Shown piece by piece: positions 1-51,345 of a DNA stretch of 51,345 nucleotides (positions within the stretch are counted from its first letter, which is position 1; each line of letters starts with the position of its first letter). Position numbers and translations under genes: made by a program. Below the pieces are notes generated by a model. The model worked only from the letters and a program-made list of their open reading frames with translations. It searched no databases and was not told the origin of the DNA. Origin of the DNA: Candidatus Gemmiger stercoravium (GTDB lineage: Bacteria > Bacillota > Clostridia > Oscillospirales > Ruminococcaceae); the NCBI GenBank assembly GCA_019119835.1, contig DWWE01000098.1, positions 1 to 51,345 of the forward strand, written 5' to 3'.

Positions 1-1241
1 GCCAGCACGCTCTTGGGCTCCACGTCGCCGTGGTGGGCCTCGATGGCATGGATGACCGCCGGGTTCTCCCGGTATTTCTTGCAGATGTCCACGCCGATCT
101 GGACATGGCTGCCCTCGATCTCGTGGTCCAGCGCCTTGCCGATGTCATGCAGCAGGCCGGCGCGGCGGGCCTGCTGGACGTTGACCCCCAGTTCCCCGGC
201 CATGAGCCCGGCCAGCCAGGCCACCTCCAGGCTGTGGGACAGCACGTTCTGCCCGTAGGAGGTGCGGTACTTCAGCCGGCCGATCAGCTTGACCAGGTCG
301 GGGTGCAGGCTGTGGATGCCCAGGTCCATGACGGCCTTTTCGCCTTCCCGCTTCATCTGCAGTTCCAGTTCCCGGCGGCACTTGTCCACCGTCTCCTCGA
401 TGCGGGCGGGGTGGATGCGGCCGTCGGCGATCAGGCGTTCCAGCGCCATGCGGGCGATCTCCCGGCGGGTCTGGTCGAAGCTGGAAAGGGTGATGGCCTC
501 GGGGGTGTCGTCGATGATCAGGTCGCAGCCGGTGGCGGTCTCCAGGGCGCGGATGTTGCGCCCTTCCCGGCCGATGATCCGGCCCTTCATCTCGTCGGAG
601 GGCAGCGGCACCACGCTGACCGTGGCCTCGCTGGTGGCGTCGGCCGCGCAGCGGGCGATGGCCTGGCCGATCATTTCCCGGGCGATGTTGTCGCATTCGT
701 CCTTCATGTTGGCCTGGTAGGCGGCGATGCGCATGGCCTTTTCGTGGGTGAGCTCATCGTCGATCTGCTTGAGCAGCACGGCGCGGGCGTCCTCCTGGGA
801 CATGGCGGCGATGGCTTCCAGCTTTTCCACCTGGCGCAGCTTGAGCTGTTCCAGTTCGTCCAGCCGGGCCTCCACCAGTTCGGTGCGCTTTTTCAGGTCT
901 TCTTCCTTGCGCTCCATGGTGGCGGTGCGCTTGTCCAGCGCCTCCTCCTTCTGGTCCATGCGGCGTTCCTGGCGGCTGATCTCGGCGCGGCGGTCCTTGA
1001 TCTCCTTGTCCGCCTCGCTCTTCAGCTTGAAGGCTTCGTCCTTGGCTTCGACGATGGTTTCCTTCCGTTTCTGTTCGGCGGCTTTGATCGCATCGTTGAC
1101 GATCCGCTTGGCCTCCTCCTCAGCGGAGCCGAGCTTGGCCTCGGCCATGCGCTTGCGGTAGGTGATGCCGAGGTAAAAGCAGAGCGCCCCGACCGCGGCG
1201 GCAACGATGACGACCACCAGCACCGTGATGATGGTGGGCAT
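1..1241 (-). CDS. rny: Ribonuclease Y, C-terminus cut by window edge
   Basis: Membrane-anchored endoribonuclease that starts mRNA decay in Bacillota. The first ~25 residues form one transmembrane helix (start MPTIITVLVV). A long charged coiled coil follows to about residue 200, then a KH domain with the GRIIGREGRNIR loop near 220-232, then the start of the HD domain with LLHDIGKALDHE near 364-375. About 413 codons are present; the family is usually ~520 residues, so roughly 100 C-terminal residues lie beyond base 1. The ATG at 1241 is preceded by a GGAG ribosome site at 1251-1254 and places the membrane helix at the N-terminus, as expected. Identification is secure. Confidence 0.97.
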   Translation of the reverse strand, partial: MPTIITVLVVVIVAAAVGALCFYLGITYRKRMAEAKLGSAEEEAKRIVNDAIKAAEQKRKETIVEAKDEAFKLKSEADKEIKDRRAEISRQERRMDQKEEALDKRTATMERKEEDLKKRTELVEARLDELEQLKLRQVEKLEAIAAMSQEDARAVLLKQIDDELTHEKAMRIAAYQANMKDECDNIAREMIGQAIARCAADATSEATVSVVPLPSDEMKGRIIGREGRNIRALETATGCDLIIDDTPEAITLSSFDQTRREIARMALERLIADGRIHPARIEETVDKCRRELELQMKREGEKAVMDLGIHSLHPDLVKLIGRLKYRTSYGQNVLSHSLEVAWLAGLMAGELGVNVQQARRAGLLHDIGKALDHEIEGSHVQIGVDICKKYRENPAVIHAIEAHHGDVEPKSVL

Positions 1242-1305
1242 GTGTGTCAACTCCTCAAAATGGTATAGGGAACATTTGAGGCGCAGCCGGGTAACAGGGC
1301 GTTCG

Positions 1306-1334
1306 ATTATTCGATGATTCGTTTGTTCTGAAAA
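1306..1334 (-). promoter_or_regulatory. Candidate rny promoter
   Basis: TTTTCA-N17-AATAAT read on the minus strand, about 65 bases upstream of the rny start. The -35 matches 4 of 6 consensus bases and the -10 matches 5 of 6. It sits in a short AT-rich island inside very GC-rich DNA. Inferred from sequence only. Confidence 0.5.
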
Positions 1335-1860
1335 GGTGCAGGCTGCACGGCGGCCCCGCCGCCCGAAAGCCGCGCCCCGGGCAGGGCGCAGCGTGCAGAC
1401 TTTTCCCGGGCAGGGTGCGCCGCCCGGTCCCGCCGCCCGAAGCGGCGCGGGGACGCAGGAAGGCGGCCTTCCCAGCGGGTGGGCGGCAAGCCGCTGCCGG
1501 GCGCCGCGGCGGCGGCCCGAACAGGCGGCAGCCCGGCCGCGGCCGGCGCTTTGCCTTTTCATACACCCTACGAAAAACAACGAGCGCGGCCGGCAGGCCA
1601 GCGGTCGTGGTACCAAATAAAACGGGCGCCCGCTGTGGCAGCGGCCCCCCGGCAAAGGTGCGCGGCGCGGTCCGCCGGCGGCCCCTCTGCCGCTTGATCC
1701 TAGCGCGTACCCGGCAAACCGGAAAGCCCGCCGCCCCGGCGAATGCGAAGCCCGGGGCCGCCGGGACCCCGCGGCCCCCGCCGCCCCGCTGCAGACGCTG
1801 CCGCTGGGCAGACACAGTCCGTACCGGTGATTTGCCTGATACAATCTAAAACCTACTTAT
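1335..1860. other. GC-rich stretch without a convincing gene
   Basis: Open frames on both strands encode only Arg/Pro/Gly/Ala-rich sequence with no ribosome site and no recognisable family, so I call no gene. The stretch has short direct repeats: CCGCCGCCCGAA at 1356-1367 and 1430-1441, and CCCGGGCAGGG at about 1376 and 1405. There is also a GGGCGCCC palindrome followed on the minus strand by TTTTATTT, near 1612-1630. With the promoter at 1861-1889 it could be a long rny leader or a small RNA ending near 1612. Confidence 0.45.
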
Positions 1861-1889
1861 AGTTTATATGCAATTCATACACTTGTCAA
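1861..1889 (-). promoter_or_regulatory. Strong-looking promoter upstream of the non-coding stretch
   Basis: TTGACA-N17-TAAACT on the minus strand: perfect -35, 4 of 6 at the -10, ideal spacing, and AT-rich surroundings. It fires toward rny but no open frame with a ribosome site follows within 600 bases. It lies just after the terminator of the upstream gene, so it starts a new transcription unit. Confidence 0.6.
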
Positions 1890-1924
1890 GAAATTGTTTC
1901 AGCATCCCGCCCCGGCGGCACACC

Positions 1925-1957
1925 AAAAAACGCCCGCCCCCAAAGGGGGACGGGCGC
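1925..1957 (-). terminator. Rho-independent terminator after the OadG-like gene
   Basis: On the minus strand, CGCCCGTCCCCC pairs across a short AAA-type loop with GGGGGCGGGCG and is followed by TTTTTT. It lies about 40 bases after the stop codon at 1998. Confidence 0.88.
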
Positions 1958-1997
1958 TGTGCCAAAAAGATGGCGGGCCGTGCCGGCCTTTTGCCGG

Positions 1998-2348
1998 TCA
2001 GGCCATGAAGGGGGTGGTGTTGGCCAGCACGCCGGCATCGCCCCACACGCCGCGGCGGGACCCGCCCGCCGGCGCCTTGCGGATGCTGCGCACCGCCACC
2101 GCGCCTTCCAGGCTGACGACGGCCGCCGCAATGGCCGCCACCACCTCCGCCGGGATGCCGCTTTCCACCACCGGGGCCTTGGGCGCCGCCGGGGCCGGCT
2201 TGACCTCCGCCTTGGGGGCCGCCGCCGGGGCGGGCTTGGCCTCGGCCTTGGGGGGCGCGTAGGCTTCATCCAGCTTGCGTTCCAGCAACACGATCAGGCC
2301 GACGGCCACCAGCAGGCCCACGACCAGCACCAGCACTTCCAACAACAT
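1998..2348 (-). CDS. Small membrane protein resembling OadG/sodium-pump decarboxylase gamma subunits
   Basis: 116 residues. One N-terminal transmembrane helix (LEVLVLVVGLLVAVGLIVLL) is followed by a KP/AP-rich linker with the repeated motif KAEAKPAPAAP at about 35-60, then a segment with IPAEVVAAIAAAV and VAVRSIRKAP that resembles the C-terminal part of OadG-type gamma subunits. In such pumps this subunit anchors the biotin-dependent decarboxylase to its sodium-translocating beta subunit. No alpha or beta subunit gene is nearby, so the function here is uncertain. The ATG at 2348 was chosen over an upstream start because AAGGAGGAAC precedes it at good spacing. It has its own promoter and terminator. 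Confidence 0.6.
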   Translation of the reverse strand: MLLEVLVLVVGLLVAVGLIVLLERKLDEAYAPPKAEAKPAPAAAPKAEVKPAPAAPKAPVVESGIPAEVVAAIAAAVVSLEGAVAVRSIRKAPAGGSRRGVWGDAGVLANTTPFMA

Positions 2349-2419
2349 AAACCGTTCCTCCTTGACGCCGGGGCGGCAGGCCCGCCCGGTCGGCATATTT
2401 TTGCAGTATGACTATCCGT

Positions 2420-2428
2420 ATTATACCA
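2420..2428 (-). promoter_or_regulatory. Extended -10 promoter for the OadG-like gene
   Basis: TGG-TATAAT on the minus strand is a perfect -10 with a TGn extension, 72 bases upstream of the ATG at 2348. No good -35 is present (TATCCA at the 17-base position), as is common for extended -10 promoters. Confidence 0.6.
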
Positions 2429-2481
2429 CACCCCCGCCGGTTTGGATAGGGACCCGGCCGGTTTTTTTCCACTTTTTTTGC

Positions 2482-2514
2482 AAAAAAGCGCCGCAGCCGG
2501 TCCCGGCTGCGGCG
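2482..2514 (-). terminator. Terminator of the acyl-carrier-like gene
   Basis: GCCGCAGCCGG pairs with CCGGCTGCGGC around a three-base loop and is followed by TTTTTT on the minus strand, directly after the stop codon at 2520. Confidence 0.92.
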
Positions 2515-2519
2515 ACAGA

Positions 2520-2756
2520 TCATTCGGCTTCTTCTTCCAGTTCGCGGACAAACCGCCACAGCTCGTCCAGCGTGCCGATCTCCGCCAGGCGGTCTTCGTC
2601 CACCTCGACGCCGATGGCTTCGCCCAGCTGCCAGGCCAGCTCGACCAGGTCCTCGTGGTCGGCGCCCAGGTCGGCCAACGCGGTATCGCCGGCCAGCTCC
2701 TCTTCATCACAGCTGAACTGTTCCGCCAGGATCTCCCGCAGTTCCTGTTGTGTCAT
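2520..2756 (-). CDS. Acyl-carrier-protein-like protein lacking the phosphopantetheine serine
   Basis: 78 residues, acidic, with the length and helical pattern of an acyl carrier protein. The family motif LGADS-L-D-x-VEL appears here as LGADHEDLVEL: the attachment serine is histidine, encoded by CAC. I read this directly from the bases, so it is not an alignment guess. Without serine the protein cannot be loaded with 4-phosphopantetheine in the usual way, so a role as a binding partner or regulator is more likely than acyl carriage. The ATG at 2756 is preferred over a GTG nine bases upstream because GGGGAGG lies eight bases before it. It is a single-gene unit with its own promoter and terminator. 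Confidence 0.75.
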   Translation of the reverse strand: MTQQELREILAEQFSCDEEELAGDTALADLGADHEDLVELAWQLGEAIGVEVDEDRLAEIGTLDELWRFVRELEEEAE

Positions 2757-2823
2757 GTTTCGCACCTCCCCCAGCCTGCGGCGCGGCCGTGGGTCGCGGC
2801 CGCCGCCTTGCGTTCTTTGCCCT

Positions 2824-2853
2824 ATGATACCGTGGCGCGGGGCGGCTCGTCAA
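2824..2853 (-). promoter_or_regulatory. Promoter of the acyl-carrier-like gene
   Basis: TTGACG-N18-TATCAT on the minus strand, 68 bases upstream of the ATG at 2756. It separates this host gene from the prophage block ending at 2962. Confidence 0.65.
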
Positions 2854-2961
2854 GGGGCAGTGTGGGGAAAACGCATAGAAATCTCCGGTTCAATCTTGTG
2901 CAATTTCCACACAGGGCGGCGCAACCACCGCTCCAGCGCCCTTTTTGCCCCGCCGGCCGGG

Positions 2962-3156
2962 TCACTTTTTCGGGTCCTCCCGCCGGCTCTGGGTGCCGAA
3001 GTAGAAGGCCACCACCATGCTCACCACCGTCATGACGGTGTCGGGCTGCAGCGCGCCGGACAGCGCCAGCGCCGCAAACACCCCGATGACCACCAGCGTG
3101 ACGATGGTCTTGACCTTGATGAGGGCCGCCAGGCTGCGGATCAGTTCCTGCCACAT
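2962..3156 (-). CDS. Probable phage holin
   Basis: 64 residues with two hydrophobic segments (about 14-35 and 40-55) and a charged tail ending in RREDPKK, the size and layout of a small class II holin. It is the last gene of the late operon, next to the M23 endolysin and a second small membrane protein, which fits a lysis cassette. Holins form the membrane lesions that release or activate the endolysin. ATG at 3156 follows AAGGGGG at eight bases. No specific holin family is recognised by sequence; the call rests on topology and position. Confidence 0.65.
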   Translation of the reverse strand: MWQELIRSLAALIKVKTIVTLVVIGVFAALALSGALQPDTVMTVVSMVVAFYFGTQSRREDPKK

Positions 3157-3157
3157 C

Positions 3158-3436
3158 TCAATGTCCCCCTTCCAGCAATTTCAGTCTTGTCTCGTGTTCG
3201 CCCAGCTGCCGGTCCTGCTGTTCCACCCGGGCCCACAGCCGGCGGTGGCTGTCGGCGGCCTTGCCGGCCTGGGCTTCCAGGTCCCGCTCCAGGGCGTTGA
3301 GCCGGGCCTCCATGGCCTGCAGCAGGGTGTTCAGCCGGGTGATGCTGCCGTTGAGCCGCACCACCGGCCCGCCCACCGAGATCCCCAGCCCCACCAGCGT
3401 GACCAGCGCCGTGATGACCGTCCATTCCATCCTCAT
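3158..3436 (-). CDS. Small membrane protein with coiled coil (XhlA-like lysis accessory)
   Basis: 92 residues: an N-terminal hydrophobic helix (ITALVTLVGLGISVG, about 8-22), then a long heptad-rich helix to the end (LNTLLQAMEARLNALERDL and LGEHETRLKLLEGGH). This layout occurs in XhlA-type hemolysin/lysis proteins and related phage membrane proteins next to holins. The ATG at 3436 overlaps the endolysin stop in an ATGA arrangement; a second ATG at 3430 is equally well placed for the GGAGGAGG site. Function is inferred from context. Confidence 0.6.
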   Translation of the reverse strand: MRMEWTVITALVTLVGLGISVGGPVVRLNGSITRLNTLLQAMEARLNALERDLEAQAGKAADSHRRLWARVEQQDRQLGEHETRLKLLEGGH

Positions 3437-4056
3437 CCCTCCTCCACATAGGCGGCGGTATAGGGCACCCCCAGCCGCTGGGCCAGGTTCCAGAAGCTCA
3501 TGGCGTCGCCGTCGCTCACCGGGCCGATGCTCAGCCGCTGCAGCCGGGCCGGCGCCGGCGTGCCGGGGCGCCGCACGCTCTCGTAAACGCCCAGGTGGGC
3601 CTGCACCGCCGGGCTCGCACAGGAAAATTCCCCGTCCAGCCAGTTCAGCGGGTTGCAGCGCACCCCGGCCAGCAGCACCTCAAAGTGCAGGTGGGCGCCG
3701 GCGCAGTTGCCGGTCTGGCCGCTGTAGCCCAGCAGGTCCCCCTCCCGCACCAGCTGCCCCGCCTTGACGCAGGCCCGCGTCAGGTGGGCGTAGCGGGTCT
3801 GCAGCGGCTGGCCCCGGTAGTCGGCATGGCGCAGCCGCACCATGGTGCCGTAGCTCTGCATCCCGGTGCGGGTGTGCCCGTCCCAGGTCTGCAGCTGGTC
3901 CACCGTGCCCCCTTCCGCCGCATAGACCGGGGTGCCGGCCCCTGCCCGCAGGTCGATGGCGTTGTGGGCGCTGCCGTCGTTGTAGGTCCAGCCCGCCGTC
4001 AGAATGTGGGTGCTCAGCGGCCAGCGCAGCAGCACCTCCCCGCTTGTCAGTCTCAT
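3433..4056 (-). CDS. M23 (LytM) family peptidoglycan endopeptidase, phage endolysin
   Basis: 207 residues. The zinc ligands of the LytM fold are visible: HNAID (H31 and D35), a catalytic histidine in YAHLT (H91) and HLHFE (H122, H124). The domain occupies about residues 10-145 and is followed by a ~60-residue tail of unknown role. Such enzymes cut peptide cross-links of the cell wall. It has no signal peptide, so it would need the neighbouring holin for export. ATG at 4056 overlaps the previous stop by four bases (ATGA) with AAGGAGG upstream. It could instead be a tail-associated hydrolase, but its place beside the holin favours an endolysin. Confidence 0.85.
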   Translation of the reverse strand: MRLTSGEVLLRWPLSTHILTAGWTYNDGSAHNAIDLRAGAGTPVYAAEGGTVDQLQTWDGHTRTGMQSYGTMVRLRHADYRGQPLQTRYAHLTRACVKAGQLVREGDLLGYSGQTGNCAGAHLHFEVLLAGVRCNPLNWLDGEFSCASPAVQAHLGVYESVRRPGTPAPARLQRLSIGPVSDGDAMSFWNLAQRLGVPYTAAYVEEG

Positions 4057-5561
4057 ACGCTGCCTCCTTCGCTGTCGGCGCCGGCGGTGCGGCGCAGGAT
4101 GTAGGTCACCTTCATCGTCTTGTCGGCGGTCTTTTCCACCGGCTCGGCCAGGTCGTTGACGGTGGCCAGGTAGTTGGCCCGCACGCTCAGCACCACGCCG
4201 TCCGCCTTGTCGCCGTTGTCCCGGCAGGCCAGGCAGAGCAGCTGCCGGCCGCGGATCGGGTAGATCTTCAGGTAGTCGGCGCCGCTGCTGTACACCTCGG
4301 TGCGGCGCATGCGGTTTTTGGCGGTGTCCAGCACGGCGCCGTAGCTGCCGTCGCCCACCCCGGCGGCGGCGTAGCTGTACAGCCGGCCGGCGTAGGCGTC
4401 GTTCACATAGGTGAAGGGCAGGCCCGCGCAGTCGATCTCGGTCACGTCCCCGGCGTCGGTGAGGGGGATGCGGAAATACCGGTACTGGTCCCCGCTGCGC
4501 TGGTAGCTGCGCATGTACACCGCCCCGTCGTAGACAAAGCCGGCCAGCGGCCGGGCGGGGCGCAGGTTCATGCTCAGGGTGCTGCCCCGCAGCGACCCGG
4601 CGCCGCTGCCCGCCAGCGCCACGCCGGTCTGGTTGGTCAGGCTGTGTACCGTGACCTGCCGGGTGTCCAGGCTGACCGCCAGCACCTGGAAGGCCGCGTT
4701 GGCCGCCACCTGGGTGCCGCTGGTGTTGGTGATGTAGAGGGTACGGGTCTCGGGGCGGTAGTTCCAGCCCAGGAAGTAGGCGGTGCCGGCGCTGGCCTTG
4801 AGCAGCGGCTGCACCGTCACGGTCTGGCTGCGCTTGCAGGGGGGCTTGTTGGTCCCCCGCTGCCAGAACAGGTCCAGGCTGCGGGTGTAGGCGGGGTAGG
4901 CTTCCAGCGTCAGCTGCAGTGTGCCGTTGCTGCCGGCGGCGGGGCGGGCCAGCAGCAGCTCGTCCGCCTCCTCGTCCATCTCCAGCAGGTAGGGCAGGTC
5001 GGTCTCGGCGTCCAGGAAGGTGAGGAACCCCCGGCTGAGCTGCCCGCCGAAGGTCTCGCCGGCCTCGTAGGCATAGTGGTCGGCGCTGGCGTGGGTGTCC
5101 TCGCTGGCCAGCATCGCGCCGCCCCGGTGGGTCAGGCAGATGGAGGCCACCGTGCCGTTGGCCTGCTGGGTGCTGAAATCGTAGACGAAGGTCAGCTGGC
5201 CTTCGGCCGGGTCCAGCTGGCTTTCCACCGCGTTGAAGCTGCCCCGCACCCGGTTTTCGCCGGCGTTGGTCTGCCCGCAGGCCCCGCTGCCGGTGACCGC
5301 CGTGCCCGCCGGCAGCAGCAGGGCGTCCTCATCGGCGCCCACCGCCTTGTCCAGCAGCAGCACCCCGCCGCTGGCAAACAGCAGCGGGCTGTTGGCGTCC
5401 TCGCCGCCCTGGGGCTCCAGCATCCGGCTGTCGGTATACAGCCCGAAGGGGGTGAAGATCTCCTGCAGCGCGTCGGTGACGCGGTTTTTGTGTTCCCACA
5501 CCCGGGTCCGGCCGGTGTGGATGTCGGTCAGTTCGATCCGGGTTTGCCCCTGGATGCTCAT
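4053..5561 (-). CDS. Distal tail or receptor-binding-type structural protein
   Basis: 502 residues, no family recognised with certainty. The first ~60 residues (MSIQGQTRIELTDIHTGRT) resemble the N-terminal part of upper tail-fibre or baseplate proteins of Clostridia phages. The remainder is rich in beta strands, with repeated patterns such as TRTLYITNTSG and GAVYMRSYQRSGDQYRYFRI that suggest a beta-propeller-like region at about 240-470. The start at 5561 is preferred to the ATG at 5567, which sits one base after AGGAGG; 5561 has seven-base spacing. It lies between the tail hub protein and the endolysin, where host-recognition proteins normally are. Confidence 0.6.
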   Translation of the reverse strand: MSIQGQTRIELTDIHTGRTRVWEHKNRVTDALQEIFTPFGLYTDSRMLEPQGGEDANSPLLFASGGVLLLDKAVGADEDALLLPAGTAVTGSGACGQTNAGENRVRGSFNAVESQLDPAEGQLTFVYDFSTQQANGTVASICLTHRGGAMLASEDTHASADHYAYEAGETFGGQLSRGFLTFLDAETDLPYLLEMDEEADELLLARPAAGSNGTLQLTLEAYPAYTRSLDLFWQRGTNKPPCKRSQTVTVQPLLKASAGTAYFLGWNYRPETRTLYITNTSGTQVAANAAFQVLAVSLDTRQVTVHSLTNQTGVALAGSGAGSLRGSTLSMNLRPARPLAGFVYDGAVYMRSYQRSGDQYRYFRIPLTDAGDVTEIDCAGLPFTYVNDAYAGRLYSYAAAGVGDGSYGAVLDTAKNRMRRTEVYSSGADYLKIYPIRGRQLLCLACRDNGDKADGVVLSVRANYLATVNDLAEPVEKTADKTMKVTYILRRTAGADSEGGSV

Positions 5562-5563
5562 GG

Positions 5564-7438
5564 TCATACCTCCTCTTGTTGGATGGCGGGGCTCTCCGCC
5601 TGCAGGTCCTGCAGCACCAGCGCGGCGGGGGCCCAGGCGAGGGCCGGCAGGGTGTCCCGGCCGGCGGCCGAAGCCGGGGCGGCGGCGTGCAGGGCCGGCT
5701 GGTCCTGCAGCGGGCCGGCGGTCAGGGGCCGGCGCTGCCAGGCGGCCGGGCCAAGGGCGTCCTCGGCCTGGAGGGTGCCGTCCCACACCGGGCCGCCGGC
5801 CATGCCCTGGCCGGTGATGACCCCCCGCAGCCCGCCGGCCGCCAGCGTCACGGTGCCGCCGGTGACCGCCAGCCGCACTTCGAACCGGTTGGAGGTGTCG
5901 GCCTCCAGCTCGGTGAAGGGGTAGAACAGCGCCAGGATGCGCGGCCCCGCCGTCAGCCGCTGCACCGGGGCAAAGCCGGTCACCGGGCTGCCGTTGAGGT
6001 AGTACCGCACCTCCAGCAGCAGGGAGGGCGGCTCGGCCGGGGCAGCGCTTTCGCCCCCGTCCCCGGCATCCTCCCCGGCATCCTCCCCGGTGTCCTCCCC
6101 GGTCTGTCCGCCGGTGTCGGCCGGGGCGTCGGCGCCGCCGGTGTCCGGGTCCTCCGGTTCGGGGGCGTCGGGCTCGGCGTTGACCAGCAGCTGGGCGAAG
6201 AAGAGCGCCCCGGTTTTTTCCACCGTGACGAAGGTGACCCGGGCGGCCGTGACCTCCGCCCCCGGCCCGGCCGTGACGGCGGCGGGGTTGACGAAGCTGT
6301 AGAAGATCAGCCGGTTGTTCACCGTGTCGGTCTGCAGCTGCTGCAGGGCGGCGGCGCCCTTGTCCCGGGCGGCGGCCAGGTAGGGGTTTTTGCCCACCCC
6401 TTTCAGGGTGCTGCTGCCCCGGAACTTCCACACCCGGTGGGTGACGAGGGTCTGGGCCGATGTCTGGCCGGAGGCTTCCCCCGGCTCGGTGATGGTCAGC
6501 CGGTCGCCGCAGTCCAGCGCCGGGTCGGCCACGCCGGTCAGGCTGGCCGGCACATAGGGCAGGGTCTGCAGGTGGGCGAAGAGGGCGTCGGCCAGGGCCT
6601 GGGCCCGCTCGGCCAGCCCTTTGGCAAAGAGCGGCGCGTCGGTGATGGTCATGGTCAGGCCGCCGGCGTCGTCGGGGTCCCGGCTGACCAGCCGCCGCCC
6701 GCCGGTCTCCACCACCAGGGCGGTGTAGCGGCAGACATAGTCGGCCACCGCCGCGCCGGCCCGGTCGCCGGTGCCCAGCGTGGCGCAAGGTTGCGCCCCG
6801 AAGGGCCGCAGCACCAGCGCCCCGGCCCGGTCCACCGCGCCGAAGCAGCCGGTCACCTGGGCCACTGCGGCCAGGCAGTCCCGCCAGGTGGCGCAGCCGT
6901 CCTGGGTGTCCAGCTGGAAGGTCTCGGCGGCGTTGGGCTGGCCGGCCAGGTCGGCTTCGGTCACCCCCAGTTCCAGCCCGCAGTGCTCGGCGATCTGGCT
7001 GAGCATCCCGTAGGGGGTGCCCTGCAGGGCGGGGCCGGTGTAGTCCCGGTCCAGCAGGAGCAGGTTGTCGTAGGCGTGGATGGAGACGCAGAGGTTGGTG
7101 CGCTCGGCTTCGGCCACCGTGTACACCCCCAGCGGCAGGTCGGCCCAGCTGCCGTCGGGCAGCCGCAGGCCGTAGGTCAGGCTGACCCGGGCGCCGTACA
7201 GTTTGTAGCGGGACAGGTCGGTGCGCAGCTGGAAGGACGCCTGCCCCAGATAGACGCAGCCGAACTCCAGCTCCTGGCCGTTGACGCACTGGGTATCCAG
7301 CGTGACCGACCCGCTCATCAGCGATTCGGGGCCGAAGCTGCGCACCGTGCCGTCGGTGAGGGTCAGCGTGCCCCGGAGCCGCTCGGTGCGCACCGGCGCC
7401 CGGATGGCCTGTTGGTAGGCTTCGGTTACGGCGTACAA
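5564..7438 (-). CDS. Tail hub/baseplate (tail-associated) protein with acidic linker
   Basis: 624 residues. The N-terminal ~380 residues resemble gp27/tail-hub-like proteins of siphoviruses: an early GTLTLTDGTVRSF strand set, GSVTLDTQCVNGQELEFG, LPLGVYTVAEAERT, then GKNPYLAAARDKG. An Asp/Glu/Gly/Thr linker lies at about 445-480, encoded by a 12-base tandem repeat, followed by a beta-rich C-terminal domain (about 485-600). The start is TTG at 7438: AAAGGGG lies nine bases upstream, and the nearby ATG at 7442 is in another frame that stops at once. Position after the tape measure and the 115-residue tail protein supports a baseplate role. Confidence 0.65.
   Translation of the reverse strand: MYAVTEAYQQAIRAPVRTERLRGTLTLTDGTVRSFGPESLMSGSVTLDTQCVNGQELEFGCVYLGQASFQLRTDLSRYKLYGARVSLTYGLRLPDGSWADLPLGVYTVAEAERTNLCVSIHAYDNLLLLDRDYTGPALQGTPYGMLSQIAEHCGLELGVTEADLAGQPNAAETFQLDTQDGCATWRDCLAAVAQVTGCFGAVDRAGALVLRPFGAQPCATLGTGDRAGAAVADYVCRYTALVVETGGRRLVSRDPDDAGGLTMTITDAPLFAKGLAERAQALADALFAHLQTLPYVPASLTGVADPALDCGDRLTITEPGEASGQTSAQTLVTHRVWKFRGSSTLKGVGKNPYLAAARDKGAAALQQLQTDTVNNRLIFYSFVNPAAVTAGPGAEVTAARVTFVTVEKTGALFFAQLLVNAEPDAPEPEDPDTGGADAPADTGGQTGEDTGEDAGEDAGDGGESAAPAEPPSLLLEVRYYLNGSPVTGFAPVQRLTAGPRILALFYPFTELEADTSNRFEVRLAVTGGTVTLAAGGLRGVITGQGMAGGPVWDGTLQAEDALGPAAWQRRPLTAGPLQDQPALHAAAPASAAGRDTLPALAWAPAALVLQDLQAESPAIQQEEV
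6061..6104 (+). repeat. 12-base tandem repeat encoding an acidic linker
   Basis: About 3.5 copies of CCCCGGCATCCT/CCCCGGTGTCCT on the plus strand. On the coding (minus) strand they give GEDTGEDAGEDAGDG. Copy-number change would alter the linker by four residues per unit and keep the frame. Confidence 0.85.
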
Positions 7439-7467
7439 GACATGACACCCCTTTCCGGTAAGTTGGT

Positions 7468-7492
7468 CCCCCGCCCCTCCGGGCGGCGGGGG
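7468..7492 (-). other. Strong intercistronic hairpin in the tail operon
   Basis: CCCCCGCC and GGCGGGGG form an eight-pair stem with a nine-base loop in the ~70-base gap between the 115-residue tail protein and the TTG-start hub gene. There is no T-run, so it is not a terminator. It could influence mRNA stability or the access of ribosomes to the next gene. Confidence 0.6.
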
Positions 7493-7507
7493 CGCGGCGG
7501 GCGGTTG

Positions 7508-7855
7508 CTAAAACTCCACAAGGTCCAGCGTCACCTCCCACACGGCCTGGCCTTCGCGGGCGGCGATGAGGTCGGCGGTGCGGGTGCCGGCGTACATCTG
7601 GGCGGTGCGGGCGGTGCCGAAAAAGTATTCCACCGTGAACCGGTCGGCGGCGGTGGCGTTGAGGATGGCCGCGCACTGGTCGGTGGAAAGGGCCTGCCAG
7701 GCGGCCGAGATCTTGGCCACGCCGCCCCGCACCCGGGCGCGCACCAGCACGCCGTCCTCGGTGCGGCCGGTGTCGGCGCTGTCCAGGTCGGACAGGCTGA
7801 CCTTGTAGCTGTGGGGCGCCGGCATCTCGACGCCGCCGATCTTGAGAATGGTCAT
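7508..7855 (-). CDS. Phage tail protein, DUF6711-like
   Basis: 115 residues, beginning MTILKIGGVEMPAPHSYKV. Short proteins of this size and opening (hydrophobic strand, GV-x-MP-x-P-x-x-Y) lie directly after the tape measure gene in many Clostridia siphoviruses, where they are taken as distal-tail components. ATG at 7855 follows the tape measure stop without a gap (TGA-ATG), with GGAGGAAG upstream, so the two are translationally coupled. The family name is my best recollection; the tail role rests mainly on position. Confidence 0.6.
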   Translation of the reverse strand: MTILKIGGVEMPAPHSYKVSLSDLDSADTGRTEDGVLVRARVRGGVAKISAAWQALSTDQCAAILNATAADRFTVEYFFGTARTAQMYAGTRTADLIAAREGQAVWEVTLDLVEF

Positions 7856-9694
7856 TCATCTTCCTCCGCTGCGCAGCATCCGGCGGCTCTGGCTGGACGC
7901 GATGACGCTGTCCAGCAGTTCCTCGCCCAGATAGATGTTGATGGTCTGGTCCTGGCCGGCAAAACCGGCCAGCGTCTCGGCAAAAGCCTGGCGCAGCGTG
8001 TCCAGCGGGGCTTCGATGTTGGTGCCCTGCGGCTGGTCCCCCAGCAGCGCCAGGAAGGCCCGGTTGGGCGGGATCACCGCGCCGGCGGCCAGGGCGGGCA
8101 GCCGCGGGGGGCTGGCCAGGGCGGGCACGGCGGCGTAGGGCACAGCGGCGCTGCGGCCGGTCTTGTAGACCCGCCCCAGGCCGGACGCCCCCCGCCCCAG
8201 GCCGCTGAGCGCCTGCCAGGCGTTGGCCACCGCGTCGGCGATGCCCCTGGCAAAGTTGGCGATCAGCGTCTGCAGGCCCTGGATGGCCCCGCGCACCGTG
8301 TCGGTGATGGTGCGCCAGGCCGCGGCGGCCGAGTCGGTCATCGCCTGCCAGCCGGCGGTCCAGTTGCCCAGCAGCCCCTGGGTCAGGAAGTCTGCCAGCC
8401 CCCGCAGCAGCTGCAGCAGGCTGGTCAGCAGCCCGGCGGCGGTCTGCACGGCCAGCCGCACCGCTTCGGCCAGGGTGGAAAAGACCTGGGCCGCCACCGG
8501 CCCGAAGCTGGCCGCCAGGAAGTTGAGCAGCGGCGCCAGCAGGGTGTTCCAGAAGGTCAGCAGCAGGTTCATCACCGAGCCCATGGCCAGGGTCAGGGCG
8601 TCGAACAGCGGCTGCAGCGCGGTGTTCCACAGCTGGCTCAGCTGGGTGATGAGCGCCTGCAGCACCGGCTGCACGGTGCCGGTCCACAGCGTCATGAAGA
8701 TGGTGCAGAGGTTCTGCACCGCCTGCGCCGCGCCGGCCAGGATCGGCTGGCCGTAGGCGGTCCAGGCGGCCTGGATGGAACCCATCGCCCCCTGCCACAT
8801 CTGCAGCGCCAGGGCCAGCAGCGGGCCCAGGACGTTGTTCACCGCATCGCTGACCAGCGTCGCCAGGGTGGTGAAAAGGGTGCCCAGCTGGGTGACGGCG
8901 GTGGCCGCCGCCCCGCCCAGGATGGGCGCGAACGCCTGGGACAGGCTGTTCCACACCCCGGGCAGAAAGGTTCCGCCCAGGTAGGCGGCCAGCGGGGCCA
9001 GGGCGTTCTGCCACAGCCCCAGGGCCGCAGCCTGCACCGGGCCCCACACCGCCAGGGCGGCGGCCTGCAGCTGGGCCCAGGCGGCCCGCCAGGCTTGGAT
9101 GGCCGGGGCGTACAGCGCCTGCACCTGCTGCCAGAAAGCCTGCACCGCCCCCAGCGCCGCCGCCAGCGCCCCGGGCAGCCCGCCGGGGGCCGCGCTGCCG
9201 CCCGGCCGGCCGGGTCCCGCCCCGCCGCTGCCGCTGCCCGTCCCGCCGGCATCCGGCAGGGCGGTGTCGGCGGCGTCGGCCGCCGCCAGCCGCTCGATCT
9301 CGTCAAAGCCGGCCAGGCTGCGCGCCGCCTTGTCGGCGGCGCGGGCGGTGGTCTTGGCCGCCCGGCCCACCTGCTCCACCGCCCGGGACGCAGCCTGGGC
9401 GGCCGGGGCGGTCCGGCCGCCCAGCAGGGCGGCCAGCCGGTCGGTGCCGTCGGCGGCGCCCCGCACCAGCGTTCCCAGGGCGCCCAGCGCCGGGTTCAGC
9501 GCGGTCTGCAGCGGCCGGGCGGCCGCCTGCACCGTGGCGGGCAGGCTTTGCAGCACCCCCCCGGCCCGGGCCCCGCCGGCGGCCGCGGCGTTCAGGCCGT
9601 CCGCCAGCGCCTGCAGGGCCTGCCCCAGCGCCCGGGCCTGCCGCCCGGTCTCGGCCGGCAGGGATTCCTGTTCAAACTGTAGTGTTCTGGCCAA
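7856..9694 (-). CDS. Tail tape measure protein (short)
   Basis: 612 residues. Sets tail length and serves as the assembly scaffold. It is Ala/Leu/Gln-rich with long helices, a SLAGFDEIERL motif near 125 that is common in tape measures of this group, a Gly-rich hinge (about 150-175), a run of W- and Q-rich helices, a hydrophobic region, and a C-terminal ALLGDQPQGTNIEAPLDTL motif typical of siphovirus tape measures. Start is TTG at 9694 (MARTLQFEQE), overlapping the previous gene by 23 bases, with AAGGGG upstream. At ~0.15 nm per residue it would specify a tail near 90 nm, short for the type. Confidence 0.85.
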   Translation of the reverse strand: MARTLQFEQESLPAETGRQARALGQALQALADGLNAAAAGGARAGGVLQSLPATVQAAARPLQTALNPALGALGTLVRGAADGTDRLAALLGGRTAPAAQAASRAVEQVGRAAKTTARAADKAARSLAGFDEIERLAAADAADTALPDAGGTGSGSGGAGPGRPGGSAAPGGLPGALAAALGAVQAFWQQVQALYAPAIQAWRAAWAQLQAAALAVWGPVQAAALGLWQNALAPLAAYLGGTFLPGVWNSLSQAFAPILGGAAATAVTQLGTLFTTLATLVSDAVNNVLGPLLALALQMWQGAMGSIQAAWTAYGQPILAGAAQAVQNLCTIFMTLWTGTVQPVLQALITQLSQLWNTALQPLFDALTLAMGSVMNLLLTFWNTLLAPLLNFLAASFGPVAAQVFSTLAEAVRLAVQTAAGLLTSLLQLLRGLADFLTQGLLGNWTAGWQAMTDSAAAAWRTITDTVRGAIQGLQTLIANFARGIADAVANAWQALSGLGRGASGLGRVYKTGRSAAVPYAAVPALASPPRLPALAAGAVIPPNRAFLALLGDQPQGTNIEAPLDTLRQAFAETLAGFAGQDQTINIYLGEELLDSVIASSQSRRMLRSGGR

Positions 9695-10292
9695 GGTCCT
9701 CCCCCCTTCTTTCCTGTGGGCCGCCGTCCAGCAGCGCCAGCAGCCGGTCCCGTTCCGCCCGCTCGGCGGCGGTGGGCGCGGGGCGCAGGTCGATCTGGTC
9801 CCGGTGGGCCCGGTAGTATTCCAGCTCCCAGCCTTCCAGCCGGCGGCCCCGGTGCAGCTTGTCCCGGATGGCCACCACCGTGCCCAGCGCCCCCGGTTCC
9901 ATGGCTGCGAACCAGCCAAGGAAGCTCCACCAGTGCAGGTAGGGCAGCGCCCGCACCTCGCACCCGGCGGCCCGGTTCACCCCGGCCACGATCAGCCCGG
10001 CGTCCCGCTGCCAGTCGATGAGCCGCGGCCCCGCCCGCCCCGGCGCCTCGGCCTGGGGGCCGGCCAGGAATCCGGCCAGCGCCCGGGCGGCCTCGGGCCA
10101 GGCGGCGGGGGGCAGGGCGTCAAAGTCCCGGTAGAACAGCGCCAGCGCCACATACCAGCGCTCGTCGGGGCGCAGGGTGTCGTCGGGGCCGTCCAGCCAG
10201 GCCAGGATGTCCAGCACGTCCCGGAAATCGGTCTGCACCGGCCGGTCCTGCCCGGCCACCGGCAGGGCGGTGGGCAGCGTCCAGGGGTTCAC
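9672..10292 (-). CDS. Gp15-family tail protein
   Basis: 206 residues. Matches the bacteriophage Gp15 family by the pattern RWYVALALFYRD, an Asp-rich core (LIDWQRDAGLIVAGVNRA) and the hallmark LHWWSFLGWF, followed by a charged C-terminal tail. This family sits between the tail chaperone and the tape measure, and its exact role is unknown, probably a tail-assembly chaperone extension. GTG start at 10292 overlaps the previous stop (GTGA). The overlap with both neighbours indicates coupled translation. Confidence 0.85.
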   Translation of the reverse strand: MNPWTLPTALPVAGQDRPVQTDFRDVLDILAWLDGPDDTLRPDERWYVALALFYRDFDALPPAAWPEAARALAGFLAGPQAEAPGRAGPRLIDWQRDAGLIVAGVNRAAGCEVRALPYLHWWSFLGWFAAMEPGALGTVVAIRDKLHRGRRLEGWELEYYRAHRDQIDLRPAPTAAERAERDRLLALLDGGPQERRGEDLGQNTTV

Positions 10293-10756
10293 GCCCCGGC
10301 CCCGCCGCGTTCGGCGCGGGCCTGTTCGGCCTGCTGCACCGCCTGGCGGGCGGTGGCCTGCAGGGTGGTTTCGGCCCCCTGCTGCAGCACCGGGGCCAGG
10401 GCGTCCAGCAGGTTCTGCACCACCGGGCGGCCGTTGCGGCCCAGCCCGGCCAGGTTCACCCCTTCCAGCAGGGCGTCAAAGTCGTTTTCTTTGCCGAACA
10501 CCCCGCTGAGCATCGCCTTGATCCGCCGGTCGTACTCGGCCAGCAGCACCAGTTCGGCGGCGGCCCGGTCCTCCGCGTCGGGGTTTTCCTCCAGCGCCCG
10601 GGTCCGCCGGGTCAGTTCGGTCTGCAGCGCACTCAGCTGCTGCCGCGCATCGAAAAAGCGGTGGTAGATGTTGGGGTCGCCGGGGTTGAAGCGCAGCACG
10701 CCCCGCCCGTTGACCTCGAACTCCTCCACGCCGGTATCCACCTGGATCTTGTGCAT
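10289..10756 (-). CDS. Probable tail assembly chaperone
   Basis: 155 residues, mostly charged helices: MHKIQVDTGVEEFEVNGRG, then FNPGDPNIYHRFFDARQQL, then Ala/Gln-rich helices to the end. The N-terminal region is typical of proteins encoded just before Gp15 in Clostridia phages, which occupy the place of the gpG-type chaperone. I see no slippery sequence that would make a frameshifted extension; instead a separate Gp15 gene follows by GTGA overlap. ATG at 10756 has AAAGGAG eight bases upstream, and was chosen over the GTG nine bases earlier. Confidence 0.65.
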   Translation of the reverse strand: MHKIQVDTGVEEFEVNGRGVLRFNPGDPNIYHRFFDARQQLSALQTELTRRTRALEENPDAEDRAAAELVLLAEYDRRIKAMLSGVFGKENDFDALLEGVNLAGLGRNGRPVVQNLLDALAPVLQQGAETTLQATARQAVQQAEQARAERGGAGA

Positions 10757-10807
10757 TCGGCACACTCCTTTCCTTGTTCTTCCCGCCCACCCGCCCGGCG
10801 CCGGCCC

Positions 10808-11284
10808 TCAGGCCGGGGTAAAGGTCTTGGTATCCACCGCGAAGGTGCCCTTGGTTTTGACGCCGGTGTAGTGGACGTTGAAGGGGATCTGGTAGCCGGT
10901 GGTGTCGCCGCCGTAGCTGACGATCTCGATGTAGCATTCCTCCTTCACGGCCGGGTAGGCGCCGGAGCTTTCCTCGCCCCAGAGCTTGACCTCCACGATG
11001 TCGGTCTTCAGGTCGTCCAGCACCAGGTCCCCGTCCAGGATGGCCTGGAGCTTTTCAAACAGCGGGTCGTCCTCCACGGCATAGTAGGGGGTCACCTCGC
11101 CCTGCTTCTGGTAGCCGTCGATGACCACCGAGGTCTGGCCCAGAATGTTCTGCTTCTTTTCCACATTGGCGGTCATTTCGGGGGAATACTCCTCCAGGTC
11201 GCTGCCCAGGCGGCAGTAGCTGTCCGGCTCGGTGCCGAAGGCCGCGTTGAGGTAGTGGGCCATGTATTTGCGTTCGATCTTCAA
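10808..11284 (-). CDS. Major tail tube protein
   Basis: 158 residues, beginning MKIERKYMAHYLNAAFG. The pattern LNAAFG...YCRLGSDLEEYSPEMTANVEKKQNILGQ, followed by repeated beta strands ending GTFAVDTKTFTPA, is that of tail tube proteins of Clostridia siphoviruses. The start is TTG at 11284 with AGGAGG seven bases upstream; no ATG is as well placed. It is followed by the chaperone gene, as usual. Codon choice is slightly less extreme than in its neighbours, consistent with an abundant structural protein. Confidence 0.85.
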   Translation of the reverse strand: MKIERKYMAHYLNAAFGTEPDSYCRLGSDLEEYSPEMTANVEKKQNILGQTSVVIDGYQKQGEVTPYYAVEDDPLFEKLQAILDGDLVLDDLKTDIVEVKLWGEESSGAYPAVKEECYIEIVSYGGDTTGYQIPFNVHYTGVKTKGTFAVDTKTFTPA

Positions 11285-11307
11285 AACGGTTCCTCCTTTG
11301 GTTGGGG

Positions 11308-11748
11308 TCAGCACAGCTGGCGGGTGTACTCGGCGGTCAGGGTCACGGCGTAGGTGGCGGTGCCCTCGTCGCCGGTCTTTTCCAGCCCGCCGGCGGCGGT
11401 CAGGGTCTCGGCGGCCGGGTCGGCGTTGCCGAAGTGGGGGGCCAGGCCGGCGGCGCTCTGGGCGGCGGTCCAGTCGGCCAGGGCTTCCAGCCGGCGGGCG
11501 TTGGCCGGCGCGCCGGCCGTGCCGTGGGGCAGCACCAGCCGCAGGGTCCAGCGGGCGCGGCAGCGGGCGAACCGCTGCCCCAGCAGGTTTTCCCGCCGGG
11601 CGGTCACCCCGCTGCCCGCCGGGAACAGCCCGGCGCAGCCCGGCACCGCCGGCAGGTCGTCCACCCACAGCGCCCGCAGGTCGGCCAGCGCCGGCGCGGT
11701 GCGCAGCCAGGCGGCCAGCGCCTCGGTCATCGTCTCGTTGGGGTCCAT
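11308..11748 (-). CDS. Tail completion/terminator-type connector protein
   Basis: 146 residues. Begins MDPNETMTEALAAWLRTAP and continues with LVLPHGTAGAPANARRLEALADWTAAQ and ATYAVTLTAEYTRQLC. Size, opening helix and place between the head-closure protein and tail tube fit the tail-completion protein that caps the tail tube and docks it to the head. No motif identifies it alone, so the call rests on gene order. ATG at 11748 has GGAGGAAACC upstream. Confidence 0.6.
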   Translation of the reverse strand: MDPNETMTEALAAWLRTAPALADLRALWVDDLPAVPGCAGLFPAGSGVTARRENLLGQRFARCRARWTLRLVLPHGTAGAPANARRLEALADWTAAQSAAGLAPHFGNADPAAETLTAAGGLEKTGDEGTATYAVTLTAEYTRQLC

Positions 11749-11758
11749 GGTTTCCTCC

Positions 11759-12172
11759 TCAGTTGGTCAGGCTGTGGGCGCCGCTGCCGCTGCGGGTCCA
11801 CCAGCCGCCCGCTTCCAGGTGGCAGGGCGAACCCTGCCAGTCCTTGGGGTCCACATACTGCACGCAGCACAGCCCCGGCACCAGGGCGGGCACAAAGGCG
11901 TCCCAGTCCGCCCAGGCCACGGCCTGCCCCTCGCCGGGCAGCACCCGGTCGCCGGGGGCCAGGGTGTAGTCGGCGTCCCGCCGGGCGCTGCGCTCGGGGA
12001 TGATGAGCAGGAAGGCCGACGCCCGGTTCTGCCCCTGCTCGGTGTGGACCATCCGGACCCGCCGGTCCAGGAAGGCCCCCCGCACCACCGTGCGGGTGAC
12101 GGTGCCGGCGTCCGGGTCGGGGTGGTAGAGGGTGACAGTCTGGCGGCACAGCGGGTATCCGGGCTCAGCCAT
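11759..12172 (-). CDS. Head closure-type connector protein
   Basis: 137 residues. Beta-rich: LCRQTVTLYHPDPDAGTV, then TRTVVRGAFLDRRVRMV, then YTLAPGDRVLPGEG. This pattern resembles small neck proteins (DUF6751-like) of Clostridia phages that close the head channel after packaging. The ATG at 12172 overlaps the upstream stop by eight bases, with GGGGGG seven bases before it. Role inferred from order (adaptor, closure, tail completion). Confidence 0.55.
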   Translation of the reverse strand: MAEPGYPLCRQTVTLYHPDPDAGTVTRTVVRGAFLDRRVRMVHTEQGQNRASAFLLIIPERSARRDADYTLAPGDRVLPGEGQAVAWADWDAFVPALVPGLCCVQYVDPKDWQGSPCHLEAGGWWTRSGSGAHSLTN

Positions 12173-12530
12173 GGCGCACCCCCCGGTAGATCTGCAGGAA
12201 GTCCTGGGCCAGCTGGCGGTAGTAGACTTCCCGCAGGTAGAGGGTGGTGGGGCAGAGCTCGGGCGGGGCCACATAGGTCTCGCTGACGCTGCCCACGCTG
12301 GCCGCGGCATAGCCCCGGCGGGCGTCCTCCTGGTCAAACTCGTACATCGCGTCGGCGATGGCGCACAGGGCGTTGTCCTCGGCGTCGGGCACGCCGGGGC
12401 GCGGGGTCATGGCGTAGAGCTGGCGCAGCCGCCCCAGCTTGACCCCGGCCCGCCGGGCATACCGGGGGAATTCCGCCTCGGGGATGTCCTCGCCCAGGTA
12501 GCTGTCGGTATAAAAGGTGTAGTCCGGCAA
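12165..12530 (-). CDS. Head-tail connector (adaptor, Gp6-like)
   Basis: 121 residues, mainly helical: YTFYTDSYLGEDIPEAEFPRYARRAGVKL, a middle helix ALCAIADAMYEFDQEDARRG, then VYYRQLAQDFLQIYRGVRHG. This matches head-tail adaptor proteins encoded after the major capsid gene. The start is TTG at 12530: AAAGGAGG lies nine bases upstream, while longer upstream frames give arginine/proline nonsense. It directly follows the capsid gene with a 22-base gap. Confidence 0.75.
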   Translation of the reverse strand: MPDYTFYTDSYLGEDIPEAEFPRYARRAGVKLGRLRQLYAMTPRPGVPDAEDNALCAIADAMYEFDQEDARRGYAAASVGSVSETYVAPPELCPTTLYLREVYYRQLAQDFLQIYRGVRHG

Positions 12531-12552
12531 GGTAGCGTGCCTCCTTTTGGCG

Positions 12553-13455
12553 TTACGCCTTGAACTTGGCCAGCACCACCTTGGCTTCGTTGGACAGCAC
12601 CGCCACATAGAACTCGTCGGCGGTGATCTCGGTGGTGCGGATCTTGGGTTTGCGCTCGGTCTCCACATTGACCTCCCGCTTGCGGTAGATGGTCAGCGCC
12701 GGGACCTCGTCCTCGGTCTCGGGGTCGCCTTCCAGCTTGACGATGGGGCAGGCGTAGCACTCCACGCCGGGGGTGCCGGGTTCGCCCTCCTCACCCCCCT
12801 CGGTGCCGCCCACCTCCACCAGCGGGACCTTTTTGCTGGGCACGATGCGGCAGCCCGCGATCATGCCCACCTCGCCGGTGAGCATCAGCCCGGCCTGGTA
12901 CTTGTCGGCGCTGAGGAAGTCCGCGTCTTTGCGCAGGGCGGTGAGCTGCTTGGGGTGGATGAACAGCACCTTGTCGCAGCCCTGTTCCTCCTCAAACAGG
13001 TCCAGCGCTTCGACGATGCCGTTGTAGCTGATGGCGCCGGCGCTGCCGTCATAGCTCAGGGTGGCGGTCTGCAGCGCGTCCATGCAGTCGTTGTCGATCT
13101 TGGCCGCGATGGCCATGGCCAGCTGGGTGTTGGCCTCCCCCACCGGGTTGCCGTAGCCGGACAGCACCGCTTCGTCGGTGAGGCTGACGCCCTTCATGGC
13201 CTTTTTGACGGTGGCCTTGCGGGTGGAGGTGGTCATCTTTTCGATGGTCACCTCCTCCCCTTCGGCCACGTCGGCGGCGTCGCCGATGTAGGCGTAGGCC
13301 GGCACCGTGATGGTGTCGCCGGGCACGCCGGCCAGGGTGTCGTCCACCTTGGCGAAGGGGGCGACCCGCAGCTTTTTGGGGATGCGGGCCGAAACCATGT
13401 CCCCCATCACTTCGGGGTCAATGAGGTTTGCGAGCTTGGTGGTCATGTCTGCCAT
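12553..13455 (-). CDS. Major capsid protein, HK97 fold (N4-gp56-like)
   Basis: 300 residues. N-terminal MADMTTKLANLIDPEVMGDMVSA, then VPAYAYIGDAADVAEGEE and KMTTSTRKATVKKAMKGVSLTDEA, which is the E-loop/P-domain region of N4-gp56-type HK97-fold capsid proteins. A Gly/Glu-rich insertion (about 218-235, GGTEGGEEGEPGTPG) falls in the A-domain. It has no visible delta-domain, and no scaffold of normal size is encoded, so assembly may depend on a very short helper. ATG at 13455 has GAGGAGA upstream. A secure call for the capsid role. Confidence 0.88.
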   Translation of the reverse strand: MADMTTKLANLIDPEVMGDMVSARIPKKLRVAPFAKVDDTLAGVPGDTITVPAYAYIGDAADVAEGEEVTIEKMTTSTRKATVKKAMKGVSLTDEAVLSGYGNPVGEANTQLAMAIAAKIDNDCMDALQTATLSYDGSAGAISYNGIVEALDLFEEEQGCDKVLFIHPKQLTALRKDADFLSADKYQAGLMLTGEVGMIAGCRIVPSKKVPLVEVGGTEGGEEGEPGTPGVECYACPIVKLEGDPETEDEVPALTIYRKREVNVETERKPKIRTTEITADEFYVAVLSNEAKVVLAKFKA

Positions 13456-13499
13456 AGTCTTCTCCTCTCTGCTGGGTCAGTTCCGGGCAGGGCCCGGGC

Positions 13500-13673
13500 T
13501 CATCTGTCGCTGCGCAGCCGCGCATAGGTCTCGGGGTCGCTGTGTTTCAGCGCCAGCCGTTCCCGGTAGCTCATCCGGGCCAGGGCCTGGGGGTCGGGGG
13601 TCAGCGGTGCGGTGCCGGTGCCGGCGGCGTAGGGGGCCGGCCGGGCGGCGTCAGGGCTGTTGGGCTTGTCCAT
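13500..13673 (-). CDS. 57-residue protein between portal and capsid
   Basis: Pro/Ala-rich N-terminal half and a C-terminal helix MSYRERLALKHSDPETYARL that resembles the C-terminal end of phage scaffolding proteins. Scaffold genes normally lie here but are 150-200 residues long. It could be a relic or minimal scaffold, or an unrelated small head protein. ATG at 13673 is chosen from three nearby starts because AGGAGG is eight bases upstream. It overlaps the portal gene by 23 bases. Confidence 0.6.
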   Translation of the reverse strand: MDKPNSPDAARPAPYAAGTGTAPLTPDPQALARMSYRERLALKHSDPETYARLRSDR

Positions 13674-15024
13674 CCTCATCACCTCCTTTCGCGGCGGGCA
13701 TCCAGCGCCGGCGCACAGCGGCCAGGTCCGCCTCGGTCTCGTGGGGCAGGCCGAAGTACCAGGCCAGGGCCAGCTCGGGGCGCAGCAGGCCGTCCGCCAC
13801 CATCTGGCGGTATTCCTGCCAGGCGGCGGCCCGGTCGTACAGCAGCCCGTCGCCCCAGTCCAGGTTCAGCGCCGCGGCGGGGTCGAAGGGTTCGGCCCCG
13901 CACAGGCCGTAGGCCCGGCCCAGCGCGTCGCACAGCGCCAGCGCCTGGCAGACCGCCTGCCGCCACATCTGCTGGAAATCGCCGACGGTCAGGACGGCGT
14001 CGGCGCCGGTGGCGGTGATCTCGGTGGCGGTGCGCTCGGCGGTCTCGGCTTCGCAGAGGGTGCCGCGGCGCAGCCCGATCAGGCTTTCACACCCCCGCAG
14101 GATGTCCTGCTTGCGGGCCAGGTAGCTCTGTTCCCGCAGGGCCGGGCTGTACACCGTCACCCCCAGGTTGGCCGGGTCTTCGGGCAGGCCGACAAACAGG
14201 TCGTCGGTGAGCGCCCGGTCCCCCGGCCCCTCGCCCCGCAGAAGATCCTCCGAGGCAAACACCCGGGACGCGCCGTTCTCAAACTCCCGGGAAAGGCCGT
14301 GTTCGGTGCGGCCCAGCCGGTGCAGCAGCCCGGCCGCCGGGGCGAACACCGCCACCGGGTCGGGGCTGCCGTCCACGCAGTTGGCCATCGGGGTGCGCAG
14401 CACGGCCAGCCCCACCCCCGAAACGCCGGGCAGCAGCAGGGTGGGGCGCAGAGCCTCGGTCTCGGGCAGGGTGTCCAGCGGCACCTCCCGGCCCAGCGTC
14501 TCGCCGGCCAGTTCGAACAGCCGGGTCTCGATGGTCAGGCCCTTCTCCCCGGCGGTGCGGCGCTCCAGCAGCGCATACCGGCGCCCGCCGCGGCTGATCC
14601 GCTGCATGGTGCCCACCGCCTGCAGCCGCCCCTGCAGGTCCCGCCCCAGCGGCAGGAAGTGGTCCCGCCGCACCGGCACGAACTCAAACCCCGCGCCGGC
14701 CGGCACCGGTTTGAGCAGGCATTCGCCCCCCACCAGCGCGGCCTGCATGGCCCGGCCGCGCACCGCGTCCAGCGCCCGCAGGTTGCCGGTCATCCAGTCG
14801 GTCTTGGCCCCGCCGGGGCGCAGGCGGCTCTCGTACTCGGCAAAGACCGCCCGGCACAGCTTGCTGACGATGAGCACCGGCAGCCGGTCGGCGGGGTCCT
14901 CGCCGGGGAAGGCACGGCCGAAATAAAGGTCGAACCACTCCCGGATGGCCGCCTGCATCCGCGGGCTTGTCACGTCCCGCCGGCCGAACGCCCGGCCGAA
15001 GGCATGTTCCAGTTCTGTTTTCAT
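13651..15024 (-). CDS. Phage portal protein (SPP1 Gp6-like)
   Basis: 457 residues. The dodecameric ring at one capsid vertex through which DNA is packaged. Features include MQAAIREWFDLYFG and LCRAVFAEYESRLRP at the N-terminus, LVGGECLLKPV near 96-106 in the wing, and QSYLARKQDILRGCESLIGLRRG with ERTATEITATGADAVLTVGDFQQMW in the stem and crown. All follow the SPP1-type portal pattern. ATG at 15024 has AGGAGGGAAGC upstream, so the longer open frame to 15285 is not used. Intact frame, normal length. Confidence 0.9.
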   Translation of the reverse strand: MKTELEHAFGRAFGRRDVTSPRMQAAIREWFDLYFGRAFPGEDPADRLPVLIVSKLCRAVFAEYESRLRPGGAKTDWMTGNLRALDAVRGRAMQAALVGGECLLKPVPAGAGFEFVPVRRDHFLPLGRDLQGRLQAVGTMQRISRGGRRYALLERRTAGEKGLTIETRLFELAGETLGREVPLDTLPETEALRPTLLLPGVSGVGLAVLRTPMANCVDGSPDPVAVFAPAAGLLHRLGRTEHGLSREFENGASRVFASEDLLRGEGPGDRALTDDLFVGLPEDPANLGVTVYSPALREQSYLARKQDILRGCESLIGLRRGTLCEAETAERTATEITATGADAVLTVGDFQQMWRQAVCQALALCDALGRAYGLCGAEPFDPAAALNLDWGDGLLYDRAAAWQEYRQMVADGLLRPELALAWYFGLPHETEADLAAVRRRWMPAAKGGDEDGQAQQP

Positions 15025-15089
15025 GCTTCCCTCCTGAATCACGCGGCGCATACGCCGCAGACGGTTGTAAAATCCGGCCCGGTCCCCGG

Positions 15090-16334
15090 CTACTGCCCCC
15101 GCCGCCGCCAGACGCTTTCCACCGCATACCGCACGGCGTCGATGTGGTGGTTGTCCACATCCGGGTAGCCGGGCAGCACCTCGCCGGTGCGGGGGTCGCG
15201 GGCATACTCGTAGGCGGCAAACTCGGCGGCGGTGTCGGGGCAGCGGGCCGGGTCGATGCAGATGGCCGCCAGGCTCTGCAGCCACTTCATGCTCTGGTTC
15301 AGGCTGCCGGGGCCCTTGTGGGCGGCGCGGCAGGCCAGGCCGGTGGCCCGGTAGTCGGCGCAGCTCTTGGGTTCGGCCGAGTCGGCGGTCAGCAGCCCGC
15401 CGGTGCGCAGACTCTCCCCCACCCCCCGGTCCAGCAGCAGCCGGGCGGTATCCCGGTTGGGGGTGCGGCGGCGGGTCAGCTCGTCCAGCACCACCAGGGT
15501 GCGGCGGGCCGGGTCGTAGGCCACCGCGTTGTAGGCCCAGGGGTCGGGGTACCAGCCCCAGTCCACCCCGTGGTACACCCGCTCCGGGGCGGGCAGGGCG
15601 GCGGCGTCCAGCGGTTCCAGCCGCAGGTTGTCAAACACCGCGGCGCCGCTGCCCACCACTTCGCCCAGGTACTCGTGGCGGTAGGCCAGCGGGTTGACCT
15701 GCCGCAGGTGGTCGGCGTCGGCCAGGAAGCGGGGCCCCAGCCAGTCGGCCGGCAGGTCCCGGTAGGTGGCGTGGACCACCCGCTTGCCGGCCCGGGGCTG
15801 CAGCACATACCGGTTGACCCAGCTGCGCCCCATGGCCGGCGGGTTGAAGCTCTTGAAGGCCAGGGCGTAGTCGCCGCCCCGGAACAGGCTCTGCTCCACG
15901 CTGCGCACCTCCTCGGGGCCGTCGAACTGGTCCAGCTCCTCGAACCAGCACAGCCCGATGGTCCCGAAGGGCGCCCGGATGCTCTTGAGCTTGCCCGCGT
16001 CGTCCAGCCCGAAGAACTGGATCTTCTGGCCGGTGGGCAGGTAGGTACATTCCATCGGGCTGACGGTGCAGCGGAATTTGCGCCCCAGCCCCAGCGCCCC
16101 GATGGCCCAGCAGATCTGCGGGTAGACGCTGGTGCGCAGCGTGGCCCCCACCTTGCGCAGCACCACGGCGTGGACGCCCGGGTGGCGCAGCAGCTGCAGA
16201 ACCAGTTCCAGCGAAAGATAGCTGGACTTGCCCGACCCGCGCCCGCCCTTGGCCACCAGTTCCTGCACGGCGCCCCGCCGGATGTCGGCGTGGGCGTCCC
16301 AGAACACCGGGGCGATAAGCTCTTTCAATCGCAC
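15090..16334 (-). CDS. terL: Terminase large subunit, PBSX type
   Basis: 414 residues. ATPase-nuclease that drives DNA into the prohead and cuts it. Walker A GGRGSGKSS at 30-38, Walker B IGLCWFEELDQF near 128-139, and nuclease acidic motifs GVDWGWYPDP, LLTADSAEP and DNHHIDAVRYA. All key residues are present. Normal for the PBSX/XtmB family (about 400-430). The start is GTG at 16334; its ribosome site is poor (GGGGG about 16 bases away), but a stop lies in frame upstream, so little room exists for another start. It follows the small terminase by 39 bases. Confidence 0.93.
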   Translation of the reverse strand: MRLKELIAPVFWDAHADIRRGAVQELVAKGGRGSGKSSYLSLELVLQLLRHPGVHAVVLRKVGATLRTSVYPQICWAIGALGLGRKFRCTVSPMECTYLPTGQKIQFFGLDDAGKLKSIRAPFGTIGLCWFEELDQFDGPEEVRSVEQSLFRGGDYALAFKSFNPPAMGRSWVNRYVLQPRAGKRVVHATYRDLPADWLGPRFLADADHLRQVNPLAYRHEYLGEVVGSGAAVFDNLRLEPLDAAALPAPERVYHGVDWGWYPDPWAYNAVAYDPARRTLVVLDELTRRRTPNRDTARLLLDRGVGESLRTGGLLTADSAEPKSCADYRATGLACRAAHKGPGSLNQSMKWLQSLAAICIDPARCPDTAAEFAAYEYARDPRTGEVLPGYPDVDNHHIDAVRYAVESVWRRRGQ

Positions 16335-16373
16335 TTCGATCGCAGCAGCACCCCCTTTGCAATCAGCATCGGT

Positions 16374-16601
16374 TCACGGTTCGCCCGGCCGGGCGGGGGG
16401 CTGCCCGGCCACCTCGTCCACGATCACCACCCCCTCCTCGGCGCCGGCGCCTTCGCCCATGCCCAGGTATTTGTAGATCAGTTCCAGCGCCCGCAGCTTG
16501 TCCCCCGCCTTCACCGGCAGGTCGGCCTGCCGCAGATCGGCAAAGGCGATGTCCGCCAGTTCGTTCAGCACCCGCCGGGGGGTGATGGATCGTCTGCGCA
16601 C
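16374..16601 (-). CDS. terS: Terminase small subunit, shortened: no DNA-binding domain
   Basis: 75 residues. The whole protein matches only the C-terminal part of Terminase_2/XtmA small subunits: ITPRRVLNELADIAFAD, then VKAGDKLRALELIYKYLGM, then an acidic tail. The N-terminal helix-turn-helix, about 80 residues that recognise the packaging site, is missing. The GTG start at 16601 has a perfect AAAGGAGG five bases upstream and no open frame extends before it, so this is the natural start and not a frameshift. Normal family members are 130-180 residues. The product could still help TerL but should not choose a specific DNA site. Confidence 0.75.
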   Translation of the reverse strand: MRRRSITPRRVLNELADIAFADLRQADLPVKAGDKLRALELIYKYLGMGEGAGAEEGVVIVDEVAGQPPARPGEP

Positions 16602-16664
16602 GGGACCTCCTTTCTGTCCGGCGGGGCAGGCGTCGCGCCTTTACTCCCCGCCCCCGCAGTTTTA

Positions 16665-16679
16665 ACAACCTTTGGTTGT
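16665..16679 (-). promoter_or_regulatory. Operator copy 2: ACAACC-N3-GGTTGT
   Basis: Perfect 6+6 inverted repeat with a three-base spacer (TTT). It lies at about +10 to +24 relative to the start predicted from the -10 at 16696-16701, upstream of terS. An identical palindrome occurs at 17540-17554 inside another promoter. Confidence 0.72.
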
Positions 16680-16695
16680 ATCTTGCGACAAAAAA

Positions 16696-16725
16696 AGAAT
16701 ACCACACCCGCCCCCGAAACTGCAA
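16696..16725 (-). promoter_or_regulatory. Candidate promoter of the terS-to-holin operon
   Basis: TTGCAG-N18-TATTCT on the minus strand with a TGG extension to the -10. It lies between the terminator of the regulator gene and terS. The -35 is weak, so an activator may be needed. Inferred from sequence. Confidence 0.5.
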
Positions 16726-16801
16726 CGAAGACTTCCCGAAAACTTTCCGAAATCTTTTTTGCAGCCCGCCGGGGGCAGGAAACGCCCCGCCGCGCCCAAA
16801 C

Positions 16802-16826
16802 AAAAACGCCCCCGCCATGCGGGGGT
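16802..16826 (-). terminator. Terminator after the phage regulator gene
   Basis: GCCCCCGC-type hairpin (CCCCCGC, CAT loop, GCGGGGG on the minus strand) followed by TTTTT. It lies ~100 bases after the stop at 16926 and separates the regulator gene from the structural operon. Confidence 0.85.
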
Positions 16827-16925
16827 GCGGGCAGTATGGGGGCGGCCGGCGCGAGTTTTGCCGGAAGCAGACCACCCGCCGGGGCGCACCGTCAGGGGCG
16901 GCGCACAGGCACAAGCAGGCCCGGC

Positions 16926-17369
16926 TCAGGGGGTCGCGGCGTGTTCCCGGGCGCCCTTGGCGCCCCGGGCGGCCCGCTGCAGGTCCAGCGCCCGCAGGGC
17001 GGCGGTCTGCATCTGCTCCACCCGGCGGACCACCACCCCCATCTCGTCGGCGGCCTGCTGCACCGTCTGCCCCTGCAGGAAGCGGCGCAGCAGCACCTCC
17101 CGCTGCCGCTCGTCATCCAGCCGGCTCACCGCCCACACCAGCTGGCGGCGCAGCGTCAGGCAGCGGGCGGCCTGGGCGTCCAGCTGCTTGCAGGCGGCCT
17201 GCAGCTGGGTGCGCACCTGCCGCAGCCCCGGCGAGTTCCGGGTGCCCAGCGTCCGGGCCACCCGCTCGGCCTCGGCGCGCAGCGCCTCCACCTCCCGGCA
17301 GAGCATCTGCTGCCGGGCGGCTTCCCGCCGGTAGCGGCCCAGCCATTCCGTCTTTTCACGGTTCGTCAC
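16926..17369 (-). CDS. Phage late regulator, sigma-70 region-4-like (DUF1492/RinA type)
   Basis: 147 residues. The N-terminal half is a charged coiled coil (about 8-75) with heptads. The C-terminal half has VWAVSRLDDERQREVLLRRFLQGQTVQQAADEMGVVVRRVEQMQTAAL, a sigma-70 region-4-like helix-turn-helix with the usual D-x-x-x-R-E-V-L-x-x-R-F entry. Such genes lie just upstream of terminase genes in many Clostridia and Staphylococcus phages and activate late transcription. GTG at 17369 has GGAGG eight bases upstream. It is a single-gene unit with its own promoter, operator and terminator. Confidence 0.8.
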   Translation of the reverse strand: MTNREKTEWLGRYRREAARQQMLCREVEALRAEAERVARTLGTRNSPGLRQVRTQLQAACKQLDAQAARCLTLRRQLVWAVSRLDDERQREVLLRRFLQGQTVQQAADEMGVVVRRVEQMQTAALRALDLQRAARGAKGAREHAATP

Positions 17370-17528
17370 ATTGCATCCCTCCTGTACACAGGGCGCCCGG
17401 CCCCGCCGCGGCTCCGAACCCCGGCCCCGCCGGCCGGTCAGGCCGCCGGCTCCCTCCGGCCGGCCCGGTCCCGCCGCAGCCGGTCAGGCCGGGCGCCCTC
17501 CTCTCGGTCATTTCCTCCCTGCATTGTC

Positions 17529-17557
17529 AGCATAGCATTACAACCATAGGTTGTCAA
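17529..17557 (-). promoter_or_regulatory. Promoter of the phage regulator gene
   Basis: TTGACA-N17-TATGCT on the minus strand: perfect -35, 4 of 6 at -10, ideal spacing. The 17-base spacer and the end of the -35 contain the palindrome ACAACC-N3-GGTTGT, a typical layout for repression by a phage-type repressor. Confidence 0.82.
17540..17554 (-). promoter_or_regulatory. Operator copy 1: ACAACC-N3-GGTTGT
   Basis: Perfect inverted repeat with spacer ATA, lying between the -35 and -10 boxes of the regulator promoter and overlapping the last bases of the -35. Bound protein would block RNA polymerase. The same arms recur at 16665-16679. No candidate repressor gene is in the window. Confidence 0.78.
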
Positions 17558-17722
17558 CCGATTTTCTCCGCTTTTCTCCCCTGCAGTCCCACTGTCCGGT
17601 CGGCAGATCCCACAAAAATCTCCGCCGTTTTTGTACAGCGCCCGCGCTCCGCCCCCGTCCGCCCTTCCCACCGCCCCGTCTCTTTGCCGTCCCCTTCCCG
17701 CCCCGCCCGCCGTTTTTTCCAC

Positions 17723-17751
17723 AAAAAATCCCCGGAACTTTCGTTCCGGGG
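17723..17751 (-). terminator. Terminator of cls
   Basis: CCCCGGAAC-GAAA-GTTCCGGGG, a nine-pair stem with a GNRA tetraloop, followed by ATTTTTTG on the minus strand, about 40 bases after the cls stop. Confidence 0.94.
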
Positions 17752-17793
17752 AGCAGGCTGTACAAAATCTGCCATCCGTCGCCGTCGGCGGGC

Positions 17794-19347
17794 TCAGCAC
17801 AGCGGCGCCACCAGCCGCAGCACGGCGGACACCAGGGTGCCCAGCCAGCTGGTGCGGCAGTCGCTGAGTTCCACCCGATGGCACCGGCTTTCCAGGTCCA
17901 TCATGTCGGCCCGGATGTCCCGCAGCGCCTCGCCGCCGTACAGCAGGGTGCTGCACTCAAAGTGCAGGTACAGGCTGCGGTAGTCCAGGTTGATGGACCC
18001 CACCGCCCCGATGCGGCCGTCGCAGTACCAGGTCTTGGAGTGGAGGAACCCCGGCGTGAAGCTGTACACCTTGACCCCGCCGTTGATCAGCGCCGGGAAG
18101 TAGCTGCGGGTGAGCTGGAAGATGGTGGGCTTGTCCGGGATGCCGGGGGTGTAGATGCGCACATCCACCCCCCGCTTGGCCGCCAGGCACAGGGCGGTGA
18201 GCAGGTCGTTTTCCAGGATCAGGTAGGGGGTGGTGATGAACAGTTCCCGCTGGGCCTGGTTGATGAGTTCCAGGTAGACGTTCTTGGCGATGGTCTCGTC
18301 GTCCACCGGCGTGTCGCAGAAGGGCTGCACCAGCCCGGTCGCCCCGGGGGCGGGGGACGCAAACACCGGCCGGGGCACCGCCCGCTCGTCGCTTTTGGGG
18401 CGGTTGGCGGCCCAGAATTCCAGGAACATCGTGGTGAAGCTCCAGGCCGCCGGGCCTTCCAGCCGCACGCCGGTGTCCCGCCAGTAGCCGAAGCGCTGCT
18501 TTTCGTTGATGTACTCGTCCGCCAGGTTGATGCCGCCGGTGAAGGCCACCTCGCCGTCCACCACCAGGATCTTGCGGTGGTCCCGGTTGTTCATGACCAG
18601 GTTGATCATCGGCACAAAGGGGTTGAAGGACAGCGCCCGGATGCCCTCGGCCTCCAGCTTGCGCCAGTACCGCACCGGCAGGCCGGTGACGCAGCCGGTG
18701 TCGTCGTAGATCAGCCGCACGTCCACGCCGGCGGCGGCCTTGCGGCGCAGCAGCTCGTGGACGGTGTCCCACATGCGGCCCTGGGAGATGATGAAGAACT
18801 CCACAAAAATATAGCGCTCGGCCTTCTCCATCGCCTCCAGCATGGCGGGGAACATCTCCTCGCCGGAGGGGTAGTAGGTCACCCGGGTGTCCCCGTATAC
18901 CGGGAAGCCGCCGTAGTTTTCCAGGTAGGCGGCGGTGGCGGCGGCCCGGGGGTCGGCGGCGGCCAGCCGGGCATGGCCCGCGGGTTCGGGGGTGCGCAGC
19001 GGGCGGATGCGCAGCGCCGCCCGGGCCAGTTTGCGGCGCAGCCGCAGCGCGGGGCGGTGGTCGCCCCACCACAGGTAGAGCAGCCCGCCCTGCACCGGCA
19101 TCAGGATGAAGAGGGCCAGCCAGCTGATCTTGAATTCCGGCACGGTGGAGTCCTTGCGGATCAGCGCCGCGCACATCACCACGCTGATGACCACCCCCAC
19201 CACATTGATCCACCCGGCATATTCGGCCAGTTTGTTGAACAGAATAAACAGCCACACCGCCTGCAGCAGCAGCAGCACGCCGGTGACCACCAGGCGGCTG
19301 AAGACAAACCGCATCAGGCTTTTCACTTTGGTACGCAGTTCGGCCAT
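17794..19347 (-). CDS. cls: Cardiolipin synthase
   Basis: 517 residues. Joins two phosphatidylglycerol molecules to cardiolipin at the membrane. Two N-terminal transmembrane helices (about 17-37 and 44-63) and a third hydrophobic segment (76-93) precede two phospholipase-D motifs: HRKILVVDGEVAFTGG (H257, K259, D264) and FLHSKTWYCDGRIGAVGS (second HxK, near 435). Both motifs are complete. Length is normal. ATG at 19347 follows AAAGGAAA. It is a single-gene unit between its own promoter and terminator. Confidence 0.94.
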   Translation of the reverse strand: MAELRTKVKSLMRFVFSRLVVTGVLLLLQAVWLFILFNKLAEYAGWINVVGVVISVVMCAALIRKDSTVPEFKISWLALFILMPVQGGLLYLWWGDHRPALRLRRKLARAALRIRPLRTPEPAGHARLAAADPRAAATAAYLENYGGFPVYGDTRVTYYPSGEEMFPAMLEAMEKAERYIFVEFFIISQGRMWDTVHELLRRKAAAGVDVRLIYDDTGCVTGLPVRYWRKLEAEGIRALSFNPFVPMINLVMNNRDHRKILVVDGEVAFTGGINLADEYINEKQRFGYWRDTGVRLEGPAAWSFTTMFLEFWAANRPKSDERAVPRPVFASPAPGATGLVQPFCDTPVDDETIAKNVYLELINQAQRELFITTPYLILENDLLTALCLAAKRGVDVRIYTPGIPDKPTIFQLTRSYFPALINGGVKVYSFTPGFLHSKTWYCDGRIGAVGSINLDYRSLYLHFECSTLLYGGEALRDIRADMMDLESRCHRVELSDCRTSWLGTLVSAVLRLVAPLC

Positions 19348-19391
19348 AGAGTTTCCTTTCCCGGCATTTCGACAGATTCGCCGTTCTTTTT

Positions 19392-19420
19392 ACTGTAGCA
19401 CGTCCTGCCCGCCATTGCAA
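19392..19420 (-). promoter_or_regulatory. cls promoter
   Basis: TTGCAA-N17-TACAGT on the minus strand, 45 bases upstream of the cls ATG. Confidence 0.65.
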
Positions 19421-19531
19421 GCCGTTCGCCGCCCCGGCCCGGGGTTGCCGGGCGGCCGCCCGTCTCTGCCAGCGCTTCTGCACCGGGGCTGCAAATTTTT
19501 ATCATCGTTATTCCGCTCGTTTTCCTGTATT

Positions 19532-19558
19532 TTAGCACTCTTTACATTTGACTGCTAA
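19532..19558 (+). promoter_or_regulatory. CIRCE element (HrcA operator)
   Basis: TTAGCACTC-N9-GACTGCTAA. The consensus is TTAGCACTC-N9-GAGTGCTAA, so 17 of 18 arm bases match with the exact nine-base spacer. It overlaps the hsp20 promoter. CIRCE normally controls groESL and dnaK operons; here it precedes hsp20. Confidence 0.9.
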
Positions 19559-19569
19559 ACTTTCACAAT
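19541..19569 (+). promoter_or_regulatory. hsp20 promoter
   Basis: TTTACA-N17-CACAAT. The -35 lies inside the CIRCE spacer and the rest of the element covers the promoter spacer, so HrcA binding would block it. The resulting leader is about 105 bases. Confidence 0.65.
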
Positions 19570-19682
19570 TTGTTCATTTGCAGTTCACAAATGGCGTGTA
19601 TCATCAGAATTGCCGAAAGGGAAAACCCCCACGGCAATATAACAAGTCAATTCTTTCATGAATATAAAAGGAGACATGCGTT

Positions 19683-20096
19683 ATGGCTATGCTGCTGGAT
19701 CGTCGTTACAACCCCTTCAATGAACTGGAAAACTGGAACCGCGCCTTCTTTGGCGATACCTCGCTGGCCGAGTTCAAGACCGACATCCGGGACCTGGGCG
19801 ATTCCTTCCTGCTGGAAGCCGACCTGCCCGGCTTCCGCAAGGAGGAGATCAACCTTTCGCTGAACGGCGACACGCTGACCATCAAGGCGGTGCGCCACAG
19901 CGGGTATGAGGAGGAAGCCAAGCGCAAGGGCTACCTGCGGTGTGAGCGGAGCTACGGCACCTACGCCCGCAGCTTTGATGTGACCGGCGTGGACACCAAC
20001 GGCATCCGCGCCGCCTACCAGGACGGCGTGCTGACCGTCACCCTGCCCAAGCGCAGCGCCCACCGCCCCGAAGGCCAGACCATCCCCATCGAGTGA
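19683..20096 (+). CDS. hsp20: Hsp20/alpha-crystallin small heat-shock protein
   Basis: 137 residues. ATP-independent holdase that binds unfolding proteins. N-terminal RRYNPFNELENWNRAFFGD, then the alpha-crystallin domain from about 33: FKTDIRDLGDSFLLEADLPGFRKEEINLSL, with the conserved GVLTVTLPK near the end (about 115-123) and a short C-terminal IPIE motif. ATG at 19683 follows AAAGGAG. It is one of only two plus-strand genes here and forms a single unit with a CIRCE-controlled promoter and a strong terminator, so heat-induced expression via HrcA is likely. Confidence 0.95.
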   Translation: MAMLLDRRYNPFNELENWNRAFFGDTSLAEFKTDIRDLGDSFLLEADLPGFRKEEINLSLNGDTLTIKAVRHSGYEEEAKRKGYLRCERSYGTYARSFDVTGVDTNGIRAAYQDGVLTVTLPKRSAHRPEGQTIPIE

Positions 20097-20138
20097 TTCG
20101 CCCCGGGCAACCCCCAAAGCGAACCCCAAAAGCAAGCA

Positions 20139-20185
20139 AGCCGCCCCGCGGCGTTCCGCCTGGAACGCCGCGGGGCGGCTTTTTC
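20139..20185 (+). terminator. Terminator of hsp20
   Basis: An 18-pair stem (GCCGCCCCGCGGCGTTCC, loop GCCT, and its complement) followed by TTTTT. Read on the minus strand the hairpin is followed by TTGCTTGCTTTT, so it may also help end the convergent ABC-export operon. Confidence 0.94.
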
Positions 20186-20224
20186 TCAAGACAGCATCCG
20201 GGCGGTATCACCCGGCGCAGGTCC

Positions 20225-20986
20225 TCACGCCTCGCCTTTGCGCATGGCCTCCTCGTACATCGAGCAGACCTCGTCGGAGGGGCCGTCCCCCCGCTTGACG
20301 CCGTGGTCCAGCCAGATGGCCCGCTGGCAGAGCCGGCGCACCTGGTCGGAGCTGTGGCTCACGAACAGCAGCGTCGTGCCGCCGGCCAGCATCCGGTCCA
20401 GCCGCTCCATGCACTTTTGCTGGAACATGAAGTCGCCCACCGCCAGCACCTCGTCCACCACCAGCAGGTCGGCGGCCACCGCGGTGGCGATGGAAAAGCC
20501 CAGCCGGGCGATCATGCCGGAGGAAAAGTTCTTCACCGGCACGTCGATGAAGTCCCGCAGCTCGGCAAAGTCGATGATCTCGTCAAAATGCTGCTGCATA
20601 TACTCCCGGTCATGGCCCAGCACCGCACCGTTCAAAAAGACGTTTTCCCGGGCGGTCAGGTCCATGTCAAAGCCGGCGCCCAGTTCGATCATCGGCGCAA
20701 TGGCCCCCTGCACGCTGCAGCTGCCGGCGCTGGGGTACATGACCCCGGCCACCACCTTGAGCATCGTGCTTTTGCCCGAACCGTTGCGCCCGATCAGCGC
20801 CACCGATTCGCCCCGGCGCACCTGGAAGGAGACATCCTTCAGCGCGAAGAATTCGTTGAACATCAGCTGGCCCTTGATCATCTTGACCAGATATTCCTTG
20901 AGGGTCTCGGTCTTTTCCTGCGCCAGGTTGAAGCGCATCGAAACGTGGTTGACATCCACCACCACAGGCTGTTGCACAAGTTCCAT
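20225..20986 (-). CDS. Polysaccharide export ABC transporter, ATP-binding subunit (Wzt/TagH type)
   Basis: 253 residues. Walker A GRNGSGKST at 66-74, signature FSSGMIARLGF near 155, Walker B LLVVDEVLAVGD near 173, and switch histidine in FVSHSSDQV. The N-terminal extra stretch TLKEYLVKMIKGQ before the P-loop is typical of the export ATPases that pair with ABC-2 permeases. It has no C-terminal carbohydrate-binding domain, so it resembles the TagH/RfbB short form. Powers export of a lipid-linked polysaccharide or teichoic acid. Starts ten bases after the permease stop. Confidence 0.92.
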   Translation of the reverse strand: MELVQQPVVVDVNHVSMRFNLAQEKTETLKEYLVKMIKGQLMFNEFFALKDVSFQVRRGESVALIGRNGSGKSTMLKVVAGVMYPSAGSCSVQGAIAPMIELGAGFDMDLTARENVFLNGAVLGHDREYMQQHFDEIIDFAELRDFIDVPVKNFSSGMIARLGFSIATAVAADLLVVDEVLAVGDFMFQQKCMERLDRMLAGGTTLLFVSHSSDQVRRLCQRAIWLDHGVKRGDGPSDEVCSMYEEAMRKGEA

Positions 20987-20996
20987 AGGGGCCCCC

Positions 20997-21800
20997 TTAA
21001 ATATACAGGATGAAGTTCCGCTGCAGTTTGCGGAAGACGAGCAGCCCCACCGCCAGCATGACCACGCCGGACGCCGCGCAGGCGAACCAGGTGTTGGGGC
21101 CGGGGATGTTGCCGTACATCACCAGATTGCGGAACATGTTGATGTAGTGGTACATCGGGTTGATCTTCATCAAGTTCTGGGCGAAGGGCGGCAGCTGTTC
21201 CAGCGGGTAGAAGATCGGGGTGGCGTACATCCAGCCCAGCGTCAGGATGCTGAACAGGTGCTGCATGTCCCGGAAATAGACCGTCAGGGCAGACAGCAGC
21301 ATTGCGATGCCGCAGCAGAACAGGAACAGGAAGACCAGCGGGACCCAGAACAGCACCATCGTCCAGTAAAAGGGCGAGCGGGTGAAGACCATGACCAGCA
21401 CGACGGCGGCCAGGCTGAAGCTCATGGTCACAAAGCTGGACACCACCCGGCTGAGGGGGAAGATGTACTTGGGGATGTAGACCTTTTTGATCAGCGAGGC
21501 GTTGTAGATGATGGAGGTCAGGCCCATGTTGGCGCTCTCGTTGAAGAAGGTGAAGAGGGTGTTGCCGCAGATCAGGTACAGCGGGTAGTTGGGGATGTCG
21601 CTGCGGAACATGAAGGAAAAGATGATGGTCTGCACCACCATCATCAGCAGCGGGTTGAGCACGCTCCACACATACCCCAGGAAGCTGCGGCGGTATTTCA
21701 CCTTCAGGTCCCGGCCCACCAGCTCGGTGATCAGCGGGCGGTACTGCAGGAAATGGGCGGCGATGCTCTTGTAATCGGTCTTCTGTCTGGGTTGTTTCAT
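20997..21800 (-). CDS. Polysaccharide export ABC transporter, ABC-2 permease (Wzm/TagG type)
   Basis: 267 residues with about six membrane segments, for example LMMVVQTIIFSFMF, VLFWVPLVFLFLFCCGIAML and the last helix near 230-250. Conserved RFBA/TagG features are ELVGRDLKVKYRRSFLGYVWSVLNPLLMM and FYPLEQLPPFAQNLMKINPMYHYINMFR. It forms the channel partner of the ATPase that follows. ATG at 21800 overlaps the upstream stop by four bases (ATGA) with GGAGGCAACC upstream, so its translation is coupled to the sugar-isomerase gene. Confidence 0.92.
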   Translation of the reverse strand: MKQPRQKTDYKSIAAHFLQYRPLITELVGRDLKVKYRRSFLGYVWSVLNPLLMMVVQTIIFSFMFRSDIPNYPLYLICGNTLFTFFNESANMGLTSIIYNASLIKKVYIPKYIFPLSRVVSSFVTMSFSLAAVVLVMVFTRSPFYWTMVLFWVPLVFLFLFCCGIAMLLSALTVYFRDMQHLFSILTLGWMYATPIFYPLEQLPPFAQNLMKINPMYHYINMFRNLVMYGNIPGPNTWFACAASGVVMLAVGLLVFRKLQRNFILYI

Positions 21801-22240
21801 CGGTTGCCTCCTGTGGCGGCTTGGTTGGCGGTGCGGACCTCGGCGGTGAAGGCCGCGAAATCCCGGATGTACTCGCTCTCGTCATAGTGTTCGCTGGCCA
21901 GGCAGAGCAGCACCGAATCCGGGCTGAAATCATACATTTCCTTCCAGGCCATGGTGGGGATGTACACGCCGGTGCGGGGGCGGTTCAGGCAGAACACCGC
22001 CTCGTTGCCAAGGCCGTCCTTCACCCGGATCTTGCTCTGCCCCGCCACATTGATCAGCACAAACTGGCTTTTCCGGTTGGCGTGCTGGCCGCGGACGATG
22101 TCCGGGTCCGACCCGTAGATGTAAAACACCCGCTGGATCGCAAAGGGCACGTCCCGTTCGCCTTCCACCACCACCAGGTTGCCCCGCTCGTCGCCGTGTT
22201 CGGCGAACTCAATAAAATACGCACTGTCAATTTTGCTCAT
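21797..22240 (-). CDS. FdtA/QdtA-type sugar 3,4-ketoisomerase (WxcM-like cupin)
   Basis: 147 residues. The cupin pattern is complete: DERGNLVVVEGERDVPFAIQRVFYIY, RGQHANRKSQFVLINVAGQ (histidine in the HxN motif that marks this family) and RTGVYIPTMAWKEMYDFS. Known members turn dTDP-4-keto-6-deoxy-glucose into its 3-keto isomer for a following transaminase. Being fused by ATGA to an exporter gene and following a DegT aminotransferase strongly supports a 3-amino-3,6-dideoxyhexose path. Which isomer (galacto or gluco) cannot be told from sequence. Confidence 0.85.
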   Translation of the reverse strand: MSKIDSAYFIEFAEHGDERGNLVVVEGERDVPFAIQRVFYIYGSDPDIVRGQHANRKSQFVLINVAGQSKIRVKDGLGNEAVFCLNRPRTGVYIPTMAWKEMYDFSPDSVLLCLASEHYDESEYIRDFAAFTAEVRTANQAATGGNR

Positions 22241-22255
22241 TGTATTCCCCTTTGT

Positions 22256-23365
22256 TTATTGTTCCGGCGGCACAAAGGCGTTGATCGCCCCAATGACCTC
22301 GCCCTGTTCGACCTCGGTCATGCCGTTGTACAGCGGCAGGCTCAGCACCTCGTCGGCGTAGCGTTCCGCGATGGGGAAATCCCCCCGCCGATGGCCCAGG
22401 CCCGCGTAGGCCTGGCTCAGATGGGGCGGGATCGGGTAGTGGATGATGGTGCCGATGCCCTGCCCCCGCAGCCAGTCCGCCATGGCGTCCCGGCAGCCGG
22501 GCAGGTGGACCACATACTGGTGCCAGCTGCTGTCCGCCCCGGGGCGGACCCTGGGTTTGTGCAGGCAGGGGTTGGTGAGCTCGGCGTCATACCGGGCGGC
22601 CAGGCGGCGGCGCTCGGCGTTGAACTCCTCCAGGTGGGTCAGCTTGACCCGCAACAGCCCGGCCTGCAGTTCATCCAGCCGGCTGTTGGCGCCCACCACC
22701 TCGTTCTGGTAGCGCACCCGGCTGCCGTAGTTGCGGAACACCCGGCACCGGTCGGCCAGGTCGGGGTCGTCGGTGGTGATGCAGCCGGCATCCCCGAAGG
22801 CCCCGCAGCCCTTGGTGGGGTAAAAGCTGAAGCAGCCCGCGTCCCCCAGGCTGCCCACCACCCGGTCATGCCAGTGGTTGCCGTGGCTCTGGGCGCAGTC
22901 CTCCACCACCCGCAGGTCATGGCGGCGGGCCACCGCCCGGATGGCGTCCATATCGCAGCTCTGGCCGTAGAGATGCACGGCCAGGATCGCCCGGGTGCGG
23001 GGGGTGACCGCGGCCTCGATGGCCCCGGCGTCGATGTTGTCATATTCATCCGGCTCCACAAAAACCGGCGTGGCGCCGTTGATGGTGATGCCCATGACAC
23101 AGGCGATGTAGGCGTTGGCCGAGACGATGACCTCGTCCCCGGCGCCGATGCCCAGCAGACGGAAGGCGATCCACAGCGCATCCAGCCCGCTGGCCAGCCC
23201 CACGCAGTAGCGGGTGCCCACCATGGCGGCCCATTCCCGCTCGAAGGCTTCCACCTCGCTGCCAAGGATGTACCACCCGCTGCGCAGCACCTGCAGCGCC
23301 TTGGCCTCGTACTCGGCCGCATGGAGATCGTACTGCCGTTTGAGATCGTTTGCGAGAATCCGCAT
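22256..23365 (-). CDS. DegT/DnrJ/EryC1 sugar aminotransferase (FdtB/QdtB-like)
   Basis: 369 residues. PLP-dependent transaminase acting on keto sugars. The internal-aldimine lysine is K185 in FYPTKGCGAFGDAG; other family marks are GLASGLDALWIAFRLLGIGAGDEVI near 57-80, HLYGQSCDMD, and VVEDCAQSHG with the PLP-stacking aspartate. With the isomerase downstream it would make dTDP-3-amino-3,6-dideoxyhexose. First gene of a four-gene operon. ATG at 23365 with AAAGGGAGG upstream. Confidence 0.9.
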   Translation of the reverse strand: MRILANDLKRQYDLHAAEYEAKALQVLRSGWYILGSEVEAFEREWAAMVGTRYCVGLASGLDALWIAFRLLGIGAGDEVIVSANAYIACVMGITINGATPVFVEPDEYDNIDAGAIEAAVTPRTRAILAVHLYGQSCDMDAIRAVARRHDLRVVEDCAQSHGNHWHDRVVGSLGDAGCFSFYPTKGCGAFGDAGCITTDDPDLADRCRVFRNYGSRVRYQNEVVGANSRLDELQAGLLRVKLTHLEEFNAERRRLAARYDAELTNPCLHKPRVRPGADSSWHQYVVHLPGCRDAMADWLRGQGIGTIIHYPIPPHLSQAYAGLGHRRGDFPIAERYADEVLSLPLYNGMTEVEQGEVIGAINAFVPPEQ

Positions 23366-23418
23366 CCCGCACCTCCCTTTGGGCCGTTTGCCAAACCACG
23401 GCCCAGTATATCTTGCCT

Positions 23419-23446
23419 ATTATACCACAGATAGGAGAAATTTCAA
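23419..23446 (-). promoter_or_regulatory. Promoter of the amino-sugar/ABC-export operon
   Basis: TTGAAA-N16-TATAAT on the minus strand with a TGG extension at the -10, 54 bases before the ATG at 23365. Confidence 0.8.
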
Positions 23447-23470
23447 ATGCCCGGCCCGAATTTCTCCCGC

Positions 23471-23502
23471 AAACAAAAGCAGCGGCCCGAAAGCCGCTGC
23501 TT
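23471..23502 (-). terminator. Terminator of the lipoprotein gene
   Basis: AGCAGCGGC pairs with GCCGCTGCT around a TTTCGG-type loop, followed by TTTTGTTT on the minus strand, 40 bases after the stop at 23542. Confidence 0.85.
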
Positions 23503-23541
23503 GGCCGCTGCTTGGTTGGTTTCTGCCGGCCGGCGCCGGGC

Positions 23542-24738
23542 CTAGTTCCCGCCCACCAGTTCCTGCAGGTAGGCGTCCAGCTCCTCCGCCACTTGGTCGA
23601 ATCCCGCGGCGGTGTCCTGTGTGGCGGCCCCGGCTTCCTGCCGAAGCAGTTCCTCCGCCCGGCCGGTCACCAGCAGGTCCAGGGCGGCCAGCAGGTCCCG
23701 GCGCTGCGCTTCCAGTTCCATCCGCTCTTCCTCCCCGCGGGCGCTGCGCAGCTGTTCCTCCACCTGCTCCAGCGCCGCCTCCACCGTCTCCAGCTGTTCG
23801 GTCCGCAGGTCGCCGTCCCGGCCAAGGATGAACACCTGGCACCGCGCCAGCCGTTCCTGCAGGTCCTGCCGCTCCTGCCGCGCCCGTGTGAAGGCGTCCG
23901 CCTGCACCGGGGCGGCCTGCAGCACCAGCTGGCGGGTGGGCTCCACCCATACCTGCCACGCGGCATCCTCCACCGTCAGTTCGTACAGGGTGCAAAGGTC
24001 CAGCGGGTCGTTGCTGTTGCGCCAATAGCCGTCGTACATCTGCCGCCAGCTCTGGGGCAGGCTGCCGCCGGCCGGGGTCAGGCCATCCGCCCGGGCCGGC
24101 AGCCCGCCGGCGTTCAGCAGCCCGGCGGCCAGTGCGCCGCCCTGCTGCCGCCCCCAGCTTTCGGCCTCGGCGGCATAGGCACCCCAGGCCGCCTGGCCCG
24201 CAGCGGTCCGGGCTTCATCGGGGGCGTCCCCCACCGCTTCCACCGCCCCGCCGCAGGTCAGGGCCTCGGTCCAGTAGTCCCGGGCCGGTTCCACCTGCCA
24301 GTGCTGCAGCCGGCCGGTGGTGGCATCAAACCGCACCTGCAGGGTGGCGTCCGCCTGGGTGCAGACCGCCTCATAGGCCGGGCGGGCCTCCCCGCCGGTC
24401 ACCGCTGCGGGGTAATAGATCAGTTCCCAGCCGCCCTCGGTGCTTCCGCCGGCGTACAGGCACAGGCTCATGGCCCGGCGCAGCGCCTCATCCCAGCCCA
24501 TCTCGGTCTTGCCCGGGGCGTCGGCGCCGCTGTCGGCGGGTACAGCCCCGCCGGCCAGGCTGACCGCAATCAGCCGCTCATAGTCCGGCAGGGCGCCGGC
24601 GGCGGTCTCAGGGCTGGCCAGGCTGGGCGCCACCACCTCGCTTTCCACCGTGGGCTGCATCCCCAAGGTGCCGCCGCAGCCGGCCAGCAGGGCCAGCGCC
24701 AGGGCGGCGGCGGACGTTCCAAGCCGTCTGTGTTTCAT
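23542..24738 (-). CDS. Uncharacterised lipoprotein linked to a two-component system
   Basis: 398 residues. Lipoprotein signal peptide with the lipobox LLAGC (C21). The mature part has no family I recognise. It is predicted to have a globular region (about 50-270) with WELIYYPAAV and LYELTVEDAAWQVWVEPTRQLVLQA, then a coiled-coil helix (about 285-360) rich in Glu, Gln and Leu. It is encoded after the histidine kinase with a 34-base gap, so it is probably the system's output or a surface partner of the kinase. ATG at 24738 was chosen over one 33 bases upstream because AAGGGGG precedes it at eight bases. Confidence 0.75.
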   Translation of the reverse strand: MKHRRLGTSAAALALALLAGCGGTLGMQPTVESEVVAPSLASPETAAGALPDYERLIAVSLAGGAVPADSGADAPGKTEMGWDEALRRAMSLCLYAGGSTEGGWELIYYPAAVTGGEARPAYEAVCTQADATLQVRFDATTGRLQHWQVEPARDYWTEALTCGGAVEAVGDAPDEARTAAGQAAWGAYAAEAESWGRQQGGALAAGLLNAGGLPARADGLTPAGGSLPQSWRQMYDGYWRNSNDPLDLCTLYELTVEDAAWQVWVEPTRQLVLQAAPVQADAFTRARQERQDLQERLARCQVFILGRDGDLRTEQLETVEAALEQVEEQLRSARGEEERMELEAQRRDLLAALDLLVTGRAEELLRQEAGAATQDTAAGFDQVAEELDAYLQELVGGN

Positions 24739-24772
24739 GGCAAGTTCCCCCTTTTGGTTTGGTATCTCCATT

Positions 24773-26275
24773 CTACCCGGCGGGGGTCACCGGATCATCA
24801 CCGGCTTGTTGCAAGGTTGTAAACGCAGCGGGGGCCGCCGGGCGGAATTCCCCTTCCGGCGGGAAGTCCACCCGGGCGGTGGTGCCCGCCCCCGGCGCGC
24901 TTTCGTACCGCAGCGCGGCCCCGTGGGCGGCGGCGATGCTGCGGCAGAGCGCCACCCCCAGCCCGGCCCCGCCCTCGGCCCGGGAACGGGCCTTGTCCGC
25001 CCGGTAAAAGGGCTGGCCGATCCTGCGCAGGGTGTCGGCGTCCATCCCCCGGCCATCGTCCGCCACCGCCAGGGTACAGCCGCCCGCCGGGTTTTCTTCG
25101 GCCCACAGGGTCACCCGGCCGCCGGCAGCGCATGCCTTGATGCCGTTGTCGCACAGGTTCACCAGCAGGCTTTCCAGCAGCGCCTGTTCCCCCCGGATGG
25201 CCGGCAGCGCCCCGGGCAGCGGGCGCAGCTGCACCGAAACGCCCTGGCTTTCGGCCTTGGGGCGGGCGGTGGCGGCGGCCCGGCGCAGCAGCGCCGCCGG
25301 GTCCAGGCGGGCGGTCTCCAGCGGTTCCTGCCGCAGCACCGCCAGCCGCACCAGCTGGTCCGAAAGGTTCAGCAGCCGCCGGCTCTCATGCCGGATGGTC
25401 TGCAGTGCCTCCTGCCGCTCCTCCCCCTGCACATCGGCCAGCTGCAGGTATTCGGCATAGCCGCCGATGGCGGTCAGCGGGGTGCGCATCTCGTGGGAGA
25501 GGTCGTCCACCAGCCGCTGCTTGGCCGCCGCCTCTTCCGCCAGCTGCCGCAGCTGGGCCTGCACCCGGCCGGCCAGCTGGTCCAGCACCCGGGCCAGTTC
25601 CCCCACCTCGTCCCGGCGGGGCGGGGCGCCGGGGGCCGCCGCCCGGCGGGCATAGTCGCCGGCGGCCAGGTCGCGGGCGGTCTCGGTCAGGGCCTGCAGC
25701 GGGCGGTTCATCCGCCGCAGCACCAGGTACAGCCCCGCCGCAAACGCCGCCCCCACCGCGCTGCCCAGGCTCAGGAAGACCGCGCCGGTGCGCCGCCATT
25801 CGGTGTAAAAATCTTCCATGTCCGCCTGCACCGTCACCGCGTAGCCGGTCAGGTCCCCGGCCAGGGCGGTGGTGGCAAAGAACAGGTGCCGCCCTTCCAC
25901 CAGCCGCACCTGCCAGCTGCGCTGGCCGGGCTGCAGTGTTTCCAGTTCGGGCAGGTCGTTCATCGCCAGCAGGCTGTAGCGCGGCGCCCCGCCCCGCCAC
26001 ACGGCCAGCGCCAGCCCCTCGCTGCGGGCGGCCCGGCCAGTCTCCTGCCACAGCAGGTCCAGGGCCTCCGGCCGGGAAGCCATCACCACCGCCATATCAT
26101 TGGCCAGGGTCACGGCCAGGTTGTGCTGGCCCGCCAGCAATTCGCCGGTGCGGGCCGCAAAACTCTGCCGGCAGCTGATGTTCAGCACAGCGAAAAACCC
26201 GGCACACAGTCCGCCCAGAAACAGGGCGAGGGATGCCAGGTAGATTTTCTGCCAGTATTGCAGGGGTCGCTTCAT
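24773..26275 (-). CDS. Sensor histidine kinase
   Basis: 500 residues. Transmembrane helices at about 11-33 and 164-187 enclose a ~130-residue extracytoplasmic sensor; then HAMP (about 188-240), dimerisation domain with LVDDLSHEMRTPLTAIGGY (phospho-acceptor H261), and an ATPase domain with N-box LLVNLCDNGIKACA, G1 VADDGRGMDADTLRRIGQPFYR and G2 GGAGLGVALCRSI. All motifs are intact. Encoded 24 bases after the response regulator, so it is its partner. The signal is unknown. Confidence 0.94.
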   Translation of the reverse strand: MKRPLQYWQKIYLASLALFLGGLCAGFFAVLNISCRQSFAARTGELLAGQHNLAVTLANDMAVVMASRPEALDLLWQETGRAARSEGLALAVWRGGAPRYSLLAMNDLPELETLQPGQRSWQVRLVEGRHLFFATTALAGDLTGYAVTVQADMEDFYTEWRRTGAVFLSLGSAVGAAFAAGLYLVLRRMNRPLQALTETARDLAAGDYARRAAAPGAPPRRDEVGELARVLDQLAGRVQAQLRQLAEEAAAKQRLVDDLSHEMRTPLTAIGGYAEYLQLADVQGEERQEALQTIRHESRRLLNLSDQLVRLAVLRQEPLETARLDPAALLRRAAATARPKAESQGVSVQLRPLPGALPAIRGEQALLESLLVNLCDNGIKACAAGGRVTLWAEENPAGGCTLAVADDGRGMDADTLRRIGQPFYRADKARSRAEGGAGLGVALCRSIAAAHGAALRYESAPGAGTTARVDFPPEGEFRPAAPAAFTTLQQAGDDPVTPAG

Positions 26276-26299
26276 GGCCGTCCCCTTTCCGCACCGGCC

Positions 26300-26959
26300 T
26301 CACCCCTCCCGGGTGTTCAGCCGGTAGCCGATCTTGTACACGGTCTGGATCTCTTTCTCCAGCCCCAGCTTGCGGCGCAGCCGCTGGATGTGGACATCCA
26401 CGGTGCGGGTCTCGCCCTGGTAGTCGTACCCCCAGGCGATCTCCAGCAGCTTGTCCCGGCTCAGGGCCAGGTTGCGGTTGAGCACCAGCGTCTCCAGCAG
26501 GGCATACTCCTGGGGGGTCAGGGCCACCTCCTGCCCGGCCCGCAGCACCCGGTGGGCGGCCAGGTCCACCTGAATGTCCTGAAAGCGGAACACCGGGCTG
26601 CCGCTGCGGGTGCGGCGCAGCACCGTTTCCACCCGGGCCAGCAGTTCCAGGATCTCGAAGGGTTTCACGATATAATCCTCTGCCCCAAGGCCCAGCCCCC
26701 GCAGCTTGTCGCCCAGGTTGGTGCGGGCGGTCACAAAGATCACCGGCAGGTCGGCGGGCAGTTTTGCCTTCACCGCAAAGCCGTCGGTCCCGGGCAGCAT
26801 CACATCCAGCAGCACCAGGTCGTAGGGGCGGCGGCCGGCTTTGGCCAGGGTCTCCTGCCCGGTAAACGCCTGGTCGCACTGATGTCCGACCAGACGGAGG
26901 TTGGCAGCCATCAGATTGTTGATGGCGCGCTCATCTTCAGCCAATAAGATCGCAGCCAT
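26300..26959 (-). CDS. OmpR/PhoB-family response regulator
   Basis: 219 residues. Receiver domain with acidic pair E8-D9, phospho-acceptor D52 (LLDVMLPGTDG), the threonine in FVTAR, and K99 (VKPF). Winged-helix DNA-binding domain from about 125 with LTPQEYALLETL, DKLLEIAWGYDYQGETRTVDVHIQRLRRKL and VYKIGYR. First gene of a three-gene operon (regulator, kinase, lipoprotein). ATG at 26959 has AAAGGAC upstream. Confidence 0.95.
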   Translation of the reverse strand: MAAILLAEDERAINNLMAANLRLVGHQCDQAFTGQETLAKAGRRPYDLVLLDVMLPGTDGFAVKAKLPADLPVIFVTARTNLGDKLRGLGLGAEDYIVKPFEILELLARVETVLRRTRSGSPVFRFQDIQVDLAAHRVLRAGQEVALTPQEYALLETLVLNRNLALSRDKLLEIAWGYDYQGETRTVDVHIQRLRRKLGLEKEIQTVYKIGYRLNTREG

Positions 26960-27046
26960 AGCGTTCGTCCTTTTCTCACAAGTTCATTTTGCCGCCCCGC
27001 CTGGCGGGCCGGCCCTTTTCCCGGGAAAGACGATCCTCTCCCTATT

Positions 27047-27052
27047 ATTATA
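27047..27052 (-). promoter_or_regulatory. -10 box of the two-component operon promoter
   Basis: Perfect TATAAT on the minus strand, 88 bases upstream of the regulator ATG. No consensus -35 is seen at 16-18 bases (AACAAG or ACAAGT), as expected for an activator-dependent promoter. Short AT-rich motifs upstream (TTGTAACAAG, TTTGTGTCACG) may be regulator sites, but no repeat is clear. Confidence 0.5.
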
Positions 27053-27156
27053 ACGAGGTATGTATCGAACTTGTTACAAAAGTCGGCGCTTTGTGTCACG
27101 TTTGGGCAAGATATGTTCGCTTTTCCGGGGTTTCGCACATTTCTTGCGGTGCGGCC

Positions 27157-27864
27157 TCAGCCGCCCATCCGGCGGTCCCGGCGGGCATACTCGGCCAGGG
27201 CCTCGTCAAAGGCGGCCTTGTCAAAGTCGGGGAAGAGGGTGGGGGTGAAGTAGAACTCGGCGTAGGCGCACTGCCACAGCAGGAAGTTGGACAGCCGCTG
27301 TTCGCCGCTGGTGCGGATCATCAGGTCCACCGGCGGCAGGTCGCTGTAAAGGTGGCGCTCCATCACCGCCTCGTCGATGGCCTCGGGGTCGAGGGTGCCG
27401 GCCTTCACCTCCCGGGCGATGGCCCGGGCCGCGTCGGTGAGCTCGGCGTGGCTGCCGTAGTTCAGGCAGAAGTTCACCACGCCCTTGTCCTTGTCCCGGG
27501 TGGCCTCCATCATGTAGTCCATGGCGGCCAGCACCCGGGGCTGCAGGTTTTCCCGCCGGCCGCTGAACCGGATGCGGCAGCCCCGCTCGATCATCTCGTC
27601 GGTCATGGCTTTGTAGTTGTTCACCAGAAGGTCCATCAGGAAGTTGACTTCCTTGGAATCCCGGTGGAAGTTCTCGGTGGAAAACACATACAGGCTCAGC
27701 ACATGGACCCCGCAGTCCTTGATGGCATAGCGGGTGATCTCGGTGAGCCGGTCAAAGCCGGCCTTGTGGCCCAGGCTGGCGGGCAGGTGGCGGCTGCGGG
27801 CCCAGCGGCGGTTGCCGTCCACGATCAGGGCCACATGGGTGGGGATGCGTTTTTCCTCGGGCAT
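27157..27864 (-). CDS. uppS: Undecaprenyl diphosphate synthase
   Basis: 235 residues. Adds eight isopentenyl units to farnesyl diphosphate to make the C55 carrier for cell-wall and polysaccharide precursors. Motif DGNRRWARSR (D16), HKAGFDRL, LSLYVFSTENFHRDSKEV and the C-terminal DLMIRTSGEQRLSNFLLWQCAYAEFYF with the RxSGExRxSNF signature are all present. ATG at 27864 with AGGAGG upstream. Last gene of the operon with ruvX, bioY, a TrmH-type methylase and an aldose-epimerase-like gene; there is no cdsA after it, unlike the usual arrangement. Confidence 0.97.
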   Translation of the reverse strand: MPEEKRIPTHVALIVDGNRRWARSRHLPASLGHKAGFDRLTEITRYAIKDCGVHVLSLYVFSTENFHRDSKEVNFLMDLLVNNYKAMTDEMIERGCRIRFSGRRENLQPRVLAAMDYMMEATRDKDKGVVNFCLNYGSHAELTDAARAIAREVKAGTLDPEAIDEAVMERHLYSDLPPVDLMIRTSGEQRLSNFLLWQCAYAEFYFTPTLFPDFDKAAFDEALAEYARRDRRMGG

Positions 27865-27867
27865 GGG

Positions 27868-28338
27868 TCACTCCTCCTTTGGGGTGTGGGGCGCCACCGT
27901 CTCGGGCAGGGCGGCGTCGGGGTGGTTGCGCCGCCAGGCCAGGAACCCGTCCAGCAGCACCGCGGCCGAGACCGAGTCCAGCCGCTCCTTGCGTTTTTGG
28001 CCGAAGGTGTCGTTTTCGGCCAGGATGGCCGCCGCCGACACGGTGGTGCGGCGCTCGTCCCACAGCACCACCGGCATCCCGCAGGCGTCGGCCAGCCGCT
28101 GGGCAAAGCGGCGGGTCTTGGCGGCGCGGGCGCCCTCGGTGCCGTCCATGTTTTTCGGCAGGCCCAGCACCACCCCGCCGGCCTGCCGGCGGAAAGCCGC
28201 GGCCGCCACGGCCTGGGCGGCCCGGTTCATGCTTTTTTCCTCGATCTGGGGGGTGATGGGCGCGGCGATCTGCTCGCCGGGGTCACATTCGGCCAGGCCG
28301 GTGCGGGCGTCGCCGTAATCCACTGCGATCCACTTCAT
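27868..28338 (-). CDS. ruvX: Holliday junction resolvase-like/pre-16S rRNA nuclease RuvX (YqgF)
   Basis: 156 residues. RNase-H-like fold. Motifs: AVDYGDARTG (D7), VVLGLPKNMDGTEG and LWDERRTTVSAAAIL followed by KERLDSVSAAVLLDGFL, with the acidic residues of the active site conserved. It processes the 5-prime end of 16S rRNA and resembles Holliday resolvases. ATG at 28338 overlaps the bioY stop (ATGA). Confidence 0.93.
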   Translation of the reverse strand: MKWIAVDYGDARTGLAECDPGEQIAAPITPQIEEKSMNRAAQAVAAAAFRRQAGGVVLGLPKNMDGTEGARAAKTRRFAQRLADACGMPVVLWDERRTTVSAAAILAENDTFGQKRKERLDSVSAAVLLDGFLAWRRNHPDAALPETVAPHTPKEE

Positions 28339-28892
28339 CGGGCGTTTCCCCCTTCCCCGCCGGGCAGCGCCCGGCGCAGCCGGACCCCCACCCAGGCCGC
28401 CAGCAGGATCTTCACCGCGTCGCCGGGCAGGAAGGGCAGCACGCAGAGGGTCAGGCTCTGCCACAGCCCGATGCCGGACACCGCCATGAACCAGACGGTG
28501 CCCAGGGCATAGCAGCCGGCGCAGCCCGCCGCCATGGCCAGGCAGAACCGAAGGAAGGTCTGCCGCCGGGCGGCCAGCGCCCCGGTGATGAGGGCGGCGG
28601 CCAGGTAGCCGATGGCGTAGCCGCCGGTGCGGCCGAACAGCGCCGCCGGCCCGCCGGACAGTCCGGCCATGACCGGCACCCCCACGGCGGCCAGCCCCAG
28701 GTAGACCAGCTGGCTGACCGCCCCCCATACCGGACCCAGCCGGACCCCGGCCAGGTAGACCGCAAAGAGGGCCAGGTTCACCGGAATGCCCCAGGGCATC
28801 GGCAGGGCGATCTGGCTGCACACCGCGGTCAGGGCGGTGAACAGCGCGCAGAGCATCATCCGCCGCAGGCGGAGGTGTTGGGTCGTGTACAT
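28335..28892 (-). CDS. bioY: Biotin transporter substrate-binding subunit BioY
   Basis: 185 residues, about six membrane helices. BioY is the S component of an ECF vitamin transporter, capturing biotin in the membrane. Conserved stretches: CSQIALPMPWGIPVNLALFAVYLAGVRLGPVWG, then LAAVGVPVMAGLSGGPAALFGRTGGYAIGYLAA, then FLPGDAVKILLAA. All follow the family pattern. No EcfA/EcfT gene is here, so it probably uses the shared ECF module. ATG at 28892 overlaps the methyltransferase gene by 37 bases. Confidence 0.95.
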   Translation of the reverse strand: MYTTQHLRLRRMMLCALFTALTAVCSQIALPMPWGIPVNLALFAVYLAGVRLGPVWGAVSQLVYLGLAAVGVPVMAGLSGGPAALFGRTGGYAIGYLAAALITGALAARRQTFLRFCLAMAAGCAGCYALGTVWFMAVSGIGLWQSLTLCVLPFLPGDAVKILLAAWVGVRLRRALPGGEGGNAR

Positions 28893-29755
28893 GGTAATCC
28901 TCCTGTCTCATTTCGGGTTGGCCGGGCCGCCGGCCGGGACGCCCCCAGCTCCCAGAAGGCGACGGCCCCGGCGGCGGCCACATTCAGGCTGTCCACCCCC
29001 CGCTGCATCGGGATGCGCACCACATAGTCGCACCCGGCGATGGTGTCGGGGCAAAGGCCCGTGCCCTCGGTGCCCAGAAACAGGGCCAGCCGGGGCTCGG
29101 CGGCCAGCGCCGGGTCGCCCAGCGGCACCGACCGGTCGGTCAGCGCCAGGGCGGCGGCCGCAAAGCCGGCGTCGTGCAGCGCCGCCAGCCCGGCCCCGGG
29201 CCAGCCCTGCCGGCCCAGCCGGGCCCAGGGCAGCTGCAGCACCGCCCCCATGCTCACCCGCACGGCCCGGCGGCACAGCGGGTCGCAGCAGCCGGGGCTC
29301 AAAAGCATACCGTCCATCCCCAGCGCCGCGGCGCTGCGGAACACCGCCCCCACGTTGGCGGCGTCCACAATGTTTTCCAGCACCGCCACCCGCCGGGCCC
29401 CGGCCAGCACCGCGGCAGCGGGGCGGGGGGCCGGGCGGTGCATCGCGCACAGCACCCCCCGGGTCAGCTCGTAGCCGGTCAGCCGGGCCAGCAGCGCCCG
29501 GTCGCCGGTGTACACCGGGGTGTCGGCGGGGCAGCGGGCCAGGATCTCCGCCGCGCCGCCCTCGATCCAGCGGCGCTCCATCAGCAGCGACACCGGCCGG
29601 CAGCCGGCGTCCAGGGCGGTGGCGATGACCTTGGGGCTCTCGGCGATGAACACCCCCTGCTCCGGCTCCAGCCGGCGGCGCAGCTGGGCTTCGGTAAGCC
29701 GGGCATAGACATCCAGCCCCGGGTGGTCCAGGCTGGTCAGTTGGATGATCTGCAT
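28856..29755 (-). CDS. TrmH/SpoU-family RNA 2-prime-O-methyltransferase
   Basis: 299 residues. N-terminal substrate-binding region (about 1-110), then a SPOUT domain with all three motifs: NIVDAANVGAVFRSAAALG (motif 1), LALFLGTEGTGL (motif 2) and IPMQRGVDSLNVAAAGAVAFWE (motif 3). Methylates ribose in rRNA or tRNA; the exact site cannot be read from sequence. The last ~25 residues lie in the overlap with bioY and look dispensable. ATG at 29755 follows the epimerase-like stop by 37 bases. Confidence 0.9.
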   Translation of the reverse strand: MQIIQLTSLDHPGLDVYARLTEAQLRRRLEPEQGVFIAESPKVIATALDAGCRPVSLLMERRWIEGGAAEILARCPADTPVYTGDRALLARLTGYELTRGVLCAMHRPAPRPAAAVLAGARRVAVLENIVDAANVGAVFRSAAALGMDGMLLSPGCCDPLCRRAVRVSMGAVLQLPWARLGRQGWPGAGLAALHDAGFAAAALALTDRSVPLGDPALAAEPRLALFLGTEGTGLCPDTIAGCDYVVRIPMQRGVDSLNVAAAGAVAFWELGASRPAARPTRNETGGLPCTRPNTSACGG

Positions 29756-29792
29756 GGTTTTTCTTCCTGTCGGGCCGGGTGTGCCGGGCGGC

Positions 29793-30680
29793 TCACCGGT
29801 CGAAGGTGGTGGTCAGGGTGGTGGACCAGCTCTCCCCTTTGGCCAGGCTGGCGGCGCAGGGGCGCTGGTCCCAGTCGATGGGGCCGTTCTCCTCGCCGGG
29901 CAGGCTGTGCCAGGGCTCGATGCAGACAAAGCGCAGCGGCTTCGCCTTGATGGAGGACCAGATCAGCACATACGGGTACCCCTGGATGTCGCAGCTGACC
30001 CGGCGGCCGGTGTCCTTTTCCACAATGGACAGGCTGGCGCTGCGCAGGTTGACCATGCAGTGGCTGTCGTTGTCAAACAGTTCGTCGGTCAGCGGGATGG
30101 TGTCGGTGTTGCGGGCCAGGTAGTAGAAGTTTGTGCCGTTGAGCAGGCCGTTGGGCAGCGCGCTGACGCAGAGCGGGCTTTCCAGCCGGTCGAAGCGGAG
30201 CTCGTAGTCGGTGGTCTTGTGGGCGTCGTCAAAGGGCACCGCAAAGGCCGGGTGGTAGCCGATGCCGAACCGCAGCTGCTCCTCCACCGGGTTTTCCACC
30301 GTCAGGGTGTGGGCCACCGCCTTGCCCTCCAGCCGGAAGGTGGAGCGCAGCACAAAGGCATAGGGCCACTTGTCCAGCGTCTGCCGGTCGGCGTGCAGCT
30401 CAAACACCAGGGTGTCCCCGGTCTGGCTGACCAGGGTGTGCTCCACATCCCGGGCAAAGCCGTGCTGGCCGCCGGCATACTCCATGCCCTTGGCCCGCAG
30501 CTTGCCGCCGGTGAGCTTGCCGGTATAGGGGAACAGGATCGGCGCATGGCGGCCCCACACCGCCGGGTCGGCCTGCCAGAGCATCTCGGCCCCGGTGTGC
30601 CGGTTGAGGACGCTGACAGCCTCGGCGCCGTGGCTGTCCACCGTCAGGCGGATGTCCTGATTCTCGATGGTATAACGCAT
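29793..30680 (-). CDS. Aldose 1-epimerase family protein (GalM/LacX-like)
   Basis: 295 residues. Beta-sandwich mutarotase family: MRYTIENQDIRLTVDSHGAEAVSVL, GRHAPILFPYTGKL, the LRFGIGYHPAFAVPF histidine motif and a C-terminal FVCIEPWHSLPGEEN with the catalytic glutamate. Matches LacX-like members rather than canonical GalM. Acts on an unknown hexose or hexose phosphate. ATG at 30680 with AGGAGG upstream; the longer frame to 30749 is rejected. First gene of a five-gene operon reaching uppS. Confidence 0.88.
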   Translation of the reverse strand: MRYTIENQDIRLTVDSHGAEAVSVLNRHTGAEMLWQADPAVWGRHAPILFPYTGKLTGGKLRAKGMEYAGGQHGFARDVEHTLVSQTGDTLVFELHADRQTLDKWPYAFVLRSTFRLEGKAVAHTLTVENPVEEQLRFGIGYHPAFAVPFDDAHKTTDYELRFDRLESPLCVSALPNGLLNGTNFYYLARNTDTIPLTDELFDNDSHCMVNLRSASLSIVEKDTGRRVSCDIQGYPYVLIWSSIKAKPLRFVCIEPWHSLPGEENGPIDWDQRPCAASLAKGESWSTTLTTTFDR

Positions 30681-30760
30681 GATACTACCTCCTGTTTGGC
30701 GATCGGCCCCGCCCCGCCGTACCCCCTGCCGGCTGCCTGGCGCGGACATCGTTTTCTACC

Positions 30761-30789
30761 AGTATACCGCATCCCCGGGCAAATGAAAA
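30761..30789 (-). promoter_or_regulatory. Promoter of the epimerase-like to uppS operon
   Basis: TTTTCA-N17-TATACT on the minus strand, 80 bases before the ATG at 30680. It diverges from the argF promoter 65 bases away. Confidence 0.65.
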
Positions 30790-30853
30790 GCCCGGCGCCA
30801 AAAAAGCCCGGGCACACAAAAGCGCCCGCCCCGGCATTTTTGCCCTCAGGACC

Positions 30854-30882
30854 TTGCGCAAACCCGCCGGATGCAGTATAAT
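30854..30882 (+). promoter_or_regulatory. argF promoter
   Basis: TTGCGC-N17-TATAAT, 79 bases before the argF ATG. The -10 lies inside the first ARG box. Confidence 0.82.
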
Positions 30883-30888
30883 TATACA
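30875..30888 (+). promoter_or_regulatory. ARG box 1 (ArgR operator)
   Basis: AGTATAATTATACA, one mismatch from TGNATWWWWATNCA-type ARG box core (first base). It overlaps the argF -10, so bound ArgR would block initiation. Confidence 0.7.
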
Positions 30889-30926
30889 TGTTTTCGCCGG
30901 CCCGTTCGGCGCAAACCCTGCCATTC

Positions 30927-30940
30927 TGCAATTTTATACA
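30927..30940 (+). promoter_or_regulatory. ARG box 2 (ArgR operator)
   Basis: TGCAATTTTATACA, one mismatch from the same core. It lies in the leader, 52 bases centre-to-centre from box 1, close to five helical turns, a spacing that lets one ArgR hexamer hold both. Confidence 0.65.
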
Positions 30941-30961
30941 TGATTTGCAAAGGAGCCTGCC

Positions 30962-31963
30962 ATGGACTACCGCGCTTTGAAGGGCCGGGATTTTCTGACC
31001 CTGCTGGACTTCACCCCCGATGAGATCGCCGCGCTGCTGGCGCTGGCCGCCGAGCTGAAAGCAAAAAAGAAGGCCGGCGTGCCCCACGACGGGCTGCGGG
31101 GCAAAAACATCGCGCTGATCTTTGAAAAGACCTCCACCCGCACCCGCTGCAGCTTTGAGGTGGCGGCCCACGACCTGGGGATGGGGGTCACCTTCCTGGA
31201 CCCGGCCGCCAGCCAGATCGGCAAGAAGGAATCCATTGCCGACACCGCCCGGGTGCTGTCCCAGATGTTTGACGGCATCGAGTACCGGGGCTTCGGCCAG
31301 GCGGTGGTGCAGGAGCTGGCCGACTACGCCGCCGTGCCGGTGTGGAACGGCCTGACCAACGAGTACCACCCCACCCAGATCCTGGCCGATTTCCTGACCC
31401 TGCAGGAGCATTTCGGCCGGCTGAAGGGGCTGCGGCTGGCCTACCTGGGGGACGCCAGGTACAACATGGGCAATTCGCTGATGATCGGCTGCGCCAAGAT
31501 GGGGCTGCATTTCACGGCCTGCGCCCCCCGGGCCTACTGGCCGGACCCGGCCCTGGTCGAGACCTGCCGGGCGCTGGCCGGGGCCAGCGGCGGGTCGGTG
31601 ACCCTGTGCGAAGGCACCGACGGCGTGGCCGGCGCCGACGCGGTGTACACCGACGTGTGGGTGAGCATGGGCGAGCCCGAGCAGGTCTGGGCCGAGCGGG
31701 TGGCCGCCCTGGCCCCCTACCAGGTCAACGGCGCGGTGATGGCCAAGGCCGGGCCGGGGGCGGTCTTTCTCCACTGCCTGCCCGCCTACCACGACCACAA
31801 GACCGCCGTGGGCAAGGCGATGGGCGAAGCCTTCGGCCGGCAGGCCATGGAGGTCACCGACGAGGTCTTTGAAAGCCCGGCCTCGCTGGTTTTTGAGGAG
31901 GCCGGCAACCGGATGCACACCATCAAGGCCGTGATGGCCGCCACCCTGGGCTACCCGGGCTGA
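30962..31963 (+). CDS. argF: Ornithine carbamoyltransferase
   Basis: 333 residues. Makes citrulline from ornithine and carbamoyl phosphate. Carbamoyl-phosphate loop STRTR at 58-62, HPTQ at 136-139, ornithine loop DVWVSMGE near 231-238 and HCLP at 271-274 are intact, so it is OTCase and not aspartate transcarbamoylase. ATG at 30962 follows AAAGGAG. Single-gene unit with two ARG boxes, which points to the biosynthetic enzyme (ArgF) repressed by arginine rather than a catabolic arcB. Other arg genes are not in the window. Confidence 0.97.
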
Positions 31964-32033
31964 GCCCCGCCCTGCGCCCCGGCGGTCCCCGGGCCGGCTC
32001 CGCAGCGGCAAAACCCGTTTTTCCCAAAAAAGC

Positions 32034-32076
32034 AAAGCCCGTTTCCCCGAGAAGCCAAGGGGAAACGGGCTTTTGT
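32034..32076. terminator. Bidirectional terminator between argF and jag
   Basis: AAGCCCGTTTCCCC pairs with GGGGAAACGGGCTT around a ten-base loop. Plus strand is followed by TTTTGT, minus strand by TTTGCTTTTTT, so it serves the two convergent genes. Confidence 0.9.
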
Positions 32077-32109
32077 CATGTTTTTGTCTGCGCTTCGACC
32101 GTCCGGGCC

Positions 32110-33213
32110 TTACAGCTCGATCTTGCCGAACATGGCGAAATCGTCCTCATCGTCATGGATGCGCTGGGTGCGGGCCGGGGCCTGGGGCCGGGCGTCGGGG
32201 TCCCGGGGGGCGTCGGCAAACTCCCGGCCCGGCACGCCGGAGGGGCGGGGGCCCTTGCCGTAGCCCCGGCGGTCGTCCCGGCGGCGGTCGCCCCGGCGGG
32301 GTCCGCGGCCCCGGCGGTCATCCCGGCGGCGGTCACCCCGGCGGGGTCCGCGGCGGCCGGCGCTCTCCCGGTCGGGCAGGTTGCTGGCGTCCGGATCGGT
32401 GGAATAGATCACCACCCGGCGGTCGTTGCCCTCGCCCTTGCTCTCGCTGCGCACCCCCTCGATGGCCGAGATCGCGGTGTGGATGATGTGCCGCTCGTAG
32501 GGGTTCATGGGTTCCATCTCATAGCAGCAGCCGGTGCGCTGCACCCGGGCCGCGATGCGGGCGGCCAGGGCCTGCAGGTCCTCCTCCCGCTTGCGGCGGT
32601 AGCCGCCCACGTCCAGCCCCAGCTTCACATAGGGGCCTTCCAGCCGGTTCACCACCAGGCTGGCCAGGTAGGACAGGCTCTCCATCGTCTCGCCCCGGCG
32701 GCCGATCAGCCCGCCCAGGTGCTCGCCCTCGATCCGCAGCACGGTGGCCTCGCCCTGCCGGGTGGCGCTGAAGGTGAAGTTCCGGGCGCCCAGCAGCGTA
32801 AAGATCGGGGTCAGGTACTCCACGGCGGCCTGCAGCTGGGGGTCGGCGGCGATGTCCAGCGCCACCGTCTCGCCGGCCGTTTCGGCTGCTTCGGCCGGCT
32901 CGGCCTCCCCGGTCGTTTCGGCTTCTTCGGCCGGGGCAGCGGCTTCGGCCGGGGCGGCGGCTTCGGCCGGGGTCTCGGGCCGGGCCGGGGCGGCCGGTTC
33001 CGCCGGGGCCGGGGCGGCGGGTTCGGCGGCCGGGGCTTCCGGTTCCTCCACCGTCACCCTGACCTTGGCGGGGATGGTCTTGAACAGGCGGCGGGTCGGG
33101 AACTCCAGCACTTCATAGCTGACGCCCAGATCGTCCCGGTCCACCCCCAGGGCGCGGCAGGCGGCCTCGACGGCCTCCTCCACGGTTTTGGCGGTCATTT
33201 CGATCTCACGCAT
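32110..33213 (-). CDS. jag: Jag/KhpB RNA-binding protein
   Basis: 367 residues. Jag N-domain at about 1-55 (MREIEMTAKTVEEAVEAACRALG), an Ala/Pro/Glu linker (57-115), a KH domain with GEHLGGLIGRRGETMESLSYL near 165-185, then R3H (about 206-270) with NPYERHIIHTAIS. A C-terminal basic Arg/Gly/Asp tail (about 285-325) contains a 15-residue tandem repeat and is not part of the usual protein. KhpB pairs with KhpA and affects cell division and RNA. ATG at 33213 with GGAGGA upstream; 38 bases after yidC. Confidence 0.93.
   Translation of the reverse strand: MREIEMTAKTVEEAVEAACRALGVDRDDLGVSYEVLEFPTRRLFKTIPAKVRVTVEEPEAPAAEPAAPAPAEPAAPARPETPAEAAAPAEAAAPAEEAETTGEAEPAEAAETAGETVALDIAADPQLQAAVEYLTPIFTLLGARNFTFSATRQGEATVLRIEGEHLGGLIGRRGETMESLSYLASLVVNRLEGPYVKLGLDVGGYRRKREEDLQALAARIAARVQRTGCCYEMEPMNPYERHIIHTAISAIEGVRSESKGEGNDRRVVIYSTDPDASNLPDRESAGRRGPRRGDRRRDDRRGRGPRRGDRRRDDRRGYGKGPRPSGVPGREFADAPRDPDARPQAPARTQRIHDDEDDFAMFGKIEL
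32271..32353 (-). repeat. 45-base tandem repeat in the jag tail
   Basis: Two copies offset by exactly 45 bases, differing at a few positions. They encode GPRRGDRRRDDRRGR twice in a row. Confidence 0.85.
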
Positions 33214-33251
33214 GGTTGACTTCCTCCCTTATCCCCCGCATCGGGGGTTTG

Positions 33252-34310
33252 TCATGCTTGCTTTTTGCGGCGGGGGCGGCGGCCCGTTTCCCGGGCTTCC
33301 CGTTCCTCGTCGGTCAGGCGGGTGCTGCGCTCGCCGGCATACTTGGCGGCGTCCAGTTCCCGGGCGCGGGCCAGGCGCATCTTGTCCAGCTCCCGCTGGT
33401 TGACCTGCTTGTCCACCACCTGGCCGTCCTCTTCCACCTGGATGGTCTTGACGGCCTTCTTGGCCGCCTTTTTGGCCGCCAGCTCGGCCGCATACTCGGC
33501 CTTGAACTTTTCGGGGGAGTAGATCTTGTAGGTGATGAAGCTCTGGCCGATCTGGCAGAGGTTGGAGGCGGTGTAGTACAGGCAGAAGCCCACCGGCGCG
33601 GTGAAGCAGAACCAGACGAACATCAGGTTCGTGACCCACATCATCCACTTCATGCTGCCCTGCATCTGGGTATCCATGCCGGACAGTTTCTGGATGGCGA
33701 ACATCGAGATGAACATGGTCACGGCGGCCAGGATCGGGAAGAGGACCAGCGGGTCCAGCTGGAAGCCGGAGGCGCTCATCATGTTCATGCCGAGGAAGCT
33801 GGCGTTGAACCCCTGGATGGAGGCGATCTGCTCGGCGGTCAGGGCGGTGCAGGTGGCGCCGTTCTGGATCATGTTGACCAGCGAGCTCTGCATCAGCGAG
33901 CCGTTGGCGATGCCCAGCTCGGTGCAGGCGGCCTGGATGGCGTCCACCGGGATGCCCAGGATGTACTGGGCCGGGCGGTAGACCACCTCGATGATGCCGA
34001 ACAGCACCAGCAGGTTCAGCAGCATCGGCAGGCAGCCGGACATGGGGTTGTACCCGTATTCCTGCTGCAGCTTCATCAGCTCTTCGCTCTGCTTGTCCTT
34101 GTTGTTCTTATACTTTTCCTGGATGCGCTGCATCTCCGGCTGGAAGACCGACATCTTGGCGGTGGACTTCTGCTGCTTGATGGCCAGCGGCAGCAGCAGC
34201 ACGCGCACCAGCACGGTAAAGACGATCATGGTGACCGCATAGTTGGGGATCAGCTGATAGAGCAGCGCCATCAGCGGGCCCAGGATGAACGCAAGAAAAC
34301 CCATAGTCAT
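33252..34310 (-). CDS. yidC: YidC/Oxa1 membrane protein insertase
   Basis: 352 residues, of the short Gram-positive type (MisCA/SpoIIIJ). Five hydrophobic stretches. Motifs: YAVTMIVFTVLVRVLLLPLAIKQQ, where the arginine (about 36) is the conserved hydrophilic-groove arginine; MQRIQEKYKNNKDKQSEELMKLQQEYGYNPMSGCLPMLLNL; and a C-terminal basic tail. No lipobox is seen at the N-terminus, unlike B. subtilis YidC proteins. Two in-frame ATGs (34310 and 34304) have no good ribosome site, so the start is uncertain by two codons. It inserts membrane proteins with and without Sec. Confidence 0.95.
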   Translation of the reverse strand: MTMGFLAFILGPLMALLYQLIPNYAVTMIVFTVLVRVLLLPLAIKQQKSTAKMSVFQPEMQRIQEKYKNNKDKQSEELMKLQQEYGYNPMSGCLPMLLNLLVLFGIIEVVYRPAQYILGIPVDAIQAACTELGIANGSLMQSSLVNMIQNGATCTALTAEQIASIQGFNASFLGMNMMSASGFQLDPLVLFPILAAVTMFISMFAIQKLSGMDTQMQGSMKWMMWVTNLMFVWFCFTAPVGFCLYYTASNLCQIGQSFITYKIYSPEKFKAEYAAELAAKKAAKKAVKTIQVEEDGQVVDKQVNQRELDKMRLARARELDAAKYAGERSTRLTDEEREARETGRRPRRKKQA

Positions 34311-34403
34311 TCCATTCCGCCCCGGCTGCGCCCGGAGCTTTGTATTTTATGCGAAGGTCTTTGCCGCGCAGCGCAAAGACATGGGGAGCGAAGTCAGGCC
34401 GGG

Positions 34404-34664
34404 CTATTTTTCCCGGCTCAGGCGGCGGTCGGGGCTTTTCCAGCGGCCCTTGGGGGGCACCGGGTCAAAGCCGAACCGCCCCAGCGGGTTGCACCGCAGG
34501 ATCCGCCAGGCCGCCAGCAGCCCGCCTTTGACCAGGCCGTGGGTCTCGATGGCCTCGACGGCATACTGGCTGCAGGTGGGCAAAAACCGGCAGTGGTGCC
34601 CCAGGTGCGGGCTGATCCGCCGCTGATACAGGCGGATCAGCCGGATCACCCCGGCGCGGATCAC
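34404..34664 (-). CDS. yidD: Membrane protein insertion efficiency factor YidD
   Basis: 86 residues. [61 protein letters not shown] is the full DUF37 pattern: the cysteines of CRFLPTCS and RCNP are present. GTG start at 34664 overlaps the rnpA stop (GTGA). It assists YidC, which follows. Confidence 0.95.
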
Positions 34665-35038
34665 GGTTTGCCGGCGCCGGCCGGCGGCGCCGGTTCGGCG
34701 GGGGTGCGCACCGGCAGCCCGGCCTTTTTCATCAGCCGGGCCAGGGTGCCGGCCAGCTGGGTGCTTTTCAGCCCCGGGGTGCGGGCGCGCGCTACCAAGA
34801 TTATATCATATCCGCCGCAATTTGGCGAGAGGTTCTGGGCCAAAGCCGCCCGCATCACCCGCCGCGCCCGGTTGCGCTGCACCGCGCCGCCCACCTTTTT
34901 GGTGGCGGTCAGCCCCACCCGGGGCCGGCCCAGCCGGTTGCGGGCCACATACAGCACCAGGTGGGGGTGTACATAGCTTTTGCCCCGGGCATAAATGCGG
35001 ACAAAATCCCGGTTTTTGTTCAGTACGCGATATTTCAT
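34661..35038 (-). CDS. rnpA: Ribonuclease P protein component
   Basis: 125 residues. Binds the 5-prime leader of pre-tRNA with the RNase P RNA. Typical RnpA features: [57 protein letters not shown], the RNR-x-x-R motif near 59-68. The C-terminal tail is Pro/Ala-rich and about 10 residues longer than usual. ATG at 35038 has only a weak GAGAG upstream; the GTG 12 bases earlier has no better site. Confidence 0.95.
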
Positions 35039-35088
35039 GGCGGCTCTCACAGTAACATGTCCCGGCAGGCCGGGGCGGCCCGCCTACC

Positions 35089-35125
35089 AAAAAAGGCCAC
35101 TGAAATTTTCCATTTCAGCGGCCTT
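35089..35125 (-). terminator. Terminator-like hairpin between rpmH and rnpA
   Basis: GGCCGCTGAAAT pairs (one G-T) with ATTTCAGTGGCC around a GGAAA loop, followed by TTTTTT on the minus strand. It lies 30 bases after the rpmH stop and before rnpA, so readthrough must supply rnpA. This would hold RnpA far below L34, as in other bacteria with an attenuator there. Confidence 0.9.
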
Positions 35126-35155
35126 CGTGCTATCGTTTTGCAATCGCCCTTTCGA

Positions 35156-35290
35156 TCAGACGGTCAGGCTCTTGCGGCCCTTGGCGCGGCGGCGGGCAAT
35201 GACCTTGCGGCCGTTCTTGCTGGCCATACGCTTCAAAAAGCCATGGACGCGGCTGCGCTGACGCTTTTTGGGCTGGAAAGTCTGCTTCAT
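35156..35290 (-). CDS. rpmH: 50S ribosomal protein L34
   Basis: 44 residues, [21 protein letters not shown]..., matching L34 throughout. ATG at 35290 with AAGGAGG nine bases upstream. Preceded by a near-perfect promoter at 35392-35421 and followed by a terminator-like hairpin. Conserved order rpmH, rnpA, yidD, yidC, jag. Confidence 0.98.
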
Positions 35291-35391
35291 CTCGCTTTTC
35301 CTCCTTCTGTTGCGGTTCTCCCCTGAGCGGGATTGTCCTGGAAATTTGCTTCCGGCAATGCCCGTGCATGGGGGCAGCCTTGCAGACATCT

Positions 35392-35421
35392 ATTATACGC
35401 GATAAAAGCACGTCTTGTCAA
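35392..35421 (-). promoter_or_regulatory. rpmH promoter
   Basis: TTGACA-N18-TATAAT on the minus strand, both boxes perfect, 102 bases before rpmH. The strongest promoter by sequence in the window. Confidence 0.92.
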
Positions 35422-35487
35422 TACCTTGCCCCGGACAAAATTTCATTCCGGCGGGGAACTTCCGCCCGCGTCCGCCCCGGCCCCGGC

Positions 35488-36426
35488 TCACTGGGCGGCC
35501 AGCAGCGCCGCGCCGATCACCCCGGCCCGGTAGCCCAGCGTGCAGCTGACCAGCCGGGTCTTTTTGTCCGCATAGGCCGCGCCGAACACCATCGGCTCCA
35601 CCTGGGCCCGCAGCGGCGCCAGCAGCGCCTCGCCCTGGTTGGCCACCCCGCCGGACAGGCCCACCACCTCCGGGTAGAAGATGTTGATGAGGTTGGCGAT
35701 GCCCACCGCCAGCCAGTGGATGTAGGCTTCCACCACCTCCCGGGCCACGGGGTCGCCGGCGTCCCGGGCGTCAAACACCGTGCGGCCTTCCACCGTGTCC
35801 GGGTCGGCCAGCTTCCACAGCCCGCTTTCGGGGTGGGCCTGCATGGCTTCGCGGGTCATGCGGATCAGCGCGGTGGCGCTGGCGTAGGCTTCCAGGTCGC
35901 CCCGCCGCCCGCAGGTGCACAGCGGGGCGTCCGGGGTGTCGCAGATCACCATGTGCCCCGGTTCCGACGCCGCGCCGGTGTAGCCGGTCAGCAGCCGGCC
36001 GCCCAGCACCACGCCGCCGCCCACGCCGGTGCCCAGCGTCAGGATCACGGCGCTGTCGGTGCCCTTGGCGCAGCCGACCAGCGCCTCGCCCAGCGCGGCG
36101 GCGTTGGCGTCGTTGGCCAGCCGCACCGGCAGCCCGGTGGCGGCCTGCAGGTAATCGCCCATGGCAAAATCGGCCCAGGCCAGGTTGTTGGAATACAGCA
36201 CCCGCCCGGTGCGGTCGTCCACCGTGCCGGGGCAGCCCACGCCGATGCCGCCCACCGTCCGGCCGGCGGTCAGTTCCCGGCAGAGCGCCGCGATGTCATC
36301 GCAGACCGCCTCGGCCGGGCGGGGCAGGTTGGTGGGGCGGCTGGCTTCCTGCAGGATCTGCCCCTGCTCGTCCACCAGGGCGGCCTTGATGTTGGTGCCG
36401 CCCAGGTCCACGCCCAGATAATACAT
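35488..36426 (-). CDS. ROK-family sugar kinase
   Basis: 312 residues. ATP-dependent kinase of a hexose such as glucose, mannose or N-acetylglucosamine. N-terminal ATP loop YYLGVDLGGTNIKAALVDEQG, GTGVGGGVVLGGRLLTG near 165, and GHMVICDTPDAPLCTCGRRGDLEAY. The family zinc motif is CxCGxxGCxE; here the third cysteine is aspartate (GAC codon, read from the bases). ATG at 36426 was chosen over 36432, since GGAGG is seven bases before it. It ends the glycan-foraging locus and probably phosphorylates the released sugar. Substrate not defined. Confidence 0.88.
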   Translation of the reverse strand: MYYLGVDLGGTNIKAALVDEQGQILQEASRPTNLPRPAEAVCDDIAALCRELTAGRTVGGIGVGCPGTVDDRTGRVLYSNNLAWADFAMGDYLQAATGLPVRLANDANAAALGEALVGCAKGTDSAVILTLGTGVGGGVVLGGRLLTGYTGAASEPGHMVICDTPDAPLCTCGRRGDLEAYASATALIRMTREAMQAHPESGLWKLADPDTVEGRTVFDARDAGDPVAREVVEAYIHWLAVGIANLINIFYPEVVGLSGGVANQGEALLAPLRAQVEPMVFGAAYADKKTRLVSCTLGYRAGVIGAALLAAQ

Positions 36427-36525
36427 GGTCATTCCTCCCTCCGCCCGCGTCGGTGCGGGCGGCGTTATTCCGCCCTTCGCCGCCCGGGCCGGCCGGCCCG
36501 GGGGACAAAGGGTCTTTTGTCTTGT

Positions 36526-36531
36526 ATTATA
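36526..36531 (-). promoter_or_regulatory. -10 box before the ROK kinase
   Basis: Perfect TATAAT on the minus strand 100 bases before the ATG at 36426, in the gap after the GH3 stop. No clear -35 (TGGCGC at 17 bases, inside the GH3 gene). The kinase may thus have its own weak promoter in addition to readthrough. Confidence 0.45.
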
Positions 36532-36540
36532 CCGCTTTTT

Positions 36541-39147
36541 TCAGCCCTGCGCCACCGTCAGCGGGGCGGTGAGCAAAATATTTTCGGCGTTGTCCCCCAG
36601 CTGGATCTCGAACCGGCCGGGTTCCACCCGCCAGACATAGTCCGCCCCCAGGGTGCGCAGCTGCCGGGGGCCCACCTCAAAGCGGACCGTGCGGCTCTCG
36701 CCGGGCTGCAGTTCCACCCGGGCAAAGCCGCCCAGCTGCCGCCGGGGCTTGACCACCGACGCAAAGGCGTCGTGGATGTAGAGCTGCGGCACCGCGGTGC
36801 CGGGGCGGGCGCCGGTGTTTTCCACCCGCAGGGTGACGGTGATCGTGTCGTCCGGCCCGATCACCGAGGCGGACAGCTTCAGCTCGCTGTAGGCGAAGGT
36901 GGTGTAGCCCAGCCCGTAGCCGAAGGGCCACAGCGGCTGCCAGTCCATCTCCACATACTTTTTGCCGCCGCCGGGGCGCCGGGTGTAGTGGCAGGGCACC
37001 TGGCCCACATGCCGCGGGAAGGTGATGGGCAGCCGGCCGGAGGGCTCGTTGAGCCCGAAGAGGGTCTCGGCCACGGCGGCGCCGCCCTGCTCGCCGGGGA
37101 ACCAGGCTTCCAGGATGGCGGGCAGGTGCTCGTTCTCCCAGTTGGCGGACACCGGCCGGCCGCTTTGCAGCACCAGCACCACCGGGGTGCCGGTGGCGTA
37201 GACCGCCCGGGCCAGTTCCAGCTGGCGGCCGGGCAGGTCCAGGCTGACCCGGTCGAAGTTTTCGCCGCTGGTCTCCTCGTTGTCTCCCAGGCAGAGGATG
37301 GCCACATCGCTGCGGGCGGCCAGCGCGGCCGCGGCCTCGATGTCCTCGCCCCCTTCGCTGTAGCCGAAGATGACCCGGGCGCCCCGCCCGTCGTTGACAA
37401 ACTCGATGCGCACGGCGTAGCGGCGCCCGCCTTCAAAGTGGAAGGGCACCGCCCGGTCGGCGCTCTTGCCGGGGCCCCAGCCGTCGATGAGCAGCTCCCC
37501 GTCGATGTACAGCCGCATGCTGTCCTGGGTGGACAGGCCCAGGTAGCCGTCAAAGCTGCGGGGCATCACCATCGTGCCGGTCCACACCGCGCTGAAGCAG
37601 TTGGCGTTGAGGTTGGAGTCGGGCATCGCAAAGATCCAGTTGAAGTTGATGGCCCGGTCGCTGCGGGTCAGCACCGGCTCGCCCTCGGGGGTCGGGCCGT
37701 TGTAGTAGCGGCCGGTCAGGCCCATGTTGCCCTCCTCGTCCTCCAGCATCGACTGGTGCAGCGGGCGCAGTTCCTGGCCCAGGAAGTGGCAGCCCTGGGC
37801 GTACTCCACCCGGGTCTCGGGGCTCACCACCGCCCGGATGCCCTCCAGGATGGACACCGCGCCTTCCCGGCCGCGGGTCTCGGTGTAGTCGCCCAGCATG
37901 GCCTGGGCCGCGCCGGGGCCGATGACCGCCACCCGCCGGGTGTGGGGGTCCAGCGGCAGCAGCCCGTCGTTTTTCAGCAGCACGATGGATTCCCGGGCGA
38001 TCTGCCGGGCCAGGGCCAGGTGGTCGGGGCAGCGCAGCAGCCGGAGGGCGCGGGTCTCGTCGGTGTAGGGGGTTTCGAACAGCCCCAGCAGGAACTTGAC
38101 CCGCAGCACCCGGCGGCAGGCTTCGTCCAGCACCGACAGGTCCATCTCGCCGGAGGACACCAGCCTGGCGATGCTCTCCTGCCAGACTTCGTGGGGGAAG
38201 TCGTTGAGCTCCATGTCCACGCCGGCGCTCAGCCCCAGCCGCACGGCCTCCCGGGGGGTCTCGGCGATGAAGTGCCAGTCATACAGGCGGGAGACGGCGG
38301 TCATGTCGGCCCGCACGAAGCCCCGCATCCCGAACTGACCCCGCAGCACGTCGGTGAGCAGTTCGTGGTCCATCGAGACCGGCACCCCGTCGATGGCGTT
38401 GTAGCTGCACATGGCGTTGCAGGCGCCGCCCTCCCTGAATGCCTGCTCAAACACCGGCAGGCAGTCGCTGAACACCTCGTGGCGGCCCATGGCGGTGGGG
38501 GCGCAGTTCAGCCCGGCCACCGGCATCCCGTAGCCCACATAGTGCTTGGGCTCGGCGGCCACCGCATCGGGGGCGCGCAGGTCGTCCCCCTGCATCCCCT
38601 TCACCGTTTCCCGGGCAAACTCGCCGCACAGGTAGGTGTCCTCGCCGTAGCTTTCCTCCCCCCGGCCGTAGCGGGGGTCCCGGATCAGGTCCATCACCGG
38701 GCTGTAGGTCTCGTGGATGCCGCAGGCCCTGGCCTCGGCGGCGATGGCATGGCCCATCGCCCGGCCCAGCGCCGGGTCAAAGCTGGCCGCCAGCCCGATC
38801 TGCTGGGGGAAGCTGGTGGCCCCGGCGTTGTACAGCCCGTGCAGGGCCTCCTCGCTGAACAGAAACGGGATGCCCAGGCGGGTCTTTTCCACCGCCCAGC
38901 GCTGGATGGCGTTGGCCTGGGCGGGGCTGACGCTGCGCAGCTGCATGCAGCCGGCGCTGTGGCCGTGGAGCATCGCGGCCATCTTGTCCAGGTCCATGCT
39001 TTCCACCCGGCCGTCCTTGTCGGTGGTGGAAAAGTCGGTGGCCGCATACAGGTCGGTCTGCAGGATCTTTTCTTCGGTGGTCATGCGGGCCAGCAGGTCT
39101 TCCACCCGCTCGTCCAGCGGCCGGTCTTTGTCTTGATAGGGATACAT
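36541..39147 (-). CDS. GH3 beta-glucosidase/beta-xylosidase-type enzyme with PA14 insert
   Basis: 868 residues. GH3 N-domain with LFSEEALHGLYNAGATSFPQQIGLAASFD, KHYVGYG (K201-H202) and the nucleophile in GFVRADMTAV (D281). The C-domain (about 380-710) holds ESIVLLKNDGLLPL and GDNEETSGENFDR, with the predicted acid/base glutamate; it is interrupted by a PA14 domain (about 440-580, NGPTPEGEPVLTR...VWTGTMVMPRSFDGYLGLSTQDSMRLYIDGELLIDGW). A Fn3-like domain ends it. The specific substrate is not readable, since the family includes glucosidases, xylosidases and hexosaminidases. ATG at 39147; cytoplasmic, as no signal peptide. Confidence 0.9.
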   Translation of the reverse strand: MYPYQDKDRPLDERVEDLLARMTTEEKILQTDLYAATDFSTTDKDGRVESMDLDKMAAMLHGHSAGCMQLRSVSPAQANAIQRWAVEKTRLGIPFLFSEEALHGLYNAGATSFPQQIGLAASFDPALGRAMGHAIAAEARACGIHETYSPVMDLIRDPRYGRGEESYGEDTYLCGEFARETVKGMQGDDLRAPDAVAAEPKHYVGYGMPVAGLNCAPTAMGRHEVFSDCLPVFEQAFREGGACNAMCSYNAIDGVPVSMDHELLTDVLRGQFGMRGFVRADMTAVSRLYDWHFIAETPREAVRLGLSAGVDMELNDFPHEVWQESIARLVSSGEMDLSVLDEACRRVLRVKFLLGLFETPYTDETRALRLLRCPDHLALARQIARESIVLLKNDGLLPLDPHTRRVAVIGPGAAQAMLGDYTETRGREGAVSILEGIRAVVSPETRVEYAQGCHFLGQELRPLHQSMLEDEEGNMGLTGRYYNGPTPEGEPVLTRSDRAINFNWIFAMPDSNLNANCFSAVWTGTMVMPRSFDGYLGLSTQDSMRLYIDGELLIDGWGPGKSADRAVPFHFEGGRRYAVRIEFVNDGRGARVIFGYSEGGEDIEAAAALAARSDVAILCLGDNEETSGENFDRVSLDLPGRQLELARAVYATGTPVVLVLQSGRPVSANWENEHLPAILEAWFPGEQGGAAVAETLFGLNEPSGRLPITFPRHVGQVPCHYTRRPGGGKKYVEMDWQPLWPFGYGLGYTTFAYSELKLSASVIGPDDTITVTLRVENTGARPGTAVPQLYIHDAFASVVKPRRQLGGFARVELQPGESRTVRFEVGPRQLRTLGADYVWRVEPGRFEIQLGDNAENILLTAPLTVAQG

Positions 39148-39197
39148 AGCGCGATCCTTCCTTTGGTGAGATTGACGGTGTGGAAACACCCGGCCGC

Positions 39198-40469
39198 TCA
39201 CCGCACCCGCGGCAGGTTGCGGCCGTTCAGGAACAGGTTGGTCAGCCCGCCGGCTGCCGCCAGCAGGAACATCACCCGGATGGAGGCCGGGCCCAGCGCC
39301 GCTTCCAGCAGCGGCTGCAGGGCGGTGGCCACGGCGGCGGAGCCGCAGGCCCCCAGGCTGGCCAGGGCGGCGGTCACCCCGATGTAGGCGGTCTTGCCGC
39401 TGGGCGGGCTGCAGACATACTGCAGGTTGGCGCTGGCGTTGGCGGCGCCGCCGGCACAGGCCGCGGTCACCACCAGCAGCACCGGCGCGGCCAGCGGGGC
39501 CAGCCCCGGGCTGACCAGCGCCCAGCCCAGCGTGCAGGTCTGGCTGCCCAGGGCGGTCAGGCGGATCACCCGCCGCCAGTTGGTGCGGTCGGCGCAGCGG
39601 CCCCAGCACCAGCTGCCCAGCATGCCGGCGGCGGCCGACACCACCCCCACCGTGGTCAGGAAGGTGTGGCTGAGCCCCAGCACCCGCATCTGGTATACCA
39701 CCAGGAAGGGGGCCGAAAACCCGCCGGCCAGCCCGCCCAGCACCGAGTAGAGCAGCATCGGGCGGAAGTTTTTGTCCCGCACGGGGGTCATCACGTCGGC
39801 CAGCCGCATCCGGCTGACAAAGTCCACCGGGTTTTCCCGGGTGGCGGCCAGCAGGCCGGCGTCCAGGGCGGCCAGCCCCAGGCAGATCGCCCCCACCATC
39901 GCGTAGCCGGTCTCGGCCCGGCCGGCGTCGATCTGGGCGTCCAGCAGGCGGCCCAGCACCAGCGTGCAGCCGCTGTTGACACAGTTGGCCACAATGTCCT
40001 TCAGGGCGAAAAACCGCCCCCGGGCGTCGGGCGGGGCCAGGCCCAGCGTCATGTGCTGCAGCCCCGGGGTGACCGCCCCCGCCGCCAGGAAGGCCAGGGT
40101 GTACAGCACCAGGGCGGTGGCTTCGGCCCCGGGGCCCATCCGGGCGGGCAGCAGGAAGGTCAGGCTCAGCGAGAACCGAAACACCACGCACAGCGCCCAG
40201 ATGGCCAGCTTGCGGTGGTGGAGCCGCTCAAACAGCAGCGGCGAGAAAAATTGGAGTACGCACCCCGCTTGGGGGATCATGGCCATCAGGGCGCAGAAGG
40301 AGACCGAGGCCCCCATCTGCCCCAGATAGCCGGTGAGAAAGTTACCGGTCCCGATGCTGTACAGCACGCCAGCCGCTGCGCCTTCGGCGATCAGACAGCG
40401 GCGGCCCCGGGCAAGTTGTTCCTCAGTGGGCGGTTCCGGGTCGAAAAACAGCTTTCGCAGGGAAAGCAT
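39198..40469 (-). CDS. MFS transporter
   Basis: 423 residues from the chosen ATG at 40469, with about twelve membrane helices, for example GVLYSIGTGNFLTGYLGQMG, LAIWALCVVFRFSLSLTFLLPARM and VSAAAGMLGSWCWGRCADRTNWRR, the last holding a loop motif of the superfamily. Probably carries a sugar or a released oligosaccharide. No clear ribosome site precedes 40469; a start at 40511 would overlap the GH20 stop and allow coupling, so the N-terminus is uncertain by up to 14 residues. It lies between GH20 and GH3. Confidence 0.85.
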   Translation of the reverse strand: MLSLRKLFFDPEPPTEEQLARGRRCLIAEGAAAGVLYSIGTGNFLTGYLGQMGASVSFCALMAMIPQAGCVLQFFSPLLFERLHHRKLAIWALCVVFRFSLSLTFLLPARMGPGAEATALVLYTLAFLAAGAVTPGLQHMTLGLAPPDARGRFFALKDIVANCVNSGCTLVLGRLLDAQIDAGRAETGYAMVGAICLGLAALDAGLLAATRENPVDFVSRMRLADVMTPVRDKNFRPMLLYSVLGGLAGGFSAPFLVVYQMRVLGLSHTFLTTVGVVSAAAGMLGSWCWGRCADRTNWRRVIRLTALGSQTCTLGWALVSPGLAPLAAPVLLVVTAACAGGAANASANLQYVCSPPSGKTAYIGVTAALASLGACGSAAVATALQPLLEAALGPASIRVMFLLAAAGGLTNLFLNGRNLPRVR

Positions 40470-40488
40470 ACGGGCTGCCTGCGCCGTC

Positions 40489-42345
40489 TCAGCTCCGCAG
40501 GCCGGGGACATGGACGGTGCCGTAGGCACGGCCGCGCAGGCAGTCGGCCCAGGCGTTCATCAGCCGGATCAGGTTGGGCATGCCGGACTGGCGGCTGGTC
40601 TTGTCCCATTCCCGCCGGTAGCGGTAGAACCAGTGTTCCAGCCGGGCGGCCAGGGCCGGGCCCTCCCCTTCGCCGGGGGCGGGGGCGGTGCCCAGGTAGG
40701 CGCCGATGTCGTTCCACAGGGTGATGCCGTCGGCCACCACGCAGATCAGCTGCAGGATGTCCCGCTGCCCCACCGGCATGCCGGGCCCGGCGGCCAGGGC
40801 GGCGGCGCGGGCTTCGGCCACGGCGGCGTTGGCCCCGGCCACGGCGGTCAGGTCCAGCTCGGCCAGCAGCTCGGCCCGGCGGGCGTCGTCCGACTCGATC
40901 CAGTTCACGGCGTGCTGCCAGTCAAAGACCTCGTGGTGGGCCAGGGCGGCCATCGCCCCCACCAGCGTACCGGTGGCGTCGTTCCACTCCAGCCGGCTCA
41001 CCGCCTCGTTGATCTCTTCAAAGGGCACCGGGTCGGCGTTCCAGGCAAAGGCCGCGCCGTACAGCAGCCCGGGGATGGTCAGCCGCGGGTCGTTGATGTG
41101 GCCGTAGTCGCCCCAGTCGGTGTTCAGCAGCCCCACGGCGCCGTACTTGCGGGCGTGGTGGCACATGACCCGGTTGTTGCGGTAGGCGTAGTCCAGCAGC
41201 GGCATCCAGCAGTTCCAGCCGCAGCAGCCCGGGCAGGCATACTGGGTGATGCCGCTGGCCGCGATGTCCCGGATCTCGTTTTCCCGCTGGTCGGGCAGGT
41301 AGCCCCAGTTCAGGCAGATGGTCTCGGGGGGCAGTTCCCGGCAGCTTTCGGGGAAGCGCCACATGATGTCCCCCCAGAACTGGGGGATGCCGCCCCCCGC
41401 CACGATGTGCTCGCACAGCGCCTTGACATGGCGGACATACAGCGCCTGGACCCCCTCCTTCTCGGCCAGGTCCCGGCTGCGGCCTTTGCCCAGGTCAAAG
41501 GTCTCGTCGTCGCAGATGTTGAACTTGTTGGTGCGGAAAAGGCTGCGGTATTCGTCGATGAGCCGGATCACAAAGTCCAGCGAGTCGGGGTTGGCGGCGT
41601 TGAGGGTGTGGTGCCAGCCCGCATAGGTGTAGGTGAAGGGGATCTTTTCCGAATCCTCCAGCTCACACAGGTCGCAGCAGGTCTTGGTGGACAGGATCTT
41701 GTACATGTGCCCGAAGCTGGCCAGCGAGGGCACCAGCTCGATGTGCCGGGCCGCGCAGTACTCGTCCAGTTCCAGGATCTCGGCGGCGGTCAGGGGGGTG
41801 TCGTCCCGCCAGGCTTCGGACAGGTCGCGGAAGAGGTAGGTGTGCTCGATGTACAGCTGCCACTGGTTGACCTTGTAGCGGCAGAGCCGGTCGGCCACCG
41901 TCTTGAGGTAGGCGAGGGTGGTCACCCGCCCGCGGGAGCAGTCGAAGTAATACCCCCGGTTGGCCATGTCCGGCCAGTCCAGGATCTGCTGGGCGGGCAG
42001 GGCGGCGCCGTGGTTCTGCACCAGCTGGCAGAGGGTCTGCACCCCGTTGCACAGCGCCTCGTCCCCGCCGGCGGCCAGGGTGATCCCCGCCGGGGCGACG
42101 GTCAGCCGGTAATGGTCTGCGGCCAGCGCCGGGTCCAGGGTCAGGGCGATGTCCCCGGTGCGGGCGGCGCCCCGGTTCAGGTCCAGCTCCAGGCCGGCGT
42201 GATCGGCAAAGGCCCGGCGGAGCATTTCGGCATACAGCCGGGCCCCGGGGGCGGTTTCGGGCGCCAGCATGATCTGGCAGCCCAGACCCGGCACAAAGCT
42301 GCCGTCCTGCCGGGTCCTCTGTTTCGGTTTGGGCAAAAGGTCCAT
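40489..42345 (-). CDS. GH20-type beta-N-acetylhexosaminidase-like enzyme
   Basis: 618 residues. N-terminal GH20b-like region (to about 115), then the TIM barrel: DWPDMANRGYYFDCSRGRVTTLAYLKTVADRLCRYKVNQWQLYIEHTY, LVPSLASFGHM, and the catalytic Asp-Glu pair D280-E281 in FNICDDETFDLGKGRS. Cleaves terminal beta-GlcNAc or GalNAc by substrate-assisted catalysis. C-terminal ~200 residues are helical. ATG at 42345 with GAGGTG upstream. No signal peptide, so it works on imported oligosaccharide. Confidence 0.87.
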   Translation of the reverse strand: MDLLPKPKQRTRQDGSFVPGLGCQIMLAPETAPGARLYAEMLRRAFADHAGLELDLNRGAARTGDIALTLDPALAADHYRLTVAPAGITLAAGGDEALCNGVQTLCQLVQNHGAALPAQQILDWPDMANRGYYFDCSRGRVTTLAYLKTVADRLCRYKVNQWQLYIEHTYLFRDLSEAWRDDTPLTAAEILELDEYCAARHIELVPSLASFGHMYKILSTKTCCDLCELEDSEKIPFTYTYAGWHHTLNAANPDSLDFVIRLIDEYRSLFRTNKFNICDDETFDLGKGRSRDLAEKEGVQALYVRHVKALCEHIVAGGGIPQFWGDIMWRFPESCRELPPETICLNWGYLPDQRENEIRDIAASGITQYACPGCCGWNCWMPLLDYAYRNNRVMCHHARKYGAVGLLNTDWGDYGHINDPRLTIPGLLYGAAFAWNADPVPFEEINEAVSRLEWNDATGTLVGAMAALAHHEVFDWQHAVNWIESDDARRAELLAELDLTAVAGANAAVAEARAAALAAGPGMPVGQRDILQLICVVADGITLWNDIGAYLGTAPAPGEGEGPALAARLEHWFYRYRREWDKTSRQSGMPNLIRLMNAWADCLRGRAYGTVHVPGLRS

Positions 42346-42410
42346 GGTTGCACCTCGTATCGTTTGGTGTTCGTTTTTGGCCCGGGGCGGGGGCTGCGGC
42401 CGCCGCCCCA

Positions 42411-42467
42411 AAGCAAAAGGGACCTTTCCTCCCCCGTTTGACAAGCTCTCGGTCGGAAAGGTCCCTT
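42411..42467 (-). terminator. Long hairpin between the GH38 and GH20 genes
   Basis: A 13-pair perfect stem (AAGGGACCTTTCC and its complement) with a 25-base loop; on the minus strand the stem is followed by TTGCTTT. Either a leaky terminator or a processing/stability hairpin within the operon. Confidence 0.7.
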
Positions 42468-42485
42468 CTCCCCCTGGGCCGGGGG

Positions 42486-45400
42486 TTACCACTGAATGCG
42501 GATGGTCTTGATCTCGTAAGGTTTGATGGTGAAGCGGATGTCGCTGCCGGCGGTCTCCACCGGGCCGGTGGTCTCCTCCAGGCAGTTGCAGGCGCAGGCC
42601 GCGTGGAAGGGCCGGTTCCAGGTCAGGGTGACCGGGGTCAGGGCGTTCTCGCTCTCGTACAGGCGCAGGATCACCCCGTCGCCGTCCTCGGCCTGCTTGA
42701 CCGTCTCCAGCACCACGTTGGGGGCGTCGATCTTCACGAGCCCCACGGCCGGGGCGGCGGCGCCGCCCTGCATGACCAGCGGTTTCTGGTTGAGGTAGTA
42801 AGCCTGCCGCACGGTGCCGGCCGCCTGCCAGCCCTCGGCATGGGGATACAGCGAGTAGGTGAACCAGTGCATCTCCTGGTCGGTGACCGGGTTGGGCTCG
42901 ATGCCCGACTTGATGAGGGTCAGCCCGATGCAGCCGTCCTTGACCGAGTGGCCGTACTTGCAGTCGTTGAGCACGCTGACGCCGTAGTGCCCTTCCGAGA
43001 CATCGCACCATTTCTGGCCGCAGCTCTCGAAGCGGGCCCGGTCCCAGCTGGTGTTCTGGTGGGTCTTGCGGGTCAGGTTGCCGAACTGCACGTCGAAGGT
43101 GGCGGTATCGGTGTGGACATCGGCGGGGAAGAAGACCTTCAGCAGATGCTGGTGTTCCTTCCAGTCCACGCTGGTCTCAAAGTCGATGCGGCGCTGGTCG
43201 GCGTAGAAGTGGATGTCCTGCCGGATGGTGGAATGGCTGAACGCCCGCTCGATGTGCAGCGTCGCCCGCACCGGGCCGTTCTCCGCCCAGGTGAAGGACT
43301 GCAGGTCGGTGACCTCCCAGGACTTTTCGGTGTAGAAGACATCGATGTCCCAGTTGTCGTAGTAGATGGGCTTGTCCTCAAACACCCGCATGGCGTTGCC
43401 GGCCTGGCCCGCCTTGAACACCTCGCGGCGGTTTTCCTTGTCGAACAGCCGGTCGATGCGGCCGTCGGCCCCGAAGCAGACGGTGTAGAAGGGGGTCTCC
43501 AGGGTGTGGCCGTCCGCCGACAGGGTGAAGGGGGCCGCGGCCGCGGCGGCCGGGGCCGGGCTGTAGCTGCGGCTGCCCTTGGCCGGCAGGCCGGTCAGGT
43601 AGGCCACGGCGGCGCCGTCGGCGGTGCGCTGCACCGGGTAGACCTTGCCGGTCTCGTCCTGCAGGGCCTCGGCCCGGCAGTCGCCCAGCTCGACCACGTC
43701 GTCCCGCTCAAAGCCGGTGGTGTTGTACACCGTCACGCCGTCCCCGGCCGGGGTCAGGGCGGCCAGCCGTTCCCGGGTCAGCGCGCCGATCTCCTCGGCC
43801 AGCCGGGCGTACTCCTTCTTGGTGACCTCGTACACCTCATGGATGGAGGACCCGGGCAGGATGTCGTGGAACTGGTTGATCAGGATGACCCGCCACAGCT
43901 TGTCCAGCTCGGCCTGGGGGTAGTCCAGCTGCGGGGCGGCCAGCACGCTGAGCAGTTCCAGGTCCATCATGGCCAGTTCGCTCTTGCGGTTGGACCGCTT
44001 GTTGCGGGCCATGCTGGTCAGGGTGCCCCGGTGGTACTCGAAGTAGAGCTCGCCCTCCCAGGTGGGCAGGCGCCGGTTGCCGGACACCCGCTTGTCCAGT
44101 TCCTCAAAGTACTGGCGGGCGAAGACCTGGCGGACCTTGGGCATCCCGATGATGCCCTTCTCCATCCGCTTGGACACTTCCAGCATCTGGCGGGTGGGGC
44201 CGCCGCCGCCGTCGCCGTAGCCGTAGGAGATCAGGATGTCGTTGTTGATGTCCTTGTTCTGGTAACGCTGCCAGCCGCCCATCAGCGAATCGGGGTGGAG
44301 CTGGCCGTTGTAGGTGGTGAAGAAGTTCTTGGTGGGGTCCTGGCCCAGGTCCACGGTGGTGACCAGGTGGGTCAGCACCTCGGTGCCGTCGATGCCCCGC
44401 CACATAAAGGTGTCGTAGGGGACCTTGTTGACCTGGTTCCAGGCCAGCTTGGTGGTCATGAAGTAGTCGATGCCGCACTGCTTCATGATCTGGGGCAGCG
44501 CGCCGGAATAGCCGAAGACATCGGGCAGCCAGAGGATGCGGTTGTCGGCGCCGAACTCATTCTTGAAGAAGCGCTTGCCGTAGACGAACTGCCGCACCAG
44601 GCTTTCGCCGCCGGTCAGGTTGCAGTCGGCTTCCACCCACATGCCGCCTTCCGGCTCCCAGCGGCCCTCAGCCACCCGCGCCTTGATCTGGTCGAACAGT
44701 TCGGGGTAGCGGGCTTTCAAAAAGGCGTACAGCTGGGGCTGGCTGGACATGAACTTGTAGTTGGGGTACTGCTCCATCAGGCGCAGCACGGTGGAAAAAC
44801 TGCGGCAGGTCTTTTCCTCGGTCTGGGCAACGGTCCACCACCAGGCCACGTCGATGTGGGTGTGGCCGATGCAGCTGGCAATGACCTCGTCATGGCCGGC
44901 CAGGTCGGTGTACAGCGCTTTGGCCAGGTAGGCCCGGGCCTTGCCCACGCTCTCGCAGAAGTTCTCGTCATAGGGCGTGCGCAGGTCCAGCAGGTTCACC
45001 GCCTCGTTGAGCACGTTCTCCAGCTTGTGGCGGGGCTGGCCGTCCGGGTCCAGCCGGCCGAAGCCCCACAGCGGCACCTGCAGGTCGTAGTACAGCCCTT
45101 CCACCTCGGGGTCGATCTCCCGCACGTCGGCCAGCAGGTTCAGCTCGGCATGCAGGATGCCGGTGTACGCCTGCAGTTCCAGCCGGTAGGTGCGGCCGGG
45201 CTCGGCGTGTTCGGCCAGCCGGATGTCCCGGTGGTTCATGTCGGCGCCCTGGGTCACCACCCCGTCCACAAACACGAGGAACTGGGGGTTCTTGGCGTCG
45301 TCCCATTCCTCGATCTGGGTCTGCAGGTGCAGCCACAGGCTGCGGCCGGCAAAGCTCTCGGGCACCGTGAACTCGGTGCGGAACCAGTAGTGCTGGTCGG

Positions 45401-45656
45401 GGCCGTACCAGTGGTCGATCTTGTCGTTGGTGGCGCCGAAGGGCTGGTTGTCATACCCGCCGGTAAGGAACTTTTGCAGGTCATAGGTCTCCTGATGGCC
45501 GAAGGTCCGCCAGGGCGCCTCGGCGGCCTCCGCCTGGGCGGGCGTGAGGTAGTTGCCGGGCTTGATCTGCCAGCTGGTGATCGGCACCCGCTGGCGGACG
45601 CTCAGGCGCTTGAGCTCATCGCAGATGACCTGAATGCGCTTGTCCAGAAATTCCAT
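42486..45656 (-). CDS. GH38 alpha-mannosidase (large form)
   Basis: 1056 residues. N-terminal GH38 accessory region, then the catalytic barrel: HTHIDVAWWWTVAQTEEKT (zinc ligands H267 and D269), EADCNLTGGESLVRQFVYGKRFF, and WLPDVFGYSGALPQIMKQCG with nucleophile D379. The alpha-mannosidase middle domain (about 525-620) and large C-terminal beta domains follow, ending KPYEIKTIRIQW. Zinc-dependent exo-enzyme that removes alpha-linked mannose from N-glycans or mannans. ATG at 45656 with AAAGGGAAA upstream. It has its own promoter although it lies in the same direction as its neighbours. Confidence 0.95.
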   Translation of the reverse strand: MEFLDKRIQVICDELKRLSVRQRVPITSWQIKPGNYLTPAQAEAAEAPWRTFGHQETYDLQKFLTGGYDNQPFGATNDKIDHWYGPDQHYWFRTEFTVPESFAGRSLWLHLQTQIEEWDDAKNPQFLVFVDGVVTQGADMNHRDIRLAEHAEPGRTYRLELQAYTGILHAELNLLADVREIDPEVEGLYYDLQVPLWGFGRLDPDGQPRHKLENVLNEAVNLLDLRTPYDENFCESVGKARAYLAKALYTDLAGHDEVIASCIGHTHIDVAWWWTVAQTEEKTCRSFSTVLRLMEQYPNYKFMSSQPQLYAFLKARYPELFDQIKARVAEGRWEPEGGMWVEADCNLTGGESLVRQFVYGKRFFKNEFGADNRILWLPDVFGYSGALPQIMKQCGIDYFMTTKLAWNQVNKVPYDTFMWRGIDGTEVLTHLVTTVDLGQDPTKNFFTTYNGQLHPDSLMGGWQRYQNKDINNDILISYGYGDGGGGPTRQMLEVSKRMEKGIIGMPKVRQVFARQYFEELDKRVSGNRRLPTWEGELYFEYHRGTLTSMARNKRSNRKSELAMMDLELLSVLAAPQLDYPQAELDKLWRVILINQFHDILPGSSIHEVYEVTKKEYARLAEEIGALTRERLAALTPAGDGVTVYNTTGFERDDVVELGDCRAEALQDETGKVYPVQRTADGAAVAYLTGLPAKGSRSYSPAPAAAAAAPFTLSADGHTLETPFYTVCFGADGRIDRLFDKENRREVFKAGQAGNAMRVFEDKPIYYDNWDIDVFYTEKSWEVTDLQSFTWAENGPVRATLHIERAFSHSTIRQDIHFYADQRRIDFETSVDWKEHQHLLKVFFPADVHTDTATFDVQFGNLTRKTHQNTSWDRARFESCGQKWCDVSEGHYGVSVLNDCKYGHSVKDGCIGLTLIKSGIEPNPVTDQEMHWFTYSLYPHAEGWQAAGTVRQAYYLNQKPLVMQGGAAAPAVGLVKIDAPNVVLETVKQAEDGDGVILRLYESENALTPVTLTWNRPFHAACACNCLEETTGPVETAGSDIRFTIKPYEIKTIRIQW

Positions 45657-45962
45657 AGTCGTTTCCCTTTCTGCCGCGGCCGGGGCCGCGGTCTTTCCCC
45701 CTGATTTGCCGCACAAAGGCGGGGCCGTTGCGCCGGCCGGCACACCCTTGCGGCAGCGGTCTGTGCCCTATTGTACTGCCGGGCCGGGGCCGGGTCAATG
45801 CCAAATTTCCCGTGGGGAAAAATTCGGCGAAATCGGCAGGCCCGGCCGCTTTTTTCACCTAAAATTGGTGGTTTTGCAAACAGCGGGGCGGTGGGCCTGC
45901 CGGGCCGCCGGGGGGCGGTCCCGCCGGGCGCACCGCCCCTGGTTGGGCCGGTGTGCGCCGGC
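45657..45962. other. Intergenic gap between GH130 and large GH38
   Basis: 306 bases without a gene on either strand. It holds the GH38 promoter, an AT-rich CACC-N7-GGTG imperfect palindrome and GC-rich inverted runs after the GH130 stop without a T-run. It splits the locus into two transcription units. Confidence 0.6.
45770..45798 (-). promoter_or_regulatory. Promoter of the large GH38 gene
   Basis: TTGACC-N17-TACAAT on the minus strand, 114 bases before the ATG at 45656. The spacer is pure G+C, which can stiffen a promoter. About 70 bases upstream is CACC-N7-GGTG (45857-45871), a candidate operator for a LacI- or ROK-type regulator. Confidence 0.78.
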
Positions 45963-46952
45963 TCAGAAGCTGTTCGCCTTGATGTAGTCCAGCACCCGGT
46001 CCACGGTGGTGAAGGCCAGGCCGGTGACGGTGTCGGCGCAGCCGTAGTACACGGCGATGCGGCCGGTGGCGGCGTCGGTGAGCGCCGCGCAGGGGAAGGT
46101 GACGTTGGGCACGTCGCCCATGCACTCATAGGGGGTCTGGGGGGCCAGGATGTAGTCCTTGCCGCGGGCCTTCACCTTCCAGGGCTCGTCGATGTCCAGC
46201 AGGGCCGCGCCCATGCGGTAGACATAGCCGTTGCAGGTGGTGATGACGCCGTGGTAGATCAGCAGCCAGCCTTCGTCGGTCTCGATGGGGATGGGCCCGG
46301 GGCCGATCTTGGTGCTCTGCCAGGCGGATTCGTCCCCCTTGACCGCGCCCATCATGTAGCGGTGGCGGCCCCAGTAGACCATGTCCTCGCTCTGGCTGAC
46401 AAAGATGTCGCCGAAGGGGGTGTGCCCGGTGTCGGAGGGGCGGCTCATCATCATGTAGCGGCCCTGGATCTTGCGGGGGAACAGCACGCCGTTGCGGTTG
46501 TAGGGCAGGAAGGCGTTTTCCAGCTGGTGGAAGGTCTTGAAGTCCTCGGTCCAGGCCAGGCCGATGGTGGGGCCGTGGTAGCCGTTGCACCAGGAGACAT
46601 AGTACTTGCCGTCGATCTCGCAGACCCGGGGGTCATACCGGTATTCCCGGTTGGTGATCTCGGGGTCGTCGCCCACCAGATGGATGGGCTCGTCGTCGAT
46701 GGTCCAGTGGATGCCGTCCTTGGAGAAGCCGGCGAAGATGTCCATGCTGATGGACAGGCTGTCGCAGCGGAAGACCCCCGCAAAGCCGTCGCCGAAGGGC
46801 ACCACCGCGCTGTTGAAGACGCTGTTGGACCGCTTGTTGCCGTCCCGGCCGATGATGGGGTTGCCGTCATACCGCCACAGCGGGGTGCGCAGGGTCTCGG
46901 GCGGGTCCTGCCAGGGGATGTTGGGTAAGGGTTTGCCGATGATCGTTGCCAT
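45963..46952 (-). CDS. GH130 mannoside phosphorylase
   Basis: 329 residues. Five-bladed beta-propeller family: [43 protein letters not shown] with the likely catalytic aspartate D107, [21 protein letters not shown] and [15 protein letters not shown]. Members phosphorolyse Man-beta-1,4-Man or Man-beta-1,4-GlcNAc to mannose 1-phosphate, which saves ATP. Beside two GH38 enzymes and GH20 it probably attacks the Man-beta-1,4-GlcNAc core of N-glycans; the subfamily is not decided. ATG at 46952 with AGGAGG upstream. Confidence 0.92.
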
Positions 46953-47057
46953 AGGTTCAGTTACCTCCTGTTGTTTTCAGGCGTTTGGTTGCGGGCCGGG
47001 CGCCGCCCGCCGGTGCGGCGCCGCGCCCGGGTGGGTGGGCCTGCGGGGGAGCGTCCC

Positions 47058-49445
47058 TCATTCCACAATGCGGGCGCAGGGGTCCAGCAGGTCCTCGTGC
47101 AGTTCGTCCAGCGCCCGTTCGGGGTCGGTCTGCCGGGTCAGGCGCAGGGTGTAGCGGTAGGAAGCACAGCCGGACAGGTCCAGCTTGAAGTTGGTCTCCC
47201 AGGTGTTGTTCATCATCCAGCTGTACACCGGCCGGCGGTTGTCGGCGGGGTCGTTCTCGCACAGCCGGATGGGGTGGTGGCGCAGCTGGCCGAAGTAGAG
47301 CAGCGGCACGTCGGGGCTGCCCAGCAGCACGCCGCCCTCCCCGTCCAGCAGGGCCAGGCCGTCGTCGCTCATCGTGTATTCCATGCCGGTGCCGGGCAGC
47401 TGGTCCACGCCGGGGCGGAAGGCTTCCCGCCCGCCCTTGCGCACCCACAGCTCCCCGGGCTGGGCCAGGGTCAGCGGCAGGTAGACGCTCTCGATGTCGG
47501 TGGAAAGGGTCTTGCCCAGCTCCACCGTCACGTCGATGCGGGGCATCGCCTCATACAGTTTGAGCACCACGTCGCAGTGGATGGTGCCGGGCATCCTGTA
47601 GACCAGCCGCAGGGTGGTGAACACCGCCCCGTGCTGCTCGCACACCACCCGCTGCAGCTGCGCAGGGGTCTGGGTGGCGTGCTGGCCGCGGATGTTGCGC
47701 CCCAGCAGCCGGCGTTCCTCATACACGTCGGTCAGGCCCGGGCGCACCGGGGTCACCTCATAAATGGGGGTGAAGGCGCTCACCTCGCCGGTGAGCAGCT
47801 CCCGCCCGTGGGTCTTGTCGTACAGGCTGGTCAGCCCGCGGCCCACCTGGTACTCCAGCCGGAACCAGGGGTTCTCAAAGCCGTAGGGCAGCCGGTAGGT
47901 CACCGGGTCGTAGTCGTTGACGATGTCCCGCACCCGCTCGGCGCCCACATAGCACTGGCGGGTGTTGTTGGTCTCCACCTTCGCCTCCCGCCGGCCGTAG
48001 GTGTAGCGGCGGCGCTGGCCGGGCTCCAGCTCCTCCACAAAGGTGATCCGCCGTCCGCGGGGGTGGGGGCTGACCTGGCAGGGGATCTCCTCCCCCGCCT
48101 CGTTCTTCACCCAGGCGTCGGGCAGGCCGGCGGGCAGGGTCTCCACATAGAACTCCACCGCCTTTTTGCCGCCGGCATAGCTGGGGTTCACCACCTCGAC
48201 GGTGCCGTGGTTGGAATAGTAGCGCAGAATGTCCCCCTGTTCCCGGGCGATGCGCCCCAGCAGTTTGGCCGCGGCCTCGTGGGCGGCGCTGGCGTAGCCG
48301 TTTTTGCGCATGTCCAGGTCGGGCACCATCCCCTCATAGGGGTCGGTGATGCTGGCGCTGTGCCCCCAGGTGTGCTCGGCGTAAAGCAGCAGGGCATCCT
48401 CGGCCTGGCGCACCGTGGCGGGGTCCTTGGCGTCGATGCCCGGGTCCAGCCGGCGGGCCAGTTCCAGGTTGCGGCGGGCGGCCAGATAATGCTTGACCAC
48501 CGCCGGGGTGGAGCCCACGCCGTTGGCCCACCAGTCGTTCAGGTCGCCCCGGTAGACCGGGCTGTCCTGCAGTCTGGGGGCGATGGCCGCGTACAGCTCC
48601 TGCAGGCTGACCATCCGGATCTGCACTTCGGGGTTGCGGGCATTGTACGCCTGGATGGTGCGCAGGATCAGCGGCTCGGGCGGGGCGTTGTCGCTGAACA
48701 CGCCGGACACCGATGCCAGGATGAAGTCGTAGGGGTAGCCGTTCTCCTCACACTCGGTCAGGTAGGCGTCCAGGTTGTTGGCCAGGGCGTCGGCGTCGTC
48801 GGCCGCGGGGGCGGTGTTGCCCAGGCGGTCCAGCGTCATGTAGTTGGGGATGGCGTTGGGCCGCACCCCCAGCACGTTGCCCAGGTTGTAGTGCTCGCCG
48901 TTCCAGACCAGCAGCCGCTTGCCCTGGGCGTTCTCCCAGAAATAGGCGGTCTGGTTTTTGCGCAGCGGGTACATGCCGTGGTGGCAGTGGATGTTGGTGT
49001 ACAGGAACTCGATGCCGTTGTCCAGCATCGCGTCCCGCTGCCCCATCGAGATGCCGTTGATGTCGGCGCACATGGCGGTGTTCAGCGTCACGCCGGCGGC
49101 GGCAAAGCGCTCCCGCCACTGGGCCAGGCGCCGGCCGTACACCCCGCAGTCCAGCAGGTCGGTGAAGTTTAGGTAGTTGGCCGAAAGCCCCAGCCGGCCG
49201 TCCCGGGCCAGGTCCAGGAACTGCTGCTGCTCTTCGGGGGTGGCGGTCCTGAAGAATTCTTCCACACAGAACAGCGTCTCGCAGTTCCAGCGGAAATCCG
49301 CGTTGGCGGGGTCCTGCATCAGGCGCAGTGCGCTGCGGATGTAGTCCACCTGCAAAGCCACCACCTGCTCCTGCAGGTCGGTGTAGCCGATGTCGGTGTG
49401 GGAATGGTGGACGATGTAAACGGTTTGGATCGCATGCGGTTTCAT
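47058..49445 (-). CDS. GH38-family glycosidase (shorter, divergent form)
   Basis: 795 residues. The GH38 metal motif is at the very N-terminus: VYIVHHSHTDIGYTDLQ (H16, D18), and a nucleophile aspartate is likely in TAMCADINGISM (D128). Later: HTWGHSASITDPYEGMVPD, where a conserved histidine-rich turn lies. The middle and C-terminal beta domains follow. It lacks the ~260-residue front part of the other GH38 and differs throughout, so it is a separate subfamily, not a duplicate. Substrate probably an alpha-mannoside with a different linkage. ATG at 49445 with AAAAGG at eight bases. Confidence 0.85.
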   Translation of the reverse strand: MKPHAIQTVYIVHHSHTDIGYTDLQEQVVALQVDYIRSALRLMQDPANADFRWNCETLFCVEEFFRTATPEEQQQFLDLARDGRLGLSANYLNFTDLLDCGVYGRRLAQWRERFAAAGVTLNTAMCADINGISMGQRDAMLDNGIEFLYTNIHCHHGMYPLRKNQTAYFWENAQGKRLLVWNGEHYNLGNVLGVRPNAIPNYMTLDRLGNTAPAADDADALANNLDAYLTECEENGYPYDFILASVSGVFSDNAPPEPLILRTIQAYNARNPEVQIRMVSLQELYAAIAPRLQDSPVYRGDLNDWWANGVGSTPAVVKHYLAARRNLELARRLDPGIDAKDPATVRQAEDALLLYAEHTWGHSASITDPYEGMVPDLDMRKNGYASAAHEAAAKLLGRIAREQGDILRYYSNHGTVEVVNPSYAGGKKAVEFYVETLPAGLPDAWVKNEAGEEIPCQVSPHPRGRRITFVEELEPGQRRRYTYGRREAKVETNNTRQCYVGAERVRDIVNDYDPVTYRLPYGFENPWFRLEYQVGRGLTSLYDKTHGRELLTGEVSAFTPIYEVTPVRPGLTDVYEERRLLGRNIRGQHATQTPAQLQRVVCEQHGAVFTTLRLVYRMPGTIHCDVVLKLYEAMPRIDVTVELGKTLSTDIESVYLPLTLAQPGELWVRKGGREAFRPGVDQLPGTGMEYTMSDDGLALLDGEGGVLLGSPDVPLLYFGQLRHHPIRLCENDPADNRRPVYSWMMNNTWETNFKLDLSGCASYRYTLRLTRQTDPERALDELHEDLLDPCARIVE

Positions 49446-49564
49446 AGGCAATACCTTTTTATAATGGCTTTCTCATAGCTTGCCGACAGGATTTTTCCGG
49501 CATTCCGGTGCCGGGTCTTGCCTTTTGTTCGGGTTTGTTCAGAATTTGTCAGGCCAGCCCAACA

Positions 49565-49583
49565 AAAGGCCGCCGCTTCGGCC
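49565..49583 (-). terminator. Hairpin with T-run after the solute-binding gene
   Basis: On the minus strand GGCCG pairs with CGGCC and is followed by TTTTG. A short stem, likely a leaky terminator that lets the binding protein exceed the enzymes downstream. Confidence 0.6.
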
Positions 49584-49590
49584 GGGTGGT

Positions 49591-49646
49591 GAGAAAACTG
49601 GTTCACTTGGAATGGCACGGCGGCTGCGCCGCACTGCTGTTTTCTC
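49591..49646 (-). other. Composite hairpin downstream of the solute-binding gene
   Basis: Outer arms GAGAAAAC (49591-49598) and GTTTTCTC (49639-49646) enclose an inner CGGCG-GCTG-CGCCG stem. It sits 85 bases after the stop at 49731 and could protect the mRNA 3-prime end after processing. Confidence 0.6.
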
Positions 49647-49730
49647 CTGCCCGCACAAAGCGACGGCCTTATGATCTGTTTGGGGTTGGTTTCGTTCTGC
49701 CGCGGGCCGGGGCCCGGGGCGTCTCAGCGC

Positions 49731-51257
49731 TTATTCAGCGGCAGTCTCGGCAGAAGCGGCTGCCGGCGGGTTCCCGGCCAGGAAGGCATCGACCTGGCTC
49801 TGGGCCTCGGCCATGACATCCGCAAAGCCGGCGCCTTCCAGCTCGCTCATCATCTGCGGAACCAGCTCGGAGGGCTCGCGGGTGCCGGTCAGCAGCTCGC
49901 TCTTGTACTTCTCGCAGATGGTGATGCAGTTCTGCACCTGGTCGCGGACAGGCTCAATGTCCATCGAGAAGCCCAGCAGCACGGAGGGCTCGGCGGCCGC
50001 GTTCAGCTGCTCAACTTCGTCATACTGGTTGAAGTCGTAGGTATCGTCGGGGGTAACGGTGAAGAAGCTGCCCTGGGTGTAGCCGGCCATGGACCAGTCA
50101 GAGTTGTTCTTGTGGACCCACTGCTTGGTGTCGTCGGTGTAATCCCAGTTTTCGCCCTGGACGCCGTAGTAGAACAGGTCGCGGACGTAGGTGTCGGTGT
50201 TGACGATCTCGAGCAGCTGCAGGGCCTTTTCAGGATACTGGCAGTTGTTGGAGATGCAGCTGATGGAGCCGCGGACGGAGTCGTTGGAGATGATGGTCGG
50301 ACCCCACTGGGCGACGCTAACGGTGGTGCCCATGTTCGGGCCCCAGGTGGTCTCGGCGGCGCCGGACCAGCCCTGCGCGATGGAGGCGGCCTTGTAGCTC
50401 TGGTCCTCGGCGGCGGTGGCGGCGTCAGAGTTGATGATGCCGGAGTTGTACCAGCTGCGCAGCAGTTCCAGGTACTCGGTGATCTCGGGCTGCTCGAAGA
50501 TGGAGACAACGGTGCCGGTGGTGTCGTTGTACTTCACGCCCATGCCGATGATGCCGGCGCCCAGCGTGTCATACTGATAGGTCAGGTAGGTGGCGGCGGA
50601 GCTGGACAGCGGGAAGGCCGCGGTGCCGGAACCGTCGGTGATGGCCTGCAGGGCCTCGGTCAGTTCGGGTTCGGTCAGGTCGGTGAAGGTGGTGGGGTCA
50701 TAGTCGGGCGCATACTGCTCGAAGGCGTCGTCCGCCATCACCAGGTACTGGGTGATGGAGGAGTCCTTCATGGCGGGCACGCCGTAGATCTGGCCGTTGA
50801 CCCGCATGGCATCCCAGTAATCATCGGGGACGGAGGCTTTCAGGTCAGGGGTGCTCTCCAGCAGGTCGGTGATGTCCAGGAACGCGCCGGTGGCCACGTC
50901 GTTGGTGTAGGTGTTCAGGTTGGTGAACAGGATGTCGTAGTCGCCCGCGGTGTTGACCAGAACGTTGCGGCGGGTATCCCAGTCGCCCCAGCCAACGACT
51001 TCCACATCAACATGGACGCCGATCTTCTCTTCCAGGTAGGGGTTGACCTGGGCCAGCCAGGCGTCGTAGTTGCTGGGCATGCCGTTGCCGACCATGACCC
51101 ACTTGATGGTGGGGATGTCGCCGGAAGCCGCAGCAGAGCCGGAAGCGGTGTCGCCGGTGGCAGTGGAACCGGAAGTACCGGTGCCGCCGCAGGCGGCCAT
51201 GCTCAGCGCCATAGCGCCAGCCATGCCGAGAGCGAGCACTTTCTTCAACTTTTTCAT
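49731..51257 (-). CDS. ABC sugar transporter solute-binding lipoprotein
   Basis: 508 residues. Signal peptide with lipobox LSMAAC (C23), a Ser/Thr/Gly linker, then a two-lobe binding protein: WVMVGNGMPSNYDAWLAQVNPYLEEKIGV, YDILFTNLNTYTNDVATGAFLDITDLL, a C-terminal DUF3502-like region with SVLLGFSMDIEPVRDQVQNC. This LplA/CUT1-type protein captures oligosaccharides. Codon choice is less GC-extreme than its neighbours, in keeping with high expression. ATG at 51257 with AAAAGGAG. Permeases are not present; they would lie beyond the right edge. Confidence 0.9.
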   Translation of the reverse strand: MKKLKKVLALGMAGAMALSMAACGGTGTSGSTATGDTASGSAAASGDIPTIKWVMVGNGMPSNYDAWLAQVNPYLEEKIGVHVDVEVVGWGDWDTRRNVLVNTAGDYDILFTNLNTYTNDVATGAFLDITDLLESTPDLKASVPDDYWDAMRVNGQIYGVPAMKDSSITQYLVMADDAFEQYAPDYDPTTFTDLTEPELTEALQAITDGSGTAAFPLSSSAATYLTYQYDTLGAGIIGMGVKYNDTTGTVVSIFEQPEITEYLELLRSWYNSGIINSDAATAAEDQSYKAASIAQGWSGAAETTWGPNMGTTVSVAQWGPTIISNDSVRGSISCISNNCQYPEKALQLLEIVNTDTYVRDLFYYGVQGENWDYTDDTKQWVHKNNSDWSMAGYTQGSFFTVTPDDTYDFNQYDEVEQLNAAAEPSVLLGFSMDIEPVRDQVQNCITICEKYKSELLTGTREPSELVPQMMSELEGAGFADVMAEAQSQVDAFLAGNPPAAASAETAAE

Positions 51258-51298
51258 GCTGTTTCTCCTTTTATGTAGTGGAAAATGTTTACTTACAA

Positions 51299-51316
51299 GC
51301 GGGGGCCCACCCCCGC
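51299..51316 (-). other. Hairpin upstream of the solute-binding gene
   Basis: GCGGGGG-TGGG-CCCCCGC on the minus strand, 42 bases before the ATG at 51257, with no T-run after it. Probably an intercistronic or leader hairpin between an upstream permease gene and the binding protein. No promoter is clear in the 88 bases before the edge. Confidence 0.5.
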
Positions 51317-51345
51317 CGAAAGTCGGGATAAAATGGATGGGGCAT

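Follow-up and report, generated by a model that had tools for sequence, protein, structure and literature searches.

To our knowledge, few loci for gene transfer agents (GTAs) are known outside the Alphaproteobacteria. RcGTA of Rhodobacter capsulatus and its relatives is inherited vertically from dispersed loci without an integrase, and PBSX of Bacillus subtilis is SOS-induced. A GTA of Faecalibacterium, FpGTA, is according to its authors the first GTA of the human gut microbiome (PMC12946183). The same study reports Gemmiger VLPs that package random host DNA of 8.4–8.9 kb; it does not tie this packaging to a locus, found none, and by clustering detected no homologue of FpGTA among the Gemmiger genomes that it covered, one of them ATCC 27749 (Borodovich et al. 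2026, PMC12946183). A search of the open-licence literature, bioRxiv excluded, found no Gemmiger GTA locus in print.

The window analysed here is a stretch of 51,345 nucleotides from a MAG of Gemmiger, a gut member of the Oscillospirales. Head, tail and lysis genes of the siphovirus type form one block of 14,408 bp on its minus strand (17369-2962), flanked by host genes. The initial annotation had drawn the block from 2962, the end of its last small gene, to 17557, where the −35 box of its promoter begins. Family searches (Pfam, PHROG) identified the late regulator with sigma-70 region 4, the small terminase (TerS), the large terminase (TerL), the portal, a TP901-1-type capsid, the head-tail adaptor, tail completion, Gp15, the tape measure, a tail protein and the M23 peptidase. 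The features are as follows.

17529..17557, minus strand: promoter; −35 TTGACA (17557-17552), 17-bp spacer, −10 TATGCT (17534-17529)
17540..17554: SOS-type operator 1, ACAACC-TAT-GGTTGT, within the promoter; from sequence, upstream of the regulator in 24/24 genomes
16926..17369, minus strand: late transcription regulator (sigL), sigma-70 region 4 / phrog_36 type; Pfam Sigma70_r4 1.2e-8, phrog_36 8e-8; in 24/26 genomes
16665..16679: SOS-type operator 2, ACAACC-AAA-GGTTGT, upstream of TerS
16374..16601, minus strand: TerS, small terminase without N-terminal DNA-binding half; C-terminal stretch of Terminase_2 only (111-130 of 141)
15090..16334, minus strand: TerL, large terminase; Terminase_3 5.9e-34, Terminase_3C 8e-12
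13651..15024, minus strand: portal protein (predicted start); phrog_533 3.3e-53
13500..13673, minus strand: p57, scaffold remnant; matches the end of the L369 scaffold (41 aa, 54% identity, E 8e-8)
12553..13455, minus strand: major capsid protein; phrog_544 1.7e-83, 39% to TP901-1 MHP
12165..12548, minus strand: head-tail adaptor (approximate start); phrog_541 1.4e-10
11759..12172, minus strand: putative head-tail joining protein, from its position; weak phrog_3366; in 24/26 genomes
11308..11748, minus strand: tail completion protein; phrog_3266 1.6e-4
10808..11287, minus strand: major tail (tube) protein, from its fold; AlphaFold2 model (pLDDT 81.6) and Foldseek
10289..10765, minus strand: phrog_11299 protein, function unknown in PHROGs, putative tail assembly from its position; 9.7e-23
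9672..10292, minus strand: Gp15-like protein, putative tail assembly; Phage_Gp15 2.2e-9
7856..9679, minus strand: tape measure protein; phrog_1535 6.3e-27
7508..7855, minus strand: putative distal tail-type protein, 115 aa; DUF6711 2.9e-7, phrog_1194 4e-25
5564..7438, minus strand: tail protein, probably tail tip; phrog_6616 tail protein 2.8e-24
4053..5560, minus strand: putative fibre-like protein (approximate start); phrog_19291 1.1e-29, unknown function
3433..4056, minus strand: M23 peptidase (endolysin or tail lysin); Peptidase_M23 4.8e-23
3158..3436, minus strand: XhlA-like coiled-coil membrane protein; XhlA 0.34 (weak), phrog_1009 2.1e-7
2962..3156, minus strand: putative holin, 64 aa; phrog_13256 2e-14, unknown function

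In Foldseek, the model of the tube protein matched chains of the NF5 baseplate and tail tube, the 80alpha baseplate and the SPP1 tail tube. The fibre-like protein was undetected in many relatives, and the holin and XhlA-like labels (2962-3436) were given from size and weak matches only. A single gene of 1664 aa at 4053-9047 proved to be mostly a false extension: third-position G+C, PHROG matches and the relatives put several genes in another frame, namely the tape measure, the 115-aa tail protein, the tail-tip protein and a protein of about 500 aa (4053 to about 5560). A 183-aa ORF at 16363-16914 was also rejected, and the 75-aa TerS inside it was preferred. The full head, tail and lysis set with intact frames, as initially claimed, was borne out by the family searches and frame checks. 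Its host-like base composition is only roughly true, since the G+C content is 71.6% in the block versus 67.1% in the rest of the window.

A scan of the block and its flanking open reading frames, to about 30.7 kb of the window, revealed no integrase, repressor or replication gene. Direct repeats shared by the flanks (1501-3150 versus 17301-19000) reach at most 14 bp, an ordinary length compared with the 11-18 bp of random pairs from the same window. The initial annotation was thus right about the missing genes and att repeats within the regions covered. It was wrong in denying a lytic-switch gene: the block has an SOS-type operator as well as the late regulator (16926-17369), and a switch therefore exists. 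As in a GTA, phage-type head, tail and packaging genes occur here without integration or replication genes; the integrase, repressor, replication genes and att sites of a complete temperate prophage were not found in the regions covered. Among the matches listed for 12 genomes, the nearest tyrosine integrase lay about 40 kb from the block end (G034); serine recombinases were sought only among the Pfam-scanned proteins.

Either a complete prophage at this site in related strains or many broken structural genes had been named as evidence against a domesticated particle. No complete prophage was seen in the loci read among related genomes. Of 14 genes checked where found, one showed a frame change, the capsid gene of G011, where the assembly has three consecutive N; twelve gene copies had been flagged as possibly interrupted, and this was the only one whose matches were spread over several open frames. 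TerL frames were intact in 25/25 genomes. The capsid gene gave a match in 25 genomes and was extracted from 23 of them, all with intact frames (G011, in two pieces, and G022, at a contig edge, were omitted). Internal gaps occur in two MAGs: portal and p57 are absent between TerL and capsid in G033, and no tail genes lie between tail tube and M23 peptidase in G013. The gene order is permuted in G028.

Among 35 Gemmiger genomes, the TerL of the block (type A) was found in 25, the capsid in 25 and either of them in 26, each counted as a separate species. ATCC 27749 carries the block. It is absent from the other nine, and eight block-less genomes lie on one side of one branch in the host tree (support 73/91), which lacks G006. 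The search for the block at the cls locus of related genomes, which had been suggested, located it there: the same cls gene lies upstream in 20 of the 24 viewable blocks (18 in the same direction, two reversed), including seven with a moved or unseen terminase. In nine genomes the terminase is split off, with TerS-TerL at a distant site and the rest still at cls; in G027 and G034, both single contigs, the distance between TerL and capsid is 236 and 664 kb, respectively.

Pairwise protein distances followed those of host ParE for both TerL (r 0.87, n = 23) and capsid (r 0.79, n = 22; 0/5000 permutations each), and a number of well-supported groups in the TerL tree correspond to groups of the host tree. 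A control with prophage TerL (type B) also tracks the host, more weakly (r 0.76 versus 0.90 over 28 pairs), and the correlation alone is therefore not the argument. The median dN/dS was 0.22 for TerL (300 pairs) and 0.215 for the capsid (252 pairs), the block values being about 2.7 times that of ParE. Thus, both genes are under purifying selection, and the earlier view that the genes are kept by selection holds. Vertical inheritance at a stable place together with purifying selection agrees with a GTA; with RcGTA the block has in common vertical descent, the missing integrase and, in the split group, dispersed loci. Median identity to the window was 38% for the 115-aa tail protein and 81% for the capsid, and the later tail and lysis genes were also far more variable than the capsid. 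In the genus g93, TerL stands at about 44% and the capsid at about 38%.

The TerS of the block has 75 aa, compared with 162-164 aa for the full TerS of the prophage loci L046, L048 and L369. A profile of the N-terminal part of three prophage TerS matched 0/24 block TerS, whereas the C-terminal profile matched 24/24. When three block TerS and three relatives were analyzed with Pfam, the Terminase_2 match was only partial in the other two block TerS as well. By the profile built from three relatives, the block thus has a small terminase without a specific DNA-binding domain, and loss of the DNA-binding N-terminal domain is a published mark of GTA small terminases (PMC6854486). Similarly, p57 corresponds only to the last about 45-55 residues of the relatives' scaffolds and has no Pfam or PHROG match of its own. 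The conserved p57 piece, with 187-552 bp between the portal match and the capsid start, was present in 24/24 genomes.

The motif ACAAC-N5-GTTGT is located in the block promoter of 24/24 genomes, and the promoter layout TTGACAAC...GTTGT was seen in 23 of 24 genomes, the exception being G028. The same box precedes recA (29/29) and a LexA-like XRE-S24 regulator (29/29) and was found at ParE in 21/30; recA, ParE and the regulator had matches in 32, 34 and 35 genomes, respectively, of which 30 loci each were checked, one recA and one regulator locus being too short. Because of this recurrence, the motif looks like the SOS box of the genus. The host control expected of a GTA is thus visible at the sequence level, as a shared SOS-type box. 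A coding control of 52.8 kb contained no SOS-type box. Operator 2 lies upstream of TerS in 15/24 genomes when up to 2 mismatches are allowed, in 9/9 with split and 6/15 with unsplit terminase. Enrichment by counting alone was abandoned: genome-wide, the box was no more frequent than the reversed pattern used as control, which with one mismatch allowed gave 15 matches versus 9, and in ten relatives the counts lay near the control. The case for the operator is therefore its position and its recurrence before the same genes, not the number of boxes.

We consider it very probable that the block, known here from its genes alone, is a domesticated siphovirus working as a GTA under host SOS control. 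The GTA-like or PBSX-like domesticated particle of the initial annotation is hereby supported, and TerS without its DNA-binding half, the split terminase locus and the SOS-type operator are added to it. Upon DNA damage, RecA would trigger self-cleavage of the XRE-S24 repressor, and the late regulator and the structural genes would then be transcribed. A capsid smaller than that of the ancestor would form because the scaffold is a stub; the head shape of RcGTA was unchanged after removal of its candidate scaffold (PMC7296036), which leaves this step weakly grounded. TerS-TerL would load the capsid with random pieces of the chromosome, a long tail would be added, and the cell would lyse and release the particles. 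If these hold 8.4–8.9 kb, the size published for the DNA of Gemmiger VLPs, the 14,408-bp block cannot fit.

A PBSX-like particle would also be domesticated, SOS-induced and filled with host DNA, and would kill related cells instead of delivering genes. The late-only cluster under SOS control fits this reading as well, and the high variability of the 115-aa tail protein and the later tail and lysis genes is what a killing range would lead one to expect; sequence alone cannot separate the two kinds of particle. A pure killer, however, should need no terminase. Here the DNA-binding half of TerS was lost and TerS-TerL is kept at its own operator-bearing site in all nine split genomes, which suggests selection on the packaging function itself. 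A killing particle is in our opinion unlikely.

The same genomes in part harbor type-B prophages related to the block, which could supply functions in trans to a cryptic mobile element, either a late-only satellite or a helper-dependent phage moving as a unit. The pattern of a moving phage is seen in the type-B TerL of G008, G017 and G020 (97-98.5% nucleotide identity, above the 91-92% of ParE), but not in type A (89-91%). Since the cls locus recurs, the terminase has moved away from the structural genes and no nearby integrase or att repeat was seen, such an element is highly improbable. We give practically no credence to a decaying prophage that is disappearing after the loss of its early genes. 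The gaps in G033 and G013 and the permuted order in G028 would fit decay, yet it is contradicted by conservation across the 26 genomes, by purifying selection on TerL and capsid, by their intact frames and co-descent with the host, and by the conserved operator. The block is not a dying prophage: its genes descend with the Gemmiger host, are kept intact and carry in their promoter what looks like the SOS-type box of the genus.

Going beyond the GTA reading itself, we lean towards a second GTA line in gut Firmicutes, long-tailed and SOS-induced, as the source of the 8.4–8.9 kb Gemmiger particles in stool. It would have been made from a Terminase_3 siphophage by deleting the DNA-binding half of TerS, cutting the scaffold to its capsid-binding tail, losing the minor capsid protein, adopting the SOS promoter of the host and, in one of the groups, moving the terminase to a separate site, whereby the particle genes would have ceased to travel as one unit. 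The block may then be the missing genetic source of particles seen in human stool. It would supply the genes behind the Gemmiger packaging that has been measured in people, and would tie DNA transfer in the gut to DNA damage. A species with a growable, testable type strain carries it. The truncated TerS, the scaffold stub and the moved terminase can be used as marks for screening further genomes and could reveal GTAs otherwise passing for incomplete prophages.

The closest described system is FpGTA, which likewise belongs to a gut Ruminococcaceae neighbour, consists of late genes only at two loci, has a TerS without an obvious DNA-binding domain and packages DNA as small as that of the Gemmiger VLPs, 8.4–8.9 kb (PMC12946183). 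Compared by description, FpGTA is podovirus-like, whereas the block has tail-tube and tape-measure genes; the tail-tube fold and the tape measure set it apart from a particle without a long-tail gene set. Unlike FpGTA, the block sits at cls, and only TerS-TerL is split off, in one group.

RcGTA shares with the block a TerS without N-terminal DNA-binding domain (PMC6854486) and a link to the SOS response, there through LexA (PMC6473078), and has a small head and a tail (PMC7296036). It is alphaproteobacterial, and the LexA control runs via cckA in R. capsulatus; putative LexA sites are predicted at the GTA cluster itself in Dinoroseobacter shibae (PMC6473078). The block is therefore not unique in having an SOS box at its promoter, but the repressor of the block would be an XRE-S24 protein instead of the LexA of the RcGTA systems. 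PBSX is a Gram-positive defective prophage which packs DNA without injecting it (PMC12946183); judged by description, the block differs in that its TerS and scaffold are reduced and one group has a split terminase. Compared with the prophage loci L042, L046, L053 and L369 of Gemmiger and relatives, the block shows 64-69% for TerL, 28-49% for the portal and 58-63% for the tail tube where detected. Unlike the block, L042 has kept primase, helicase and SSB genes, L046 and L369 have a full TerS and a full scaffold, and L046 also has a minor capsid protein.

Family and fold searches identified the following genes in the window, which is contig C53 of a 2.36-Mb MAG in 120 contigs.

17369 down to 2962, minus strand: siphovirus late region (the block)
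Block, first part: late regulator (sigma-70 region 4), TerS, TerL, portal, scaffold remnant p57, capsid, three connector proteins, tail tube
Block, second part: two tail assembly-type proteins, tape measure, 115-aa tail protein, tail tip, fibre-like protein
Block, last part: M23 peptidase, then two small membrane-type proteins

Upstream of the block, nine of ten ORFs scanned showed host-type family matches (cls, two ABC exporter parts, FdtA, DegT, UppS, BioY, SpoU and aldose epimerase) and one showed none. Downstream lie a carrier-protein gene and the RNase Y gene, which is interrupted by the contig end. The initial annotation had described a block without integrase, repressor or replication gene and without att repeats. 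Indeed, none of these genes was seen among the block and flanking ORFs scanned in the window, and a comparison of the flanks within the window revealed no direct repeat longer than expected by chance.

The window-type TerL (type A) was found in 25 of 35 Gemmiger genomes and any TerL match in 27, since G006 and G016 contain only the type-B TerL of related prophages. The capsid gene was also present in 25 of the 35 genomes and TerL and/or capsid in 26; TerL was absent from G001 and the capsid gene from G003, both incomplete MAGs. Of the 24 blocks with upstream sequence, 20 have cls upstream; 18 of these share its orientation and two (G029, G030) are opposite to it, and one or two ORFs intervene in some genomes. 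No cls gene was seen upstream in the sequence viewed for G028 (11.5 kb), G025 (8 kb), G004 (3.5 kb) and G019 (3.2 kb). A tyrosine integrase search of 12 genomes gave 180 matches. The nearest among the matches listed lies approximately 40 kb from the G034 block end and 51 kb from its capsid gene; the others listed are at least 57 kb distant or on other contigs. The G028 locus (L021, L140/L141) is permuted, in the order TerL, tail end, XhlA-like, portal, capsid and finally the start of the tail genes. In G. formicilis ATCC 27749 (locus L032) the block has transketolase and cls at one end, and the pilus genes PilT and PilB (type IV) lie just beyond the other (L165:5564-9089); a link of this adjacency to DNA uptake is speculative.

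The TerL frames from 25 genomes comprise 408–414 codons and the capsid frames are intact in 23 genomes. Across 14 genes, each found in 21–25 of 26 genomes, multi-frame matches occurred only in the G011 capsid gene, at a run of three N, in agreement with the intact frames noted initially. Most gene absences in the 26 genomes coincide with contig ends; within-contig gaps were found in G033 (portal, p57) and G013 (no match from phrog_11299 through the fibre-like gene). Pairwise Nei-Gojobori analysis upholds the earlier proposal that the genes are maintained by selection: dN/dS has a median of 0.22 and a maximum of 0.41 over 300 TerL pairs, and for the capsid gene the corresponding values over 252 pairs are 0.215 and 0.48. 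The comparison median for the host genes ParE and XRE-S24 regulator was 0.08.

Protein distances of TerL (r 0.87, n=23) and capsid (r 0.79, n=22) correlated with those of ParE, each reached in 0 of 5000 permutations. In a host tree of 34 genomes based on ParE and XRE-S24 regulator genes, all eight block-less genomes fall on one side of one branch (support 73/91; 69% of bootstrap trees). Host groups recovered by the TerL tree include G000+G018+G033, G004+G025, G007+G014+G015, G029+G030 and the seven-genome split group; deeper positions (G013, G019, G028, G029+G030) are unlike the host tree or unresolved. Among G008, G017 and G020 the DNA identity is 97–98.5% for type-B TerL, 91–92% for ParE and 89–91% for type-A TerL. 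Type-B TerL is closer than ParE here, as expected for mobile prophages, and the type-B locus L042 encodes primase, helicase and SSB. Type-B TerL also correlates with ParE (r 0.76 vs 0.90 for type A, 28 pairs).

In nine genomes (G002, G003, G004, G009, G022, G025, G026, G027, G034) TerS-TerL is located apart from the other block genes. In eight of them the next gene is in the opposite orientation and has an M23-like match; the G004 sequence stops earlier. In seven of the nine the regulator, portal, capsid and tail genes still form one group at another site; they are likewise grouped in G001, where TerL was not found. For the remaining two, the G022 contig stops past the capsid gene and the G003 capsid locus was not found. 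In the single-contig genomes G027 and G034 the two loci are 236 and 664 kb apart. Judged by gene layout, a split block cannot package and move itself in the manner of a phage, though both parts are kept. A TerS operator was present in 9/9 split and 6/15 unsplit genomes (Fisher p 0.007); where the terminase is separate, it retains its own SOS-type box.

The 250 bp preceding the late regulator contain the motif ACAAC-N5-GTTGT in 24/24 genomes (background 0.086 per 250 bp at ≤2 mismatches), and as TTG-ACAAC-N5-GTTGT, with the box overlapping the -35 region, in 23 of them. The exact box precedes recA in 29/29 loci with enough sequence and ParE in 21/30 loci. The XRE-S24 regulator has it with at most one mismatch in 29/29 loci (26 exact), and rmuC in the window's genome with one mismatch. 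None occurred in 52.8 kb of coding control; genome-wide counts showed no surplus over a reversed-pattern control. The regulator combines HTH_3 and Peptidase_S24 domains, with an Ala-Gly pair and a serine at the usual places, and was detected in 35/35 genomes at E≤0.001 (G029 weak, G024 partial). The XRE-S24 protein at L227:7506-8132 (G000:C29:15505-16128), preceded by at least five operator copies spaced 82–107 bp, appears to be the Gemmiger LexA. Since block promoter, recA and XRE-S24 regulator share the box, the block appears to belong to the SOS regulon of the genus through a predicted operator. It would then be run by a host gene that also occurs in block-less genomes.

Two packaging components of the block, TerS and the scaffold, are reduced. 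The TerS proteins of the related loci L046, L048 and L369 (162–164 aa) match Pfam Terminase_2 over nearly its full length (E 2e-25 to 4e-24), whereas in the three block TerS scanned the match was confined to later stretches of this family model. When the first 75 residues of these relatives were made into a separate profile, it matched 0/24 blocks at E<0.01 in all forward frames from 800 bp upstream through TerS; a profile of the remainder matched TerS in 24/24. Similarly, p57 matches a terminal piece of related scaffolds of 155–235 aa (L369: 54% over 41 aa). Phage_scaffold was matched by the scaffolds of L046 (E 1e-37; Phage_min_cap2 also present) and L369 (E 8e-32). In 24/24 block copies the 187–552 bp between portal match and capsid start hold a short conserved piece only, whose open frame extends upstream into the portal gene in several copies. 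Such a scaffold stub might result in a small head; for RcGTA, an unchanged head shape is reported after removal of a scaffold-like gene (PMC7296036).

L369, from a different genus of the family (G054), carries a late block in conserved gene order (TerL 66%, capsid 67%) whose TerS and scaffold are of full length; its stretch lacks an SOS box, and no integrase was recognised by eye in about 7 kb upstream. Short TerS without obvious helix-turn-helix (the ORF upstream of TerL) also occur at other Oscillospirales loci with related TerL, namely L054 (79 aa), L058 (73 aa) and L059 (115 aa), which are possibly further GTA-like loci. In genus g93 (L370-L376) six genomes have a capsid match of ~38% to the window, and 6/6 a TerL match of ~44%, usually 2–5 kb apart.

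Taken together, the genomic data strongly support a domesticated, host-controlled block. Because of the packaging-gene evidence a GTA is likely, albeit unproven, rather than a PBSX-like killer particle. SOS boxes at GTA promoters have a precedent in Dinoroseobacter shibae, for whose GTA cluster putative LexA sites have been predicted (PMC6473078). According to Borodovich and colleagues (PMC12946183), FpGTA I and II were described from Faecalibacterium and a G. formicilis MAG was named a possible GTA. The same paper reports FpGTA-homologous operons as absent from the Gemmiger and Subdoligranulum genomes examined there, including ATCC 27749. Compared with FpGTA as described in it, the Gemmiger block has tail-tube and tape-measure genes. 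Stool particles with 8.4–8.9 kb of Gemmiger and Faecalibacterium DNA are also reported there, and the block is a candidate source of the missing Gemmiger particle genes.
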